Shown here: piece by piece, positions 1 to 64,000 of the stretch
Layout of the letters: each line of letters begins with the position of its first letter
Position numbering within the stretch: the first letter of the stretch is position 1
Source: Physcia stellaris
Lineage: Eukaryota; Ascomycota; Lecanoromycetes; Caliciales; Physciaceae
Reading direction: 5' to 3'
Assembly (NCBI GenBank): GCA_018902385.1
Contig: JABSSW010000053.1
Coordinates: 264,412-328,411 of the forward strand
Length of the DNA: 64,000 nt
The notes under the pieces: model-generated
Databases searched by the model: none
The model's input: the letters and a program-made list of their open reading frames with translations, nothing else
What the model was told of the DNA's origin: nothing
Made by a program: the position numbers and the translations under genes

Positions 1-721
1 CGTGAATGAACAAACATGAAATTGTTTTGAATATAATTTACGATAAATTGATTTTCAAATCGTTCAAATGTAATTATCATGACAATATATTCATCAAAAC
101 AATGCAAATTCGACGTTTGAAAACTTTTGATTCAAATTGTCGATAAAACGTATTTAATTGACGTCGCGATGTTTTTTTATCGAAAACAAATAACGCGAAA
201 CATATTGTTACAATAAAATTTCGATATACGATTTTATCTCGTTCGCAATTTAATTTCTCAACGTTTTATGTACAAAACGAATCAAACGTATTCGATTCAA
301 AATGTTTCAATTATTTCATTCATTCGAAAATCGATTAAAATGACGAATCGTTCGTCGTTGAATAAAATCATTCAAAAATTGATATCACAACGATTACGAA
401 AACGACGTTCGTAAAAAAAAAAAATTTGAAAAAACAACGCAACAAACGTTGAAAAATCAAAAAACAACAATTCGAAATTTTTTTATTTTCGAAATTGAAT
501 TTAAACGATTCGATGAATATCGCGATAATTGATACAATTTTTTTTTATTTATTCGTCGATTTTAAAAATCGAAAACAAAAAATGTAATGTTTTTTTATTA
601 CGATCAATCAAATCGATTTCGCATTCAAAACATTGCGAACAAATTTTGAATTGTTGAAAATTGTCGTCATAATCAAAAAATTCTGAAACACGAACAAATT
701 AAATCGATTTTTAAACGTATA

Positions 722-1464
722 ATGAAAAAAATATCGAAATATTTCAAACATTTGTCAAAAATATTCGATTTTCAAAAAACAATTGAATTGTTGTCGCATC
801 GAATTTACGATCACAAAATCGAATTTTTAAACGATAACAATACATTGTTTCGAAATCGAATATATTTTTTGTTCGAATTCAAATTTCAAAAATTCAAAAA
901 ATATTTGAAAAATAATTTTCAAAAAAATTTTATTGTATTCAATCAAATAACATACGTTTCGTTCGTTTTATTTGCAATTAAATCAAATGATCAATTACGT
1001 TTGTGTGTGAATTATCGACGATTTAATTACATCACGAAACGCAATCGATATTTCATTTTTTTGATCGAAAAAATTTTAATTAAAATGCAAAATTGCAAAT
1101 ATTTGATTAAATTAAATATTATATCGATTTTCAACAAATTTCGAATGAATGAAAAAATGAAAAATTTATCACGTTCGTTATTTTCATGAAATCGTACAAA
1201 TATCGAATATTATTTTTCGAATTGATTAACGAATTCGCGAATTGACAACATTATATAAACGATTTATTGTTCAATTTTTTGAACGATTTTTGTCAAATTT
1301 ATTTAAATGATATTTTTATTTATAACAAATTTAAAAAAAAACACATCGTTCACGTTCGTAAAATGTTGAAAAAATTCAAAAAAATTGAATTACAAATGAA
1401 TATTAAAAAATGCGAAATTTTTAAAAAAAATGACATTTTTGAACGTTATATTATCGATAAATGA
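722..1464 (+). pseudogene. Gypsy reverse transcriptase relic (copy 1)
   Basis: The reading frame from 722 gives the Gypsy RT entry region: YDHKIEF, then LRLCVNYRRFNYIT (the family's LRLCVDYRxLN), NRYFIFLIEKIL (usually NRYPLPLI) and a KLNIISIFNKFR stretch. After stops near 1189 the frame resumes at 1267 with QIYLNDIFIYN, the catalytic YLDD box with its first Asp changed to Asn. The change is GAT to AAT after an A, a target context in this window. Loss of this Asp would abolish polymerase activity even without the stops. Confidence 0.88.
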
Positions 1465-1729
1465 TTTTCGCATGAATTCGAAAAAAATAAAAATTATTGT
1501 CAATTGAAAACGTTTTACAAATTTGAAAAAAATGCAAATTTTCGTGAATTTCGTCAATTTTTACAAACGATTCATTCGTGATTTTTCGAAAAAAATTCGA
1601 ATTTTCATTCGAATGATCAAAAAACTCGTGAATTTCGAATGAATTGTTGAAATCGAAAAAATTTTCAATTTTTTCAAAAAAACGATAATCGAAATTTTCA
1701 TATTACGACATTACGATCGAATCAAACAA

Positions 1730-2140
1730 ATCATTTTGAAAATTGATTTTTTTCATTACGTTAATGCGAAAATATTATTTCAATACAACGACGAAAAAGT
1801 TTTGCATTTCGTTGTTTTTTATAATTGTAACATGATTTCAATCGAATACAATTACGAAATTTATAACAAAAAATTGTTGATCATTATTCGTTGTTTAAAA
1901 CATTGACGTTTTGAATTTGAAAATATTGAAAAATCGATCAAAATTTTCATCGATCACAAAAATTTGAAAATCTTCATGACGTCAAAGAAATTAATTTTTC
2001 GTCAAATTCGTTGAACAAATTTTTTTTCGAAATTCAATATTGTCATTCAATTTCAATTCGAAATTCAAAACGTTAAAACAAATATTTTAATTCGTATATT
2101 TGATTTACGATCAAAAAACGATATTGACGAACGACATCAA
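1730..2140 (+). pseudogene. Gypsy RNase H relic (copy 1)
   Basis: Translation gives LHFVVFYNCNMISIEYNYEIYNKKLL and IDHKNLKIFMTSKKL in pieces. These match the Gypsy RNase H pattern LHPVAFxSxKMxxAExNYEIYDKELLA and TDHKNLxYFxTTKxL. Stops fall at positions normally held by Trp (for example after RCLKH). It lies directly downstream of the RT relic, as in Gypsy pol. Confidence 0.8.
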
Positions 2141-2429
2141 TATCGAAAAAAAATATTGTTTATTTTAAAACGATTCGAAATTCACGCGATGAAAATTGAC
2201 GAATTTATTTACGAACGAGTTTTTGTTGTCAACAAAATTGACGATAATTGCACAATTTATCGTGAAATCATCGAGCAAAATTTCTTTTCAATAAATGAAA
2301 TTGATTTACGAAATTGCATTGAAAAAAATGACGTTTTGTATCGAAAAAATCGATTTTGAATGTTCGTCGATGTTTTTTTATTCGTTGATTTTTTCAAAAA
2401 AAATCATGAATTTTTTGTTTCGAAACATT

Positions 2430-2761
2430 CAAATTTTAATCGCATGAAAAATTTTATACGTCGCGATTTTTATTGATTCAATATGCGCAAAACGATTTGT
2501 CGATACGTACGTAATTGTTATGAATGTTAACGCACGAAAATTTTCAAAAATCGCAAAAACGATTTGTTTATTTTTTTGATCATATTTTTGCAACATTGAA
2601 TCGACATATCAATGAATTTTATTATCGAATTATTCGATGTTCACGATCATAACGTCATATGCACGATAAATGACAAATTTAACAAAAAACGTCATTACGT
2701 GTTTTGTATCGTCGACGACGAAAATATCAATATTGAAATCACGATCAAAATATTCATCAAT
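2430..2761 (+). pseudogene. Gypsy integrase relic, truncated by insertion (copy 1)
   Basis: The frame starting near 2443 reads MKNFIRRDFY-stop-FNMRKTICRY then VRNCYEC, the integrase zinc-binding domain (usually RRDFYWPxM and CxxCQRTK). The Trp after FY is TGA and the Gln after CYEC is TAA. MNFIIELFDVHDH at 2612 starts the catalytic core (family: MDFIxGLP), with Asp changed to Asn. The core stops abruptly at 2761, where the LTR of another element begins. Confidence 0.82.
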
Positions 2762-2979
2762 TGTGACGAACGTACATCGAATTCAACATTTAACAAAATT
2801 AACATCGAATTAACATCGTTATTTTATCACATCGAATGTTAGAATCGAAACTCGTTTTGACGCATTCAAAAAATCAAATTTTCTACATATGTTTTTGCAA
2901 ATTTTGTATTTGTTTTTCATTTCGAAATATTTTCGTGTAATTATGTAATAATATCATATCTTTGCATAGCAATTTCACA
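2762..2979 (+). repeat. LTR (218 bp), third copy of the 19116-24731 element's LTR
   Basis: Begins TGTGACGAACG and ends TTTCACA, giving the standard TG...CA ends. It aligns along its length with the LTRs at 19116-19328 and 24518-24731. The bases after it (TTATATCGAAAT) match those after the left LTR at 19329, so this is a 5' LTR in plus orientation inserted into the Gypsy integrase. Confidence 0.85.
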
Positions 2980-3360
2980 TTATATCGAAATGAAACGTTT
3001 TTTCATGTTCGTTTGCAAATGATACGCGAACATTCAAATAAACAAAATTTTTGTTTCAAAATTCAAAAATTGATAAAGAAACATAATAATTTTCGTATCG
3101 TTTGATCATTCAAAAAAACAACAAAACGTAACAAATTGATTTGAATGCGAAAAAACGAAAATAATAAATTCGTTTGTCGATTCAAAAATATTTTGACAAA
3201 CGAATTTCAACGATAATCGATTCACGAAAATAATTTTTCGAACGTCGATTCAAATTCGAAAAATTATTAATTGTCGAAAAAAATTTTTTTGTTTCAGAAA
3301 ATGACTCGATTACATCATCAAACACATATCAAAATTATTTCGAAAAAATGACATTAAATA
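2980..3360 (+). mobile_element. 5' internal fragment of the LTR element
   Basis: Collinear with 19329-19680, for example the shared TTCGTTTGTCGATT and GACAAACGAATTTCAACG. Similarity fades near 3360. I found no matching 3' LTR downstream, so this looks like a truncated insertion. Confidence 0.7.
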
Positions 3361-4390
3361 CAAAAAAAATCAATTAAAATTAATCAAAACAATTTTTTTA
3401 TATTCGAATTTTTATCATTTCGAACGACATTATATTTCAATCGATTATTTAAGTTTTTTATATTTCGCAATTTTTTTTTTTTTCAATTCATTCGAAAATT
3501 TAATTTTTTATCATCATGATTTTTTCAATTCGTTTGAAAAAACGTCAACGATTCAACGAAATAATTGAAATTGAATATTTTTGAAATTTTAATCAAAAAA
3601 ATCGTTTTGAATATTGAATTTTTTTTCGATATTTATATGATCACAACAATGTTCGATTTTACAAAATCGAATTTCATAATGATTTTGACGTCAATTGACA
3701 TATTCATTTTTCGAAATTAAAAAGAACGATTTTTGAACAATTTGCACGATTCTGAAAAGTTTGAAATTTTTTCGAAAAAATAGAAACAAAAACATCAATA
3801 TCAATTCGAATTTGAAAAATTTCAAAAATACATAAAAACGAAAAAATTTAAAACATTTTTTAAAATTCGATGAAATCAACGTTCAATTTTCGAAACAAAT
3901 CGAAATTCAAATTCATAAATATCGTACTAAAATCAACAAACGATTCGTCGTTTAATTCGTAAAAAAAAAAATTTTACAAAAAAAATTTTTTCGAATGATC
4001 AGATTGTCGACGTTTTCTCAAAAACTAATTATAACGAAAAAATTGATTTTTTCAAAATTCGTTCAAAGAGCAAAAAATTAATTTTTAAATACATCGATTT
4101 TTTTATTTTTTATGAACACAAAAATTCGAACATTTTCGATTACATTCGATATAATATTTGAAAAAATAAATGCGTAAATAAATTGAAAATCAATGCGAAT
4201 TGATATTTTATTAAACAACAACAAATCATTGCAATCGTTCAATGATTAAAAAACAAAATCGTCGAACACGTTCACACTCGACGTAAAATTCAACGTCATT
4301 TTTTTTTCGATTACGAAAAAATTTTCAAATTGTTCGATATCATTTACGTCGATGTAAATTATAATCGCAATATTTGACGTCAATACGACG
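3361..4390. other. AT-rich DNA without recognisable gene
   Basis: Long A and T runs with scattered CG. I see no domain. It probably holds the decayed rest of the LTR element and the 5' end of Gypsy copy 2. Confidence 0.5.
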
Positions 4391-4398
4391 ATTTCAAA

Positions 4399-4850
4399 AT
4401 GAAATTCTCGAATGTATATAGCGAATTTTATTCGAAATTTTTATTATTGATTAATCAATTATTCAACAAATTTGATGACGACAAAATTCATGATTTGAAA
4501 AAAATTCTTCTCGTTAAATTCAAATTGATTATGAATAATCTGAATAATTTCATTTCGTTTGATGTTTTTCATCGAAAAATTCAAACAATCGATAATCGTC
4601 ATCGACGTATTCAAAATGACGACGATAATTTTTTCAAATTTTCGAATCATAAACAGACATTTCGAATTCGTCGAAACGAAAAATATTTTGCGAAATTGAT
4701 CATCAATTACATCAATTCAATCAAAAAAAAAATTTACAAAATTGTCATAATTCGTTTTTTTGTAAAAAAGAAATGTCGTCGTTGTGATAATTTGAAACAT
4801 TGATGAAAAAAATGCAAATCAAACAAGTCGTTATTCGAATGAATAAACGA
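4399..4850 (+). pseudogene. Gypsy gag relic with zinc knuckle
   Basis: Reads YSEFYSKFLLLINQL, HDLKKILLVKFKLIMNN and QTIDNRHRRI, matching the retrotransposon gag pattern (FYxEFxxL...LxxKLPxxLxxAL...VDNxxR). It is followed by CRRC-DNLKH then two TGA codons and KKC. That spacing is C-x2-C-x4-H-x4-C, a CCHC zinc knuckle with two stops inside the last gap. Trp-to-stop (TGG to TGA) is a likely cause of at least one. Confidence 0.75.
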
Positions 4851-6136
4851 TTTGATTAAAAAAAAATATTCAATTTTCAAAATATTGCAACGATTTTCGA
4901 TTATGTTAACAATATATTCATTGTTTTTTCATTTTTCGATAAATCGAAAAATTAATTATCTTTTTCGAAAACGCGAAAAAGATTATCAGAATTTGTTCAC
5001 GAAATTTTCAACATAACATTTTTAACGAATTTCTTTGTAAATTTTTAATTAAAAAAATAAATTTGTTTTTTGACAATCGAAAAAATCATGATTCATGATT
5101 TAATTGATATCGATGTTTTTGAATATGTTTTCATTAATGAAAAAATTGCGAAAAAAATTTGTCATAAATTAAATTAATTTCAATATTTTTATCGAAATTC
5201 AAAAAAAATTTTTAATTTCGAAAAAAAAAAATCAAATTTATTATTCATCAAATATTGTTCAAAATGACGATACAAAATCATTCAAAATTTTTCGTTTTTT
5301 TGTTTATTATCAAAATAAAACAACATTCGTTGATTTTAAATAAATCATGAATAAACAAACATGAAATGATTTTCAACATAATCAATGACGAATGTTATTT
5401 CACATCAAATCATTCAAAATCATGACGAAACATTTTTTTTATCGTTTCGATCGTCGATATTTCAAAAATTATTCAATTCAAACAAACAATCGAATAAAAC
5501 ATTTTATTTATCGTTTTTGAACGATTTTTCACGTCGTTTTTTTTTTTTTTAAAACGTTCAAAAATATCAAATATTTCAAAAACGATCAATTTCGATTTTT
5601 TTCGATCGATTTTTTTCGTTTTATCGTTGAAAATGAATCGAAAAAAACGTCAATCGTTAAAAAAAAAAATTTTTGAATTTCGATTTCAAATATGTCATCG
5701 AAAAATAAACAAAAATTATTTTCGAATAAATTTTTCAAAAAAAAAAAAATGAAAACAATACGCGAAACACAAAAATCGAATTTGATTAACGTTTCGAACA
5801 AAAAAAAATTCGATTTATTCAAAAAATTTACGCGACGTTTTAATCGAAAATTTAAAATTACGATTTTCGAACATGAAAACGACGAACAAAATTTCGATTT
5901 TGATATATCATTAAATGTCGTTTTTATTGACGCGATTGTTTTTCAATCGTTAACGAAATTTAAAAAGAAAAAAAAAAAATCAAAATATTTTTTTTGATCA
6001 ATGAAAAAATTAAACGAAATTATCGACAACGTCAAAAAAATTTAATCAAAATAAAAATTGATTTCGATTTGAATTTCAAAACTTTTTTTTTTTAAAATCA
6101 TGAAAACAATCGTCGAAAAATTAAAACGTAAAATTT

Positions 6137-6949
6137 TTGAATTTTTTAAACGATTCGAAAACGTATTCAATTCGAAAAAATCGACAAATTATTTTTCATA
6201 AATTTTACGATCACAAAATCGAATTGACGAAAAATTCGAATCAATTATTTCGAAATCGAATTTATTTTTTATCGTTTAAAAAATTCGAAATTTTTCAAAA
6301 ATATTTACACGATAATTTTCAAAAAAAATTTATCAATTCAAACAAAACGTTTTATGTTTTTTTCATTTTATTCGTCGTCAAATCGAACGAACAATTTCGT
6401 TTGTGTGTCGATTATCGAAAATTGAACGTCATAATCAAACGTAATAATTATTTTATTTCGTTGATCGAAAAAATTTTCGCAAAAATTATCGATTGAAAAT
6501 TTTTGTTCAAATTGAATATTATATCGATTTTCAATAAATTTCGAATGAATTCAAAACGAAAATTTTATTATTTTTATATGTTCGTTAAACATTTACAAAT
6601 ATCATGTATTGTTTTTGAATTAATCAATGATTCGATCAATTGACAACATTACATGAACGATTTGTTGTTCGAATATATTAATCATTTTTGTCAAATGTAT
6701 TTGAATGATATTTTTCATTTACAACAAAATTCGAAAACAACACGAACGACATTTCATTCAAATATTTCAAAAATTAAAAAAAATCGATTTTTTCAAATCG
6801 ATATCAAAAAATGCGAATTTTTTTCAAACAAAAATTTTTTTTCGACGTCATATTATCAACAAAAAATTTACGTAATGAATTCAAAAAAATACAAAATATT
6901 GTCAATTGAATTCGTTTCAATTTGCATCAAAAAATGCAAACGTTTGTAA
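6137..6949 (+). pseudogene. Gypsy reverse transcriptase relic (copy 2)
   Basis: Contains FYDHKIELTKN, FRLCVDYRKLNVIIKRNNYF and, in the later frame from 6653, FCQMYLNDIF. As in copy 1, the YLDD box has become YLND. Stops lie at 6494-6496 and between the two halves. Aligns with 722-1464. Confidence 0.86.
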
Positions 6950-7089
6950 ATTTTTGCAATTTTTATCGACGTTTCATCAAAATATTTTCGAAATTCGTCA
7001 AATTTTTAATTCGAATAATCAAAAAAAAATTGATTTCGAATGAATCGATTTGATTAATGAAACGTTCGAAATTTTGAAAAAACAAATAA

Positions 7090-8220
7090 TCGAAATTTCA
7101 ATTTTTCGACATTACGATCGCAATCGTAAAATTATTTTGAAAATCGATTTTTCAAATTGATATTTAAATGAAATTTTATTTCAATACGACGACGACGAAA
7201 TTTTTCATTCGATAATTTTTTTCAATAAAAAAATGATTTTTGTCGAATGCAATTACGAAATATATAACAAAAAATTTTTAATCATTATTCGATGTTTAAA
7301 ACATTGAAAATTCGAATTCGAAAATATCGACGAATTCGTCGAAATTTACATCGATCACAAAAATTTAAAAATTTTATAACAAACAAAAATTCATTTTTCG
7401 TCAAATACGTTGAATCGAAATTTTGAAATTGATTTACAATATCAAAATTCAATATCAATTCGAAATCAAAAATTTTAAAACGATGTTTTGATTCGAATGT
7501 TTGAATTTCGTTTCGTCGAAAACGACGAACGAAAATTTTATAAAAAACAAATTTTGAATTTTTTTTTCGATTGCAATTATGTTCGATTGACGTTCAAAAC
7601 GATTTGTACGAATCGTCATGCAAATCAATCGAAAAAACGAAAATTGTATTAATTATCGTCAAATTTTGATCGATAATCAAATCATCAACGAAAAAAATAA
7701 ATTTGCAAAATTGTTTCGAATCGAAATGAAATTCAATTTAAAAACGAAAATTTTTGAATATCAAATCGATTAAATTTTATGATTGAAATAATTCGATGAC
7801 GTGATTTAAATCAATTTTTTTGTGCACATTCGAACATGAATCGTATTGAAAAATTCATTAAACGTTATTATTATTGATTTAATAAAAATTAAAATCAAAC
7901 GTTATATTCGTAATTGTCACAAATGTCAACGATCGAAAAAAACACGATAATCGTTCACGAATTATTAATTTCATTGTCGATTTTTAATCAACGATAAAAT
8001 TGATATATCGATAAATTTCATAATCGAATTATTTGATTTCAAAAAAACAAAATGTCATTTGTATTATTATCGATCGTTTAAACAAAAAAACGTCATTACG
8101 TTTTTGCGAAATCGATGACGATAATTCAAAATAATTCAAATTTGTGTCAAAATATTGTTACATTACGTATTTCGTATTCAAAATTATTTTTTTCATCATT
8201 TCAAATCGAAATGATCAATT
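7090..8220 (+). pseudogene. Gypsy RNase H and integrase relic (copy 2)
   Basis: Scattered frames give CNYEIYNKK and IDHKNLKIL (RNase H), then a KRHYVF stretch near 8085 (integrase core), matching copy 1 in order and spacing. Many stops and frame changes. Confidence 0.7.
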
Positions 8221-8250
8221 CGTAAATCGCGTTTGAAAAAATTTTTGTAA

Positions 8251-9990
8251 ACGATAAAAATCAAATGTAAATTAAATTGTTTTTCAATTTGAAATTGATG
8301 ATCAAATCGAAAAATCAATCAAAATAAATTCGATTACGTTTGTATTGCAAATTATCGTCAAAACGATTGAATTGAATTAAATAAATATCATGAAATTCGT
8401 TGAAAAATGATGTTTCAAAATCAAATTATTTTTTTTTTCAGAATAAAAATATTAATTTTCGAATGATTTTTGAATCAAATTTAAATGATTACGAAATCAC
8501 AAAAAAACGTTTGTTGATTAAACAAAACGAATTCATTGTCAAAAAATGAATCGTATCATCGAATAAATCAAAATCAATATTGTCGATGCAAAACAAAAAA
8601 TGATTGCATTCGAATCAACAAATTTCGTTTGTTCAATAAATTTTGAAATAAAAATTTTTTTGATTAAATCGTCGTTATATAAAAACGATTCGTTAAATTC
8701 AAACAAACTCGATGACAAAAAATTGAATTCATACAAAAAATCAAAAAAAAAATTTCGTTTATGAATTGAAATTGAAAAACGATAAATGCAATAAATTCAT
8801 TCAATGAAATTTTTGATTGTTGAAAAAAAATTTTAAAATTTTGAAAAAACAAATCAACGATTTTCAAAAAATTTTATCGAAATGAAATTTGAATTTTAAA
8901 ACGATAATAATTCGCAATTTCGATATTATTACACATTACAAATCGTTCAAAAAAATTGATTCGATTTGAAAATTACGCGAAATTTAAATGATATTACGTC
9001 GACGACGACGAATTTTGTTCAAACATCGCGATTATTTATTTCATTTTTAATTCAAAAACAACAAAATTTGTCGAAATCGATTAAAATAAATGAATTTTCA
9101 ATCAATGAATCAAAAAATTATTAATCGAAATTTTAAATATTTTTTCAAATTGATTTGAAAAATTTTTTTTTCATTCGTTTCGTGAATTTTGTTTACGAAT
9201 AATTTCGCATGAAAAATTGAATTTGTCAACGATTTTCAAAAAAATTGTCAAATCAAATTTTACATAAACAAATGAATAATAACGTAAAATTTTCAATGAA
9301 ACGAATAAATAAAATTAAAAAAAAAATTCGAACATTTAAATTAAATTCGACAAATTTTTCAATTGTTTATAATGACACGTCGAAAATTTGTAAAATTCGT
9401 TCAAAAATATCGCATTTTTCAAAAAAAAAAATTCATTTTCGTCAATTGTTTTTATACAATCAACGTCAAAAACGTTTGCAAAATCGATTTTGATTTGACA
9501 AAATTTTATCGATCAATTCAATAACGAATTCGTTTCGATTTTCGATATAATTTGATGTTCAAAATTTTCAAAACGTTTATTCAATTCAAATTAACAAATC
9601 GCGTTTTTAATTTTCGAAATTTTTACGAAAATCAAAACGAACATTTTTCGAAAATTTCGAATACATTCACGATTTAATCGACAATTTTCACAATTTTCGC
9701 ATACGCGAAAATTTCAAATTTCGAAAACGTATTTTTAATATTTTTTCACGATCAAATTGTTCAAACAAATCGAAAAACGTCGAATATTTTTTCGAATCGA
9801 TAAATTCGCAAACGAAACGCGATTTCAAAATAATTTTCAACAATGTTTCGATTTTTATTAAATACGTCATTTTGATCGAAATGCGTAAAATATTTGTTCA
9901 CGATAAAAAACGAAAATTTCAATCAATTTTTTCGAAACGTTTGAAAAAAACGAAATTTTGATCGCGTTTGAATTTCAACATTTGACAAAA
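8251..9990. other. AT-rich DNA, unassigned
   Basis: Only short frames (82 aa or less). I recognise no domain on either strand. Base composition and CpT/CpC depletion match the mobile-element relics, so mutated repeat DNA is likely. Confidence 0.5.
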
Positions 9991-12108
9991 TTTTCATCGA
10001 ATTAAATTACGATTTTATACGATAAACGAATGAAATTTCGATCGTAAATTCGTTGTTTTTTCAAATTAATAATTATTGTATTTCATTTTTGACAAAAAAT
10101 TCACATTTTTTCACATTTTCAATTAATGTCATATTTTAATCATTGTTATTTCGAACATGTTCGTTGTTTTTGAACATATTAATAATTTTTTTTTTTTTTC
10201 ATTTTTTTTTTTGTCGTTAATCAAACGAAATTTTATTGATGCAACAACAAATTTTATATTTTTGAAAAACACAAATAAAAATTGAAACGTTTTTTAAATC
10301 GCAAAATTGATCAAAATTGACAAATTCGTCAAATTTAAAACGAAATCGAAATCAAAAATTCATTGATTCGAACGAAAATTATCGACATTAAATTACATTT
10401 CATTTCAAAAAAAATTGCGTTTGTCAAATCGAAATTTGAAATCGAAATCGTTTTATTTTTCACGAATTCGAAAAATAATTTTATGTCACAATAAAAAAAA
10501 AATTTTTTCGAATAACGACATTTTCGAATCAATTTCGTTTGTCGTCGATATCGAATCAAAATTTGATTTCAATAATCGACAAAAATTCAAAATTGAAAAT
10601 GCATCAAAATCAAAAAAAACGAAAAAATGACGAAAATAATGAAAAATCAAACGAAAAAACGATAAAAAAACGTTTAAATAAATATGTTTACAACGACAAA
10701 AATTTTTATGTCAAACGATTTGTTAATCACGAAATTTAAATTCAATCAAAAAATTTTAATGATTGTTTTGCGAACACGACGAATTTCGAACGCAAATTTT
10801 TCGATTTGTTAAATACAAAACAATATTCGAAACAATTCGATTGTATTAAAATATCAAAATTCAATCAAAAAAAAAAAATTATCAAATTAATGTTTGACGA
10901 TGTTCACGATGTTGCGATTCATATTAAATAAACAAAAAAACGAAATCATCAATGCGAAAAATTCGAAATGAAAAAAATTTGTTTGTATTTTATTTGATGA
11001 TTTTTTTCATTCAATTGATATCGTCGAAATTCAAATCGTATTTCGTTTATTTTTTTAATCATGTTTTTCACGTACAAAAACATGATCGCAAATCAAAACG
11101 ATTTCAAAAAAAACGTCAATCGTCGAAAAAAATCGTCATGTAATTCAAAAAAACGAAAATCATTTCATAAAAAAAATTCGATTCAAACAATACAATTGAT
11201 TTTATTAATTCGTTTTATAAATGCAAAATGACGATAAAAATGAATCAATATTGATTATCGTGTTTTCGACAATGATTTTGAATTGAAAAAAAAACATTGA
11301 AAAATTTATCGATAAAAATACAAAAACAAACAATCGAATGTTTTTATAATAAATTTGAAATTTATAATAAAAATGTCGTCAAAATTTCGAAATGAAAACA
11401 AAAATTGATTCGATATTCGATCATCAATATTTATTCAATTGAACGAATCGAAACGTTTCGATTCAAACGCGTCATTAATTTGAAATGAAAAATTTCAAAA
11501 TATGTTTTGAATGCGTCAATCAAAAACGATTACGTTCGCGAATATTTTAAATCGAATTTATCGAAATTTTTTGATAATCACAACAATTTTTTATATGAAT
11601 ATTTATATGCAAATTCATTTGATGTTCAACGAACACGAATATTATATCGAAACGAAATTGAATAAATCGAACATCGTCAAAAATATTTTATTAATGTGTT
11701 CGATTCATAACGATCGTGAATAAAACGCATTTCGTGCGCGATAAAAACGTCGATCATTACGATTTAATTAAAAAAATTCAACAAAATTGTAATTAAAACG
11801 TGAAAATCGCATTTTTGATCGAAATTTCGTTCGACAAACGATTTTTCGATGATTTTGCAATGTTAAAATTATGCAATATGACGCGAAATAAATAAAAAAA
11901 AAATTGACGACATTAAATGAAAATCGTTATTTTCAATTTGACAACGCGTACATGAAATTCGAAAACAAATAAAAAAAAAATTTCGTCGTACAAACAAATT
12001 CGTCAAAAAATCGATGATTTGTTTCAAAATTTCAACGATGTTTTGTCAAAAATGATGATACGATATACATTCGAATCATCGTGATTCGACAAAAATATCA
12101 AAAAATCG

Positions 12109-12324
12109 TTGTCACATTTAAACATCGATGTAAATATGATTTTTTTTTCGAAATTTTCGTCATTGTTGAATAAATTTGATGAAATCATCAAAAATCAAAT
12201 ACAAATCGCAAAATCAACATTTCGAAAATTTGTTGATTCGACAATAATCAACAAAAAACGTATTTTATTCATGACAAAACTATATCGAATAACATTCAAT
12301 TTTTCGTTCATGTTGAAATTTTGA
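12109..12324 (+). pseudogene. Conserved repeat-encoded fragment, unit A
   Basis: 71 codons with INKKRILFMTKLYRITFNFSF. The counterpart at 16388-16603 has INKKRILSMTKLYRITFNLSF. Better protein than DNA conservation suggests a once-coding segment. I do not recognise the family. There are stops on both sides. Confidence 0.5.
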
Positions 12325-13004
12325 AACGATTCGATCAATTTGCAATATCAAATGACATTCGCGAACATGAAAAATTGAATTAAAAATGACGAAATGAATT
12401 CGAAATGTTCGTTATATTTTCACATTCAAAAAAATATTCGTCATCAATTTTAAATTAAAATACATAAATCGAATATTAAATGTTTGAAATGACAAAAAAA
12501 AAAAAAATTATTGATGTTGAATGAATTCGTTGTTGTCGTGTTTTTCGTTATTCAAATACGTTTGTTTTTGATAATCGTATCGATCATATTTATTGTTAAC
12601 ATAATTACAATATGTCAATCAACATTTTCAAAAAAAAATTATTGTTTTTTTTCATTCAAAAATTTCGAATAAAAAGCGAATTTTTATCAAACGCGATTTT
12701 TAACGTTACGTAAATTCACAAAAAATTTCAAAAATATTGAAATTTTCAAAACACGATCGTGATGCATTTTTTTTAACATTTCGTTTGATAAAAACAAATG
12801 TGATTTTGACGCAAACGAACAAATACATATTGATGAAATCACAACATATGTCGTTTGCGAAAAAACAAAAAAAATATCGCGTGTTACGCGTGATTCAAAA
12901 AAAATTTATTAAAATCGTTAAATTCGTTTGTTCGACGATTAAAATCGAAATTGTTATTGTCAACACGTCGAAATTGAAACAGTATTTCGTCACGACAACG
13001 ATGA

Positions 13005-13080
13005 AAACAAAAAATGATGACGAAAAAACAAAAAATGATGATCAAAAAACAAAAAATGATGACGAACAAACAGAAAATAA
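13005..13080 (+). repeat. 18-bp tandem repeat
   Basis: About four units of AAAACAAAAAATGATGA plus one variable base, encoding KTKNDD repeats in the frame from 12737. It lies at the 3' end of unit A. Unit B lacks a comparable array. Confidence 0.75.
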
Positions 13081-13144
13081 CGAAAATAACAATATGATAA
13101 ATGTTTGAAATATTACATTTATTGCATTCAATTTCAATAAAAAC

Positions 13145-13450
13145 ACGTGATTCGTATGAATTAACATGAATTCAAATAAATGAATGATTGCATGAAATCA
13201 AAAAAATTCGAATGAATAAATAATCGAATTTTGAATGAATTGAATGAAAATAAATGAATTCGAATAAATGAATAATTGCATGAATTTCGAATGAATAAAT
13301 AAAAACGAAAAACGAATTATTTGAATCGAATGAATAAAAACATGAATTGAATAATGAACATGAATTCAAATGAATGAATAAATGCATGAATTCGAATAAA
13401 CGAATTATTACATGAATTCGAATGAATGAATGTTCACATATGAATGAATT
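13145..13450. repeat. Degenerate GAATGAAT / CATGAATTCGAAT minisatellite
   Basis: Repeated words such as TGCATGAATTCGAATAAA and GAATGAATGAAT recur every 30-60 bp with irregular spacing. No coding content. Confidence 0.65.
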
Positions 13451-13879
13451 TTATTTTTATGAATTAATTTCATTTCATTTTAATATCGTTTTTTGTCAAT
13501 CGTGTTTGAATTTTTATTAAATATGAATATCGCATTTTTTTTATCACAATCATGATATCAATCACAATACAATATAAAAACGAACGTCAACATCAATTTA
13601 AATTACAAAAATCACGAATGTTTTTATCACAAATCGACGAAAACATGATGATCGAACACATTATTGCGATCGCGATATCAACAAATTTTCGATGTTATTA
13701 CAATACATACGTTGTAACATTTTGACGTATCGTAAAATTTCATGCGATATTTTTTCGAACGCAAATGAACAAAAATATGTCGCAATGATTCAAAATCATA
13801 TAAAATTCAAATTTTTTAATTTATTTTTATGTAATCAACATCGAAAAAAATTTAAAATCGTTTTTAATTTTTTTGTTTA

Positions 13880-14100
13880 TTCAATTCAGTATCAAATTAT
13901 CGTTTCGATTTTTGACAATTTTCACATCGAAAACAATGTTTATTTTGTTCAATATCGAATCGTCGTTTCGATTTTCGACAATTTTCACATCGAAAACAAT
14001 ATTTATTCAATTCAATGTCGAATCGTTGTTTCGATTTTCGACAATTTTCATTTTATTCGAATTTTCGACGATTTTTATATCGAAAACAATATTTTTGATT
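13880..14100 (+). repeat. ~63-66 bp tandem repeat
   Basis: About three units containing ATCGTTTCGATTTTTGACAA, TTTTCACATCGAAAACAA and a T-rich TTCAATATCG part, with a shortened fourth. One frame reads VSIFDNFHIENN in each unit. It lies between units A and B. Confidence 0.75.
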
Positions 14101-14359
14101 TTTTTTCGCGATGAAACAAATGAAATTAATATCAACGTAAAAAACATATCGATCGTCAAATTAACAATTAATACGTCAAATGTGATTTTCAACAATACGT
14201 TTGTTTTTATTCGATACATTTTTTTGATCAAATTGTGTCAAATATTTGTTCAACGAAAATTGAACAAAAATTGTCAATTATTTTTTTTTGTCGCGTTTGA
14301 ATTTTTTGTCGCGTTTGAATTTCAACATTCAATTATTATCGATTCGAAATCACGAAAAA

Positions 14360-17270
14360 ATACACAATAAATTTTTTACGTTCATCGCATTTGATTCATC
14401 GTTTTTTCAAATTAATATTTTTTGTATTTCGTTTTTTTTCAATTCACATTTATTCACATAATCAATTAATTTCGATCATCGATATTTCGAACATGTTCGT
14501 TGTTTTTAAAAATTAATAACGATTTATTTTTTTTTTATTCGTTTTTTCAACGTCGTTCATCGAGCGAAAATTTGTCGAAATAACAACAAATTTTTATCAA
14601 TAAAAAAATAAAAAATAAAAATAAAAAATCAAAAATTGCAAAAATTGATCAAAATTTGCGTTCGTCAAAATCAAAATCAAATCGATATTGTATTATTATC
14701 AACGACGATAACGATGACGATTCGACGCAAATCATTTCGATTGTTGTTTTTCAAAATAAAAATAATGATACATTCGATTTCAAATTTTTTCAACATGTCG
14801 ATTGAAATTCAAAACGCGTTTGCATGAATGACAATCGACGAAACGAAATCACAATTCGAAAATGAAAAAAAAAATGATACGATCGATGAAAACAATGACG
14901 ACGCGTTAATGAATCGATATGTTTACAACGACAAACAACATATATACACGATTTGTTGATCACGAAATTTAAATTTGATCAAAATGAATTGATAACGAAT
15001 TGTGAACATGACGAATTGTGAAAATCGATTGTTAATTTCGTCAAATATTTGTCGAAAAACAATCGAAATAATTTATGCATCGAAATATTTGAATTCAACG
15101 AAAAATTAAAACAATATCAATGTTTGACAATGTTTACAATGCGATTATTCATGATAAATAAAAAAAAAACGATGTTATCAATGCAAAAAAATCGAATATG
15201 AACAAAATTTGTTTTTATTTTATTTGACGATTTTTTTCATTCAATTAACATTATTTGAATTCAAATTGTCGAACAATTTGTCATGTTTTTTGATTACAAA
15301 AATATGATCGCAAACTATACAAAAATGCAAAAAAATGAAATGATTCATCGACAAATCGTCGTTATCGTGATAAAAATGACGAAAATCATCGTGCAATAAA
15401 AAAAAATTATAACACGTTTGTATGTGTGATTTCAAATATTTTTTTTAAAAATACGATTTCGTCGATAAATTCATATCGATCATAATATTTTCGCGATGAC
15501 ATTAAATTAAAAAAAAAACATTGAACAATTCATCGAAAAAAACGAAAACGACAAACGTTCGAATTTTTACATAATCGTTCACAAAATTTACGACGAAAAT
15601 TCAAACAAAATGTCGAATTGAAAAAAATCATTGATTGATATTCGAACACAAATATTTAACAAATTGAAAACAAATAAAAAATTCGATTCAAATGCGTCGT
15701 TAATATGAAACGAAAAATTCAACAATTATGTTTTAAAAACGCAAAACAAAAAAAAATATTTTCGCGATCGTTTTCAAACAAAATCATTCAAATTCATGAT
15801 TATCATTACAAAATTATCGTATAACGAACATGTGCAAATTCATTTGTTGTTTAAAAAATACGAATGATATTCAAATTTGAAACAATATAAATCGAATCAA
15901 AATAAAAATATTTTTTGAATGTGTTCGACGATATCGATTGTCGACAAAACGCATTTCGTGCGACAAAAACATGTCAATCAATTCGATATAATAAATCGAA
16001 TTCAACAAAATTGTAATCACATCGTCAAAATGAAAAATTCACATTTTCAATTATTTTCGAAACGTCGTTTTAGTCGTCGTTCAAACGATAAACAAAATTT
16101 ATCATTTTTTCGCATGATAAATCATTTTCACAAAATAAACATCAAAACGTATGTATTAAATCAAATTAAAAAAATTTGAAATGTTCGTCAATTATGAAAA
16201 TTGTTATAATCAAATTCGACAACGTTTATATCAACATCGAAAAACAAATCAAAAAAAATTTTCGTCGTACAAACACAATCGTCAATTGATCGATAATTTG
16301 CTCGAAAATTTCAACGATATTTTATCAAAAATTATGATTCGACATATTTTCGAATCATTATGATTTGACAAACACATCAAACAATTTTTGTCACATACGA
16401 ACGTGAATGTGAATGTGAAATTTTCATCGAAATTTTCGTCATTGTTAAATCAATTTAGTAAAATTATCAAACATCAATTACAAATCGTCGAGTTAACGTT
16501 TTTAAAATTTGCGAATCAATCAATAATCAATAAAAAACGTATTCTGTCAATGACGAAACTATATCGAATAACATTCAATCTTTCATTCATATTGAAATTT
16601 TGAAACAATTCGATCAATATTCAATATCAGATGACATTTATCGACATGAAAAAATGAATCAAAAATAACAAAATGAATTCAAACTGTTCATTGAATTTTC
16701 GTTTTGAAATGATTTTAATTATCAATTTTAAATCAAATTACATCGATCGCGATATGAATGTTTGAAACGAAAAACAAAATAACAAAATATTTATGTGAAT
16801 AACGTTTGTTATCGTTGCGCGCTTTGTCGCATTGATACGTTTATTGTTAATAACGAAATCAATTGTGTATATTATTAACATAATTATAATATATCAATTG
16901 ACATATCATTGAGAAAATCGTCGTATTTTTTCATTTTGAAATTTCAAACAAAAAACGAGTTACGATTAAACGTGATTTTCAATGTTATGTAAATTCATTC
17001 GATTTTACAAAATTGTTCAAGTATTTTCAACACGATCACGATATTATTTCATCAATTTTTTTTTTGAATATTGATATGATATTAACACAATTCGACAAAT
17101 GTATTTTCATGATGTCACAACATATGTCGTTTGCGAAAACGCAAAAAAAATCGCGTATTGCGCGTGACACAATAACAATTTGTTGAATTCGTCAAATTTG
17201 TTTGCAATTAATTAAAAATTGAAAACATTGTTATTGATACAAATAAACGATATCATTATTTTTTCATGAC
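14360..17270 (+). repeat. Unknown interspersed repeat, unit B
   Basis: Second copy of unit A in the same orientation, with the same order of blocks. AG/CT words are slightly more frequent than in unit A. Contains the 16388-16603 fragment paired with 12109-12324. Confidence 0.7.
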
Positions 17271-17568
17271 AATAATAAAAATAATGCTGAATAAAACGAA
17301 TAAAAAATGCAAAAATGATATGAAATGAAATGAATGTTTCGATGAATTCATATATGTTCAATTCGTAATGTTTACAATACAATGATGCAAAAATCAAATA
17401 TCGTTTTTCGATAAAATATATCATTGCATCAATTTTATGCGCTCGAAATCGATTAAAATTTCTTGATAATATGTTTTGCGAACATGAAATCGATTCAAAT
17501 ATTATGTAAAATGATCAAAAAAGTTAAAAGTTGATTTCAAACGTTTCAAACGCTTTGATCAAAATCGA

Positions 17569-17928
17569 TCAAATTTCGAGTCGATAAACAGTGAAACACT
17601 TTTTCGACGATGTAATCAATGATTCGATTACTGATTTCGATAACGTAAAAAATGACAAAGAAAATAAAATCGATCGAAATGACGAAAAAGATAAAAACAT
17701 TGATTGTTTCGAAACGAATTTCGATTCTGAGATTTGCGCAAAAATTTTCGACTTTTTTGCATAACAAATGCGAATATGTTCGTGAAACTTGATGTTGTTG
17801 TCAAATTTCGTATTGTTTTTGCAACGTCGACAAATATATTTTTCAATTCGTTTTTTGATCAGACGAATTTCTTTTTGTTGTTTCAACAATTTTTTCGTTT
17901 TTTGTTTTATTTTGTTTTTTATTGTCAA
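17569..17928 (-). pseudogene. C2H2-finger transposon protein fragment
   Basis: The 119-codon minus-strand frame has YICRRCKNNTKFDNNIKFHEHIRIC (given in parts: C-R-R-C, then F-H-E-H-I-R), a C-x2-C...H-x-H finger, followed by a Ser-rich tail. From memory this finger type is common in multi-copy ascomycete retroelement proteins, but I cannot name the element. The finger survives better than the surrounding sequence. Confidence 0.5.
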
Positions 17929-18399
17929 CTCGTGCTTTCGAACGTGATAAATTTTTTGTGTTTTTTTTGTTTGTTGATATCAATTGCATTTCGAAACATT
18001 AATAAAATTTGAAATCGTGTGTTCGTGATACAGCGATCGAAAATTTTGCGTCGTTTTTGAATCATTCGCGAATAAACAGATGCATAAAAGAAATGATCAA
18101 GAAAAAATATCAAATTTCGAAATAAAAATGAAGATAAACGATACGAAATTCGCAAAAATTGTTGATTTCGTAAAAGAAATAAAAATCGTCATTTTGATTG
18201 AGTAATAAAATTCGCGTAAATATTTCGACATCGTAAAATAAATAAATGACGAATTCGTAAAAAAAATATTATCGCTGTAACTGAAAACGTATTGAATGTA
18301 CTGTGTATCAAGATATTGAATATTGTTCGATTGCAATTGTGTCGTTTTGATTTGACAAGATTGAATATTTCACAGAAATTGATTATTGCTGTTAATATT

Positions 18400-19115
18400 G
18401 CAATTTCTGTTGTATTGTTTGACGATTAGTTATTATTGTTCGACGTTTTCTGACATGTTGTAATTGATATTAAATGTAACGAAAATTGTTAATTCGATTT
18501 TCATAATCTATTGAAAAAATCATGAATGATTATCATTTTATTGTTTTGAATTTCGTTTTTCTTGTAACATACATGCAAATGAAAGCACAAAAAATGTGCG
18601 AATGTTAAAACATTAATTTCAACAAAAACGCATTAATATTTTTTTCGTCAAATTATATTAATTGAATTTTGATTGCAACATTTGCACAACACATTTGCGA
18701 AAATTGTATTTCAACAATTGTTCAAAAACAATTGCAAAAAAAACAAACTGAATAAAATTTCGAATTTTTTTGTTATTGATGACGCATTGAACAACAAATT
18801 GTAACGAAAATAAAAAAGAAAACTTTCGAAAATTTTGAAAAAAAGACTGAATTACTCGTCACAAGCATACAAAATTACATATTTTAAAAAATATTCGCAT
18901 TATCTGAATTATAATGCTTATGAAAATATTTGAATTTCTCGAAATAAATGAAAAAACGATTGAGTGATTGAACGACACGTAATAAAACAATTTTATTTTT
19001 CTTTTTGTACGATTATTCGCAACAACGATATCGAAAAAATGCGTATACATATAAAAGAAAAAATAATGTATTTCTGTACGAAGAAAAAATTGTTGAAACA
19101 ATTTTTTGAATATTA
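18400..19115 (+). mobile_element. Element E copy 3 (mutated), left part
   Basis: Aligns with the fresh copy at 54100-54590. Near-identical anchors are GAACAACAA, GACTGAATTACTCG, CAACGATATCGAAA and ATGCGTATACATATA. Differences are almost all transitions in CpT/CpC or their complements. The copy is split at 19115 by the LTR element and resumes at 24732/24737. The 5' end could not be located. Confidence 0.85.
19111..19115 (+). other. Target-site duplication, left (TATTA)
   Basis: Five bases before the left LTR. The right copy at 24732-24736 is CATTA and the unoccupied site in the fresh E copy is CACTA, so all three differ only by C-to-T. Confidence 0.75.
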
Positions 19116-19328
19116 TGTGACGAACGTGTATCGATTTCAACATTTGAAATTAACATTTGCAATCATTAAAATTAACATTTTTATTTTATCACATCGAATG
19201 ACAAAATCGAAATTCGTTTATAATCAAATTTTTTACATATGTTTTGTCAAATTTTATGTATTTGTTTTTCATTTCGATATTTTCGTGTAATTATGTAATA
19301 ATACTATATTTTTGCATAGTATTTTACA
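19116..19328 (+). repeat. Left LTR
   Basis: Starts TGTGACGAACG and ends TTTTACA. Followed by TTATATCGAAAT, as after the LTR at 2762-2979. Confidence 0.85.
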
Positions 19329-20728
19329 TTATATCGAAATCAATCACGTTATGTTCGTTATAAAATACGCGAGCATCAAATAAGCAAAATTTTTTGTCTT
19401 AAATTTCAAAAATTGATAATGAAGCATAATAGATTCGTATCGCTTGATCATTCAAAAAAAACAACAAAGCGTTATAAATTGATTGTGAATGCGAAAAAAC
19501 GAAACATAATAAATTCGTTTGTCGATTTAATTAATTATCTTGACAAACGAATTTCAACGATAATCGATGTTACGAAAACAATTTTTTTTCGAACGTTGAT
19601 TCAAATTCGTTTCATTTCGACTGACAAAATGTTTTTACGATGATTCGATTAAGTCATCAAATCAAATTTAAATTATCAAGAAAACATCATATCAAAATAT
19701 TCGAACAATAATCAAAGCAAAAATTCAATTATCAAATCAGATTTTTGATCATCAATATTTCGAATCATTTATTTTTTTCGAGAATTTTTCGAAAATTTAT
19801 CTATTTTCTTAACAAAACGATCGTTTTTTTATTTTTATTCGATAATTTTAATATCGAATCAGAAAGTCGTTCAATATTTTATTTGAAAATCAATCAATAT
19901 TTGATAATATAATCATTTTCTTTGTTCGAAAAACAATTCGAAAACGTGTCGATTGATTTCAATAAAACGATTTTTCTTTTCAATTTTTGCGATAAATTCA
20001 ATATCAGTTTTTCGGAATTTCATATCGAAAATTATTATATCAGAAATTTTCGATCGAAATTTTATTTCTCGATCGAATTTCGAATCATTTATTTGTTTCG
20101 AGAATTTTTCAGAATTTTTATCAAATCTTTAACAAATCGATTTTTTTTTTCAATGATAACATCAATATTCGAGTCAGAAAATCAGTCAATTTTTCGACAG
20201 AATTTTCAATATTGACAATTTCATATCAATATCTGAATCATTTTTGATTCTTGAAAATTTTCAAAAATTACATTTGTCGATTCTGCAAATCAGTTTCGAT
20301 TTTTCAACATCTGTGATGAAATTGATAATATTTTTATTATTTTCGTTCAGTATTTCGATAAGAAATCAGTATTGAAATTATTCGTTTTTTCGAAATCATT
20401 GCGAGATCATATTTGTTTCATTAACAAAAAATTTTGTTTTTTTCGTTTCGACGTTGAATTCAATATCTTTTTATCAGAAACGACAAAAATCTTTTAGCGA
20501 AATTATACATCAGCATTCGATATTGAATTTATTCATTATGTTTGAAAATTTTTCGAAATGATATTCAATTATCTATCAAAACAACGTTGTTTTTTCAATT
20601 CGAAATTGAATTTGATATTTAATCAAGAAATTTTCGTTTTATTCAAATATTCGAATCATTTGTCTTGTTTGAGAATTAATTCGAATTTGCATTCGTTTCA
20701 TTGTTAAAATTAACTTTTTTCTTTTGTT

Positions 20729-21637
20729 TTGACGATGACTTTCGTATTCAAAAATCTAAACATTTTCAATTCGAAATATTCTTATTCTGATTCAGAAAAT
20801 GAAATATTTTGCGAAATCGCAAGTTTTTTTCAATATTTTCAACAATGTTTGCATTTATTTTGCGAATCAAATCTGCTGAATAAAATGAAAACAATTTTTT
20901 ATGACTTTGTCAACACATGATTCGAAAATCAATCGATTTTTACGTTTTTGCGAAAATTCGATATAATTTTAACGAACGCATTTTTTTTATTTGTTTTCAA
21001 ACAACAAAAATTGAAAATCACGTTTGAAATTTCGAAAATCAAACGAATCAAATTCAAAAAAATTTCGAAAACAAAACAGATTGTCAAATCAACATCAACG
21101 TTTCAAAATATTGAAATTTTCGATTCATCATTAACATTTGACAGATTCGAATTCGATCTGTATAGCGAAATCGCGATTTTTTTGCAATATTTTCAACAAT
21201 GTCAACATTTGTATCGCAAATCAAATTTGTTGAATTTGTTGTCGAAATGTTTATGTGATCATGCGTTTGATTAATTCAAAATTCAATTTGAATTCATTTC
21301 GTTGAAACGTTTCAATAAAACTTTAACGAAAACATTTTCGAAAGCGTTTGTACGACGTGTTTTATCAAATAATTCGAATTTTCAATTAAATACACTCGAT
21401 GTTATATCAAAATCAACAGAAAAATCAACATCGTGTAAACATTGCGACGAGATTTTCAATTTCAAGAAAATGTTTCGTCAGCACAAACGCGAACATCATG
21501 TTCGAAAATCTGTCGAAAACTTGAATTTTCGAATTTTCGCATCAGAATTTACATGTAATATCAAGAAAAAGTCGACATTTGTTTGTTTGTTCGTTTCGTT
21601 TAATTTCTTTGCAACATCACGAAATCAGAAATTTTGA
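20729..21637 (+). pseudogene. gag-like protein with duplicated domain and C2H2 finger
   Basis: Two tandem modules: FFQYFQQCLHLFCESNLLNK (near 20826) and FLQYFQQCQHLYRKSNLLNL (near 21180). Each ends where a gag AFDWF-like motif is expected, but Trp is replaced by a stop (VNT-TGA-F and AFD-TAA-F). A finger C-KHC-x12-H-x3-H follows at about 21433-21495 (CKHCDEIFNFKKMFRQHKREHH). From memory this is a recurrent ascomycete retroelement protein. Broken in several frames. Confidence 0.65.
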
Positions 21638-21799
21638 TTTTCAATAATTTTCAAATCAGTCATCGTATCAACGCGTTCAGATTTTTCGATTGCGACATAC
21701 AAAATCAATTCAAAGTCAAGAAAAAACGCAACGATCGTTTGTTCGTTCATTTTTTCATTTATTTCATCGCATAATTCAGTTCGAAAACATCAAGAATTT

Positions 21800-23200
21800 T
21801 ACATTCAGAAATTTTATCTGATTGCGAATGATTTGAATCGCATGTTTGTTAAAAAGTTTAAATCATTTGATTTGCGACAACATCATAATCGTCATTTTTT
21901 TCAACAGAATTTCGATGTTCGTCAATTTCGTTCGATCAAATTTGATTTCATTATCGAAAATCTGTTCGAAATGTTCGATAAAAAATTCAGAAAAAAGAAT
22001 CTGTTTCAAAATCAAAACAATTTATCTTTTCAAACATTTTCAAGTCAAAAACAAATCATCGTTTATTTCAAATTTACAGTCAATCAGAAATCGTCGATTA
22101 ATCAAAACTCAAAAAATTCAAAATCGAAAAGTTTGAATCAACACATGCGTGCGAAATAAATTCGTATTGTTTTCAACAAAAACTTGTTTGAAAAATCGAT
22201 TTATTTACAATATAAATCGACAAATGTTTTTTGCGTCAAAAATAAATCTTTGCAAATTTTAGACTTTTCGAAATCAAAATTTCAAAAATTTCGTATTGTT
22301 GCAGAAATTTCTTTTTTAATTTTCGTTTTTTTTCATTTTTTTTCAATTTTTTTTCTTGTTTTCGCATTCGTTTCGATTATTTTAATTGCAAAAATGAATT
22401 GCATTAACGTTTACGAACAAGTCGTTTCGATCATTGATCGTGTCATTCAATAAAAATAATGAATTTGTCGTTTCGAAACGAAACTGAAAAAAAACGAAAA
22501 ATAAATTGTTCGAATATTCAGTCACGAAACATCAAAAGTTCGAATTTTCGATTTTTTACACTCAAAATCACATACAAAATCATAAAGAAATTAACAATCG
22601 TTTGTTGATTTGTTTCGTTTGTTTCGTTTAATTTTTTTGCAATATCAAAATTGATATTTTGTTTTGCATCGATATTTGAATCAAAATTATCAAAATGTTC
22701 GCATTTTTCTATTGCGACATTCAATATCACATCAAAATCGATGAAGAAATTATCAATCATTTGTTCATTTATATTTTCGATTTCATTTTTTCGAACATTT
22801 GTATCAAGATTTTATTACATTATCGATGATTTGATTCGCATTTTCGTGAAAAATCTAAATCATTTGATTTACGACAACATCAAAAATTTCGTTTTTTCGC
22901 AAAACGACGATATTCGATCATTTGTCACATATCAATTTTGCATTATCGTTTATTTTTTGTTTGCAATCAATCAAAAACATCGATTAAAAAAATCGATTCA
23001 TTTATTATACAAATTGTCAAACATTTTTTACGTCAATTCAGAAACATTTGCAAATTTTAAATATTGCAAAAATGAAATTTTCGAAATTTCATATGTTCGC
23101 GAAAGCTTTTCGCGTCAATTTTGTTTTTTTTCGTTTTTTTTGATTTTTCTCGTTGTTGTCGCATTTATTTTGATCAATTTGATTTTAATAATGATTTAAA
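21800..23200 (+). pseudogene. Second, tandemly duplicated degraded ORF region of the LTR element
   Basis: The segment near 21830 (NRMFVKKFKSFDLR) and that near 22836 (IRIFVKNLNHLIYD) are diverged copies of one domain. Each is followed by IHLLYK/IYLQYK-(S/T)N(I/V)F and a hydrophobic C-terminal stretch (FVFFHFFSIFF, FCFFSFFLIFL) that could be a membrane anchor. Function unknown. Confidence 0.5.
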
Positions 23201-24517
23201 TAAACATTTACGAATGATTTATAAAAATCATACATTTCGTCAATCAATGAGAATGTTGAATTAGTCATTTCGAAACGAAATTGAAAAAAAACGAAAAATA
23301 AACGTTTACATTAATGTTTTATTATTTCATCGAAATTATTTATAAAATTCGCAAAAATTATTTATTTTTCAAAAAATTTATTACATACACGTTTTATTAA
23401 ATGAATCGTACACATCGATTATCGCATGCGTTCAAATATTGATGCGTTAATCGTTATTACGTTGATTTTATTAATGTGATGAAATTGTTTGTTTCATGAT
23501 ATAATCGATTTGAAATTTTCGAAAATTTTCAATTGTTTGTTTATTATCGTCGAAATTACTCGCGAAAAATTGTATGAATTGATCATTTTTTAGAAAATTC
23601 ATTACGTTGATGTTTTGTTGAATGCAATGTACACATCAATTTTCGCATATGCAAAAATATCAATGCGTTAATCGTTGTTGCGATAATTTTATTAACATAA
23701 TCAAATTGTTCGTTTCATTGTATAATCGATTTGATGTTACGTCATCGTTTGCAAATTTCGCGAATTGATTGCAAATCAATTTTTTTATCAATTACAATGA
23801 TTTCGATTTCAAATATTTCGTATAGATTTGCGTTCGTCATCAAAACACAAATATTTCTGATTACATCGAAAGTTTGATAGAAACGAATCATTATCTTGAT
23901 CAAAAATTCAAAACGTTGAACAATTTTCTCATCTCGATCAGTTTGTTTCAAGATTTTCGATTTCGAATATTTTCAAATGACGTATCTTATTATCAAATCG
24001 CAAATATTATGATTCACGTTTCGCAATCAAATTTCGAACTAAAATTCGAAAACGTTTTCATTTTTTCTATTTTCTATTTGTATTAATCATTAATGAACAT
24101 CGCATGTTTTGAATTTTACAAAAAAAAACGCGTTTTTGTCATACAAAAAAACGCGATATTTTTGCATATTTCAATTGTTTTAATAATTTTTTCACATTTC
24201 GATTCAAACGCAAACTTTTTGAAAAATTTTCATGTTTTGAGAAAACGATCGTTTTATCATATTAAACATTAAATATTTTTGACATTCAACGATTTTCGCA
24301 AATTCAAAATCAAATAATTTGCAAAAATTTTTTCGTTGTTTTCGTCGTTTTCGTCGTTTTCATTTCGAATTTTTGTACGTTTTTATCGTTGTCGCGTTCG
24401 TTATGAACTCAACGCATTTACGAACGAATTATCGAAATTACGTATTTTGTTGATCGACAGAAATGAAAAAAATCAATTGATCGTTTCGAAACGAAATTGA
24501 AAAAAAACGAAAAATAA

Positions 24518-24731
24518 TGTGACGAACGTGCATCGATTTTAATATCTGAAATTAACATTTGCAATCATTAAAATTAACATTTTTATTTTATCACATGAAA
24601 TGACAAAGTCGAAATTCGTTTATAATCAATTTTTTTACATATGTTTTGTCAGATTTTCATGTATTTGTTTTTCATTTCGATATTTTCGTGTAATTATGTA
24701 ATAATATTATATTTCTGCATAGCATTTCACA
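24518..24731 (+). repeat. Right LTR
   Basis: Matches the left LTR over its full length (TGTGACGAACGTG...GCATAGCATTTCACA). Differences are mostly transitions. The 5-bp duplication CATTA follows at 24732-24736. Confidence 0.87.
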
Positions 24732-24736
24732 CATTA

Positions 24737-25358
24737 TTTGTACGACGAAATTCAAAGACGTTTTTTTTCTTATTATTGAAATTCGAACAATTGATTTATC
24801 AATAATAACGTTGTGAAAATGCAATCAAATAATCGATTTTTTTCTGATTCGAAATCAATCGATTCAAATTGAAATCGATATCACGTGTTTTATCGTTTTA
24901 TCGCATTAAATTCAATTAGAAATCATGATATGTTTCGAAAATATGATCAAATGATTGCAATTTTCGCAATTGAAAATTTATATGTTTGACATTTTTTTTT
25001 TTTTCGAATTTTCAATTGCGAATTGCGACATTTTTTTTCGATTTGATTAATTCAAATTCTGTTTAACGTTTCATTATCGAATTTATTGCGTCATACAGTT
25101 GTTTCGCATTTTGTATTTCAATCAAAAATCATTTATGATTTTCATTTATCTAGTCATAATTGTAAAGCAAAATGAGCGTATTTCAACGTCGCAAAAATAA
25201 CAAAAATCGATTTATTATCGCAATAATTTTGAAGTTTCGAAAATTGCGTCGTTGTCAAATTTGTGTTCGTTTCGAATTTTGCAATCTTATCAGATCTGAT
25301 TTTAATTCTAAAAATTTTCGACAAAGTTTTTTTTAAAAAAACTTTCGAATTTATTTGT
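24737..25358 (+). mobile_element. Element E copy 3 (mutated), right part
   Basis: Continues the alignment with 54590-55075: TATTTGTACG...GAATTCAAAGACG, CGATATCACGTG, and the 120-bp 3' block with GAGCG(T/C)AT and TTATCGCAATA. It ends in the E terminus. The fresh terminus CCGGGCCTACTTGT (minus strand of 47281-47294) appears here as TCGAATTTATTTGT, with every CC, CT and GG changed and the CG kept. Confidence 0.85.
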
Positions 25359-25371
25359 AATTATTATTAAG

Positions 25372-26041
25372 ACAAACAAATTCGAAATTTCTTTAAAAAA
25401 AATTCTTTTCGAAACGATTTCAAGATTAGAATTGCATCTGATAAAATTGCGAAATAATTCGACATTTCGTCATTGCTTTGCGATTTCACAGATTTCGCAT
25501 CTTAATAACATTTGCATTCAATAAATAAAATTTACAATGAAAAATTCATATTGAAACACGAAATGAATTCTATTCAAATAATTAAAAATATCGAAAATCG
25601 ATCGAATGCGCATGAAATTATGTTCGAAATCGCATTGAAACGTTGCAAACATTGTGAAAAATTGAATTTTTCGAAACGAAACGACGAGTTTTTGCAACGA
25701 TGAAATTTTGAAAATTTCAAAACTATTGCGATAATGAATCGATTTTGATAATTGTTGAAACGTTGAAATGTGTTCATTCTGTTTTACAACTTTGATTAAA
25801 CAATTTGATATCATATGAAATTGTTGATTGCGATGCAACATATGCAACAATTGCACGAGCGCAAAAATTTTGATGATTGATAAAATGAAATATAATCGAT
25901 TTTCTTTTTGAAAACGTGAATTAAATATTGATTGAATTTATCGACTTTAAGCAATACGAACGCAAAATTGATCAGAATTTTTCTCGATCGATCATTCGCG
26001 TCAAGCGATTTTACTGAACATTTTTTTATAAATTGTGTTTT
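25372..26041 (-). mobile_element. Element E copy 4, internally deleted and mutated
   Basis: A ~670-bp minus-oriented E. The left end resembles ACAAGTAGGCCCGG after C-to-T change, then sequence collinear with 47310-47720 (CACGAA(A/G)TGA, AATATCGAAAATCGA, CTATTGCGATAATGAA). The right end is TTTTTTTATAAATTGTGTTTT, the mutated form of the fresh right end at 49744-49763. The coding part is missing, so it is a MITE-like deletion derivative. It faces copy 3 across 13 bp. Confidence 0.8.
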
Positions 26042-26880
26042 ATTTCGTTTTCATCGATGTTCGAAACTTCATTCGAATAGAATTTCATTTCGTGTCATAT
26101 GTTCATGCGTTAGTTTTTTCATTGTCTGATTGCTGTAAATGAACATCAATCGAAATTCGCTAAAATTAATATCAATTTGCGAAATTTCATTTCGAGCAAT
26201 TAAGCGCAATTCATTGTTGCGTTTATGAATTCGATTTTGATGAACATAAATTTCGTTTCGAAAAAAATGATGTTTAGTATCGAATCGATCATTTATAATC
26301 AAAAATTTCAACGATGTCATGATTGATTTCGAAAATGATATATACGATTTTGAAACACGATGAAATCAAATCACAACGAAGTCTTGATTGTTTTCGCAAA
26401 AAAATCAAAAATTCGCAATTTTTTACATTATGTTGAATCATCAGATGAATTCGAATTTGATTGAAAAAAAATCAATGATCACAAAAATCAAATATTATTC
26501 GAATTTAGATTTTCAACATTCGTTCTTTTAAAAAGAAATTTATTTTTTTTCGAATCAAATTATGTTTGTATTTCATTATTTTGCATGAAGAGATTGATTG
26601 ATTACAAAGAACACTTGTTCACGCATTTGAAAATGATGAATTTGTTGACTTGATATACGACTATCGATTTTGTTGACAGAGCTATTTCACAATTATTGTT
26701 TAAATGATTGAGTTGATTTCGGTGTCATAATACTTATGCACGGCGTGATGTAAATTTTGAATTACACAGAATGTCGACAGCAGGCGGGAATCATACCACT
26801 GGACTTATCATGTGGTTTCACAATTTTCAAGAAAGTTCATAAGCTATGTTCGTGATATGAATTTAGAGACTGATCTTATC
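26042..26880. other. Transition from AT-rich block to gene island
   Basis: CpT/CpC depletion fades between about 26.55 and 26.75 kb and normal composition begins. No gene seen. Confidence 0.6.
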
Positions 26881-26887
26881 AAAAAGC

Positions 26888-28345
26888 TGACTCTTCCTAG
26901 GATGGCAGACTGTTGTTGCTTGGCAAGCTGCAGTTGCTTCGTCTAGCTATCTAGGTGGTACAATACTCCAATGATTACTCGTCTTGATTTATCCCGAGTA
27001 CGGTTTTCAGCGCTGGCATGGCACTCTATTACTGTATGCCCTTGTTGCTATTAGTGTTTTCTCCAACACATTATTAGCTCGCCATCTTCCAAAGATTGAA
27101 GGCGCCATTCTCGGTTTCCACTTCGCAGGGATCTTCGTCATAATTATTCCCATATTTTAATTCTCTTCATGCTGGGCCGCTGAGGATGTCTTCACTCAGC
27201 TTCTGAGCCTCAGCGGTTACATGAATGATGATCTAGTATTCTTCATTGACCTCGTGACTACTGAACTTGCCTTCGTTGGTAAGTCTAAATCGGATAAATG
27301 AGATTGACCCGAAAATACGACCTGGTACCGATGGAGCAGTACACATGTGTGAAGACATTCACAATGCATCTGCAGTCGTAGCCCATGCTTTAATATTCAG
27401 CGTCGCTATCAATGGACTCTTAGGATTTGCAGTCACTGTCGCGTTGTGCTTCTGTCTAGGGGATGTCGAGATGACTCTTGATTCACCGACTGGCTATCCA
27501 TTTTTAGAAATATTCTCCCGAGCTACAAACAACCTAGGAAGCGCAACGGCGATGGCGGTATTGATAGAGCTCCTTATCGTATGCTGTCATATATCAGTCA
27601 TGGCGGCTGCATCACGCATGATGTGGGCCTTTGCCAGGGATTTCGGCCTTCCTGGGTCACAGTATATCAACAGAGTGAGTCAACAATGCCTCTCTACGAT
27701 ATTTGAGTGATGAAGAAGAAAAATTTGGACCTGCGACGTCGTTCGTCTTTTCAGCAAATCCAATCTTTCATCTCCCCGGTCAGGAAAGACTTCCATCGCA
27801 GATTGAATTTCACCGGAAAGATAGCAGCAAGTTGACGAAAGTTTCCAGGTCCACAAATCTTCCAAGCTCCCTATCTACTCCATATTCACGACAGCGACAA
27901 TAACGCTCCTTCTCGCTCTCATCAACATCGCCTCCACCGCGGCCTTCAATGCCTTTGTGTCTCTTGTCGCTCATGGTTTTCTGGGCTCCTACATGTTATC
28001 AATACTGTTCATCCTCTACTGTCGACTATCCCAATCTTCTGCCTTCCCTCCGCTGAAGTTCCGACCTTGGAAACTGGGACGCCTTTGGTCTTCCTACTAA
28101 TACTGTAGTCTTGATCTAGGCGGCAGTAGCAACGTTCTTCAGCTTTCGGCCTACAGTTTGGTATGTCGATGCAAAAAGCATGAATGATAGCTCTCTGTTG
28201 TGGGGCGGGACAATACTCTTTAAGCTGGTCTACTATGTGGTACATAGGAACAAGGACTGCAAGGGCTCAAAGATTGAGACAAGCGTTGTCCAAGGGTCCA
28301 GAGGGGTCCAAGATTTCCGATACTGCACGACACGCTATACTTGAT
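26888..28345 (+). pseudogene. Amino-acid permease pseudogene (GABA/choline-type APC family)
   Basis: Proton-coupled amino-acid permeases of this family have about 12 membrane helices. Here the N-terminal part (LLVLIYPEYGFQRWHG, LLARHLPKIEG, FHFAGIFVIIIP) is interrupted by TGA and TAA. The middle frame 27330-27690 is intact (DGAVHMCED, FCLGDVEMTL, SPTGYPFLEIF, ASRMMWAFARDFGLPG), and the C-terminal helices continue at 27840-28080 and, after a frameshift and an in-frame TAG, at 28085-28345 (FGLPTNTVVLI, LLWGGTILFKLVYYVVHRNKD). A GTAAGT at about 27280 marks a former intron whose acceptor is not evident. Decay is ordinary substitution and indel, not CpY-type mutation. Confidence 0.88.
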
Positions 28346-29648
28346 GAAAAGGTGATTTGGCGAAGACTCTGGACTCGGTCAATGAAATCCTGACAAACTC
28401 GACTACGGCGTCAGACAACGTGAATGGATGATGATATGTGTCTCATTCGAGTGAAGAACTCCAAATACCTACTTGCATTTGACCTGGGGAATGATTCTCT
28501 ATCGATAATTTCGCAGCATTGGTCATAAAAGTCTATGGTGGTAAGTGAAAGTTGCTGGTGTGAACCATGAAACTACCATACATCTAACAACGACAATGAC
28601 GTCGCTAGGGAAAAAGGTTCTTTGTATTATTGTTACATGTTCCTATTCTGAACCGTATCGGAATGCGATAGTGTGAAACAAAATGAGCGGGGAATACCTT
28701 CGATGATCCCATGAGGTTGGAGACGAGAACATTGCCCGAAATCTACCGCATTCCGTTTCTTTTCCCAATAAGTGAGATTTTTCCCAATAAGTGAGATTTT
28801 TTTGTGGAAATGTTTGACTCCGAGACAATATGCCTGCCAAAGATGCAGAATTCTTCTACATCATTCGTACTTCCATTTTGATCTGACTCTAGGTGCTGCT
28901 TCGCTCGAGGGGACAATCTTCCGAGTCTTCTGCATGCCAGACTGTATATCACAGACCAACCGCAGCCTCAGTTCAAACAGGTATTATGGCCACCTCTTTA
29001 GCAGGACATTTGATCATCAAAGTTCATCCATTGATCAAGAAGCGAAACTGGAATAAGATCCTAATTAAAGGCGAGCCTGAGCGCAGTGTTTCTCGAGTCA
29101 GCATTTCGACAACTGAGAAAAAAGACAGTTTATTCGACTGAATGCGACCTACTGTATCTGCCATCGACCGGAAAATTTTGCAACTGCATGCGTCTTCTGG
29201 TCGGGACTACGTGCAGCACTATGCTTCTATTTCAACCAACCACTCAACTCTCAAAGATGGCAAACTATGTGTCGTGAATTTCGCTTACCCCACTCCTCCA
29301 CAGTAATTCAGAGTTTTAGATAAAGACAGTTTTGCAGAGCTAGGTCATATGGACATAGTGGTTGGTTCTGAGATATGTCGAGGGTCCGGAACGCTGGACG
29401 CAAAATACCTGGGATCACTCAAGCGAAGAACACCTGTTCTCCTAGAGCACCAATAAAGTAACGCAAAGGATGTAACATTTGATTTTACTTAGTAAAGCTC
29501 GTATCCAGCAGTAAGTCCATACCCTCGGTCGGGAATTATTCCCTTGGGCAGAATCGTCGCAGTCCCATATCTCCAGACATGCAGCATTCCCCTACTCCTT
29601 CTATGTACATGCAAAGGAAATAATATTTGAAACTGAAGAGAAAAACCC
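28346..29648. other. Intergenic, no supported gene
   Basis: Normal GC content, only short overlapping frames. Contains a direct duplication of TTTTTCCCAATAAGTGAGA at about 28760-28797. The antisense ORFs look like chance. Confidence 0.55.
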
Positions 29649-30818
29649 TTAACCGGCAGTAACTCCCTTAGGGGGATTCTTCAAAGTCCCTTCCCATCTG
29701 ATAGGCTGATTCACGTCCACGCACGAAGCATCTGCTTGAGAGTACTGCACAGTTTTCAGCTCCCCTTTCTCCTGATAGGAGACATCGTTCCCATCCACGA
29801 GCTTCAGCGTCACGGTAGAAGTATAAGGGAAATTACCCTCTCCCTTCTGGTAAAATATCTTGCACTCTTTGCCATGACCAGGTTGCAGCGGGATGGGCCC
29901 CACGGTGTTAGTGATGGTTATGGTGTCCGTTTTAGTCGTAGCTTTGCTGGTGGAATGCTCGACGGACCACTCGAATCCACCGGTGATTTTGGCGCCAATG
30001 CCAAAGGGTTCGGCCTCTACCTCAACGGACATGGACATTCCAAACTTGCCGGTTGTGGTCTGGGTCCAGGTGGTGGATGTGGTCACTGCATCGGCGCCGG
30101 CCACCGTGAAGGGAACCGGACCAGTGCTGTTGCTTGGGTTGCCGAATGTACTATCGATGATGTAGACGGGAGCGATGTTGGTGGAGGTTCCGGATGGATC
30201 GGGGTCGAATTTGACGTCTCCGATTTCAATGTGGTCAACTTTGGCTCCTAGATAGAGAAAAGCGATACTTTCGAGGTATTTATCGCCTGTGTAGCCGAAT
30301 GCTCCCACGAGCAGGCCGCCGCCAATATTTGCGACGTATCCATCATTTGGCTTGGGCATTCCGACGTCGAATTCTTGCTTATCTGTCTTGATGTAGATAT
30401 GTCCAAGATGTTGACCTTTACCGTTACCCCATAATCTTGCTGATTGGACCAGTTCTCCAGGAGCAATATTTAGGTTATCAGTCCTGCCATTGCCTTGATT
30501 GCCATACGTAACGGATGTTCCACTTGAGAAAGTGAGTGCGACACCAAAGATCCCTTTATCATCTGACCAGACTTCTAGTCCACTTAGGACCTCACCAGAA
30601 GATTGAAGCCTGTTTTCACAGAAGTAAGTGCCGCCATCGCCGCCTACCCATTGAGCTGGAGCCAGGCCTCCGGCATGACAAGCGTCATCGCGCTTTGTGA
30701 GTGTAAGCCTCTCTGTTGGCAGCACAGCGGTCAGTGCGGAAGTAGCGAATATTGATGTACGGATGAAGGGCAGATGTGCAAATCGCATGATGGCGAGTTT
30801 TAGGGGTCGGCTAGGCAC
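29649..30818 (-). CDS. Secreted jacalin-like lectin / aerolysin-like pore-forming protein
   Basis: 389-aa intronless frame, ATG at 30818, TAA at 29649. The second Met (residue 11, MRFAHLPFIRT) begins a better signal peptide. TLTKR-DD at about residues 40-45 is a Kex2-like processing site. Residues ~46-200 are Gly-rich beta structure with GLEVWSDDKGIFGVALTF and GGGLLVGAFGYTGDKYLESIAFLY, typical of jacalin-type lectin folds. Residues ~215-389 carry the Ser/Thr-rich alternating region (TTSTTWTQTTTGKFGMS, SVEHSTSKATTKTDTITI) typical of the aerolysin/ETX-MTX2 membrane-inserting domain. Likely secreted, with sugar-guided membrane binding and beta-barrel pore formation, perhaps for defence or competition. 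Domain calls are by pattern only. Confidence 0.8.
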   Translation of the reverse strand: MPSRPLKLAIMRFAHLPFIRTSIFATSALTAVLPTERLTLTKRDDACHAGGLAPAQWVGGDGGTYFCENRLQSSGEVLSGLEVWSDDKGIFGVALTFSSGTSVTYGNQGNGRTDNLNIAPGELVQSARLWGNGKGQHLGHIYIKTDKQEFDVGMPKPNDGYVANIGGGLLVGAFGYTGDKYLESIAFLYLGAKVDHIEIGDVKFDPDPSGTSTNIAPVYIIDSTFGNPSNSTGPVPFTVAGADAVTTSTTWTQTTTGKFGMSMSVEVEAEPFGIGAKITGGFEWSVEHSTSKATTKTDTITITNTVGPIPLQPGHGKECKIFYQKGEGNFPYTSTVTLKLVDGNDVSYQEKGELKTVQYSQADASCVDVNQPIRWEGTLKNPPKGVTAG

Positions 30819-33072
30819 GGTTCGACAATGATAATGTGAAGCTTAGCGTTCCACTCTATTATGTGGTGTGGTTGCAAAGAGTACGACGTTGCTGAAGTCC
30901 GAGGAACACTAAGATTTCCTTGCTTGTAGCTGTACGAATGAGCCAGATCCTGATGGCGAGAGGAAGTGAGAATTGTATGACCTTTTATGTCCAGTGCTGA
31001 GGCTCTCAATCCTCAGCAGGACTCAGCGATGATACTGGCGCAGCATTAGAGCAATACTCCGTGTAATTTGCTTTACGCCTGAGGGTTTTGGCCGCCTTCG
31101 TCCGCAGTCCAGCCACTAATTTGGTGTTGGATAACGCGGAACCTATCGAAGGTGTACTATTATTGATCAGCATGATGCAAGCCTGATTGAATGCGAAGCA
31201 TTGGATTAAGGAGCTTAGTAGCACATCAGTATCGGGAGAATTACAGAATAGGGTAAATGAAACATGAGGGGTCTGGGTTCGCCCAGTGAACTCTGATGTC
31301 TCGGATGGCTTGCAGAGCATAGCCTCTGAATACCGCCAGACATGTTTCCGGTTTGGTCTACGGCGTAGACTCTTCACACATAGGCTTTGCCCTTCAGGTG
31401 GGTTCCAGGGCAACTTTTTCAAGTATTAAAGTTATAAGTTGAATGCGCTCCTTTGGAAAAAAGCCACCGCTCAAAAGCCAGCTAATCCTCTGAGTTAGGA
31501 TTGAACATAATGGACACGGCGAGGCTTCCAAAACTGCAAAGATGGAGTCTACTCAGGTCAGCGCGATGGCCACAGCCTCGCAGTGCATACAAAAGTCCCC
31601 CACAATGTAAGATTTTACATTGAAACAGCCAGTAGATGGGGGCGAGGTCCAGTCATAAGCTCTTCAATTTAATCAAAGGCTCTGTGGCAACGAGCTGTAC
31701 ATTTGTGGCCAAGATGTTCGATTCCATTCGCGACTACATGTCCAGTAGCAGCATCTCGCCATCGCATAGTCCCTCGAGTCATCGCTTGCCCATTCTCGGG
31801 TGTGAAGTGCATTTTGAATGAATTGAAGTTGAAGAGGCAGAGATCGAGCGCTCATGTCCGCTAATAGATCAAGGATCGTTTGGGTGAAACCTGCAGATTT
31901 TCGGGGTTGGAAACGGACCCCACGGTATCCTTGTCTTCTCGGACCAAGTGCCACAGTCATACAATATAGGAGAAAGACAGCTGAGTTCAAGGATCGATCG
32001 GTGTTTCTTAGAATCGCAGCGTCGTCAAAAAGCTCCCTTCTTACCAGCCGTTGTCAAGACATGTCAAGGATGATGGATTGATCTTGTGCTCTCGGACAGC
32101 TACTTGCAGCAGGATTAGCGAACCGCGGCGGGCAGCCGTTGCGGTCCGGTTTCAGCCGCTTCTAGCCGAGGATCAGCCTAATAATACATGAGCACAAGCC
32201 CTCGCAAAGCCCCTTTCTGAACCGTGCAGTCTCAACGAGCATAGACCCACATGGATCCGTGTTGATATACGGGGATGGTGTGCGCTGAAGAGCCAGTGGC
32301 ATAAGGAACGTTTCCCAGGGGTCCCTATTGCATGGACGGCTTAGTAACTAAACCGAGTCAGTCGGGCTAACCCTACACTCTCTAAAGTTCCATCGCTTGT
32401 TCCAAGAAAGGAGTTCCTTATCTCTATGCCGGTGCTGACATTGATCAGTATCCGTATTAGTGAACTGATTGAGCCATCAGCTGCATGAGTAATCGGCGCT
32501 GCGAGGCTAACGCAGTGACCGAGAAGGCACAGGAATCCGATTACGCTTAAGAGAATCGCAACGAAAAGACCGAATCCGTGTCTATTGTCTCGGACGTTTT
32601 GCGCAATGACGGAAAACGATTCAAGAATGAATATATTACAGAGTTGCTTAACTTAGAAGGCATGGCATTGAGCTTGCTTTCCAACCAGATCATTGGCAGG
32701 TGCTTTGCACCCGCCTCATCGTATTTTGGTGGCGGCTCGGCGTGAAAAAAGTCATAAGGTGCTTGTATCTATGTCGCTTCTCGTTCTTTCATAACAACTT
32801 TTTACACATTCACATGAGAACATCATTCCAAATCAACAACTTGTATCAGATTGTCGTCATGTTTTAATCTTTGAGAATTCCTCGACTGATAAAACTGTTA
32901 AAGAAAGAAACAATTATTGTGTTCCTTACTTTGCTAAGCAGCACTATGAGACACCGTTGAGCTACATCATCGCGCTTCATAATTACGTGTTCTCGCTTCG
33001 GTTCACATCTATCGGGCACATCGGAGATAGATTCTGCAAGCACAGCTAAAATGGTGTACATCATGACTCGGA
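30819..33072. other. Intergenic, no supported gene
   Basis: Holds the divergent flanks of the two secreted-protein genes. A 138-codon minus frame at 31006-31422 has no recognisable domain, no clear introns and is probably chance. Confidence 0.5.
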
Positions 33073-33726
33073 TCAATGCAGGTCGTCTTCCGCCAATGGC
33101 CCCTCAGGTAATGGTTCTCTTACTATCAACGTGGTTTCATTGCCGAGCTGCCCCACTGCTCTGATCACCTCTCCAGCTCTCGCAGCACTCAATATGGGTG
33201 GCACATACTGTATTCGCGTTAATTTTGCCCACACGCTTCTCTGCTCACTACTAGCTGGATATTCGATTCCAATTTTGGCCTGACCCATCAAACAGCCCCA
33301 ATAGACAGCGGATCCTGCCGTCACTAGATCACTCAGTCGAAAGGTATCGATTTCATAGATGTCGAGAGGGTCGACATCAACTTCTACAGCGCAGAGATTA
33401 GGGGGCTGTCTGCCTTCGATTTGGAACAGCTTAGGGAGGTTCTCGGTTGTCCTTGTGGTTGCAAGATGGCGGCCCCAAGAGCGCTCATTATTTTCGTAAG
33501 GGCGAGAAGAGACCCACGAGATTCCAGCAATCACGGCACGGCCTGAAATTGTCGAAGTGAGCTTTTGTGCATTGAGGTAATGTAGTAACCAACAAATACA
33601 GATGAGACTTCTATGAAAATATGGCTTACAGTCTCGTCTTGCGGGAAGAAGATCATCTGGTGGGAAGCAGCGCAGGCTCCGAGAGACGGAAAAGAACAGA
33701 AGCAGCGTTATCAGTTTGATGATCAT
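33073..33726 (-). CDS. Small secreted protein, one intron (188 aa spliced)
   Basis: Exon 1 33726-33630 and exon 2 33542-33073, with an 87-bp GTAAGC...TTTCAG intron. Because 87 is divisible by three, the unspliced frame also stays open and gives 217 aa. The N-terminus MIIKLITLLLFFSVSRS is a signal peptide. Mature landmarks are C-F-PPDDLLPARRDC, RSWGRHLATT, ENLPKLF, PPNLCAVEVDVDP and GLMGQ-like CLMGQAKIGIEYP. I recognise this as a widespread Pezizomycotina secreted family of unknown function with paired cysteines and a WGRHL motif. Likely an apoplastic or surface protein. Confidence 0.82.
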   Translation of the reverse strand: MIIKLITLLLFFSVSRSLRCFPPDDLLPARRDCKPYFHRSLICICWLLHYLNAQKLTSTISGRAVIAGISWVSSRPYENNERSWGRHLATTRTTENLPKLFQIEGRQPPNLCAVEVDVDPLDIYEIDTFRLSDLVTAGSAVYWGCLMGQAKIGIEYPASSEQRSVWAKLTRIQYVPPILSAARAGEVIRAVGQLGNETTLIVREPLPEGPLAEDDLH

Positions 33727-34969
33727 CTCGGGGCAACCTGAGGCGTGCAGTGAAACAAATAGGCGCTATGATAACATGGGGCTTTCAACAAATATTGAGA
33801 AAGCGATCCAAATGCCCAAGTTTAGCATTGCTCGAGATTATTCTGGTGCTCTCTAGGAAATGACGTGATATCTAGCCGCCGTGTGAAATTATGCGCATGC
33901 TTTCCGACCATAGAAATCTCCACTACTTCACAACGTGCATGAATTGGAACGGTACATCTGCGCTGTTCTCTTTTCGCTCTATGCGCCTTCAGAGAGCACC
34001 CTGTGGAACCCTCGGAGTCGTGAGCAAGCAACTCCGCGACTGTCGAGCAGATCTCAAGCGGAGCTTTAAGATTACGGACGAGTGTCCGAAAGCAACTGGC
34101 TGTCATTATTCAGACGATGGAAGTTTTGGCGCTCGCAATAAATCACCGCGAATCTTTCTGGGAGAGACTTATGAGACGTCAAACACAGTGTGATATTTTT
34201 GAAATTGGTCTTCCTCCACAGACCTATCCTCCATCATCACCACTGAATTGGTGTCAGAGTTTTTACCCACTCGTTGTTCCTCTCGTTGTCCCCGGAGCCA
34301 AATGCACGCTTCAAAGCCCCGGTGCCAGAGTCGCAATTTTCTAAAAGCGCGTCTGCGTCTGCCTCTTGGCGCCCTTGTGTACTGCCCCATTATCCATCCC
34401 TCGCAAATGGCCCAAGCATGCAGGTGTTCTCTTCCATTACCCTAATTATGATAATACTAGTACTTCTTCCCAGATTGGTAACCACAGGTACCCTGCGACG
34501 AGGGCATACGAGGATAGCGCGTAGGAAAGCGTGTCCAGAGGAGTGAGCTTACTGCAAGGCTGTGATAAGCTTTGATACACCAACTAATAAAGGAAGAGAC
34601 GAATGATATGATGGAGGATGGGATTGGAATTTCTAAAGGCGTGCACGGAGCCGGAAGAAAAGATCTGAGTGGGTCGGAAATGTGGAGCGTCAAATATGTG
34701 CGACAATATCGAATGCTATAGAATGAAAAGGAGCATCGTGCTAAAACATCGGAACGAAGGAGGACGTACAACAGAAAGTCTTGTGCACTGAAAACAGCTG
34801 AAATTCCATTAAATCCGGAACAATGCTCGCCTGCAGAAGATATCCCGCCATCCACGACGCCGGTAAAAAAAAATTAGACGTTTTTTTCACGTCACGCCAG
34901 CGACAAAAGAAAAGACCCAGGCGCCCAATTAGACTTGTAGGATTACTTCCTCCAAATGGTGCTGAAGAA
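33727..34969. other. Intergenic, no supported gene
   Basis: Several overlapping short frames on both strands, none with a domain. Probably the shared regulatory and 3' flanks of neighbouring minus-strand genes. Confidence 0.5.
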
Positions 34970-37160
34970 TCACTTCCTCCAAATAGTGCCAACACTGTTG
35001 AGGACCATTGAATCAGAATGACCCCAGAAGCCAGCCAATACCCAGCCACTTCTGCTGTCCGGTGGCCCCTGCTCAACAATCTCGAGCCCAGTAGGCGGTG
35101 AGACTTTTGCTTGACCATACTGCTTCCAGCCAGTCAATTCTTGGCCCGAAGCATCCAATACGACTAGCGCTGACAGGCGACCTGAGCCTGGTACATGTTC
35201 AATTCGGACTTTCGCGGCTTTGCTATATCCGAAGTCTGCCAGTGGTTGCGACCAATACAGGTGATTCTTGTTCGATGTTCCAGCCACGCGATGAACCCCG
35301 TCCGGTCTTGGTGAGCTGCTAGAGTCGCGAGAAGTGCTGAAGCCGATACCTGACAGGTGGCCGTGATTGCGCTTCGAGCGGTTCTCTCGACCAAACACAC
35401 CTAGCCAGTTGATGGATCGGTCTTCATGCGCGTGTAGACGCAATTTGCTGATATGCTCCGGGTGGCTTGCGTCCTTTGCAGAGTCTAATGTACAGAATAG
35501 GGAGTCTTTGTCCTTTCCAAACCAAGAGTGCCGTGGCGCGATGTGATCCCCGACCAAAGGTGTGAAGTCAAGGTCTTCATCTCGGGCCCAGCGCCCTATT
35601 TTACCGACTTCTTCTGATGAAAGCAGGCCGTAATTGGTATCTCGTCGGACCAGATCTGCTTGCTCGCGGATTGTAAGGCCATGCGATCGGACCGGCATGC
35701 GTTTTTTGAGCTCGCCTGGCCACATGTATGGTTCTTTTCTTGGCTGGCCGTTCTCATCTAACCCAGCGAGGGATGGATCTGTGACCAGCGACTTTGTAAT
35801 CTCGGTGATTTGGGTCATTCCTTTGCGTGCGAGTACACGCGCATCGTTAAGTCCTCTTGGCGTCAACTGGACAGGATTAGGTATATCCTGGCTGGGCTCT
35901 CGCTCACGATACTGCTCGGTATACTTCATTATGTCTGATAGCTCGGCCCAGATATTCTTGTAAACCACAAAGGCGTTGAACAAGTCTTGGGTATATAAAG
36001 AGCAGAGATCGTAATCTAGGATGGCGAATTTGTCATCGTCAGGGTTCCTTGCGTTGGCTTCATTGAAGCTTCGTAGACTTGTGTACCTGGTAAGAACTGC
36101 GGAGGTCCGCTGGGCGCATGTCTGAACGAGGTGCGGAAACCGAGTCGCAACATCTACGACTGTTTGCAGATCCCATTTGTCTTCCGGCGGCTTTATGTCT
36201 CCTCCACCAGACCAACTAACAGAAATTGTGGTCTCGGTATCATCCCACACATCGCTCTTGAGCCTATCAACTGCACTGTGTGTGCCTACTGACAGTCCTG
36301 GAGCGGCTGGGACTGCGATCTCGGCCTCAGCGGCAGCTTTGACGGCGGATATTTTAGACTTGTCATTAACCTTGATGCTGACGATGGCACTGAACTCGCC
36401 ACCTTCAGTGAAGCCGCTGATGAAGCAGTCGCCGAAGACCTCTGTGAACTTGCTATTCGGTAAATCATTGATGGGGTTGAAAGTCATCTTATCAGCGACT
36501 GGAGATGTCTCGTTTGTCACTTTGACCGTGACGATATAATTGAGGTCCGATTGGTTGACTTTGTTCTCGTTGACGATCGATGTGCTACCAGCTCCTTTCA
36601 CAGTTCCGTACTTGATGGAGGCAGAAGAGGAGATATTTAGCGCTTCAACAATATCTGACATATTGTCCACCAAGCGCGAGGAGTATGTAACAATCTGAAC
36701 AATGTTTCTGCTCGGGGAGTCAATTGCGCCGGCTGAACTGATGTCGATGGGACGTTAAGTAAATTCGGTCCGATGGTAATGTTCGGCATTGACTTCGCAG
36801 AATGTGCGCTATCCGGTCTTTGCAGATCCTCATGGTGTTCTCTGGCATCTGACGCAATGGCATCCGACCGCAGCGACTCGTTGCTGCTCTTGTATCCTAG
36901 ATTTTTGTCATGGGGTGACACTGCTGTAGAGGCTGATAAATGCCGTAGTGAGCTTGGGTTTCCAATGGAACGTCGCCTTCCTGCAACATTTGTGCGGCTC
37001 TGTCTAGCAGGCTCGATGAGGACTGCGTTTTCGATACATATTTCTTGCGTGTATGAGTTGAACCTGATGCATGATCAGCCTTAGTGGTCAAAGCAGAAAT
37101 GTGCAAGACTGACCCTTGGCCAATTCTCATAGCATTCGTATACGGTGCCAGAGAAGACAT
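34970..37160 (-). CDS. MACPF-like protein, three exons (694 aa)
   Basis: My model is exons 37160-37114, 37063-36794 and 36737-34970, with introns of 50 bp (GTCAGT...ATCAG) and 56 bp (GTCAAT, branch-like CTTAAC, ...ATCAG). Spliced length is 2085 nt, exactly 695 codons. The start is ATG at 37160, and upstream in-frame sequence has no other ATG. The first intron joins MRIGQG to FNSYTQEICIENAV. After the second comes IVQIVTYSSRLVDNMSD, SIKYGTVKG and FGDCFISGFTEGGEF, a signature I associate with fungal MACPF/perforin-like proteins. Residues 400-694 are a separate C-terminal region ending GWVLAGFWGHSDSMVLNSVG, lectin-like. No signal peptide seen. Role is probably membrane attack or defence, by inference. 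Confidence 0.68.
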
Positions 37161-38400
37161 GCCGGAGCCTCCTGATGAGCCTCCTGATTTCCTTGCACCG
37201 TTCGCCAGGTTGTATATTTGCAGATAATGGTCAATTCTAAGATTTAATTGAGTCAAAGAACATAGGAGTGGCCTGCATGTCAGGATACAGAATAGGAAGA
37301 TAGTGAAGCAAAAGAAAGCACCCCATGTGAGAAAGCCCTCTGGTTCTTATACAAAGCTGATGCCTCGAGGAGTATAGGTAATGTTGTGGTGTTACTCCGG
37401 CTAGTAGTCACGAGTCATAGTTCAGCCCTGTCAGCATCCAAATTTAGCGTCCCAGGAGCGCGGAAGCAAGGCTTTACACCGGCAAAATCCTGGAGAAAGC
37501 GGAGTCCATTGGCTGTGAAGGCATGAACGGCTGACGGCAGCGGGTTGAGGCATGAGTACGAAGGTCAGCAACCGGCCGGTGAAACGAGCAACAGCTCGCT
37601 GCTTACGCTGGTCGACAGAGGTTGAACCTTCCATAGCCGAGGGTGAGCGGTTGATTCGAAGTTTAAGAAACATGCCACTTTCAGCGGTTATGAGATTGAC
37701 CACCATCAGTCACACTTACGAGCTTGCGCGATAATGCCGGGCTGCTACACTCTACGTTATGCTTGTAGCGCGCGCATCCAAAGCCTGGTTTCACCACTGC
37801 GACAGCCAACAATCGCATGATTTCTCCGAAGTCACCCCTTCGACTGCTGCGGAAGCAGTTTCCCCGGTGGAAGCAAGTTTCATCTCCCGACACAGCCATG
37901 AACATGATGTATGATTAGTGAGCTGTGGGTTCAGCCGCACGAGAAGGATTCCTTATTTTTGCAAGCAGCCAAGGAGCAACAGCAGTAGAGAGCCTTGTTA
38001 AGTGCACCGCCTGCTTCAACCCGGAAGGAGCACTGGATCGTAGTCGAGTGAGTAAATACGGAAGCAAGGTGAACGCCTAGCAATTGCTGGGTTGTCAAAG
38101 CTTCTATCACACTGGCGATCCAGCGTCTATGGCGATGCGTGAAAATCGAGGGACACTGTTAAACGCGAAGCTAGCCAGTGGTCACAGAGCTTAAACGCGA
38201 AGCTAGCCAATGATCACAGAGCGAAAAACTGACGTCAGCGCCAACGCGTGTGATTTGATTGAAAAGATCAGACCGAAGATCCCGAACGAAATCTAAGTGT
38301 GTATCACTCACTCGGTTACTACACGTACTCAAGACAGCGAATTCCTCCCGCTGAGATCACGTTGCATTGAATTCTGAATGCGCGAAATTTTCTAAAGATC
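37161..38400. other. Intergenic, no supported gene
   Basis: Short frames only. Contains a 32-bp direct repeat (next entry). Normal composition ends near 38.45 kb. Confidence 0.5.
38159..38222. repeat. 32-bp direct repeat, two copies
   Basis: Two adjacent units starting TTAAACGCGAAGCTAGCCA and ending TCACAGAGC, differing at two positions (GTGG/ATGA). It lies about 1 kb upstream of the MACPF-like gene. Could be regulatory or a simple duplication. Confidence 0.75.
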
Positions 38401-38449
38401 TCTGTGAGCTGCTTACAAAATTGTTATGCTCCCATTTCCTCCGCATCCA

Positions 38450-40761
38450 ATTAGTGAAATTTAGCGTGTTTTCACGCGATTTATTCTTTCTCACTTCAAT
38501 CATCATTATTTCATCAAATTTACGTGTATATGTGTATAATTCAATGAAAAAATTCGATAAAATATAAACATTCAATAATTGAAATATGATTACATTCGAA
38601 ATTTATTTGAAATCATCGATATATTTTCAAATGTTTCGAAACGTTTTCAAATTTTTCTATTGATCAAAACATTCGTATAATCATTTTTTCGAATCATGAT
38701 AATTCTTGAAACATTCATGTGATACGCATAAAATCATTTTACATGTCATACAATAATCAAACGTTTTACGATTCGAACAATGTTGTATGTTGATTTTTTT
38801 GAAAATAAATGTTTGACGTTTTCGAAATTTAATGTGAAAATTGATCGAACAATTACATTACACATAATACGTCGATTTGACACATTTTGACGATTGATAT
38901 ATGATATTTGAAATTCGTAAAAATTCATCAATCAATTTCTGAATAAATACACGTCGATTTCGATGATCGAGATTTTTTTGTGATTAATAATGATTTCAAA
39001 CAATGTATGCATTCGTATTGATCGAATTCATCATGTATTCGATTATTCGTTTCGTTCATTTGAATTGTTCGAATCGTAATATCGTCAATGCATTTCGAAA
39101 TTGATTTGCACGATTCATATGATTTATATGAAAATTGTATTGCATTGCAATAATAAACTGTTTGACGACGATTTTATTGAAATCGTTTCGAAAAAACATA
39201 TCGATCGTGAATCGAATTTTTCGTGATGTTTGTTCGTTTGTTTGTGAAATATATGCAATAATAACAAATGAAATCACGTGATCACGTTCGAAATTTTTTT
39301 AAACGAAACAATTGATCAAATCGTTTACAATTTGATGTATTCATTATTTTAAAATCAATTGTGATTTCATTGCAACAATTATTTTTTTCAATTTCAATGA
39401 TATGTCAAATGCATTGTCTCGTACGATGTTACAAATATCGACATTGAAAATCAAAAAAATTTTGACGAAATGAAAATTCGTAAAAAAATTGTCGATAAAA
39501 CAAACGAATTAATAATAACGTAAATTGCGTGTAATTCGTTCGCAAAAAATATATATTGTTTTTTTCGTAAATGAGAAATTAATTTTCATAACAATGATTT
39601 CAATAATGTTTTTTTTACGTTTTCGAATCGTTTTTGAAAATATATCGATCGTGATATCGTTTTTGTGATATTCGAAATTATCGCGAAATTTTCACATTAT
39701 GAAATCGTGTAAAATGTTTTTATCATTGATCAAAACGTATAAAACGAAATTTTTCTCTGTTGATTTGTGTGATAAACGAAATTTGTTATTCATACGATCG
39801 TGAAATTCGATTGCGAATTCGTCAATTGCAAAATGATTTTCAAAATTAATAAACGAAAATAATCGAAATTTGAAAATATTTAAAACGTTTTTGACTTTTC
39901 AAAATCATGATATATTGTTGTATGACATTTGTTGATTAAACTCAACGTTTAAATAATGTTCAATAATTTGATATCGATCGCGATTAAATGATAAATTGTG
40001 AAAATGTTTTCGAAATCAAAATGATTGAATTGTTGCGTTATTTGCAAAATGTTGAATCATAAAAATGCGTATAACAATTTATTGACGTAATTTCATCATA
40101 ATGAATGTATTTCAATTGATTTTTAAAATTTAAATCGTTTAATTGATGTGATAAAACAATAAATCGAATATCGATTGCAAAAAAAACAAAAACAATTGAA
40201 CGAATTTTCAAGACGTTATATAAACGTGATTCAGTTGAAATGATCGATAAATAAATGTAATAAAAAATGTATAATCAAATTCAAACGTTTGAATGATTTT
40301 TTTTTGTTTCAATACAATGAAACGTCGTTTTTTCGATTTCGAAATGAAAACGTTTGCATCGACGCGTGTTTTTTTTCTTTTTTTGCACGATGATTAGTTC
40401 AAATATTGATTCAACAAATGACATGTTGTTTATATGATGTAATAAATTCGATTCAAACGATTCAAACGACGTCGCAATGATCAAAATAGACGTATTATTG
40501 ATAAAATACTAATGATTGCAAATGAGAAAAAAAAATCACGAAATAAACACGTTAAATTTCACTAATTGAATGCGAAAAAAATCGATTCGTTACGCATTTT
40601 CGATTATATTTTTTTCATCATTAACGTAATCGCTTTGTTTCGATTGAGATAAATTTGAACAAATCATGCATCGATTTTCGATAAAAAATGTCGAATGCGT
40701 GTTTTGATCGTTATTTTATTCTATTTTCACGCGTTTTGTTCATGATTCAAGATGCAAAAAT
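38450..40761. other. AT-rich DNA, CpT/CpC-depleted, no gene
   Basis: Frames up to 73 codons without domains. AG, CT, GG and CC are rare and CG and CA common, as at 1-17 kb. Source element not recognisable. Confidence 0.65.
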
Positions 40762-42864
40762 TCTAACATTCATTCTAACGATATCGATGCATCGGTATCG
40801 CAAATTTTGATGAGTGAAGTTAGGATTAACTAGTTTCGATATCGATGAAATGCTGTTCCAGCGATACCGATGCGAGTTCTCGATGAATACTTGACATATC
40901 GCAAATTTGAAAGCAGTTCTGAAATCACCTTAAAAAAACGCATCTTTTTCACATATATTATGTCTCGATCGGGTTAGTGGTTAATTTTTTAAAAAATTTT
41001 CAAGCAAGTTTTTCGAAAATTTCGATCAAGTCCCGAGATCCTTGCGGTACCGGTGCTGTTTCTCGATGAATATTTGACGTATCGTAAATCTGAAACCAGT
41101 TTTGAAATCTACAAGAAAAATTGAATAAAAAAGTGGTGAGGTTGAGCCGGATCGGGCTAGCGGCTAATTTGTTACGAATTTTTCGAATTTTGATAACTCG
41201 AAAATTCGATTAAGTTTCGAGATTCTTGCGGTACCGGTGCTGTTTCTCGATGAATATTTGACGTATCGTAATTCTGAAACCAGTTTTGAAATCTACGTAA
41301 AAAATGAAAATAAAAAGTGATATTGTTGAGCCGGATTGGGTTAGCGGCTGATTTTCTACGAATTTTTGAAATTTTCGTATCTCGAGAATTCGACTAAGTT
41401 CAGATAAAACATCGATACCGAAGCCGTTTCTCGACGAATATTTGACGTATCGAAAATGTGAAATCAATTTTGAAATCTACGTAAAAAACGAAAATAAAAA
41501 GTGATAAGATTGAGTTCGATCGAATTGACGACTGATTTTTCACGAATTTTTGAAGTTTTGTATCTCGAAAATTCGACTATGTTTCGATAAAACATCGATA
41601 CCGAAGCCGTTTCTCAATGAATATTTGACGTATTGAAAATGTAAAATCAGTTTTGAAATCTACGTGAAAAATAAAAATAAAAATTGATATTGTTGAATCG
41701 AATTGAGTTAGCAATCGATTTTTTACAAATTTTTGAAATTTTGTATTTCGAGAATTGATCGATATCGAAATTCTTTCTTAACGAATATGTGACGTATCGA
41801 AAATCTGAAATCAGATTTGAAATTATAATAAAAAATGACATCATTTTTACATGAATTAAGTTTCAATTGAATTAACGATTGATGTTACACGAATTTTTGA
41901 ATTTTTGTATCTTGAAAATTCGATTACATTTCGATAATTCATCGACATTGAAATCGATTTTCGTTCAATATGTGTCGTATCGAAAAAACAAAATTAATTT
42001 TAAAATCGACGTAAAAAAGAAAAATCAAAAATGATAAAATTGAATCGAATCAAATTGACGATTGATTTTTTACGAATTTTTGAATTTTTGTGTTTCGAAA
42101 TTTCGATTTAATTTCGAAATTTCGTTAAAAATAAAATCGTTTTTCGATGCACATTACATGTGTTGAAAATTTGAAATTATTTCGAAAATTTACGTGAAAA
42201 AATTCAATAAAAAACTGACAAAATTGAATCGTTATAAATGAACAGTTGATTGTATACGAATTTTTAAAATGTTAATTTTTCGAAAATTTCAACAAAATTT
42301 CGAAATATTTCTAAAAAATTCAAATTGTTTTTCGATGAATAATTGATATATCGATAATTTGAAATCAATTTTGAAATTCACGTAAAACACGAAAATTAAA
42401 CATGTGAAAATTAAATCGAATTAATTTATCGATTAAATTTTCAAAAATACGTCAATATCGAAACGATTTTTTTGTAAAATATTTCACGTATTAAATATAT
42501 AAAATTTACTCTAAAATTTACAATAAATATAAATAAAAAACAATAAAATCAAATCGAATCGAAATAACGATTATTTTGTTTCGAAATGTTTCGTTATATT
42601 GAAATTCGAAATTTATCGAAAATTCGATAAAAGTTTCACATATAAAAAATTTGAAATTAAATTTATTATTTGTTTTATCTATATTGTAATCATTGTATTC
42701 AAAATTTCGTATAAATAATAATAAAAATAATTTTTCAAATATCAACGAATATTTGTATTCGTTAAATGATGTAAATTTTGATGTGATTAACGATTAATTT
42801 TAAAAAATTTTTCAATGATATTGTATAAAGTTTTCGATATAAAAAATTCGATTATAATTGTAAA
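40762..42864 (+). repeat. ~183-bp satellite array, GGTACC-type, mutated
   Basis: The header at 40762 (TCTAACATTCATTCTAACG, then CGATATCGATGCATCGGTAT and a TTAGGATTAACTAG word) is the mutated form of the header at 50880. Units with TGCGGTACCGGTGCTGTTTCT follow at about 41044 and 41228, and ever more mutated ones (CGATACCGAAGCCGTTTCTC) at ~183-bp steps until unrecognisable near 42.8 kb. No coding content. Confidence 0.85.
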
Positions 42865-43486
42865 TTTAACATTCATTCTAACGATAGTCGATATCGATTA
42901 TCAATTGATTTTGATGAGTGAAATTAGAATTAACTAGATTCACTATCAACAAAAAAAAGTTTTGTTGATAGTGAATCGAGTTCTCAATGAATAATGTTCG
43001 TATCAAATATCTGAAACCAGATCTGAAATCTACGCAGAGTTTCGAACAAGATACACATACATTATGACTCGATCGGATTAGCGCTTGATTTTTTAAAATT
43101 TTCGAAATTTTTTTTGAAACGAATAGTTCTAAATCTCGAACTTTTGTTGATAGTGAATCTAGTTTGACGTCAATATTACATGTATGAAAAATCTAAAATT
43201 AGATCTGAAATTTACGCAAAATTTCAAACAAGATACACATATATTATGACTCGATCGGGTTAGCGTCTGATTTTTTACGAATTTTTCAATTTTTGTATCT
43301 CGAAAGTTCGACTAAGTTTCGATAAAACATCGATATCGAAGTCGTTTCTCGACGAATATTTGACATATTGAAAATGTAAAACAACTTTTGAAATCTGCGA
43401 AAAAAATCGAAATGAAAAATGATAAGATTGAGTTCGATCGAATTAATGATTGATTTTTTAGAAATTTTTGAAATTTTGTATTTCAT
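42865..43486 (+). repeat. ~183-bp satellite array, GTAGTGG-type, mutated
   Basis: The header at 42865 (TTTAACATTCATTCTAACG, ATAGTCGATATCGATTATC, TTAGAATTAACTAGATTC) is followed by the hairpin TCACTATCAAC-A-run-GTTGATAGTGA and about two to three units. It is the C-to-T-changed version of the header at 44374. Confidence 0.8.
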
Positions 43487-43852
43487 CATATTGTTGAATG
43501 AATTCAGATTGAAATAACTTTCGTCGAATTTAAAAGTTTTCGACATTTCAAAAAAATTTTCAGTCATTTCGATTATTTCGTCATATCAAGCGCAATTTTC
43601 AAGATGAAATCATAATTTTGTTTATAAAAATGTTTTTTTACATTTGATTCACAATTTAAATTTGATTATCATATTGTTGAATGAATTCAAATTGAGATGA
43701 TTTTCGTCGAATTTAGAAATTTTCGACATTTCAAAAAATTTTTCAGTCATTTTCATTATTTCGTCATATCAAGCGCAATTTTCAAGATGAAATCATAATT
43801 TCGTTTATGAAAATGTTTTTTTACATTTGATTCACAATTTAAATTTGATTAT
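43487..43852. repeat. 183-bp tandem duplication
   Basis: CATATTGTTGAATGAATTC starts at 43487 and again at 43670. The two 183-bp copies are almost identical. The sequence is unlike the neighbouring satellites but has the same length. Confidence 0.85.
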
Positions 43853-44000
43853 AATATATTGTACATTCAATGTTGAAAGATATTTCATTGCGCAATATTG
43901 CGACATTCAAAATTCATTCAAATGATGTTTTTTCAGATTTTCAAATTAACAAAAACAAATAACAATTATTTGCAATCATAACATAATTCGATCAATGAGA

Positions 44001-44086
44001 ATTTCGACATTGCGACACGCGTGTAATTTAAATTTTTAAATTTTGTTTTAAAAATTTAAATTACACGCGTGTCGCAATGTCGAAAT
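44001..44086. repeat. Perfect 40-bp inverted repeat with 6-nt loop
   Basis: Arms 44001-44040 and 44047-44086 are exact complements (starting ATTTCGACATTGCGACACG), with TTTTGT between them. The outer ~20 bp continue the pairing with only C/T-type differences. Confidence 0.9.
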
Positions 44087-44105
44087 TTTCATTAATCGCA
44101 TATTT

Positions 44106-44373
44106 TTGTTTATGTTTACATTTTTGTATTTTTTTCAAAATGATTTAATCAAACAATCAAATTGTTTTTTTATGTTTGAAAATTTTTCACAAATTATTTG
44201 TTGCAACAATCGTAATATCAAATTCAACGATCGCAATATTTATTTTTTTGCAACATTTTTTTATCAAAACAAGTTTGCAAAATTTACATCAATGTTTATA
44301 ATGATCGACAAAATTTTACAAATTTTTTTTTACATTCAAACAATCATTTGTTTCAACAATCGCAATATCAAAT
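44106..44373. other. AT-rich, no gene; short internal repeat
   Basis: A 90-codon frame contains CNNRNIKF and FNNRNIKF from a repeated CAACAATCG(T/C)AATATCAAATTC word. Probably repeat-derived. Confidence 0.5.
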
Positions 44374-45741
44374 TCTAACATCCACTCTAACGGTAGTCGA
44401 TATCGACTATCAACTGATTTTGGTGAGTGGGGTTAGGGTTAACTAGATCCACTATCAACAAAAAAAAGTTTTGTTGGTAGTGGATCGAGTTCTCAATGAA
44501 TAATGCTCGTATCAAAAATCTAAAACCAGATCTGAAATCTACGCAAAATTTCCAACAAGATACACATACATCATGACTCAATCGGGTTAGCGTCTGATTT
44601 TTTAAAAATTTTCGAAACTTTTTTTGAAACGAAAAGTTTCAAGTCCCGAACTTTTGTTGGTAGTGGATCTGGTTTGACGTCAATATTACACGTATCAAAA
44701 ATCTAAAACCAGATCTGAAATCTACGCAAAAATTGCAACAAGATACGCATACATTATGACTCGATCGGGTTAGCGCCTGATTTTTTAAAAATTTTCGAAA
44801 CTTTTTTTTGAAACGAAAAGTTCTAAGTCCCGAATTTTTGTTGGTAGTGGATCTAGTTTGACGTCAATATTACACGTATCAAAAATCTAAAACCAGATCT
44901 GAAATCAACGCAAAAATTCGCACAAGATACACATACATTATGTCTCGATTGGGTTAGCGCCTGATTTTTTAAAAATTTTCGAATCTTTTTTTGAAACGAA
45001 AATTTCTAAGTCCCGAATTTTCGTTGGTAGTGAATCTAGTTTCGAGTCAATATTACACGTATGAAAAATCTGAGACCAGATTTGAAATCAGCGTGAAATT
45101 TCGCACAAAATACACATACATCATGTCTCGATCGGGTTAGCGCTTGATTTTTTAAAAATTTTCGAACGATTTCTTCGACGAGAATTTCTAAGTCCCGAAT
45201 TTTCGTTGATAGTGAATCTAGTTTGACGTCAATATTACACGTATGAAAAATCTGAGACCGGTTTTGAAATCAACGCAAAATTTCCGACAAAATACACATA
45301 CATTATGTCTCAATCGGGCTAGCGCCTGATTTTTTAAAAATTTTCGAAAATCTTTTTGAATCGAAATTTTCAAAGTCCCGAACTTTCGTTGATAGTGGAT
45401 CTAGTTTCGAGTCAATATTACACGTATGAAAAATCTGAAATCAGATTTGGAATTAACGTGAAATTTCGCACAAAATACACATACATTATGTCTCGATCGG
45501 GTTAGCGCTTGATTTTTTAAAAATTTTCGAACGAAAATTTCGACGAAAATTTCTAAGTCTCGAACTTTCGTTGGTAGTGGATCTAGTTTGACGTCAATAT
45601 TACACGTATGAAAAATCAAAAATCAGATTTGAAATCAACGTGAAATTTTGCACAAAATACATATACATTATGTCTCGATCGGGTTAACGACTATTTTTTT
45701 ACGAATTTTTCAAATTTTTATATCGTGAAATTTCGACTAAG
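44374..45741 (+). repeat. Satellite array, GTAGTGG-type, higher-order unit 1
   Basis: 1368 bp. Header TCTAACATCCACTCTAACGG, near-palindrome GGTAGTCGATATCGACTATC, telomere-like GGGGTTAGGGTTAACTAG, then a CCACTATCAAC/GTTGGTAGTGG hairpin. About seven ~182-bp units follow, each with (G/T)TTGGTAGTGGATCTAGTTTG, CTCGATCGGGTTAGCGCCTG and TTTTTTAAAAATTTTCGAA. Little mutated. Confidence 0.9.
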
Positions 45742-47280
45742 TCTAACATCCACTCTAACGGTAGTCGATATCGACTACCAACTGATTTTGGTGAGTGGGG
45801 TTAGGGTTAACTAGATTCACTATCAACAAAAAAAAGTTTTGTTGGTAGTGAATCGAGTTCTCAATGAAAAATGCTCGTATCAAAAATCTGAAATCAGATT
45901 TGAAATCAACGCAAAATTTTCAACAAGATACACATACATTATGACTCGATCGGGTTAGCGCCTGATTTTTTAAAAATTTTCGAAACCTTTTTTGAAACGA
46001 ATAGTTCTAAGTTCCGAACTTTTGTTGGTAGTGGATCTAGTTTGACGTCAATATTACATGTATGAAAAATCTGAAACCAGATCTGAAATCAACGCAAAAA
46101 TTCGCACAATATACACATACATTATATCTCGATTGGGTTAGCGCCTGATTTTTTAAAAATTTTCGAAACTTTTTTTGAAACGAAAATTTCTAAGTCCCGA
46201 ACTTTCGTTGGTAGTGGATCTAGTTTGACGTCAATATTACACGTATGAAAAATCTGAAACCAGTTTTGAAATCAACGCAAAATTTCGCACAAAATACACA
46301 TACATTATGTCTCGATTGGGTTAGCGCCTGATTTTTTAAAAATTTTCGAAACTTTTTTTGAAACGAAAATTTCTAAGTCCCGAATTTTCGTTGGTAGTGA
46401 ATCTAGTTTCGAGTCAATATTACACGTATGAAAAATCTGAGACCAGATTTGAAATCAGCGTGAAATTTCGCACAAAATACACATACATTATGTCTCGATC
46501 GGGTTAGCGCTTGATTTTTTAAAAATTTTCGAACGATTTTTTCGACGAAAATTTCTAAGTCCCGAATTTTCGTTGATAGTGAATCTAGTTTGACGTCAAT
46601 ATTACACGTATGAAAAATCTGAGACCGGTTTTGAAATCAACGCAAAATTTCCGACAAAATACACATACATTATGTCTCAATCGGGCTAGCGCCTGATTTT
46701 TTAAAAATTTTCGAAAATCTTTTTGAATCGAAATTTTCAAAGTCCCGAACTTTCGTTGATAGTGGATCTAGTTTCGAGTCAATATTACACGTATGAAAAA
46801 TCTGAAATCAGATTTGGAATTAACGTGAAATTTCGCACAAAATACACATACATTATGTCTCGATCGGGCTAGCGCTTGACTTTTTAAAAATTTTCGAACG
46901 AAAATTTCGACGAAAATTTCTAAGTCTCGAACTTTCGTTGGTAGTGGATCTAGTTTGACGTCAATATTACACGTATGAAAAATCAAAAATCAGATTTGAA
47001 ATCAACGTGAAATTTTGCACAAAATACATATACATTATGTCTCGATCGGGTTAGCGACTATTTTTTTACGAATTTTTCAAATTTTTATATCGTGAAATTT
47101 CGATTAAGTCTCGATAATTTTGCGATATCGAAGCCGTTTCTCGATGAATATTTGACGTATCGAAAATCTGAAAGCAGTTTTAAAATCTACGTAAAAAACA
47201 AAAATAAAAAGTGTAAAGGTTGAACCGAATCGGGTTAGCGACTATTTTTTTACGAATTTTTCAAATTTTAATATCGTGAA
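45742..47280 (+). repeat. Satellite array, GTAGTGG-type, higher-order unit 2
   Basis: A new header at 45742 has the perfect 20-bp palindrome GGTAGTCGATATCGACTACC. Units repeat those of the preceding array at an offset of about 1367-1368 bp (for example 45401-45619 against 46768-46986). The last unit (47105-47280) is a GGTACC-type relative (CGATATCGAAGCCGTTTCTC). Interrupted at 47280 by element E. Confidence 0.88.
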
Positions 47281-47971
47281 ACAAGTAGGCCCGGAAGTTT
47301 TTTTAAAAAAAACTTTGTCGAGAACTCTTAGGGTTAGGGTCAAATCTGATAAGATTACGAAATCAGGGTCCCTTGCGATCTCATCGATTTCGCACCTTAA
47401 TAGCTTCTTAACCCAGTAAGTAAACCATACACTCGAAGGCTTGTTTTGAAGCACGAAGTGAGTACTATTCAAAGAATCAAAAATATCGAAAATCGAGCGA
47501 GTGCGCATTGAGTTATGGTGGATATGGCATTGTTGCTTCGCAGGCGTTGTTGCGGAGTTGTTCTACAGGCACATTTCTAGCATGACCTTTCAAGCCCCAG
47601 AACTATTGCGATAATGAACCGATTTCTGTTATTTTTGCAGCATTGGAATGCGCTCATTCTGCTCTACAATCCTGGCTAGATAAGTGGAAATTATACTTGA
47701 TTGCTGATTGATGTGCAGGTTGTAAATCAACTGCAACAACAAACTACATTTTTGGTGGTTGGCCGCCAAGTAGACCCTGAGCTAGCTAAATCGGGAAAGA
47801 GTGCCGCAAATCTGAAGTCCATAACTGGGGGTCTCAATGCCAGGCATGGAGTCTGAACTGCAGAAATTGCAGTCATTTGACCATATCTTCGAAGCATATC
47901 ATGGTTCTCGATTGGGTATAGCGCAATAGGGTATCAGGATAGATTTGCCCTGATATTGGCCATTCTGGATA

Positions 47972-49479
47972 CTATGTACATATGCTGGTCCCAGAATTCT
48001 GACTGGCCTGGCCATCTGCGGCAGAGATATCGAGAATATGCCATACAAATCGGGCCTGTTTCTCCAGCGAGGTCTTCTGGCTTATTAAGGCTCGAAAAGC
48101 TCGAATCTGCAGTCTTTGCATCGGTGTATGCCTGCGGAAGTGATCCGCGCATGGAGGCATTCGGTGAGGCATTCGGTGAGGCATTCGGTGAGGCATTCGG
48201 TGAGGCATTTGCTGAGGCATTTGGTGGAGCATTCGGTGGAGCATTTGATAAGGCATTTGGTGGAGGTCGATTCGGCCTGAAGAGGGCAATTCGTGGAGGT
48301 TATATCGACCATGGCATACTCGAGTAAAGCTCTCTTTTTGCTTCCATTTATGCTCGTCTGCTTCGGTTCTCAATTCAACCAACTCGCTCCATTGCACTCC
48401 CTCGTCGTCGTCAGAACGATTGTCAGAATCGATCGATTCGTCGGTCATATATGTATCGTCCGACTCATCAGAATCGTCCGGCTCGTCTGGCCAAGCTGAA
48501 TGCTTTTCCCTTTCTATTCTTGTTGCCTCCGCTTTCACTCTTTCGTTCGCCTTTTTCGCCCGCTTGATATCCTTTGCAAGTTGAGCTTCTTCGGGGTTGG
48601 GATATTGTGTGGAGGATCAAGTTTCCATCTCTTTCTTTGCATCGCATTGCAGGCGTATTTCGTCAACGATTTGAGAAGAAAACGACTGCTATGTCTGACT
48701 ATTTCCTCCCTCATATGCAAGCGAATTTTCTCCTCATCGTTGGCTCGAACAGCCGTAGAAAGAGGAGAGTAATACTTCTTGAATTTGCAATGAGCATAAC
48801 CACTCCATACAGAACGCTCCGTCCAAGGTTGAAAACGAAAATGCTCTTGAAACAAAGCCCCTCCAGACAGTCCTAACCGATATTCGAGATCCGAAGAAAG
48901 TTCTCCATTGATTCGTATGATTTCAGATCGTTCCAATCGCCAAAAGTATTGAAAGATCTGACCCTCCCAAGCTTCCTGATCCTTTTGCAGCAGTTTTTGC
49001 TGTGATTCCACTTGAGAACGCGTATGTGTCTTAACCTTTGAAACATCGAATGCAACGTCAAACATGGGACGTGCTTTAGTCATTGGATCCTGAATAATAG
49101 CTGGCTGTGGGACCGGATAGATTCCAGGCTCTTGTCTATCCAACGTCATTCCATTTCGGCCATTGATTGTGTAGTGAGGCTCTCGAAACTCGACGGGTGT
49201 TTGAGGTGTAACAGTCATTGAATGACATTCGTAGGGAGCGCTGATTTCGATCGATGCAGCAGCAGAAGTAAAGGTAGACGTAGAAGTAGGAGTAAGTTTC
49301 TGGAGAGCACCCCGTTTCTCTCGCTCTTTGGCATGGCGATTTGCTGCACCACGCGAACGCGCCGTAGTAGGAAGGCCTAAATCCAACGTCAGCTGCATGA
49401 TTTGTTGGGATTCGTTGAAATTCTCGTGGTTGAGTTGATATGGAGTTGAAGTTGATGTTGTTGTTGGTGTTTGGATCAT
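47972..49479 (-). CDS. Element E protein, unknown function, frame break near 48600
   Basis: The frame from ATG at 49479 to 48535 encodes 314 aa, with LDLGLPTTARSRGAA, FREPHYTINGRNGM, a Gln/Glu-rich helix (QQKLLQKDQEAWEGQIFQY) and RANDEEKIRLHMREEI. Near 48600 the better protein moves to another frame (QLAKDIKRAKKANERVKAE, then acidic DEPDDSDESDD), which runs past 48300 into the minisatellite. This is a frameshift or unrecognised intron. Homologues at 53795-54718 and 18400-19115 show it is the transposon-borne gene of E. No transposase motif recognised. Confidence 0.6.
48154..48262. repeat. 12-bp minisatellite in E copy 1
   Basis: About nine units of GGTGAGGCATTC with variants (GGTGGAGCATTC, GATAAGGCATTT). 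The multiple-of-three unit keeps several frames open on both strands (EAFG repeats on plus, MPHR on minus), which creates false ORFs. Confidence 0.9.
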
Positions 49480-49775
49480 CGAACCCCGAATCCATCAATT
49501 TGTATGCGATCAAAACTCCGCATTTCAATAACTCGATGCGCCCACGTCAGAATTTAACAAACGTTACAGTATTGGATTCCCCTCATTAAACTCTACAACT
49601 TTGACTACATAAACAAAAATCATATCAAGTTCTTGGTTGGTGTGCAATGTGCGAAAAAGTTGCACCAAAACTTTGATGTTCTTCGCCAAGATTGGTCTAA
49701 CCCAATAAGGAAGTAAACTTTTTGTAGAGGAAACGATAGATATTTTTTTATAGGTTGTGTTCTATTTCGATTAAG

Positions 49776-50640
49776 TCTAACATCCACTCTAACGGTAGTC
49801 GATATCGACTACCAACGATTTTGGTGAGTGGGGTTAGGGTTAACTAGATCCACTACCAACGAAAAAAAGTTTCGTTGGTAGTGGATCGAGTTCTCAATGA
49901 ATAATGCTTGTATCAAAATTCTGAAACCAGATCTGAAATCTACGCAAAATTTCCAACAAGATACACATACATCATGACTCGATCGGGTTAGCGCCTGATT
50001 TTTTAAAAATTTTCGAAACTTTTTTTGAAACGAAAAGTTTCAAGTCCCGAACTTTTGTTGGTAGTGGATCTGGTTTGACGTCAATATTACACGTATCAAA
50101 AATCTAAAACCAGATCTGAAATCTACGCAAAAATTGCAACAAGATACGCATACATTATGACTCGATCGGGTTAGCGCCTGATTTTTTAAAAATTTTCGAA
50201 ACTTTTTTTGAAACGAAAAGTTCTAAGTCCCGAATTTTTGTTGGTAGTGGATCTAGTTTGACGTCAATATTACACGTATCAAAAATCTAAAACCAGATCT
50301 GAAATTTACGCAAAATTTTCAACAAGATACACATACATCATGACTCGATCGGGTTAGCGTCTGATTTTTTAAAAATTTTCGAAACTTTTTTTTGAAACGA
50401 AAAGTTTTAAGTCTCGAACTTTTGTTGGTAGTGAATCTAATTTGACGTCAATATTACACGTATGAAAAATCTGAAACCAGATTTGAGATTTAGGCAAAAT
50501 TTTCAACAAGATACACATACATTATGACTCGATCGGGTTAACGCCTGATTTTTTAGAAATTTTCGAAACTTTTTTCGAAACGAAAATTTCTAAATTTCGA
50601 ACTTTCGTTGATAGTGAATTTGATTTGACGTCAACTTTAA
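49776..50640 (+). repeat. Satellite array, GTAGTGG-type, third copy
   Basis: Header at 49776. The 20-bp palindrome GGTAGTCGATATCGACTACC is at 49794-49813 and the perfect 15-bp-stem hairpin at 49850-49884 (CCACTACCAACGAAA, 5-nt loop). Five units follow, close to those at 44374-45300. It ends in AT-rich minisatellite at 50640. Confidence 0.9.
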
Positions 50641-50879
50641 CGAATAAATTTATTAAATTTAATTTTACAAATTTATTCGTGTTTGATTAAAAATAATATT
50701 CATGTACGACTAAATTTAATAATGTTAAAAATAAAAATTAATTGATACACGAATAAACAAAAATTCATGCACGAATAAATTCAATTAATTTAACAATAAC
50801 AATTTATTCGTGCACAATTAAACAAATATTCATGCACGAATAAATAAATATTTATGCACAAATAAAAAAACATTCATGC
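50641..50879. repeat. CATGCACGAATAAA minisatellite, left block
   Basis: Irregular repeats of ATTCATGCACGAATAAAT. The satellite header at 50880 follows directly after ATTCATGC. The same minisatellite resumes at 52.1 kb. Confidence 0.8.
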
Positions 50880-52105
50880 TCTAACATCCACTCTAACGGT
50901 ACCGGTGCACCGGTACCGCAAATTTTGGTGGGTGGGGTTAGGGTTAACTAGCTCCGGTACCGATGAAATGTTCAGCCAGCGGTACCGGTGCGAGTTCTTG
51001 ATGAAAACTTAACATATGACAAATCTGAAAGCAGTTCTGAAATCAGCATGAAAAAACGCATCATTTTCATATATATAATGTCCCGATCGGGCTAGCGGTT
51101 GATTTTATAAAAAATTTTCAAGCAAGATTTTCGAAAATTTCGACTAAGTCCCGAGATTCTTGCGGTACCGGTGCTGTTTCTCGATGAATACTTGACGTAT
51201 CGTAATTTTGAGACCAGTTTTGAAATCTACAAGAAAAACGGAATAAAAAAGTGGTGAGGTTGGGCCGGATCGGGTTAGCGGCTAATTTGTTACGAATTTT
51301 TCGAATTTTGATAACTCGAAAATTCGACTAAGTCCCGAGATCCTTGCGGTATCGGTGCTGTTTCTCGATGAATATTTGACGTATCGTAATTCTGAAACCA
51401 GTTTTGAAATCTACAAGAAAAACGGAATAAAAAAGTGGTGAGGTTGGGCCGGATCGGGTTAGCGGCTAATTTGTTACGAATTTTTCGAATTTTGATAACT
51501 CGAAAATTCGACTAAGTCCCGAGATCCTTGCGGTACCGGTGCTGTTTCTCGATGAATATTTGACGTATCGTAATTCTGAAACCAGTTTTGAAATCTACAA
51601 GAAAAACGGAATGAAAAAGTGATGAGGTTGGGCCGGATCGGGTTAGCGGCTAATTTGTTACGAATTTTTCGAGTTTTGATAACTCGAAAATTCGATCAAG
51701 TTCCGAGATCTTTGCGGTACCGATGTTGTTTCTCGATGAATATTTGACGTATCGTAATTTTGAAACCAGTTTTGAAATCTACAAGAAAAACTCAGTAAAA
51801 AAGTGATGGAGTTGAGCCGAATCGAGTTAGCGACTAATTTGTTACGAATTTTTCGAGTTTTGATAACTCGAAAATTCGACTAAGTTTCGAGATTCTTGCG
51901 ATATCGATGCTTTTTCTCAATGAATATTTGACATATCGAGAATTTGAAATCAGTTTTGAAATTTACGTTAAAAATAAAATAAAAAAGTGATAAGATTTAG
52001 TCAAATCGAATTAGTGTTTAATGTTTTACGAATTTTTCGAATTTTTTTATCTCGAAACTTTAATTAAATTTCGAGAATTTTGCGATAACGCAATCGTTTC
52101 TAAAT
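50880..52105 (+). repeat. Satellite array, GGTACC-type, fresh
   Basis: Header TCTAACATCCACTCTAACGG at 50880. A perfect 22-bp palindrome (50897-50918, centre GTGCAC, arms CGGTACCG) is followed by GGGGTTAGGGTTAACTAG. Units with TTGCGGTACCGGTGCTGTTT recur at about 51163, 51347, 51530 and 51714 (183-184 bp). The last units are increasingly C-to-T mutated. Confidence 0.92.
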
Positions 52106-52930
52106 TTGTACATGAACGTTAATTGAATTAAAATAATAAAATAACAAATATATTAATATCAAATCAACAAAATTCATGCACGAATAAATTTTAATTCATG
52201 CACGAATAAATTTTAATTCATGCACAAATAAATAAATATTCATGCACGAATATAATTTAATTCATGCACGAATATAATTTAATTCATGCACGAATATATT
52301 TTAATTCATACACGAATATATTTTAATTCATGCACGAATAAATTTTTATTCATGCACGAATATAATTTAATTCGATGAATTAATTTAACCCGAGTGTTTA
52401 CGAATATAATTAAAATTATGCACGAATAAATAAAAATTCATGCACGAATATAATTTTAATTCATGCACGAATATATAAATTCATGCACGAATATATTTTA
52501 ATTGATGACGAATAAATTTTAATTTGCACAAATAAATAAAAATTCATGCACGAATATAATTTAATTTATGCACGAATAAATTTTTAACGAATATAAATTA
52601 ATCATCATGTACGAATATAATTTAATTCATGCACGAATATATTTTAATTAAATGCACGAATATATTTTAATTTACACGAATAAATAAAATTAAAACGAAT
52701 ACATTTATTAACTCTAACAATACAAATTTACTTTTACACAAATCAATTTAATTCATGCACGAATAAATAAATTGCATGAATTATTCGTGCACGAATAAAT
52801 AAATATTCGTGCATGAATAAATAAATATTAAATGAATAAATAAATACGAATATGAATAAATAAATATTCATGCATGAATAAAAAATATTCATGCACGAAT
52901 AAATTTAATAAATTCAATAATAAAATTTTA
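52106..52930. repeat. ATTCATGCACGAATA minisatellite, right block
   Basis: Some thirty irregular ~20-25 bp repeats of AATTCATGCACGAATA(A/T)A with AT spacers. No coding content. Confidence 0.85.
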
Positions 52931-53250
52931 TTTTAATTAAATATAAACAACGAAGTTTTCTCTTTAATTCTTTTTCAATCATTCACATTTTTCACATTTT
53001 CACAATTTACACACGAAACATACAACGATACAATATTGACAACAAATTTACAAAATACACATACGAAACACACAATACATATTCAAACGATATACACAAA
53101 ACACAAACACGAAACACACGTACGAAATATAATTTTAAAATCATACACACGTACAATTTTCACACGAATTACATACGCGAAATACAACAAAAAACATTAA
53201 AAATCTTTGAATAAGTTTATTTCAATTTGTTAATTTGTTTTTTTGATTTT
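52931..53250. other. ACACGAAACACA-rich spacer
   Basis: Repeated CACACGAAACA/TACGAAACAC words at 53000-53200. No gene. Confidence 0.5.
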
Positions 53251-53253
53251 TTG

Positions 53254-53417
53254 ATTTTATTGTTTTATTGTTTTATTGTTTTATTGTTTTATTGTTTTAT
53301 TGTTTTATTGTTTTCTTGTTTTATTGTTTTATTGTTTTCTTGTTTTATTGTTTTATTGTTTTCTTGTTTTATTGTTTTATTGCTTTATTGCTTTATTGTT
53401 TTATTGTTTTATTGTTT
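53254..53417 (+). repeat. TTTTATTG octamer array 1
   Basis: About 20 units of TTTTATTG, some TTTTCTTG. It ends TTTCTTTTTAT directly before element E copy 2. Open in several frames only because the unit lacks stops. Confidence 0.92.
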
Positions 53418-53425
53418 CTTTTTAT

Positions 53426-55110
53426 AGAACACAACCTATAAAAAAATGTCCTGCGTTTCCTTCTGGAGTTCTACGCTAACCGAATAAGGAACCACAGAAT
53501 TTTCAGGGTCCAGGTCACGAACATCAAAATCTGACTATTGCGCCCATGCAGTCATTTGCAGCTTGCACACCAACCAACAACCACATATGATTTTTGATTG
53601 TCTAGCCTCAATTGTAGAGCAGAATGAGCGCAATTCAACGCTGCAATAAAAACAGAAATCGGTTCATTATCGCAATAGTTATGAGGTGAACAAGTAGCTC
53701 TACACGCGAAATTGTTGCCGAGGAACCAATTCAGGGTCCAATATCCAAAACACGTTTTATTTCAAGAATCTCAATCCATCATGCAGTCTATTGGATTTCG
53801 GCCTGCCTACCACTGCAAAAGCACGTCAAGCGGCACTACGAATAGAAATAGAAACAGGAGAAACAACGGCAGTCGAATAGCAATTTAATTGATGCTCAAA
53901 TAAACTTGCTCAACAACCCAAATTCTTGATATCGACCACGACGATTTAAACGTAATACTTATTGTCATTCATTTCAAGTCAACGAACAATCGTTCGTTGT
54001 GTTTCGAGAGCCTCAATACACCGTCAACGGTCAAAACGAAATGGAGTGGATTTACGGCGAATTTTATGGCCCAAGACCGAGAGCTCGCTGTCAAGATCCT
54101 GTCACTCTCTGTCGCTCATTATTCGATGTAGCTTTCGATGCTTCTGCGGTGGACAAGAATACGATATCTCAGGTCAAAGCCGCTCAACAACAGTTGCAGA
54201 AGGAGCAAATTGAATGGGAATTCGAGCTCTTTTGCTATTGGTGGCGCATCGAACAACAAGCTGTAGCGAGAATAGAAGGGAAACTTTCGAAGACTCTGAA
54301 AGATAGACTGAATTACTCGCCACAAGGATACAAAGCTTCTTATTTTAAAGGGATATCCGCATTACCTGGATTATATAATGCTTATGGAGATACCTGAACC
54401 TCTCGAGATAAATGGAAGGACGATTACGTGGTTGATCGAATCGTAATAAAACGACTCTATTTCCCGCTTTGTACGGCTATTCGCAGCAACGATATCGAAA
54501 GGATGCGTATACATATAAGGGAGGAAATAGTATATTTCTGTGCGAAGGAAAAGCTCTTGAAACAACCTCTTGAACACTATTTGTACGGCGGAATTCAAAG
54601 ACGTCTTTCTTCTTATTATTGGGACCCGAGCAATTGGCCTACCGATGTTAACGTGGTGGAAAAGCAGCCAAATGATCGATTTTCATCTGATTCGGAGTCA
54701 ACCGATTCAGATTATTGAATCCGATATCACGTGCCTTATTGCTTTATTCGATATCACGTGCCTTATCGCCTTATCGCTCTTTCGCACTAGACTCGATCAG
54801 GAACCATGATATGCTTCGAAGATATGGCCAAATTGCAATTTTCACACATAAGACTCCATTGCCATTATTCAAAGATTTTGATTCGCGGCACTCTTTTGAT
54901 AAGCTCAGGGTTTTTTGTAATTTCCAACGTATTGTTTTACAGTTGCTTCGCATTTGCACCCCAATCAACAACCACATATGATTTTCACTTATCTAGCCAA
55001 AATTGTAGAGCAGAATGAGCGCATTCCAACGCTGCAAAAATAACAGAAATCGGTTCATTATCGCAATAGTTCTTTATTTGCTAGAAATTTTAGGACAACT
55101 TTTGCGATTG
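53426..55110 (+). mobile_element. Element E copy 2, fresh, 3' end missing
   Basis: Starts AGAACACAACCTATAAAAAA, the same terminus as E copy 1, immediately after octamer array 1. Carries ~120-bp blocks at 53560-53685 and 54960-55075 (GAGCGCA...GCTGCAA, CGGTTCATTATCGCAATAGTT) around a broken gene. The terminal CCGGGCCTACTTGT is absent. Similarity ends near 55110, before octamer array 2. Confidence 0.8.
53795..54718 (+). pseudogene. Element E protein, broken copy
   Basis: LDFGLPTTAKARQAAL at about 53790-53840 matches the N-terminus of the E copy 1 protein but ends at TAG. The main frame from 53999 (FREPQYTVNGQNEM, LFDVAFDASAV, IRSNDIERMRIHIREEIV, to 54718) is continuous except for TGA at 54395. 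That codon aligns with Trp in the copy 1 PWTER, so TGG became TGA. The tail PNDRFSSDSESTDSDY is acidic. Function unknown. Confidence 0.78.
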
Positions 55111-55191
55111 CGATATTTAATTGATTTTCGTTAGTTTTTTGATTTTTGAATTGTTTTATTTTGTTTCAAATTGTTTTAATGTTTTGTTTGT

Positions 55192-55304
55192 TTTATTGTT
55201 TTATTGTTTTATTGTTTTATTGTTTTATTGTTTTATTGTTTTATTGTTTTATTGTTTTATTGTTTTATTGTTTTATTGTTTTATTGTTTTATTGTTTTAT
55301 TGTT
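55192..55304 (+). repeat. TTTTATTG octamer array 2
   Basis: About 14 units, ending TTTCTTTTTAATTTC about 20 bp before the ATG at 55335. Its end matches the end of array 1, so recombination between the arrays could have placed or could remove the 53.4-55.2 kb segment. Confidence 0.92.
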
Positions 55305-55334
55305 TCTTTTTAATTTCAAAAAAAAATTCTCAAA

Positions 55335-57863
55335 ATGTCGTTTTACGATATCAACAATTCTAACGTCATTGACAACGTTGAACGAATTAACGATTTTCTT
55401 TATTACAATAAAGAATTTAAAATCGTTTTTTGTACAAAATGTCACGTTGTTATAAACAACGAAAACAACGACAAATCAATTACTCATTTCAATTCTAACG
55501 TTCAACATCGAAATTTAACTTTCAACGAGAAAAAATCAATTATAAACGACTTGAAAAATTACACACTTGTTTCAACGAAAGATATTGAAATTCCTCAAAA
55601 TTTCAAGCATTTTTTTCCGTTTTTGTACACATATAACGACGCTTTTTCGTGTAAAAAGTGTTCGTATGTTGTACGTAACGAAAAAAAAATGAGTACACAT
55701 TGTAATCAACAACACAATGACAAAAAAACAAAACAATCAACAGAAACGTTTTATAATTCGAACGTATACGCGCAAATTTTTACAACAAATCGATATCGAA
55801 AATTTTTCGCTGTTTTATTTAACGACAATCAAATCAACGTTACACGTCAAAATTCAACGTTACAAACAAATTTTACAAACGACGAAACAAATCAAATCAA
55901 CGAATATAATCAACAATTAAACGATATCAAAATGCAATCGATTCAACGAAACGAAACGACGCAATTCAAAGAATACAATTTGTTTTTACAACAATCATAT
56001 TTTCACGAATATCTCGAAAACAAAAATATTGACGATTTAATACAATCTGTCAATACAAAATTCTTGAAACAACACGAACAATTACGTTGTTTACACGAAT
56101 TAACGCTTGAACTCGCAATCGAATCAAACGAATTAATTCAAAAATTCGATATTCGATTAAAACAATTGTTACATACAGATAAAGCAATCGATATTGCTTT
56201 ACATAACAAAAAAATGAATTCGTTTCAAGAATTGCAAAATACGTCGTCAACTCAAGATTATTATTCGACGTTTGCAGATTTAATCTGTTATATTTATTAT
56301 TCAATCGAAATTGAAAAATCGAATTATTCGCAACCGATTATTACAACAAAAATTGCTCAATCTATTCGATTAATTACGCAACTTTTGTCTCGAATCAACG
56401 AAATTGACAACAAAAAACAACAAGACGAATTTAAACAAATAATTAAAACGTCTATTATTCGATTAACGTTTGAATTGTTATGTCAAAAAACAGAACAAAA
56501 ACGTCTCGACAAACACGCAACGTTTGACAGTATTGTTGTTACGTTTTTTATTTGCAAATCAATAAGTTCTGTTCATAAAACGTTCATTAAAACGTCAATG
56601 ATCGAAAAATTATGCAGCAAACTTCTTTACATGCTTCGATATCTTTTTATGTTATACGTCAATTATCGAAACGAACAAGCAAACAACAACGATGAAAACG
56701 ATTTCAACGTATCAACGTTTTTTCACAAAAATTTACTCGAACACGTATCAAACGATTCACGAAATTGTTTCGAAACAATACAAAATTATCGAGCTTTAAC
56801 GCGAAAAATCTCGATGAACGAAACTGGAAATTCTAAAATTACAGACGTTTCTAACGATATTCTTCGATACGATAACGTTGAAATTTCAATCAACAAATTA
56901 CGATTATTTTTCAATCAATTAATTGACGATTTTGAACGACAATTATTCGAAAATTTGTTACAAATCGACAAAAACGAACTCGAAACGTCAATTAATCTTA
57001 ACGACATTTATGACGATTTACACGAACAAAAAGATCAATTTTATTTCGTTGAACACGTCACGAAAAATCAAGATTTTTCGCATTTGAAACAATTTTTTAT
57101 TCGACGTTTTTTCAAAACAAAAATTGAATTTCATCGTTTCTTTCACGACAAAAATACAACAATTAATAACAATCAAATTTCGATATATTTACAACATCGA
57201 AAAGACTTTTTAAAATTGTTATTAATTGTTATTTATTTAACAACCGGAGCGTTTGCTCGAGGCGAAGAAATTATCAAAACAAAATTCAAAAATTCGTTAC
57301 ATACGGGTTTACGCGAAGTTTTTTACGACGAAACATCGAAATTAATTATGTTTAATTTACGATATCACAAAAATCAATCGAAACAACGAAAAAACAGCAA
57401 AAATATTCGATTTTGTAACGAACGCGTTTCAAAAATTATCGTTTATTATTTACTGTTCGTTCAATCTTTTTACGAATTTTTACGAATTCGTTATTTAGAT
57501 TCGAAAACGTTGTCGTCGATTCATTTATTCGAAAATAACGACAAAACATTCACATCTGAATCAATGTCTGATTTTATTAAATTAAAATCGTTACATTATA
57601 TTCAAACGCCGTTACGAATCGCGATGTTACGTCAAATTATGACGTATATTATTCGTGAACGAATTTTGATTTCAAATTACAATGACAACGATTCGTCGAA
57701 TTCTGACAACGACGAATCAATACAATTTATACAAGCGAATCATTCTCGTAAAACGAATCAATTTCATTACGGACGCGATCAACATACGTTGATAAATACA
57801 TCGAAAAATGCACAACTCGAAGCGTTGAAATTTTGCAAAAATATCAAGAATTTTTCAATTTAA
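55335..57863 (+). CDS. Telomere-linked-helicase-type protein, part 1: zinc fingers and recombinase-like region (842 aa)
   Basis: ATG at 55335. Two Zn-finger-like motifs lie in the first 130 residues: CTKC...H...H (~33-60) and CKKC-x12-H-x4-H (~109-130). Residues ~625-830 contain IYLTTGAFARGEEI, LIMFNLRYHKNQSK and HSRKTNQFHYGRDQ. From memory this block (ARGxE...RYHK...H...HYG) precedes RecQ helicases in fungal telomere-linked helicases and resembles the R/H/Y residues of tyrosine recombinases. The frame ends at 57863, but the protein logically continues in the next frame; adding one T to the TTTT run near 57830 would join them. No Trp, about 5 Gly and 4 Pro in 842 residues. Very AT-rich yet fully open. 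Confidence 0.72.
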   Translation: MSFYDINNSNVIDNVERINDFLYYNKEFKIVFCTKCHVVINNENNDKSITHFNSNVQHRNLTFNEKKSIINDLKNYTLVSTKDIEIPQNFKHFFPFLYTYNDAFSCKKCSYVVRNEKKMSTHCNQQHNDKKTKQSTETFYNSNVYAQIFTTNRYRKFFAVLFNDNQINVTRQNSTLQTNFTNDETNQINEYNQQLNDIKMQSIQRNETTQFKEYNLFLQQSYFHEYLENKNIDDLIQSVNTKFLKQHEQLRCLHELTLELAIESNELIQKFDIRLKQLLHTDKAIDIALHNKKMNSFQELQNTSSTQDYYSTFADLICYIYYSIEIEKSNYSQPIITTKIAQSIRLITQLLSRINEIDNKKQQDEFKQIIKTSIIRLTFELLCQKTEQKRLDKHATFDSIVVTFFICKSISSVHKTFIKTSMIEKLCSKLLYMLRYLFMLYVNYRNEQANNNDENDFNVSTFFHKNLLEHVSNDSRNCFETIQNYRALTRKISMNETGNSKITDVSNDILRYDNVEISINKLRLFFNQLIDDFERQLFENLLQIDKNELETSINLNDIYDDLHEQKDQFYFVEHVTKNQDFSHLKQFFIRRFFKTKIEFHRFFHDKNTTINNNQISIYLQHRKDFLKLLLIVIYLTTGAFARGEEIIKTKFKNSLHTGLREVFYDETSKLIMFNLRYHKNQSKQRKNSKNIRFCNERVSKIIVYYLLFVQSFYEFLRIRYLDSKTLSSIHLFENNDKTFTSESMSDFIKLKSLHYIQTPLRIAMLRQIMTYIIRERILISNYNDNDSSNSDNDESIQFIQANHSRKTNQFHYGRDQHTLINTSKNAQLEALKFCKNIKNFSI

Positions 57864-58732
57864 ACGGAAATTCGATTACGAAACGTATTCGTTCAAATTC
57901 AAACGACGACGACGACAACGTTACAACAACAAACAAAAAATTAAAAACGTCAAATGAAATATCTTTCAATACGTCGTTATTAACACGAGATGTTAACGAA
58001 AACGTTCTTGATTTAAATTTATCGTTACAACGATTTTTCAAAAATTCAAACGCAACGTTTAAATCAAACGCACAATTCGAATCAATAAAAGCAATCGAAA
58101 ATAACGTTTCGAATGTGTTTTTTCGAGCAGGAACCGGAGCAGGAAAAAGTCTGTTATTTATGTTTTCGTCATTTATTTCGAAAGAAACAATTAACTTTGT
58201 AGCGTTGCCACTTGTATCGTTAAAATTCGACATGAATCAACGATTAAAAACGCTCAATATTCACGCAGAAATATTCGAAAACAATGCACAACATTCGTCA
58301 AATTTGCAATTAATATCTTACGAAAGTTTATTCGAAAATTCAACGTTTTACGATTATTTATCGTTACAAATTCGACAAAATAAACATATTCGACTTTTTT
58401 TCGACGAAGCACACTTGATTGTTTTGCATAAACAATTTCGATACATCATGAAACATCTGTCACAAATCAATTTGTATAAAATTCAATTGATATTTTTATC
58501 AGCAAGTTTTACAACAGAAATTTTACAAGAAATAATGACGCAATTTTCGATTCAAAAATATGAAATATTTCACACAACAACGACACGAAATAACATCAAA
58601 TATATCGTTCGAGAACACAAACAAAATATCGATATATTTGAAGATTTGAAAAATTGTATTCAACAAGAACTTTATCATACGTTAAAAACGACGAAAAATA
58701 TTGATTTATACAAAAGAAAAACAACAATGTGA
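57833..58732 (+). CDS. RecQ-type helicase, part 2: motifs 0-III
   Basis: 299 codons. There is no real start: the frame opens with TTG inside the end of part 1. An acidic linker (SNDDDDN) is followed by AQFESIKAI (motif 0), FRAGTGAGKSLLFMF (Walker A), VALPLVSLKFD (Ia), LFFDEAHLI (DEAH, motif II) and LIFLSASFTTEI (III). This is the first RecA-like domain of a RecQ-family ATP-dependent helicase. It stops at 58732, while motif IV sits in the next frame; removing one A from the AAAAA run near 58696 would join them. Confidence 0.82.
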   Translation: MQKYQEFFNLNGNSITKRIRSNSNDDDDNVTTTNKKLKTSNEISFNTSLLTRDVNENVLDLNLSLQRFFKNSNATFKSNAQFESIKAIENNVSNVFFRAGTGAGKSLLFMFSSFISKETINFVALPLVSLKFDMNQRLKTLNIHAEIFENNAQHSSNLQLISYESLFENSTFYDYLSLQIRQNKHIRLFFDEAHLIVLHKQFRYIMKHLSQINLYKIQLIFLSASFTTEILQEIMTQFSIQKYEIFHTTTTRNNIKYIVREHKQNIDIFEDLKNCIQQELYHTLKTTKNIDLYKRKTTM

Positions 58733-60470
58733 AGATTTCGCACGTAAATACAAAACATTGTATTATCACGCGAAAATGACACAAGACGACAAAGAATCGA
58801 CGCAAAAATCGTTTTTTCAAGACAATAATCAACGTATTTTAATTGCTACTTCAGCATTTAACGAAGGAATCGATTATTCGTCAATAAAATACGTTTTACA
58901 CGTTTCAAAACACGAATCAATGATTATTGTCGATCAACAAATCGGACGAGCCGGTCGTAATAACGAGAATGCAACATCGATTTTTTTCGTTTCTTACAAT
59001 TTTCTATCACGAAAAATAGAAAATAAAATCGATCGAAAAATAACGAAAGAAAACGACGTTTTTCGAATCGATCAAAATATGTTACATGCATATTTATTAG
59101 AAAAGAAATGTTTACGACGTGTTCTCGACAATTATTTCGACAATAAAAAAACTGAAGAGTGTTCACACAATCAAAATCTTTGTTATTTATGTGAAAAACG
59201 ATTCAACGAATTACAACAACAAAAAACAAACGAAATTTCGAAAATTTCGTCGAATTTTCACGAAGAATCGAATTTTTTACGATATTACGAAAAATTTTCG
59301 AATTTTTGTTTCAATTGTTTTCGTCACAGAAAATTTGACGATATGCATTTACACGAAACGTCAAATTGTAAACATGAAAAACTTTTCGATTTTCAAGTTT
59401 TAGCAAAGAATATCAAAGACGAAATCAAGAAAAACAAATTACTCGTTGAAGAATTTTCTTGTTATTATTGTTTATTGCCGCAAAAATTGTGTAACAATAC
59501 ACGAAAAAATAACAAATGTCAATATTTAACAACGTCTTTGTACGTTTTGTTAACTATTACGTTTTGTCATAAAAAAAAATTCTTGATGAATTCGTATTTA
59601 ACGAATTTTTCGAAATCGAATTCGAATTCGAATTCTTTGACGTTTTCGAAATTTCTTTGTCAAAAATCTTCAATATTCGATACAGATTGCATACACGCTA
59701 TGCATATTATTTACGAATTTATTCAAAACTTCGACAGATTGATTTCAGAATTAATGAAAATTCACAATTCTCACAAAGAACGACAAAAACAATTGAAAAA
59801 TTCAAACAACGAATCAAAACAACAATCGAACGTTCAATTCAACGATAATTCAAATAACAAATCGATTAACGATTCAAACGACGAATCAAATGACGAATCA
59901 AACGACGAATCAAATAACGAATCAAACGACGAATTAAATAACGATTCAAACGACGAATCAAATGACGAATCAAACAACGAATTAATCGACAAATCGAACG
60001 ATTTATCGCGTCAAAAATCAAACGATTCATTGCATTTACAATTCGAATCAACGTTAAATATAAGTCAACGTGACAACAATCAAATTTCGTCAAATATTAT
60101 ACAGAAATCGAGTCACGATTCGATTTCGAATTCAAGTATCGATTCAAAATTTGAAACAGTATCTTTTCACAAACAAGACAAAATTGTGAAAGAAAAATAC
60201 AAAGAATATATCAAACAAGCACGCAAAAACGTCAAAAACAAAACAATGATTCAAAACATGATAATGTCAATTGAAAATTTCGTAAATAGTTCAGAATTTT
60301 ACGATTTAATCGACGAAGAAACGTATGATTATTATCACGAAAAAAAATCAACTCAAAACGTTACAAAAAAACAATCGAAATTTATAATCGATGACAACAA
60401 TTTATACGATATATCATCGTCTTCAGACGACGAAATTGTCGACGAAATTGTTCGAAAAAACAAAACATGA
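58701..60470 (+). CDS. RecQ-type helicase, part 3: motifs IV-VI and Cys-rich C-terminus
   Basis: 589 codons. Begins in frame with LIYTKEKQQCEDFA and YHAKMTQDDKE (motif IV), then ILIATSAFNEGIDYS (V) and QQIGRAGRN (VI, arginine finger). A Cys/His-rich region (CFNCFRHRKF, CYYCLLPQKLC, KCQYL) matches the zinc-binding tail of telomere-linked helicases. Residues ~370-440 are repeats of NDESNDES from 12-bp units (59860-60000). The C-terminal YKEYIKQARKN...MIMSIENFV...STQN domain recurs in the next frame. No Trp seen. Confidence 0.82.
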   Translation: MIYTKEKQQCEDFARKYKTLYYHAKMTQDDKESTQKSFFQDNNQRILIATSAFNEGIDYSSIKYVLHVSKHESMIIVDQQIGRAGRNNENATSIFFVSYNFLSRKIENKIDRKITKENDVFRIDQNMLHAYLLEKKCLRRVLDNYFDNKKTEECSHNQNLCYLCEKRFNELQQQKTNEISKISSNFHEESNFLRYYEKFSNFCFNCFRHRKFDDMHLHETSNCKHEKLFDFQVLAKNIKDEIKKNKLLVEEFSCYYCLLPQKLCNNTRKNNKCQYLTTSLYVLLTITFCHKKKFLMNSYLTNFSKSNSNSNSLTFSKFLCQKSSIFDTDCIHAMHIIYEFIQNFDRLISELMKIHNSHKERQKQLKNSNNESKQQSNVQFNDNSNNKSINDSNDESNDESNDESNNESNDELNNDSNDESNDESNNELIDKSNDLSRQKSNDSLHLQFESTLNISQRDNNQISSNIIQKSSHDSISNSSIDSKFETVSFHKQDKIVKEKYKEYIKQARKNVKNKTMIQNMIMSIENFVNSSEFYDLIDEETYDYYHEKKSTQNVTKKQSKFIIDDNNLYDISSSSDDEIVDEIVRKNKT

Positions 60471-61633
60471 ACATGTACGATTCGTTTGTTCAAAACGAAT
60501 ACAACAAATATGTTCGAAAATGTCGAAAACAAAAAACAGCAACAATGAATTTCATTTTATCAATTGACGATTTCGTTCAAAACGACGAATTTCATAACAA
60601 TATTAACGACGAAAAATCGAAACGTTGTCGCGAAATATATTCAACACAAAATATTCGACAACAAAAACGTAATTTACGAAATCAACAACAAACGAAAAAA
60701 ATATTTCAAGAACATCAAAACAAAAATACACGCGAAATTGATATGACAAACGTTGAAAATAATGAAATATTCAACAACGAATTTATACAATTGTCAAACA
60801 GTGCGAATTCAATCGACAAATCAAACGAAAATTCAAACGAAAATTCAAACGACGACGAAAATTCAAACGACGACGAAATTTCGAACGACGAAAATTCTGA
60901 CGACGACGAAAATTCTGAAAATGAAAACACAACAACGTCGAAAAATCGATTGTTAAAATCAAACGATATCGATGTTGAATTTTCTGATAATTCTGACGAC
61001 GAACGAAAATTCGACAAATTTCAACAATTATATCAATCTCGAAATCGTTTCGAACTTCTTGAAAACAACGATACAAACGACGACGAATTCGATATAGACG
61101 ACGATTTATTACAACACATGAAAAATCAAATCGAAAACGAAATAATCAACGAACAATTTTCGAAAGTTATCAAAAAAATTCAACGATTGATCACACGTTG
61201 TATATTTTGTAAAATATACAAATCGTCAAATTATCTTTCACATTCGTCGTCAAAATGCAAGAAATTTAAAAAATTAGAATTTCAAATTGCGTACGGATTG
61301 TTAAAACAATCGAGTCGACTTTTTAACGATTCAAAATATTCGAATCGAAAATTCGAAACGATTTGTTCTGAATGTCTTATGCCGTTCAAAATTTGTTCTA
61401 TTTTTCGTCGAAAATCGAAATATTCAAAAATGGAACGTTGTGTTTTATGTCAAGACATATTTGCATATTTACACGTTATTCACGCGTACAAAAACGATTT
61501 GAAAGAAGAAAACGTTAAAAATTTCAACGTTGACAATAACGAATCAACGTGTTTTGCAAATCATTTATCAGACAAAATTTTATTTCGAAAATTAGAAGCG
61601 AGTCAAGCGTTTAAATACATTGTCAATTTTTAA
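60467..61633 (+). CDS. Helicase C-terminal-like protein, part 4 (388 aa)
   Basis: ATG overlaps the preceding stop (ATGA), so it could be a separate start. Adding one A to the AAAAAA run at about 60455 would instead fuse it to part 3. Residues ~8-70 (YNKYVRKCRKQ, MNFILSIDDFV, IYSTQN) repeat the last domain of part 3. A Ser/Asn/Asp/Glu stretch (~115-160) and a second Cys-rich region (RCIFCKIY, CSECLMPFKIC, RCVLCQDIF) parallel the zinc tail of part 3. It therefore looks like a diverged partial duplication of the helicase C-terminus. No Trp. Confidence 0.7.
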   Translation: MNMYDSFVQNEYNKYVRKCRKQKTATMNFILSIDDFVQNDEFHNNINDEKSKRCREIYSTQNIRQQKRNLRNQQQTKKIFQEHQNKNTREIDMTNVENNEIFNNEFIQLSNSANSIDKSNENSNENSNDDENSNDDEISNDENSDDDENSENENTTTSKNRLLKSNDIDVEFSDNSDDERKFDKFQQLYQSRNRFELLENNDTNDDEFDIDDDLLQHMKNQIENEIINEQFSKVIKKIQRLITRCIFCKIYKSSNYLSHSSSKCKKFKKLEFQIAYGLLKQSSRLFNDSKYSNRKFETICSECLMPFKICSIFRRKSKYSKMERCVLCQDIFAYLHVIHAYKNDLKEENVKNFNVDNNESTCFANHLSDKILFRKLEASQAFKYIVNF

Positions 61634-62035
61634 TTTTTTGTATTTACAATTTATATCAACGAAATAGTTTTACGAATAAATTCATAAAAGTATCAGTTTT
61701 CAAGCTAAAATTCTGCAAAAATACATGACAATCACAAATCAATGAAGAATTTTAAAAAGAAACAAAAAATTAATTGCGTCATGAATTGACGAAATATGTG
61801 AATATTTCGCGTAAACTATCTACAGAAACTATCTAGTAATTACGCTTAAGAAGTTGCAATTCCTCACGACATTTCTATAGAAATTAGTCAAATATCACGT
61901 GAAATGACACATTGATTTACCTCGAATTGCTCGAGACAATGTTGCATTTTAGTGAAGATTTTCTAATAACGTTAATAATAAAATAAAGATTAATACAAGA
62001 ATAACTTACTTCTGTCTTCACTGCCTGACTCTTGA
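61634..62035. other. Convergent intergenic region
   Basis: Between the plus-strand helicase and the minus-strand small gene, likely holding both 3' ends. A GTAAGT on the minus strand at 62003 may be a further donor of the small gene. Confidence 0.5.
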
Positions 62036-62644
62036 CTATTCTAGCCGACAGTCTAGTCCCAGAATGACTAGTAAGAGTCGATTTTGGGCGATTTTTGAGC
62101 CTTTAGGTCGCTAAACAAAATTAGTAAATAATTAACAAAAATTACAAAAAACAAAAAGAATTACTTACGCTTCGAGAACGACGTCCGTTCGACTCGTAAT
62201 TTTCAGCATTTGTAGCTGTATTACTGTCAATATTGACAGAATTTTGGCCGAACTATAGCAATTGTTAATGATTTATTATTGAAAAAACAAAAAAAGTACT
62301 TACAGTTGTATTGACATGAGTGGCTTGCCAATTGCCGTCCGAGTCAACGTGATACGTCAGATTGTCGTCAAATGACGTGTTGTTATACAACATTGCGTCA
62401 TCGACGTAATTGACAGACTGTATGACATATTAATCAATAATTAATGAAATTAGAAATAAGAAAAACTTACTGCCGGCATCACTTCCCAACGCGGTTCCCA
62501 ATTGTTGCACTCGTCTCTGACAAAGACGGGCTCCTCTCCGGCATTTACCGGCAAAATATTGAGTATTTCCCAGAGATCTTGAGGAGTAATCTCGGGATCT
62601 GTAGGCGCATAAGATCGAAAATAGTCTTCGAACGCAGATGACAT
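62036..62644 (-). CDS. Small multi-exon gene, unknown function
   Basis: ATG at 62644. Exon 1 62644-62471 (58 codons, MSSAFEDYFRSYAPTDPEIT... MPA), intron 53 bp (GTAAGT...TACAG), exon 2 62417-62304 (38 codons), intron 51 bp (GTAAGT...TATAG), exon 3 62252-62169 (28 codons), intron GTAAGT...TTTAG, then 24 codons to TAG at 62036. All junctions are phase 0. An alternative acceptor at GGCTAG (62045) would give an acidic NSQESGSED end and continue to the donor at 62003, so the 3' end is uncertain. The acidic, Asn-rich protein matches nothing I know. Clean introns argue for a living gene. Confidence 0.6.
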
Positions 62645-62950
62645 CTTCTGTATGTGTATATGTGTTCTATTGACTATCTAGCTAGCTAACAGAAGAGTCT
62701 TGTCATGAATAAAGACGAAAAGAACGAGAAATTTCATGAATTATATAGACAAACTGCTCGGAAATAATTGAAAGTTTATTTGAATATTTTCAATATAATT
62801 CGTATTAATTTATTGATATTCTAGTGAAACTGCATTAGTTTATTGATTTTCAATGAATATTGCATTAGATTATTGATTATGCATGCACGTATATGTACAT
62901 ATATATTGATTGATTATGCAATTAACAAAAACTCAAAATCGAGTCATTCG
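62645..62950. other. AT-rich upstream region of the small gene
   Basis: Contains repeated TTATTGAT words and TATATGTACATATATA near 62890. No gene. Confidence 0.5.
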
Positions 62951-64000
62951 GAGACGGGAAACTCTGCAGCAATCGAGCGTGAAGATCTCCTAAAATGACC
63001 TCATGAAATGGGTGCAGGATACCTGAGATAGTGACTGAATAGAAAGCAGATTGCAGTGTTCTCGAACGAGGTCTCGAACGATATCAACAAGCGCCCAGAA
63101 TCGAGTCATTTCGAGAGGATGAGGCCTGCAGCCACGAACGTGAAGATCTCCAAGAATGACCTCATGAAATGGGTGCAGAATACCTGAGATAGTGACTGAA
63201 TAGGAAGCAGGTTGCAATGATCTCGAACGAGGTCTCGAACGAGGTCAATAAGCTTCCGAAATCGAGCCATTTCGAGATGATGAAGCCTGCAGCCACGAAC
63301 GTGAAGATCTCCAAGAATGACCTCATGAAATGAGTGCAGGATACCTGAGATAGTGACTGAATAGGAAACAGGTTGCAATGATCTCGAACGAGATCTCGAA
63401 CGAGGTCAATAAGCTTCCGAAATCGAGCCATTTCGAGATGATGAAGCCTGCAGCAACCGAGTGTGAATATCTCCTAGAATGACCTCATGAAATGGGTGCA
63501 GGATACCCGAGATGGTGACTGCATTGGAGGCAGGTTGCAATGGTCTCGAACGAGGTCAATAGGCCCCCGAAACCGAGCCATTCCGAGAGGGTGAAGCCTG
63601 CAGCCACGAACGTGAAGATCTCCAAGAATGACCTCATGAAATGGGTGCAGGATACCTGAGATGGTGACTGCATTGAAAACAAATTGCAATGATTTCGAAC
63701 GAGGTCAATAATTTTCGAAATCGAGCCATTTCGAAAAAAATGAAGCCTGCAGTCACGAACGTGAAGATCTCAATAATTTCATCAAATGGGTGCAAAATAC
63801 CTGAGATGGTGATTGCGTGAAAACAGATTGCAATGTTTTCGAACGAAATCTCGAACGATAGGCCCCGAAATCGAAGCCATTCCGAAAGAGGTGAAGCCTG
63901 CAGCCACGAACGTGAAAATTTTCAAGAATAATTTCATGAAATGAATGCAAAATACCTGAGATGATGACTGCATTGAAGGCAGATTGCAGTGTTCTCGAAC
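62950..64000. repeat. 149-162 bp tandem array, runs off the window
   Basis: At least seven units. The landmark GAAGATCTCC (or variant) starts at about 62981, 63142, 63303, 63465, 63614, 63763 and 63914. Each unit has ATGACCTCATGAAATGGGTG, TACCTGAGAT(A/G)GTGACTG and CTCGAACGAGGTC. Units change from 161-162 to about 149-151 bp by loss of one ~12-bp TCTCGAACGAGG repeat. The last two units are shifted toward AT by C-to-T change. Open frames here are artefacts of repetition. Confidence 0.92.

Follow-up and report, generated by a model that had tools for sequence, protein, structure and literature searches.

Why should long stretches of the DNA of a lichen fungus hold no CC or GG at all while CA, TG and CG remain common? 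The question is raised by 64,000 nucleotides of the Physcia stellaris genome (hereafter the window, meaning the whole stretch analysed), for which the original prediction, made from composition, proposed a RIP-like change of C to T mainly before a pyrimidine. Our analysis makes it very probable that Physcia stellaris runs a RIP-type process on repeated DNA, changing C to T on both strands, with CpC preferred over CpT, CpA a weak target and CpG nearly spared, and that a helicase family appears adapted to it. This reading is built on direct observations, namely the change itself, its context, the order of targets in one partly mutated copy, the repeats that are hit and the unaffected state of the single-copy stretch tested.

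AT-rich blocks around an island of normal composition

The window contains two AT-rich blocks and, between them, an island of normal composition:

1–20,013, no strand assigned: AT-rich block without any CC or GG, saturated CpY relic DNA
17,001–26,600, no strand assigned: less complete part of the AT-rich block (a single CC, CT observed/expected 0.28)
27,001–38,000, no strand assigned: normal-composition island holding a fragment of an amino-acid permease alongside uncharacterised frames
38,500–43,400, no strand assigned: second AT-rich block, saturated over 38.5–40 kb and mixed over 40–43.4 kb

Positions 1–480 hold 3 CT, 35 CG, 32 CA and 22 TG dinucleotides and no AG, CC or GG, as had been counted before. 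Over 1–17,000, both strands together, there are 0 CC (observed/expected 0.00), 66 CT (0.04), 1904 CA (1.25) and 1986 CG (4.31), so that CpA does not share the depletion of CpC and CpT; the corresponding ratios in the 27–38 kb island are 0.91 for CC, 1.05 for CT, 1.15 for CA and 0.88 for CG. Chance was ruled out as the cause of the missing CC and GG, every one of 200 base shuffles of 1–17,000 having given at least 408 of them against the observed 0, and positions 1–20,013 form the longest CC/GG-free run in the window. The original prediction was placed at 1–26.6 kb and named the pattern for 1–17 kb and 38.5–43 kb. The depletion is saturated over the first 17 kb and less complete in the remainder of that block; the second range is only mixed (CC 0.23 and CT 0.32 over 38.5–43.4 kb), because 40–43 kb contains satellite-like repeats that are partly mutated. 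The block boundary at 38.5 kb is abrupt, spanning about 100 bases, and the one at 26.6–26.9 kb is more gradual.

Mutation context read from polarised copies

The context of the changes can be read from a retroelement copy inside the first block:

569–1864, + strand: relic of a retroelement reverse-transcriptase region, with an unmutated 50%-GC copy elsewhere (L048)

With ancestral letters taken from L048, the relic is changed at 149 of 149 CC, 177 of 180 CT, 31 of 164 CA and 6 of 155 CG sites over 1,296 aligned bases. These 363 changes of the C-to-T type stand against 7 other substitutions, and in the half-mutated copy L049 the figures are 63 and 3; C:G to T:A transitions thus lie far above all others, as in RIP in the broad sense. 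What had been deduced from composition is thereby seen directly in a comparison of copies, the saturated stage being represented by this one relic. When each C standing before a pyrimidine in L048 was replaced by T in silico, its identity with the relic rose from 0.7145 to 0.9637; the 14 other rules tried did worse, CpT alone coming second (0.8904) and CpA alone reaching 0.6373. The 5' base is of little effect (ACC 34/34, CCC 26/26, GCC 40/40, TCC 49/49). Among CpA sites, weakly targeted as a whole, 16 of 53 TCA and 15 of 111 other NCA are changed.

L049, as one partly mutated copy, shows the order of targets, CpC before CpT: 38 of 46 CC and 22 of 50 CT sites are changed, against 1 of 52 CA and 2 of 48 CG. 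As it differs from L050 at 1 of 369 bases, both count as one event. Window repeat pairs with unequal GC agree with the CpC/CpT context of the relic:

18,722–19,119, no strand assigned: mutated partner of 54,184–54,583 (changed: CC 26/29, CT 39/51, CA 3/40, CG 2/40)
24,731–25,228, no strand assigned: mutated partner of 54,574–55,071 (changed: CC 29/33, CT 29/40, CA 10/66, CG 4/44)
40,762–41,939, no strand assigned: more mutated partner of 50,880–52,079 (changed: CC 39/81, CT 23/96, CA 10/99, CG 16/154)
54,184–55,071, no strand assigned: less mutated reference stretches, 40% GC, for the first two partners

Eleven window pairs were compared, some of them uninformative, with both copies either saturated, hence not polarisable, or nearly identical. 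In older relic pairs inside the block, CA and CG sites also differ (22–29%), which implies either slow decay at these sites or copies that had diverged beforehand. A base-composition artefact is ruled out by the polarised counts from the window pairs, the relic and L049.

Repeats are hit and the single-copy stretch is spared

A 1.5-kb piece at 20,001–21,500 matches at least 126 places in the genome, with 40 of 91 candidates scored, whereas a piece inside the island, 34,970–36,673, has 1 match and normal composition. Repeats are hit and single-copy DNA is spared, again as in RIP in the broad sense, judging from one stretch tested for each and the composition of 20 loci. CC and CT are retained in the single-copy stretch and in 19 of the 20 sampled 10-kb loci. 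As CpA, too, is not depleted like CpC and CpT, neither of the two outcomes named beforehand as refuting the original prediction was obtained; the reading covered about 300 kb of the 44-Mb genome, overlaps counted.

Stop codons and RIP indices

CpY change yields only TGA stops, from the Trp codon TGG, and inactivation is therefore mostly by missense. In a simulation with 2,644 codons from four host frames, it produced 49 TGA and no other stop, and CpA change produced 92 TAG and 55 TAA. Matches to the reverse-transcriptase domain (RVT_1) carry 250 TGA, 33 TAA and 3 TAG, with 10 rows free of stops (150 scored of 527 candidates). By the classical RIP indices (TpA/ApT of at least 0.89 and (CpA+TpG)/(ApC+GpT) of at most 1.03), none of 30 one-kb windows pass, and the block at 1–17,000 scores 0.43 and 1.42, respectively.

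Proposed mechanism and alternatives

The RIP-type process would read the 3' neighbour, like RIP, with the preference reversed to CpC first and CpT next, and CpY mutation could proceed almost to completion. Repetition would be the trigger, probably during the sexual cycle; RIP in the broad sense is defined as acting before meiosis and as requiring a minimum repeat length and identity. The candidate agent is a cytosine methyltransferase related to RID/Masc1 or to DIM-2. Two RID-like genes, both with SPPCQ, and one DIM-2-like gene occur in the genome, so that the RID/Masc1 component of RIP in the broad sense is represented by gene presence. In the methyltransferase comparison, all 120 matches listed are closer to L003 than to L001, which does not single out one enzyme for the context; to link the divergent motif EET of L001 with the CpC preference would be guesswork.

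A DIM-2-like gene would also suit slow decay, in which CpC and CpT in repeats carry methylation (e.g. by DIM-2) and 5-methylcytosine is then passively deaminated over a long time, with the same C-to-T changes as products. We consider this improbable: 363 such changes to 7 others in 1,296 bases, with every CpC gone, would be hard to reach by slow decay beside ordinary mutation, and the partly mutated copies, at 63 to 3, speak against it as well. Far less credible still is an origin in the activity of a free cytidine deaminase or in ultraviolet damage, lichens being exposed to the sun. Both give C-to-T changes, and CC and CT are dipyrimidine sites; however, deaminases and ultraviolet damage depend on the 5' base or target TC, and the context is wrong for them, ACC and GCC being changed throughout (34/34 and 40/40) against TCG at 3/65 and TCA at 16/53. 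Such damage would hit the single-copy island too, which is spared.

Classical CpA-directed RIP, with CpT as a side target and a CpA signal masked by base composition, could appeal to the 31 of 164 CpA sites changed in the saturated relic and to CpT as a frequent second target in the accessible parts of the literature (PMC4352252, PMC10998396), and yet has next to no chance of being right, being refuted for the elements examined by CpA changes at 1/52 against CpC at 38/46 in L049, by polarised counts that are independent of composition and by stops that are TGA rather than TAG or TAA. The CpA preference of Neurospora-type RIP is absent from the relic as well (31/164 against 149/149 for CC), and the pattern departs from the CpT signature, in which CpT goes with CpA, as CpC leads and CpA stands at 2% in L049.

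A helicase family that appears adapted to the mutator

The window also carries one copy of a helicase gene family:

55,335–61,633, + strand: copy of an OrsD-DEAD-Helicase_C gene, spread over four frames that overlap (842, 299, 589 and 388 aa), member of a multicopy family

Its domains are RecQ-like (DEAD, Helicase_C). The best named match is a RecQ family helicase, at 24% identity over 32%, and the similarity search found no close relative. It has zero Trp codons and is nearly purged of CC/GG. The codon patterns suggest that the family, mostly at contig ends, is adapted to the mutator, being Trp-free and keeping CpC in the helicase part mainly at motif glycine and proline. In that part (frames 2 and 3), 9 of the 11 remaining CC/GG lie within helicase motifs. 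Compared with the four host frames, two of which are bare open frames without a Pfam match, synonymous sites are scarce for CC (0/25 vs 200/936, p=0.005), for CT (25/203 vs 405/1,015, p=1.6e-15) and also for CA (186/708 vs 376/1,081, p=0.00014), with no shortage of CG (p=0.81). A predicted Gly-to-Glu/Asp change occurs at motifs in 9 of 13 other copies; across these 13, 27 codons of six motif glycines are altered, 19 in the single way predicted from CpC. Ten of 14 helicase places lie no more than 15 kb from the end of a contig, though several such contigs span only 11–46 kb. The inner copies are 36–85 kb (C12) and 118 kb (C41) from the end, and C34 alone among copy-bearing contigs has TTAGGG repeats.

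Alternatively, the family is not adapted, and we are dealing with an AT-rich gene, acquired or inherited, of odd codon use, or with relics that are open because CpY change needs Trp for stops. Frames do generally stay open under such change (49 stops in 2,644 codons), and several open copies bear motif changes; L028 is fully open in spite of them, so that an open frame is no proof of activity. The lack of a close relative also precludes comparison with one. A relic, however, would carry TGA at former Trp positions, and the helicase frames contain no Trp and no stops of this kind, while Trp does occur in relatives (33 of 1,642 residues in P0122). The clustering of leftover CC/GG in motifs likewise speaks against this alternative, as does dN/dS among seven open copies (0.11–0.64 in 20 of 21 pairs, 1.24 in one), a ratio that mutator pressure biases. 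Lack of adaptation thus seems unlikely to us, if a serious contender.

Significance

We rather favour the wider proposal that this lichen fungus, and perhaps a wider lineage, has a RIP with a CpC>CpT preference that makes hardly any stops, is invisible to standard indices and drove the contig-end helicases to shed Trp and nearly all CC/GG, which would be kept mainly in catalytic motifs and still be hit there. According to the accessible part of a survey of 1,239 fungi, RIP-like defences share a CpA preference, and the 130 species with strong recent RIP signatures include zero Lecanoromycetes (PMC12543289). As RIP is detected almost everywhere through CpA-based indices, a CpC-first mutator would be overlooked, and lichen fungi and others may wrongly pass as RIP-free. 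A CpC-first context would separate the recognition of repeats from the base read by the enzyme, which are coupled in Neurospora, and the paralogous RID genes are candidates for testing the change of context. Such a mutator would inactivate by missense instead of stops, and the target sites left in the helicase family may show which positions are protected by selection.

Comparison with known systems

Telomere-linked RecQ-type helicases of fungi are multicopy genes, and the Physcia family resembles them in being multicopy with many members near contig ends; it differs in its OrsD N-terminal domain, its freedom from Trp and its near-complete loss of CC/GG. As for mutation contexts, a survey of them is reportedly due to Clutterbuck (2011). 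Our literature search, with most subscription papers outside its reach, found no report of CpC as the leading target, and the term CpC has zero occurrences in the text of PMC4352252 and PMC10998396.

The accessible parts of the published accounts allow a comparison with individual systems. RIP in Neurospora crassa also acts on both strands of repeats, turning C into T in a 3'-neighbour context, and relatives of its RID and DIM-2 occur in Physcia stellaris; its order, however, is CpA>CpT>CpG>CpC (PMC5496416), with CpA first and CpC last, unlike the CpC>CpT>>CpA>CpG found here. Trichoderma reesei likewise changes C to T in duplicated DNA, in crosses, with CpA and CpG preceding CpT and CpC again last (PMC5496416). 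In Microbotryum violaceum, fungal repeats are also mutated in a context other than CpA, but the bias is to TpCpG, that is, CpG after a 5' T, and CpG is the most spared in Physcia stellaris (PMC4352252).

The remark in the original prediction that CpT bias had been mentioned for single elements was too narrow. Such a bias is described for Neurospora Tad1 (PMC2621366), CpT is a predominant or secondary target in Botrytis, Sclerotinia and Magnaporthe (PMC4352252), and it is a dominant form in further species (PMC7882544, PMC10998396), as far as the accessible parts of these sources go. Botrytis cinerea, Sclerotinia sclerotiorum, Magnaporthe oryzae and Anisogramma anomala resemble Physcia stellaris in having CpT as a predominant or joint target, and each species has one or two genes of the RID-like type; unlike in Physcia stellaris, CpA is also targeted in each.

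Context of the C-to-T change

L048, a reverse-transcriptase region of 50% GC on contig C12, is 71% identical to the retroelement relic at window 569-1864, and 96% identical once C-to-T change before C or T (CpY) is applied to it in silico. Base by base, 363 changes are of the C-to-T type against seven others. Among 15 context rules compared in silico, CpY fitted best (0.9637), followed by CpT alone (0.8904), in line with the original prediction of change mainly before a pyrimidine. The 5' neighbour had almost no influence at CC and CT sites, and TCA was the most affected CA context (16/53). Unmutated copies of this region (L048; contigs C12 and C5) indicate that part of the insertions have escaped processing or still await it.

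Changed/total C sites by dinucleotide
Comparison; CC; CT; CA; CG
L048 vs window 569-1864; 149/149; 177/180; 31/164; 6/155
L049, half-way mutated retroelement copy; 38/46; 22/50; 1/52; 2/48
L050, half-way mutated retroelement copy; 39/43; 23/51; 1/52; 2/48
40%-GC vs 23-27%-GC pair, first; 26/29; 39/51; 3/40; 2/40
40%-GC vs 23-27%-GC pair, second; 29/33; 29/40; 10/66; 4/44
40%-GC vs 23-27%-GC pair, third; 18/28; 35/51; 9/53; 5/34
Satellite-like pair, first; 39/81; 23/96; 10/99; 16/154
Satellite-like pair, second; 25/34; 15/52; 8/63; 9/62
L021 vs window 22,514-22,987; one CC remaining; 24/30; 11/62; 8/50

L049 and L050 differ at one of 369 bases and were therefore scored as one event. Their counts show that CpC changes before CpT, with CpA hardly touched at the half-way stage. 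Of 11 repeat pairs compared within the window, three set a 40%-GC copy against a 23-27%-GC one and two, satellite-like, are at an intermediate stage; the others, the L021 pair apart, are near-identical, differ little in GC or are saturated in both copies. In two saturated pairs 22-29% of CA and CG sites differ, which shows slow loss at these sites or older divergence.

Several arrays lie in the right-hand part of the window. The 183-184-base arrays are at varied stages of CpY change and have relatives on other contigs, many on C91; the 8-base array at 55,170-55,305 lies immediately upstream of the helicase frames. The last array reaches the contig end, where no TTAGGG telomere follows. Two frames apparently form one gene family; mutated copies of the stretches adjoining them lie at 18.7 and 24.7 kb.

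40,860-42,450; 43,485-43,857; 44,469-47,066; 49,870-50,634; 51,131-52,057: 183-184-base tandem repeat arrays
48,535-49,479 (-); 53,999-54,397 (+): related frames, no Pfam match
52,171-52,904: 22-base repeat array, ATTCATGCACGAATAAAT-like
53,235-53,417; 55,170-55,305: 8-base unit arrays (TTGTTTTA)
55,335-61,633: OrsD, DEAD and Helicase_C frames (domain search)
62,964-64,000: 149-161-base repeat array, normal composition

Signature and copy number

Over window 1-17,000 (both strands), observed/expected ratios are 0.04 for CT, 1.25 for CA and 4.31 for CG, and CC is absent. CC and GG are both missing over bases 1-20,013, and CC, GG, CT and AG all are over 8,708-12,279. The island at 27-38 kb is ordinary in dinucleotide composition, as are 19 of 20 sampled 10-kb loci (CC 0.91-1.11); the sole exception, L021 on C30, carries the AT block's signature at an earlier stage (CC 0.09, CT 0.44, CA 1.22, CG 2.70).

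A 1.7-kb piece of the island matches a single place in the genome, and a 1.5-kb piece of the AT block at least 126 (40 of 91 candidates scored). The retroelement region has at least 40 matches (40 scored of 190 candidates) at 100% down to 72% identity, two of those scored being at 96-100%. The boundary between AT-rich and normal DNA at 38.5 kb is sharp. Two long open frames of the island have no Pfam match (cut-off 0.01):

29,649-30,818 (-): long open frame
34,970-36,673 (-): long open frame

The window is the final 64 kb of contig C53. The genome sequence searched (147 contigs, 43.97 Mb) is part of the published assembly, given in PMC7513301 as 184 scaffolds and 46.57 Mb from Nanopore and Illumina reads.

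Consequences for coding sequence

In the standard code, TGA, arising from TGG, is the only stop that CpY change can create. Among 150 RVT_1 matches scored of 527 candidates, we counted 250 TGA, 33 TAA and 3 TAG, and ten matches had no stop. Saturation simulated on four host frames yielded 49 TGA under CpY, against 92 TAG and 55 TAA under CpA, with missense in 41.8% vs 20.7% of codons. The CpY process thus acts mostly through missense.

Standard RIP indices (thresholds TpA/ApT >= 0.89 and (CpA+TpG)/(ApC+GpT) <= 1.03) place block 1-17,000 (0.43 and 1.42) farther from both thresholds than the island (0.66 and 1.34), and none of 30 one-kb windows passed.

The OrsD-helicase family has 44 matches to frame 1 and 23 to frame 2 in the genome, some split or in the wrong frame; 13 other places were compared. 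The locus resembles mutated DNA in composition (29% GC, CC 0.09, CG 3.4), despite which its frames are open up to 1,763 residues. No Trp codon occurs in the four frames or in the longest open stretches of the copies L028, L030 and L031, while the relatives P0122, P0121 and P0123 have 33, 8 and 6 Trp. Change would be nonsynonymous at 25/25 remaining CC-type and 178/203 CT-type sites. In frames 2 and 3, the frames mapped (frames 1 and 4 hold 14 further sites), 9 of 11 CC/GG lie within AGTGAGK, ALPLV, NEGID and QIGRAGR, which we take to be helicase motifs. At six motif glycines, 27 codons are changed across the 13 other copies; 19 of these, spread over nine copies, are the sole step that CpC change predicts there (GGA to GAA or GGT to GAT), with none in L026, L032 or L036. 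Of the 21 pairs among seven open copies, 20 have a dN/dS of 0.11-0.64 and one, with ten differences, has 1.24. We read this as a gene family that may live under the mutator, some copies being kept and others undergoing silencing by missense.

Candidate enzymes and known systems

A PF00145 search of the genome returned three genes: the DIM-2-like L002 (methylase, DUF7893 and a weak BAH) and the RID-like L001 and L003, 40% identical over 174 residues. Both RID-like genes have SPPCQ; L003 has EQT, as do most relatives listed, and L001 (1501-2472) has EET in its place. All three are candidates for the CpY change.

The Neurospora hierarchy is CpA>CpT>CpG>CpC and Trichoderma has CpT and CpC behind CpA and CpG (PMC5496416); a survey of 1,239 genomes concludes on CpA (PMC12543289, section 9). 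A CpC-first context was not found in the literature searched under that or allied terms. Other papers describe CpT as a dominant, predominant or joint form: PMC4352252, PMC7882544, PMC10998396, PMC4133081 and, for Tad1, PMC2621366, as well as PMC4350166, where CpA is slightly ahead of CpT. The lichen fungus Endocarpon pusillum has a classical RIP signature (1.47 and 0.70; PMC3897900), so lichen fungi are not uniform. Botrytis and Sclerotinia, with CpT signatures, likewise have two RID-like genes (PMC4352252).
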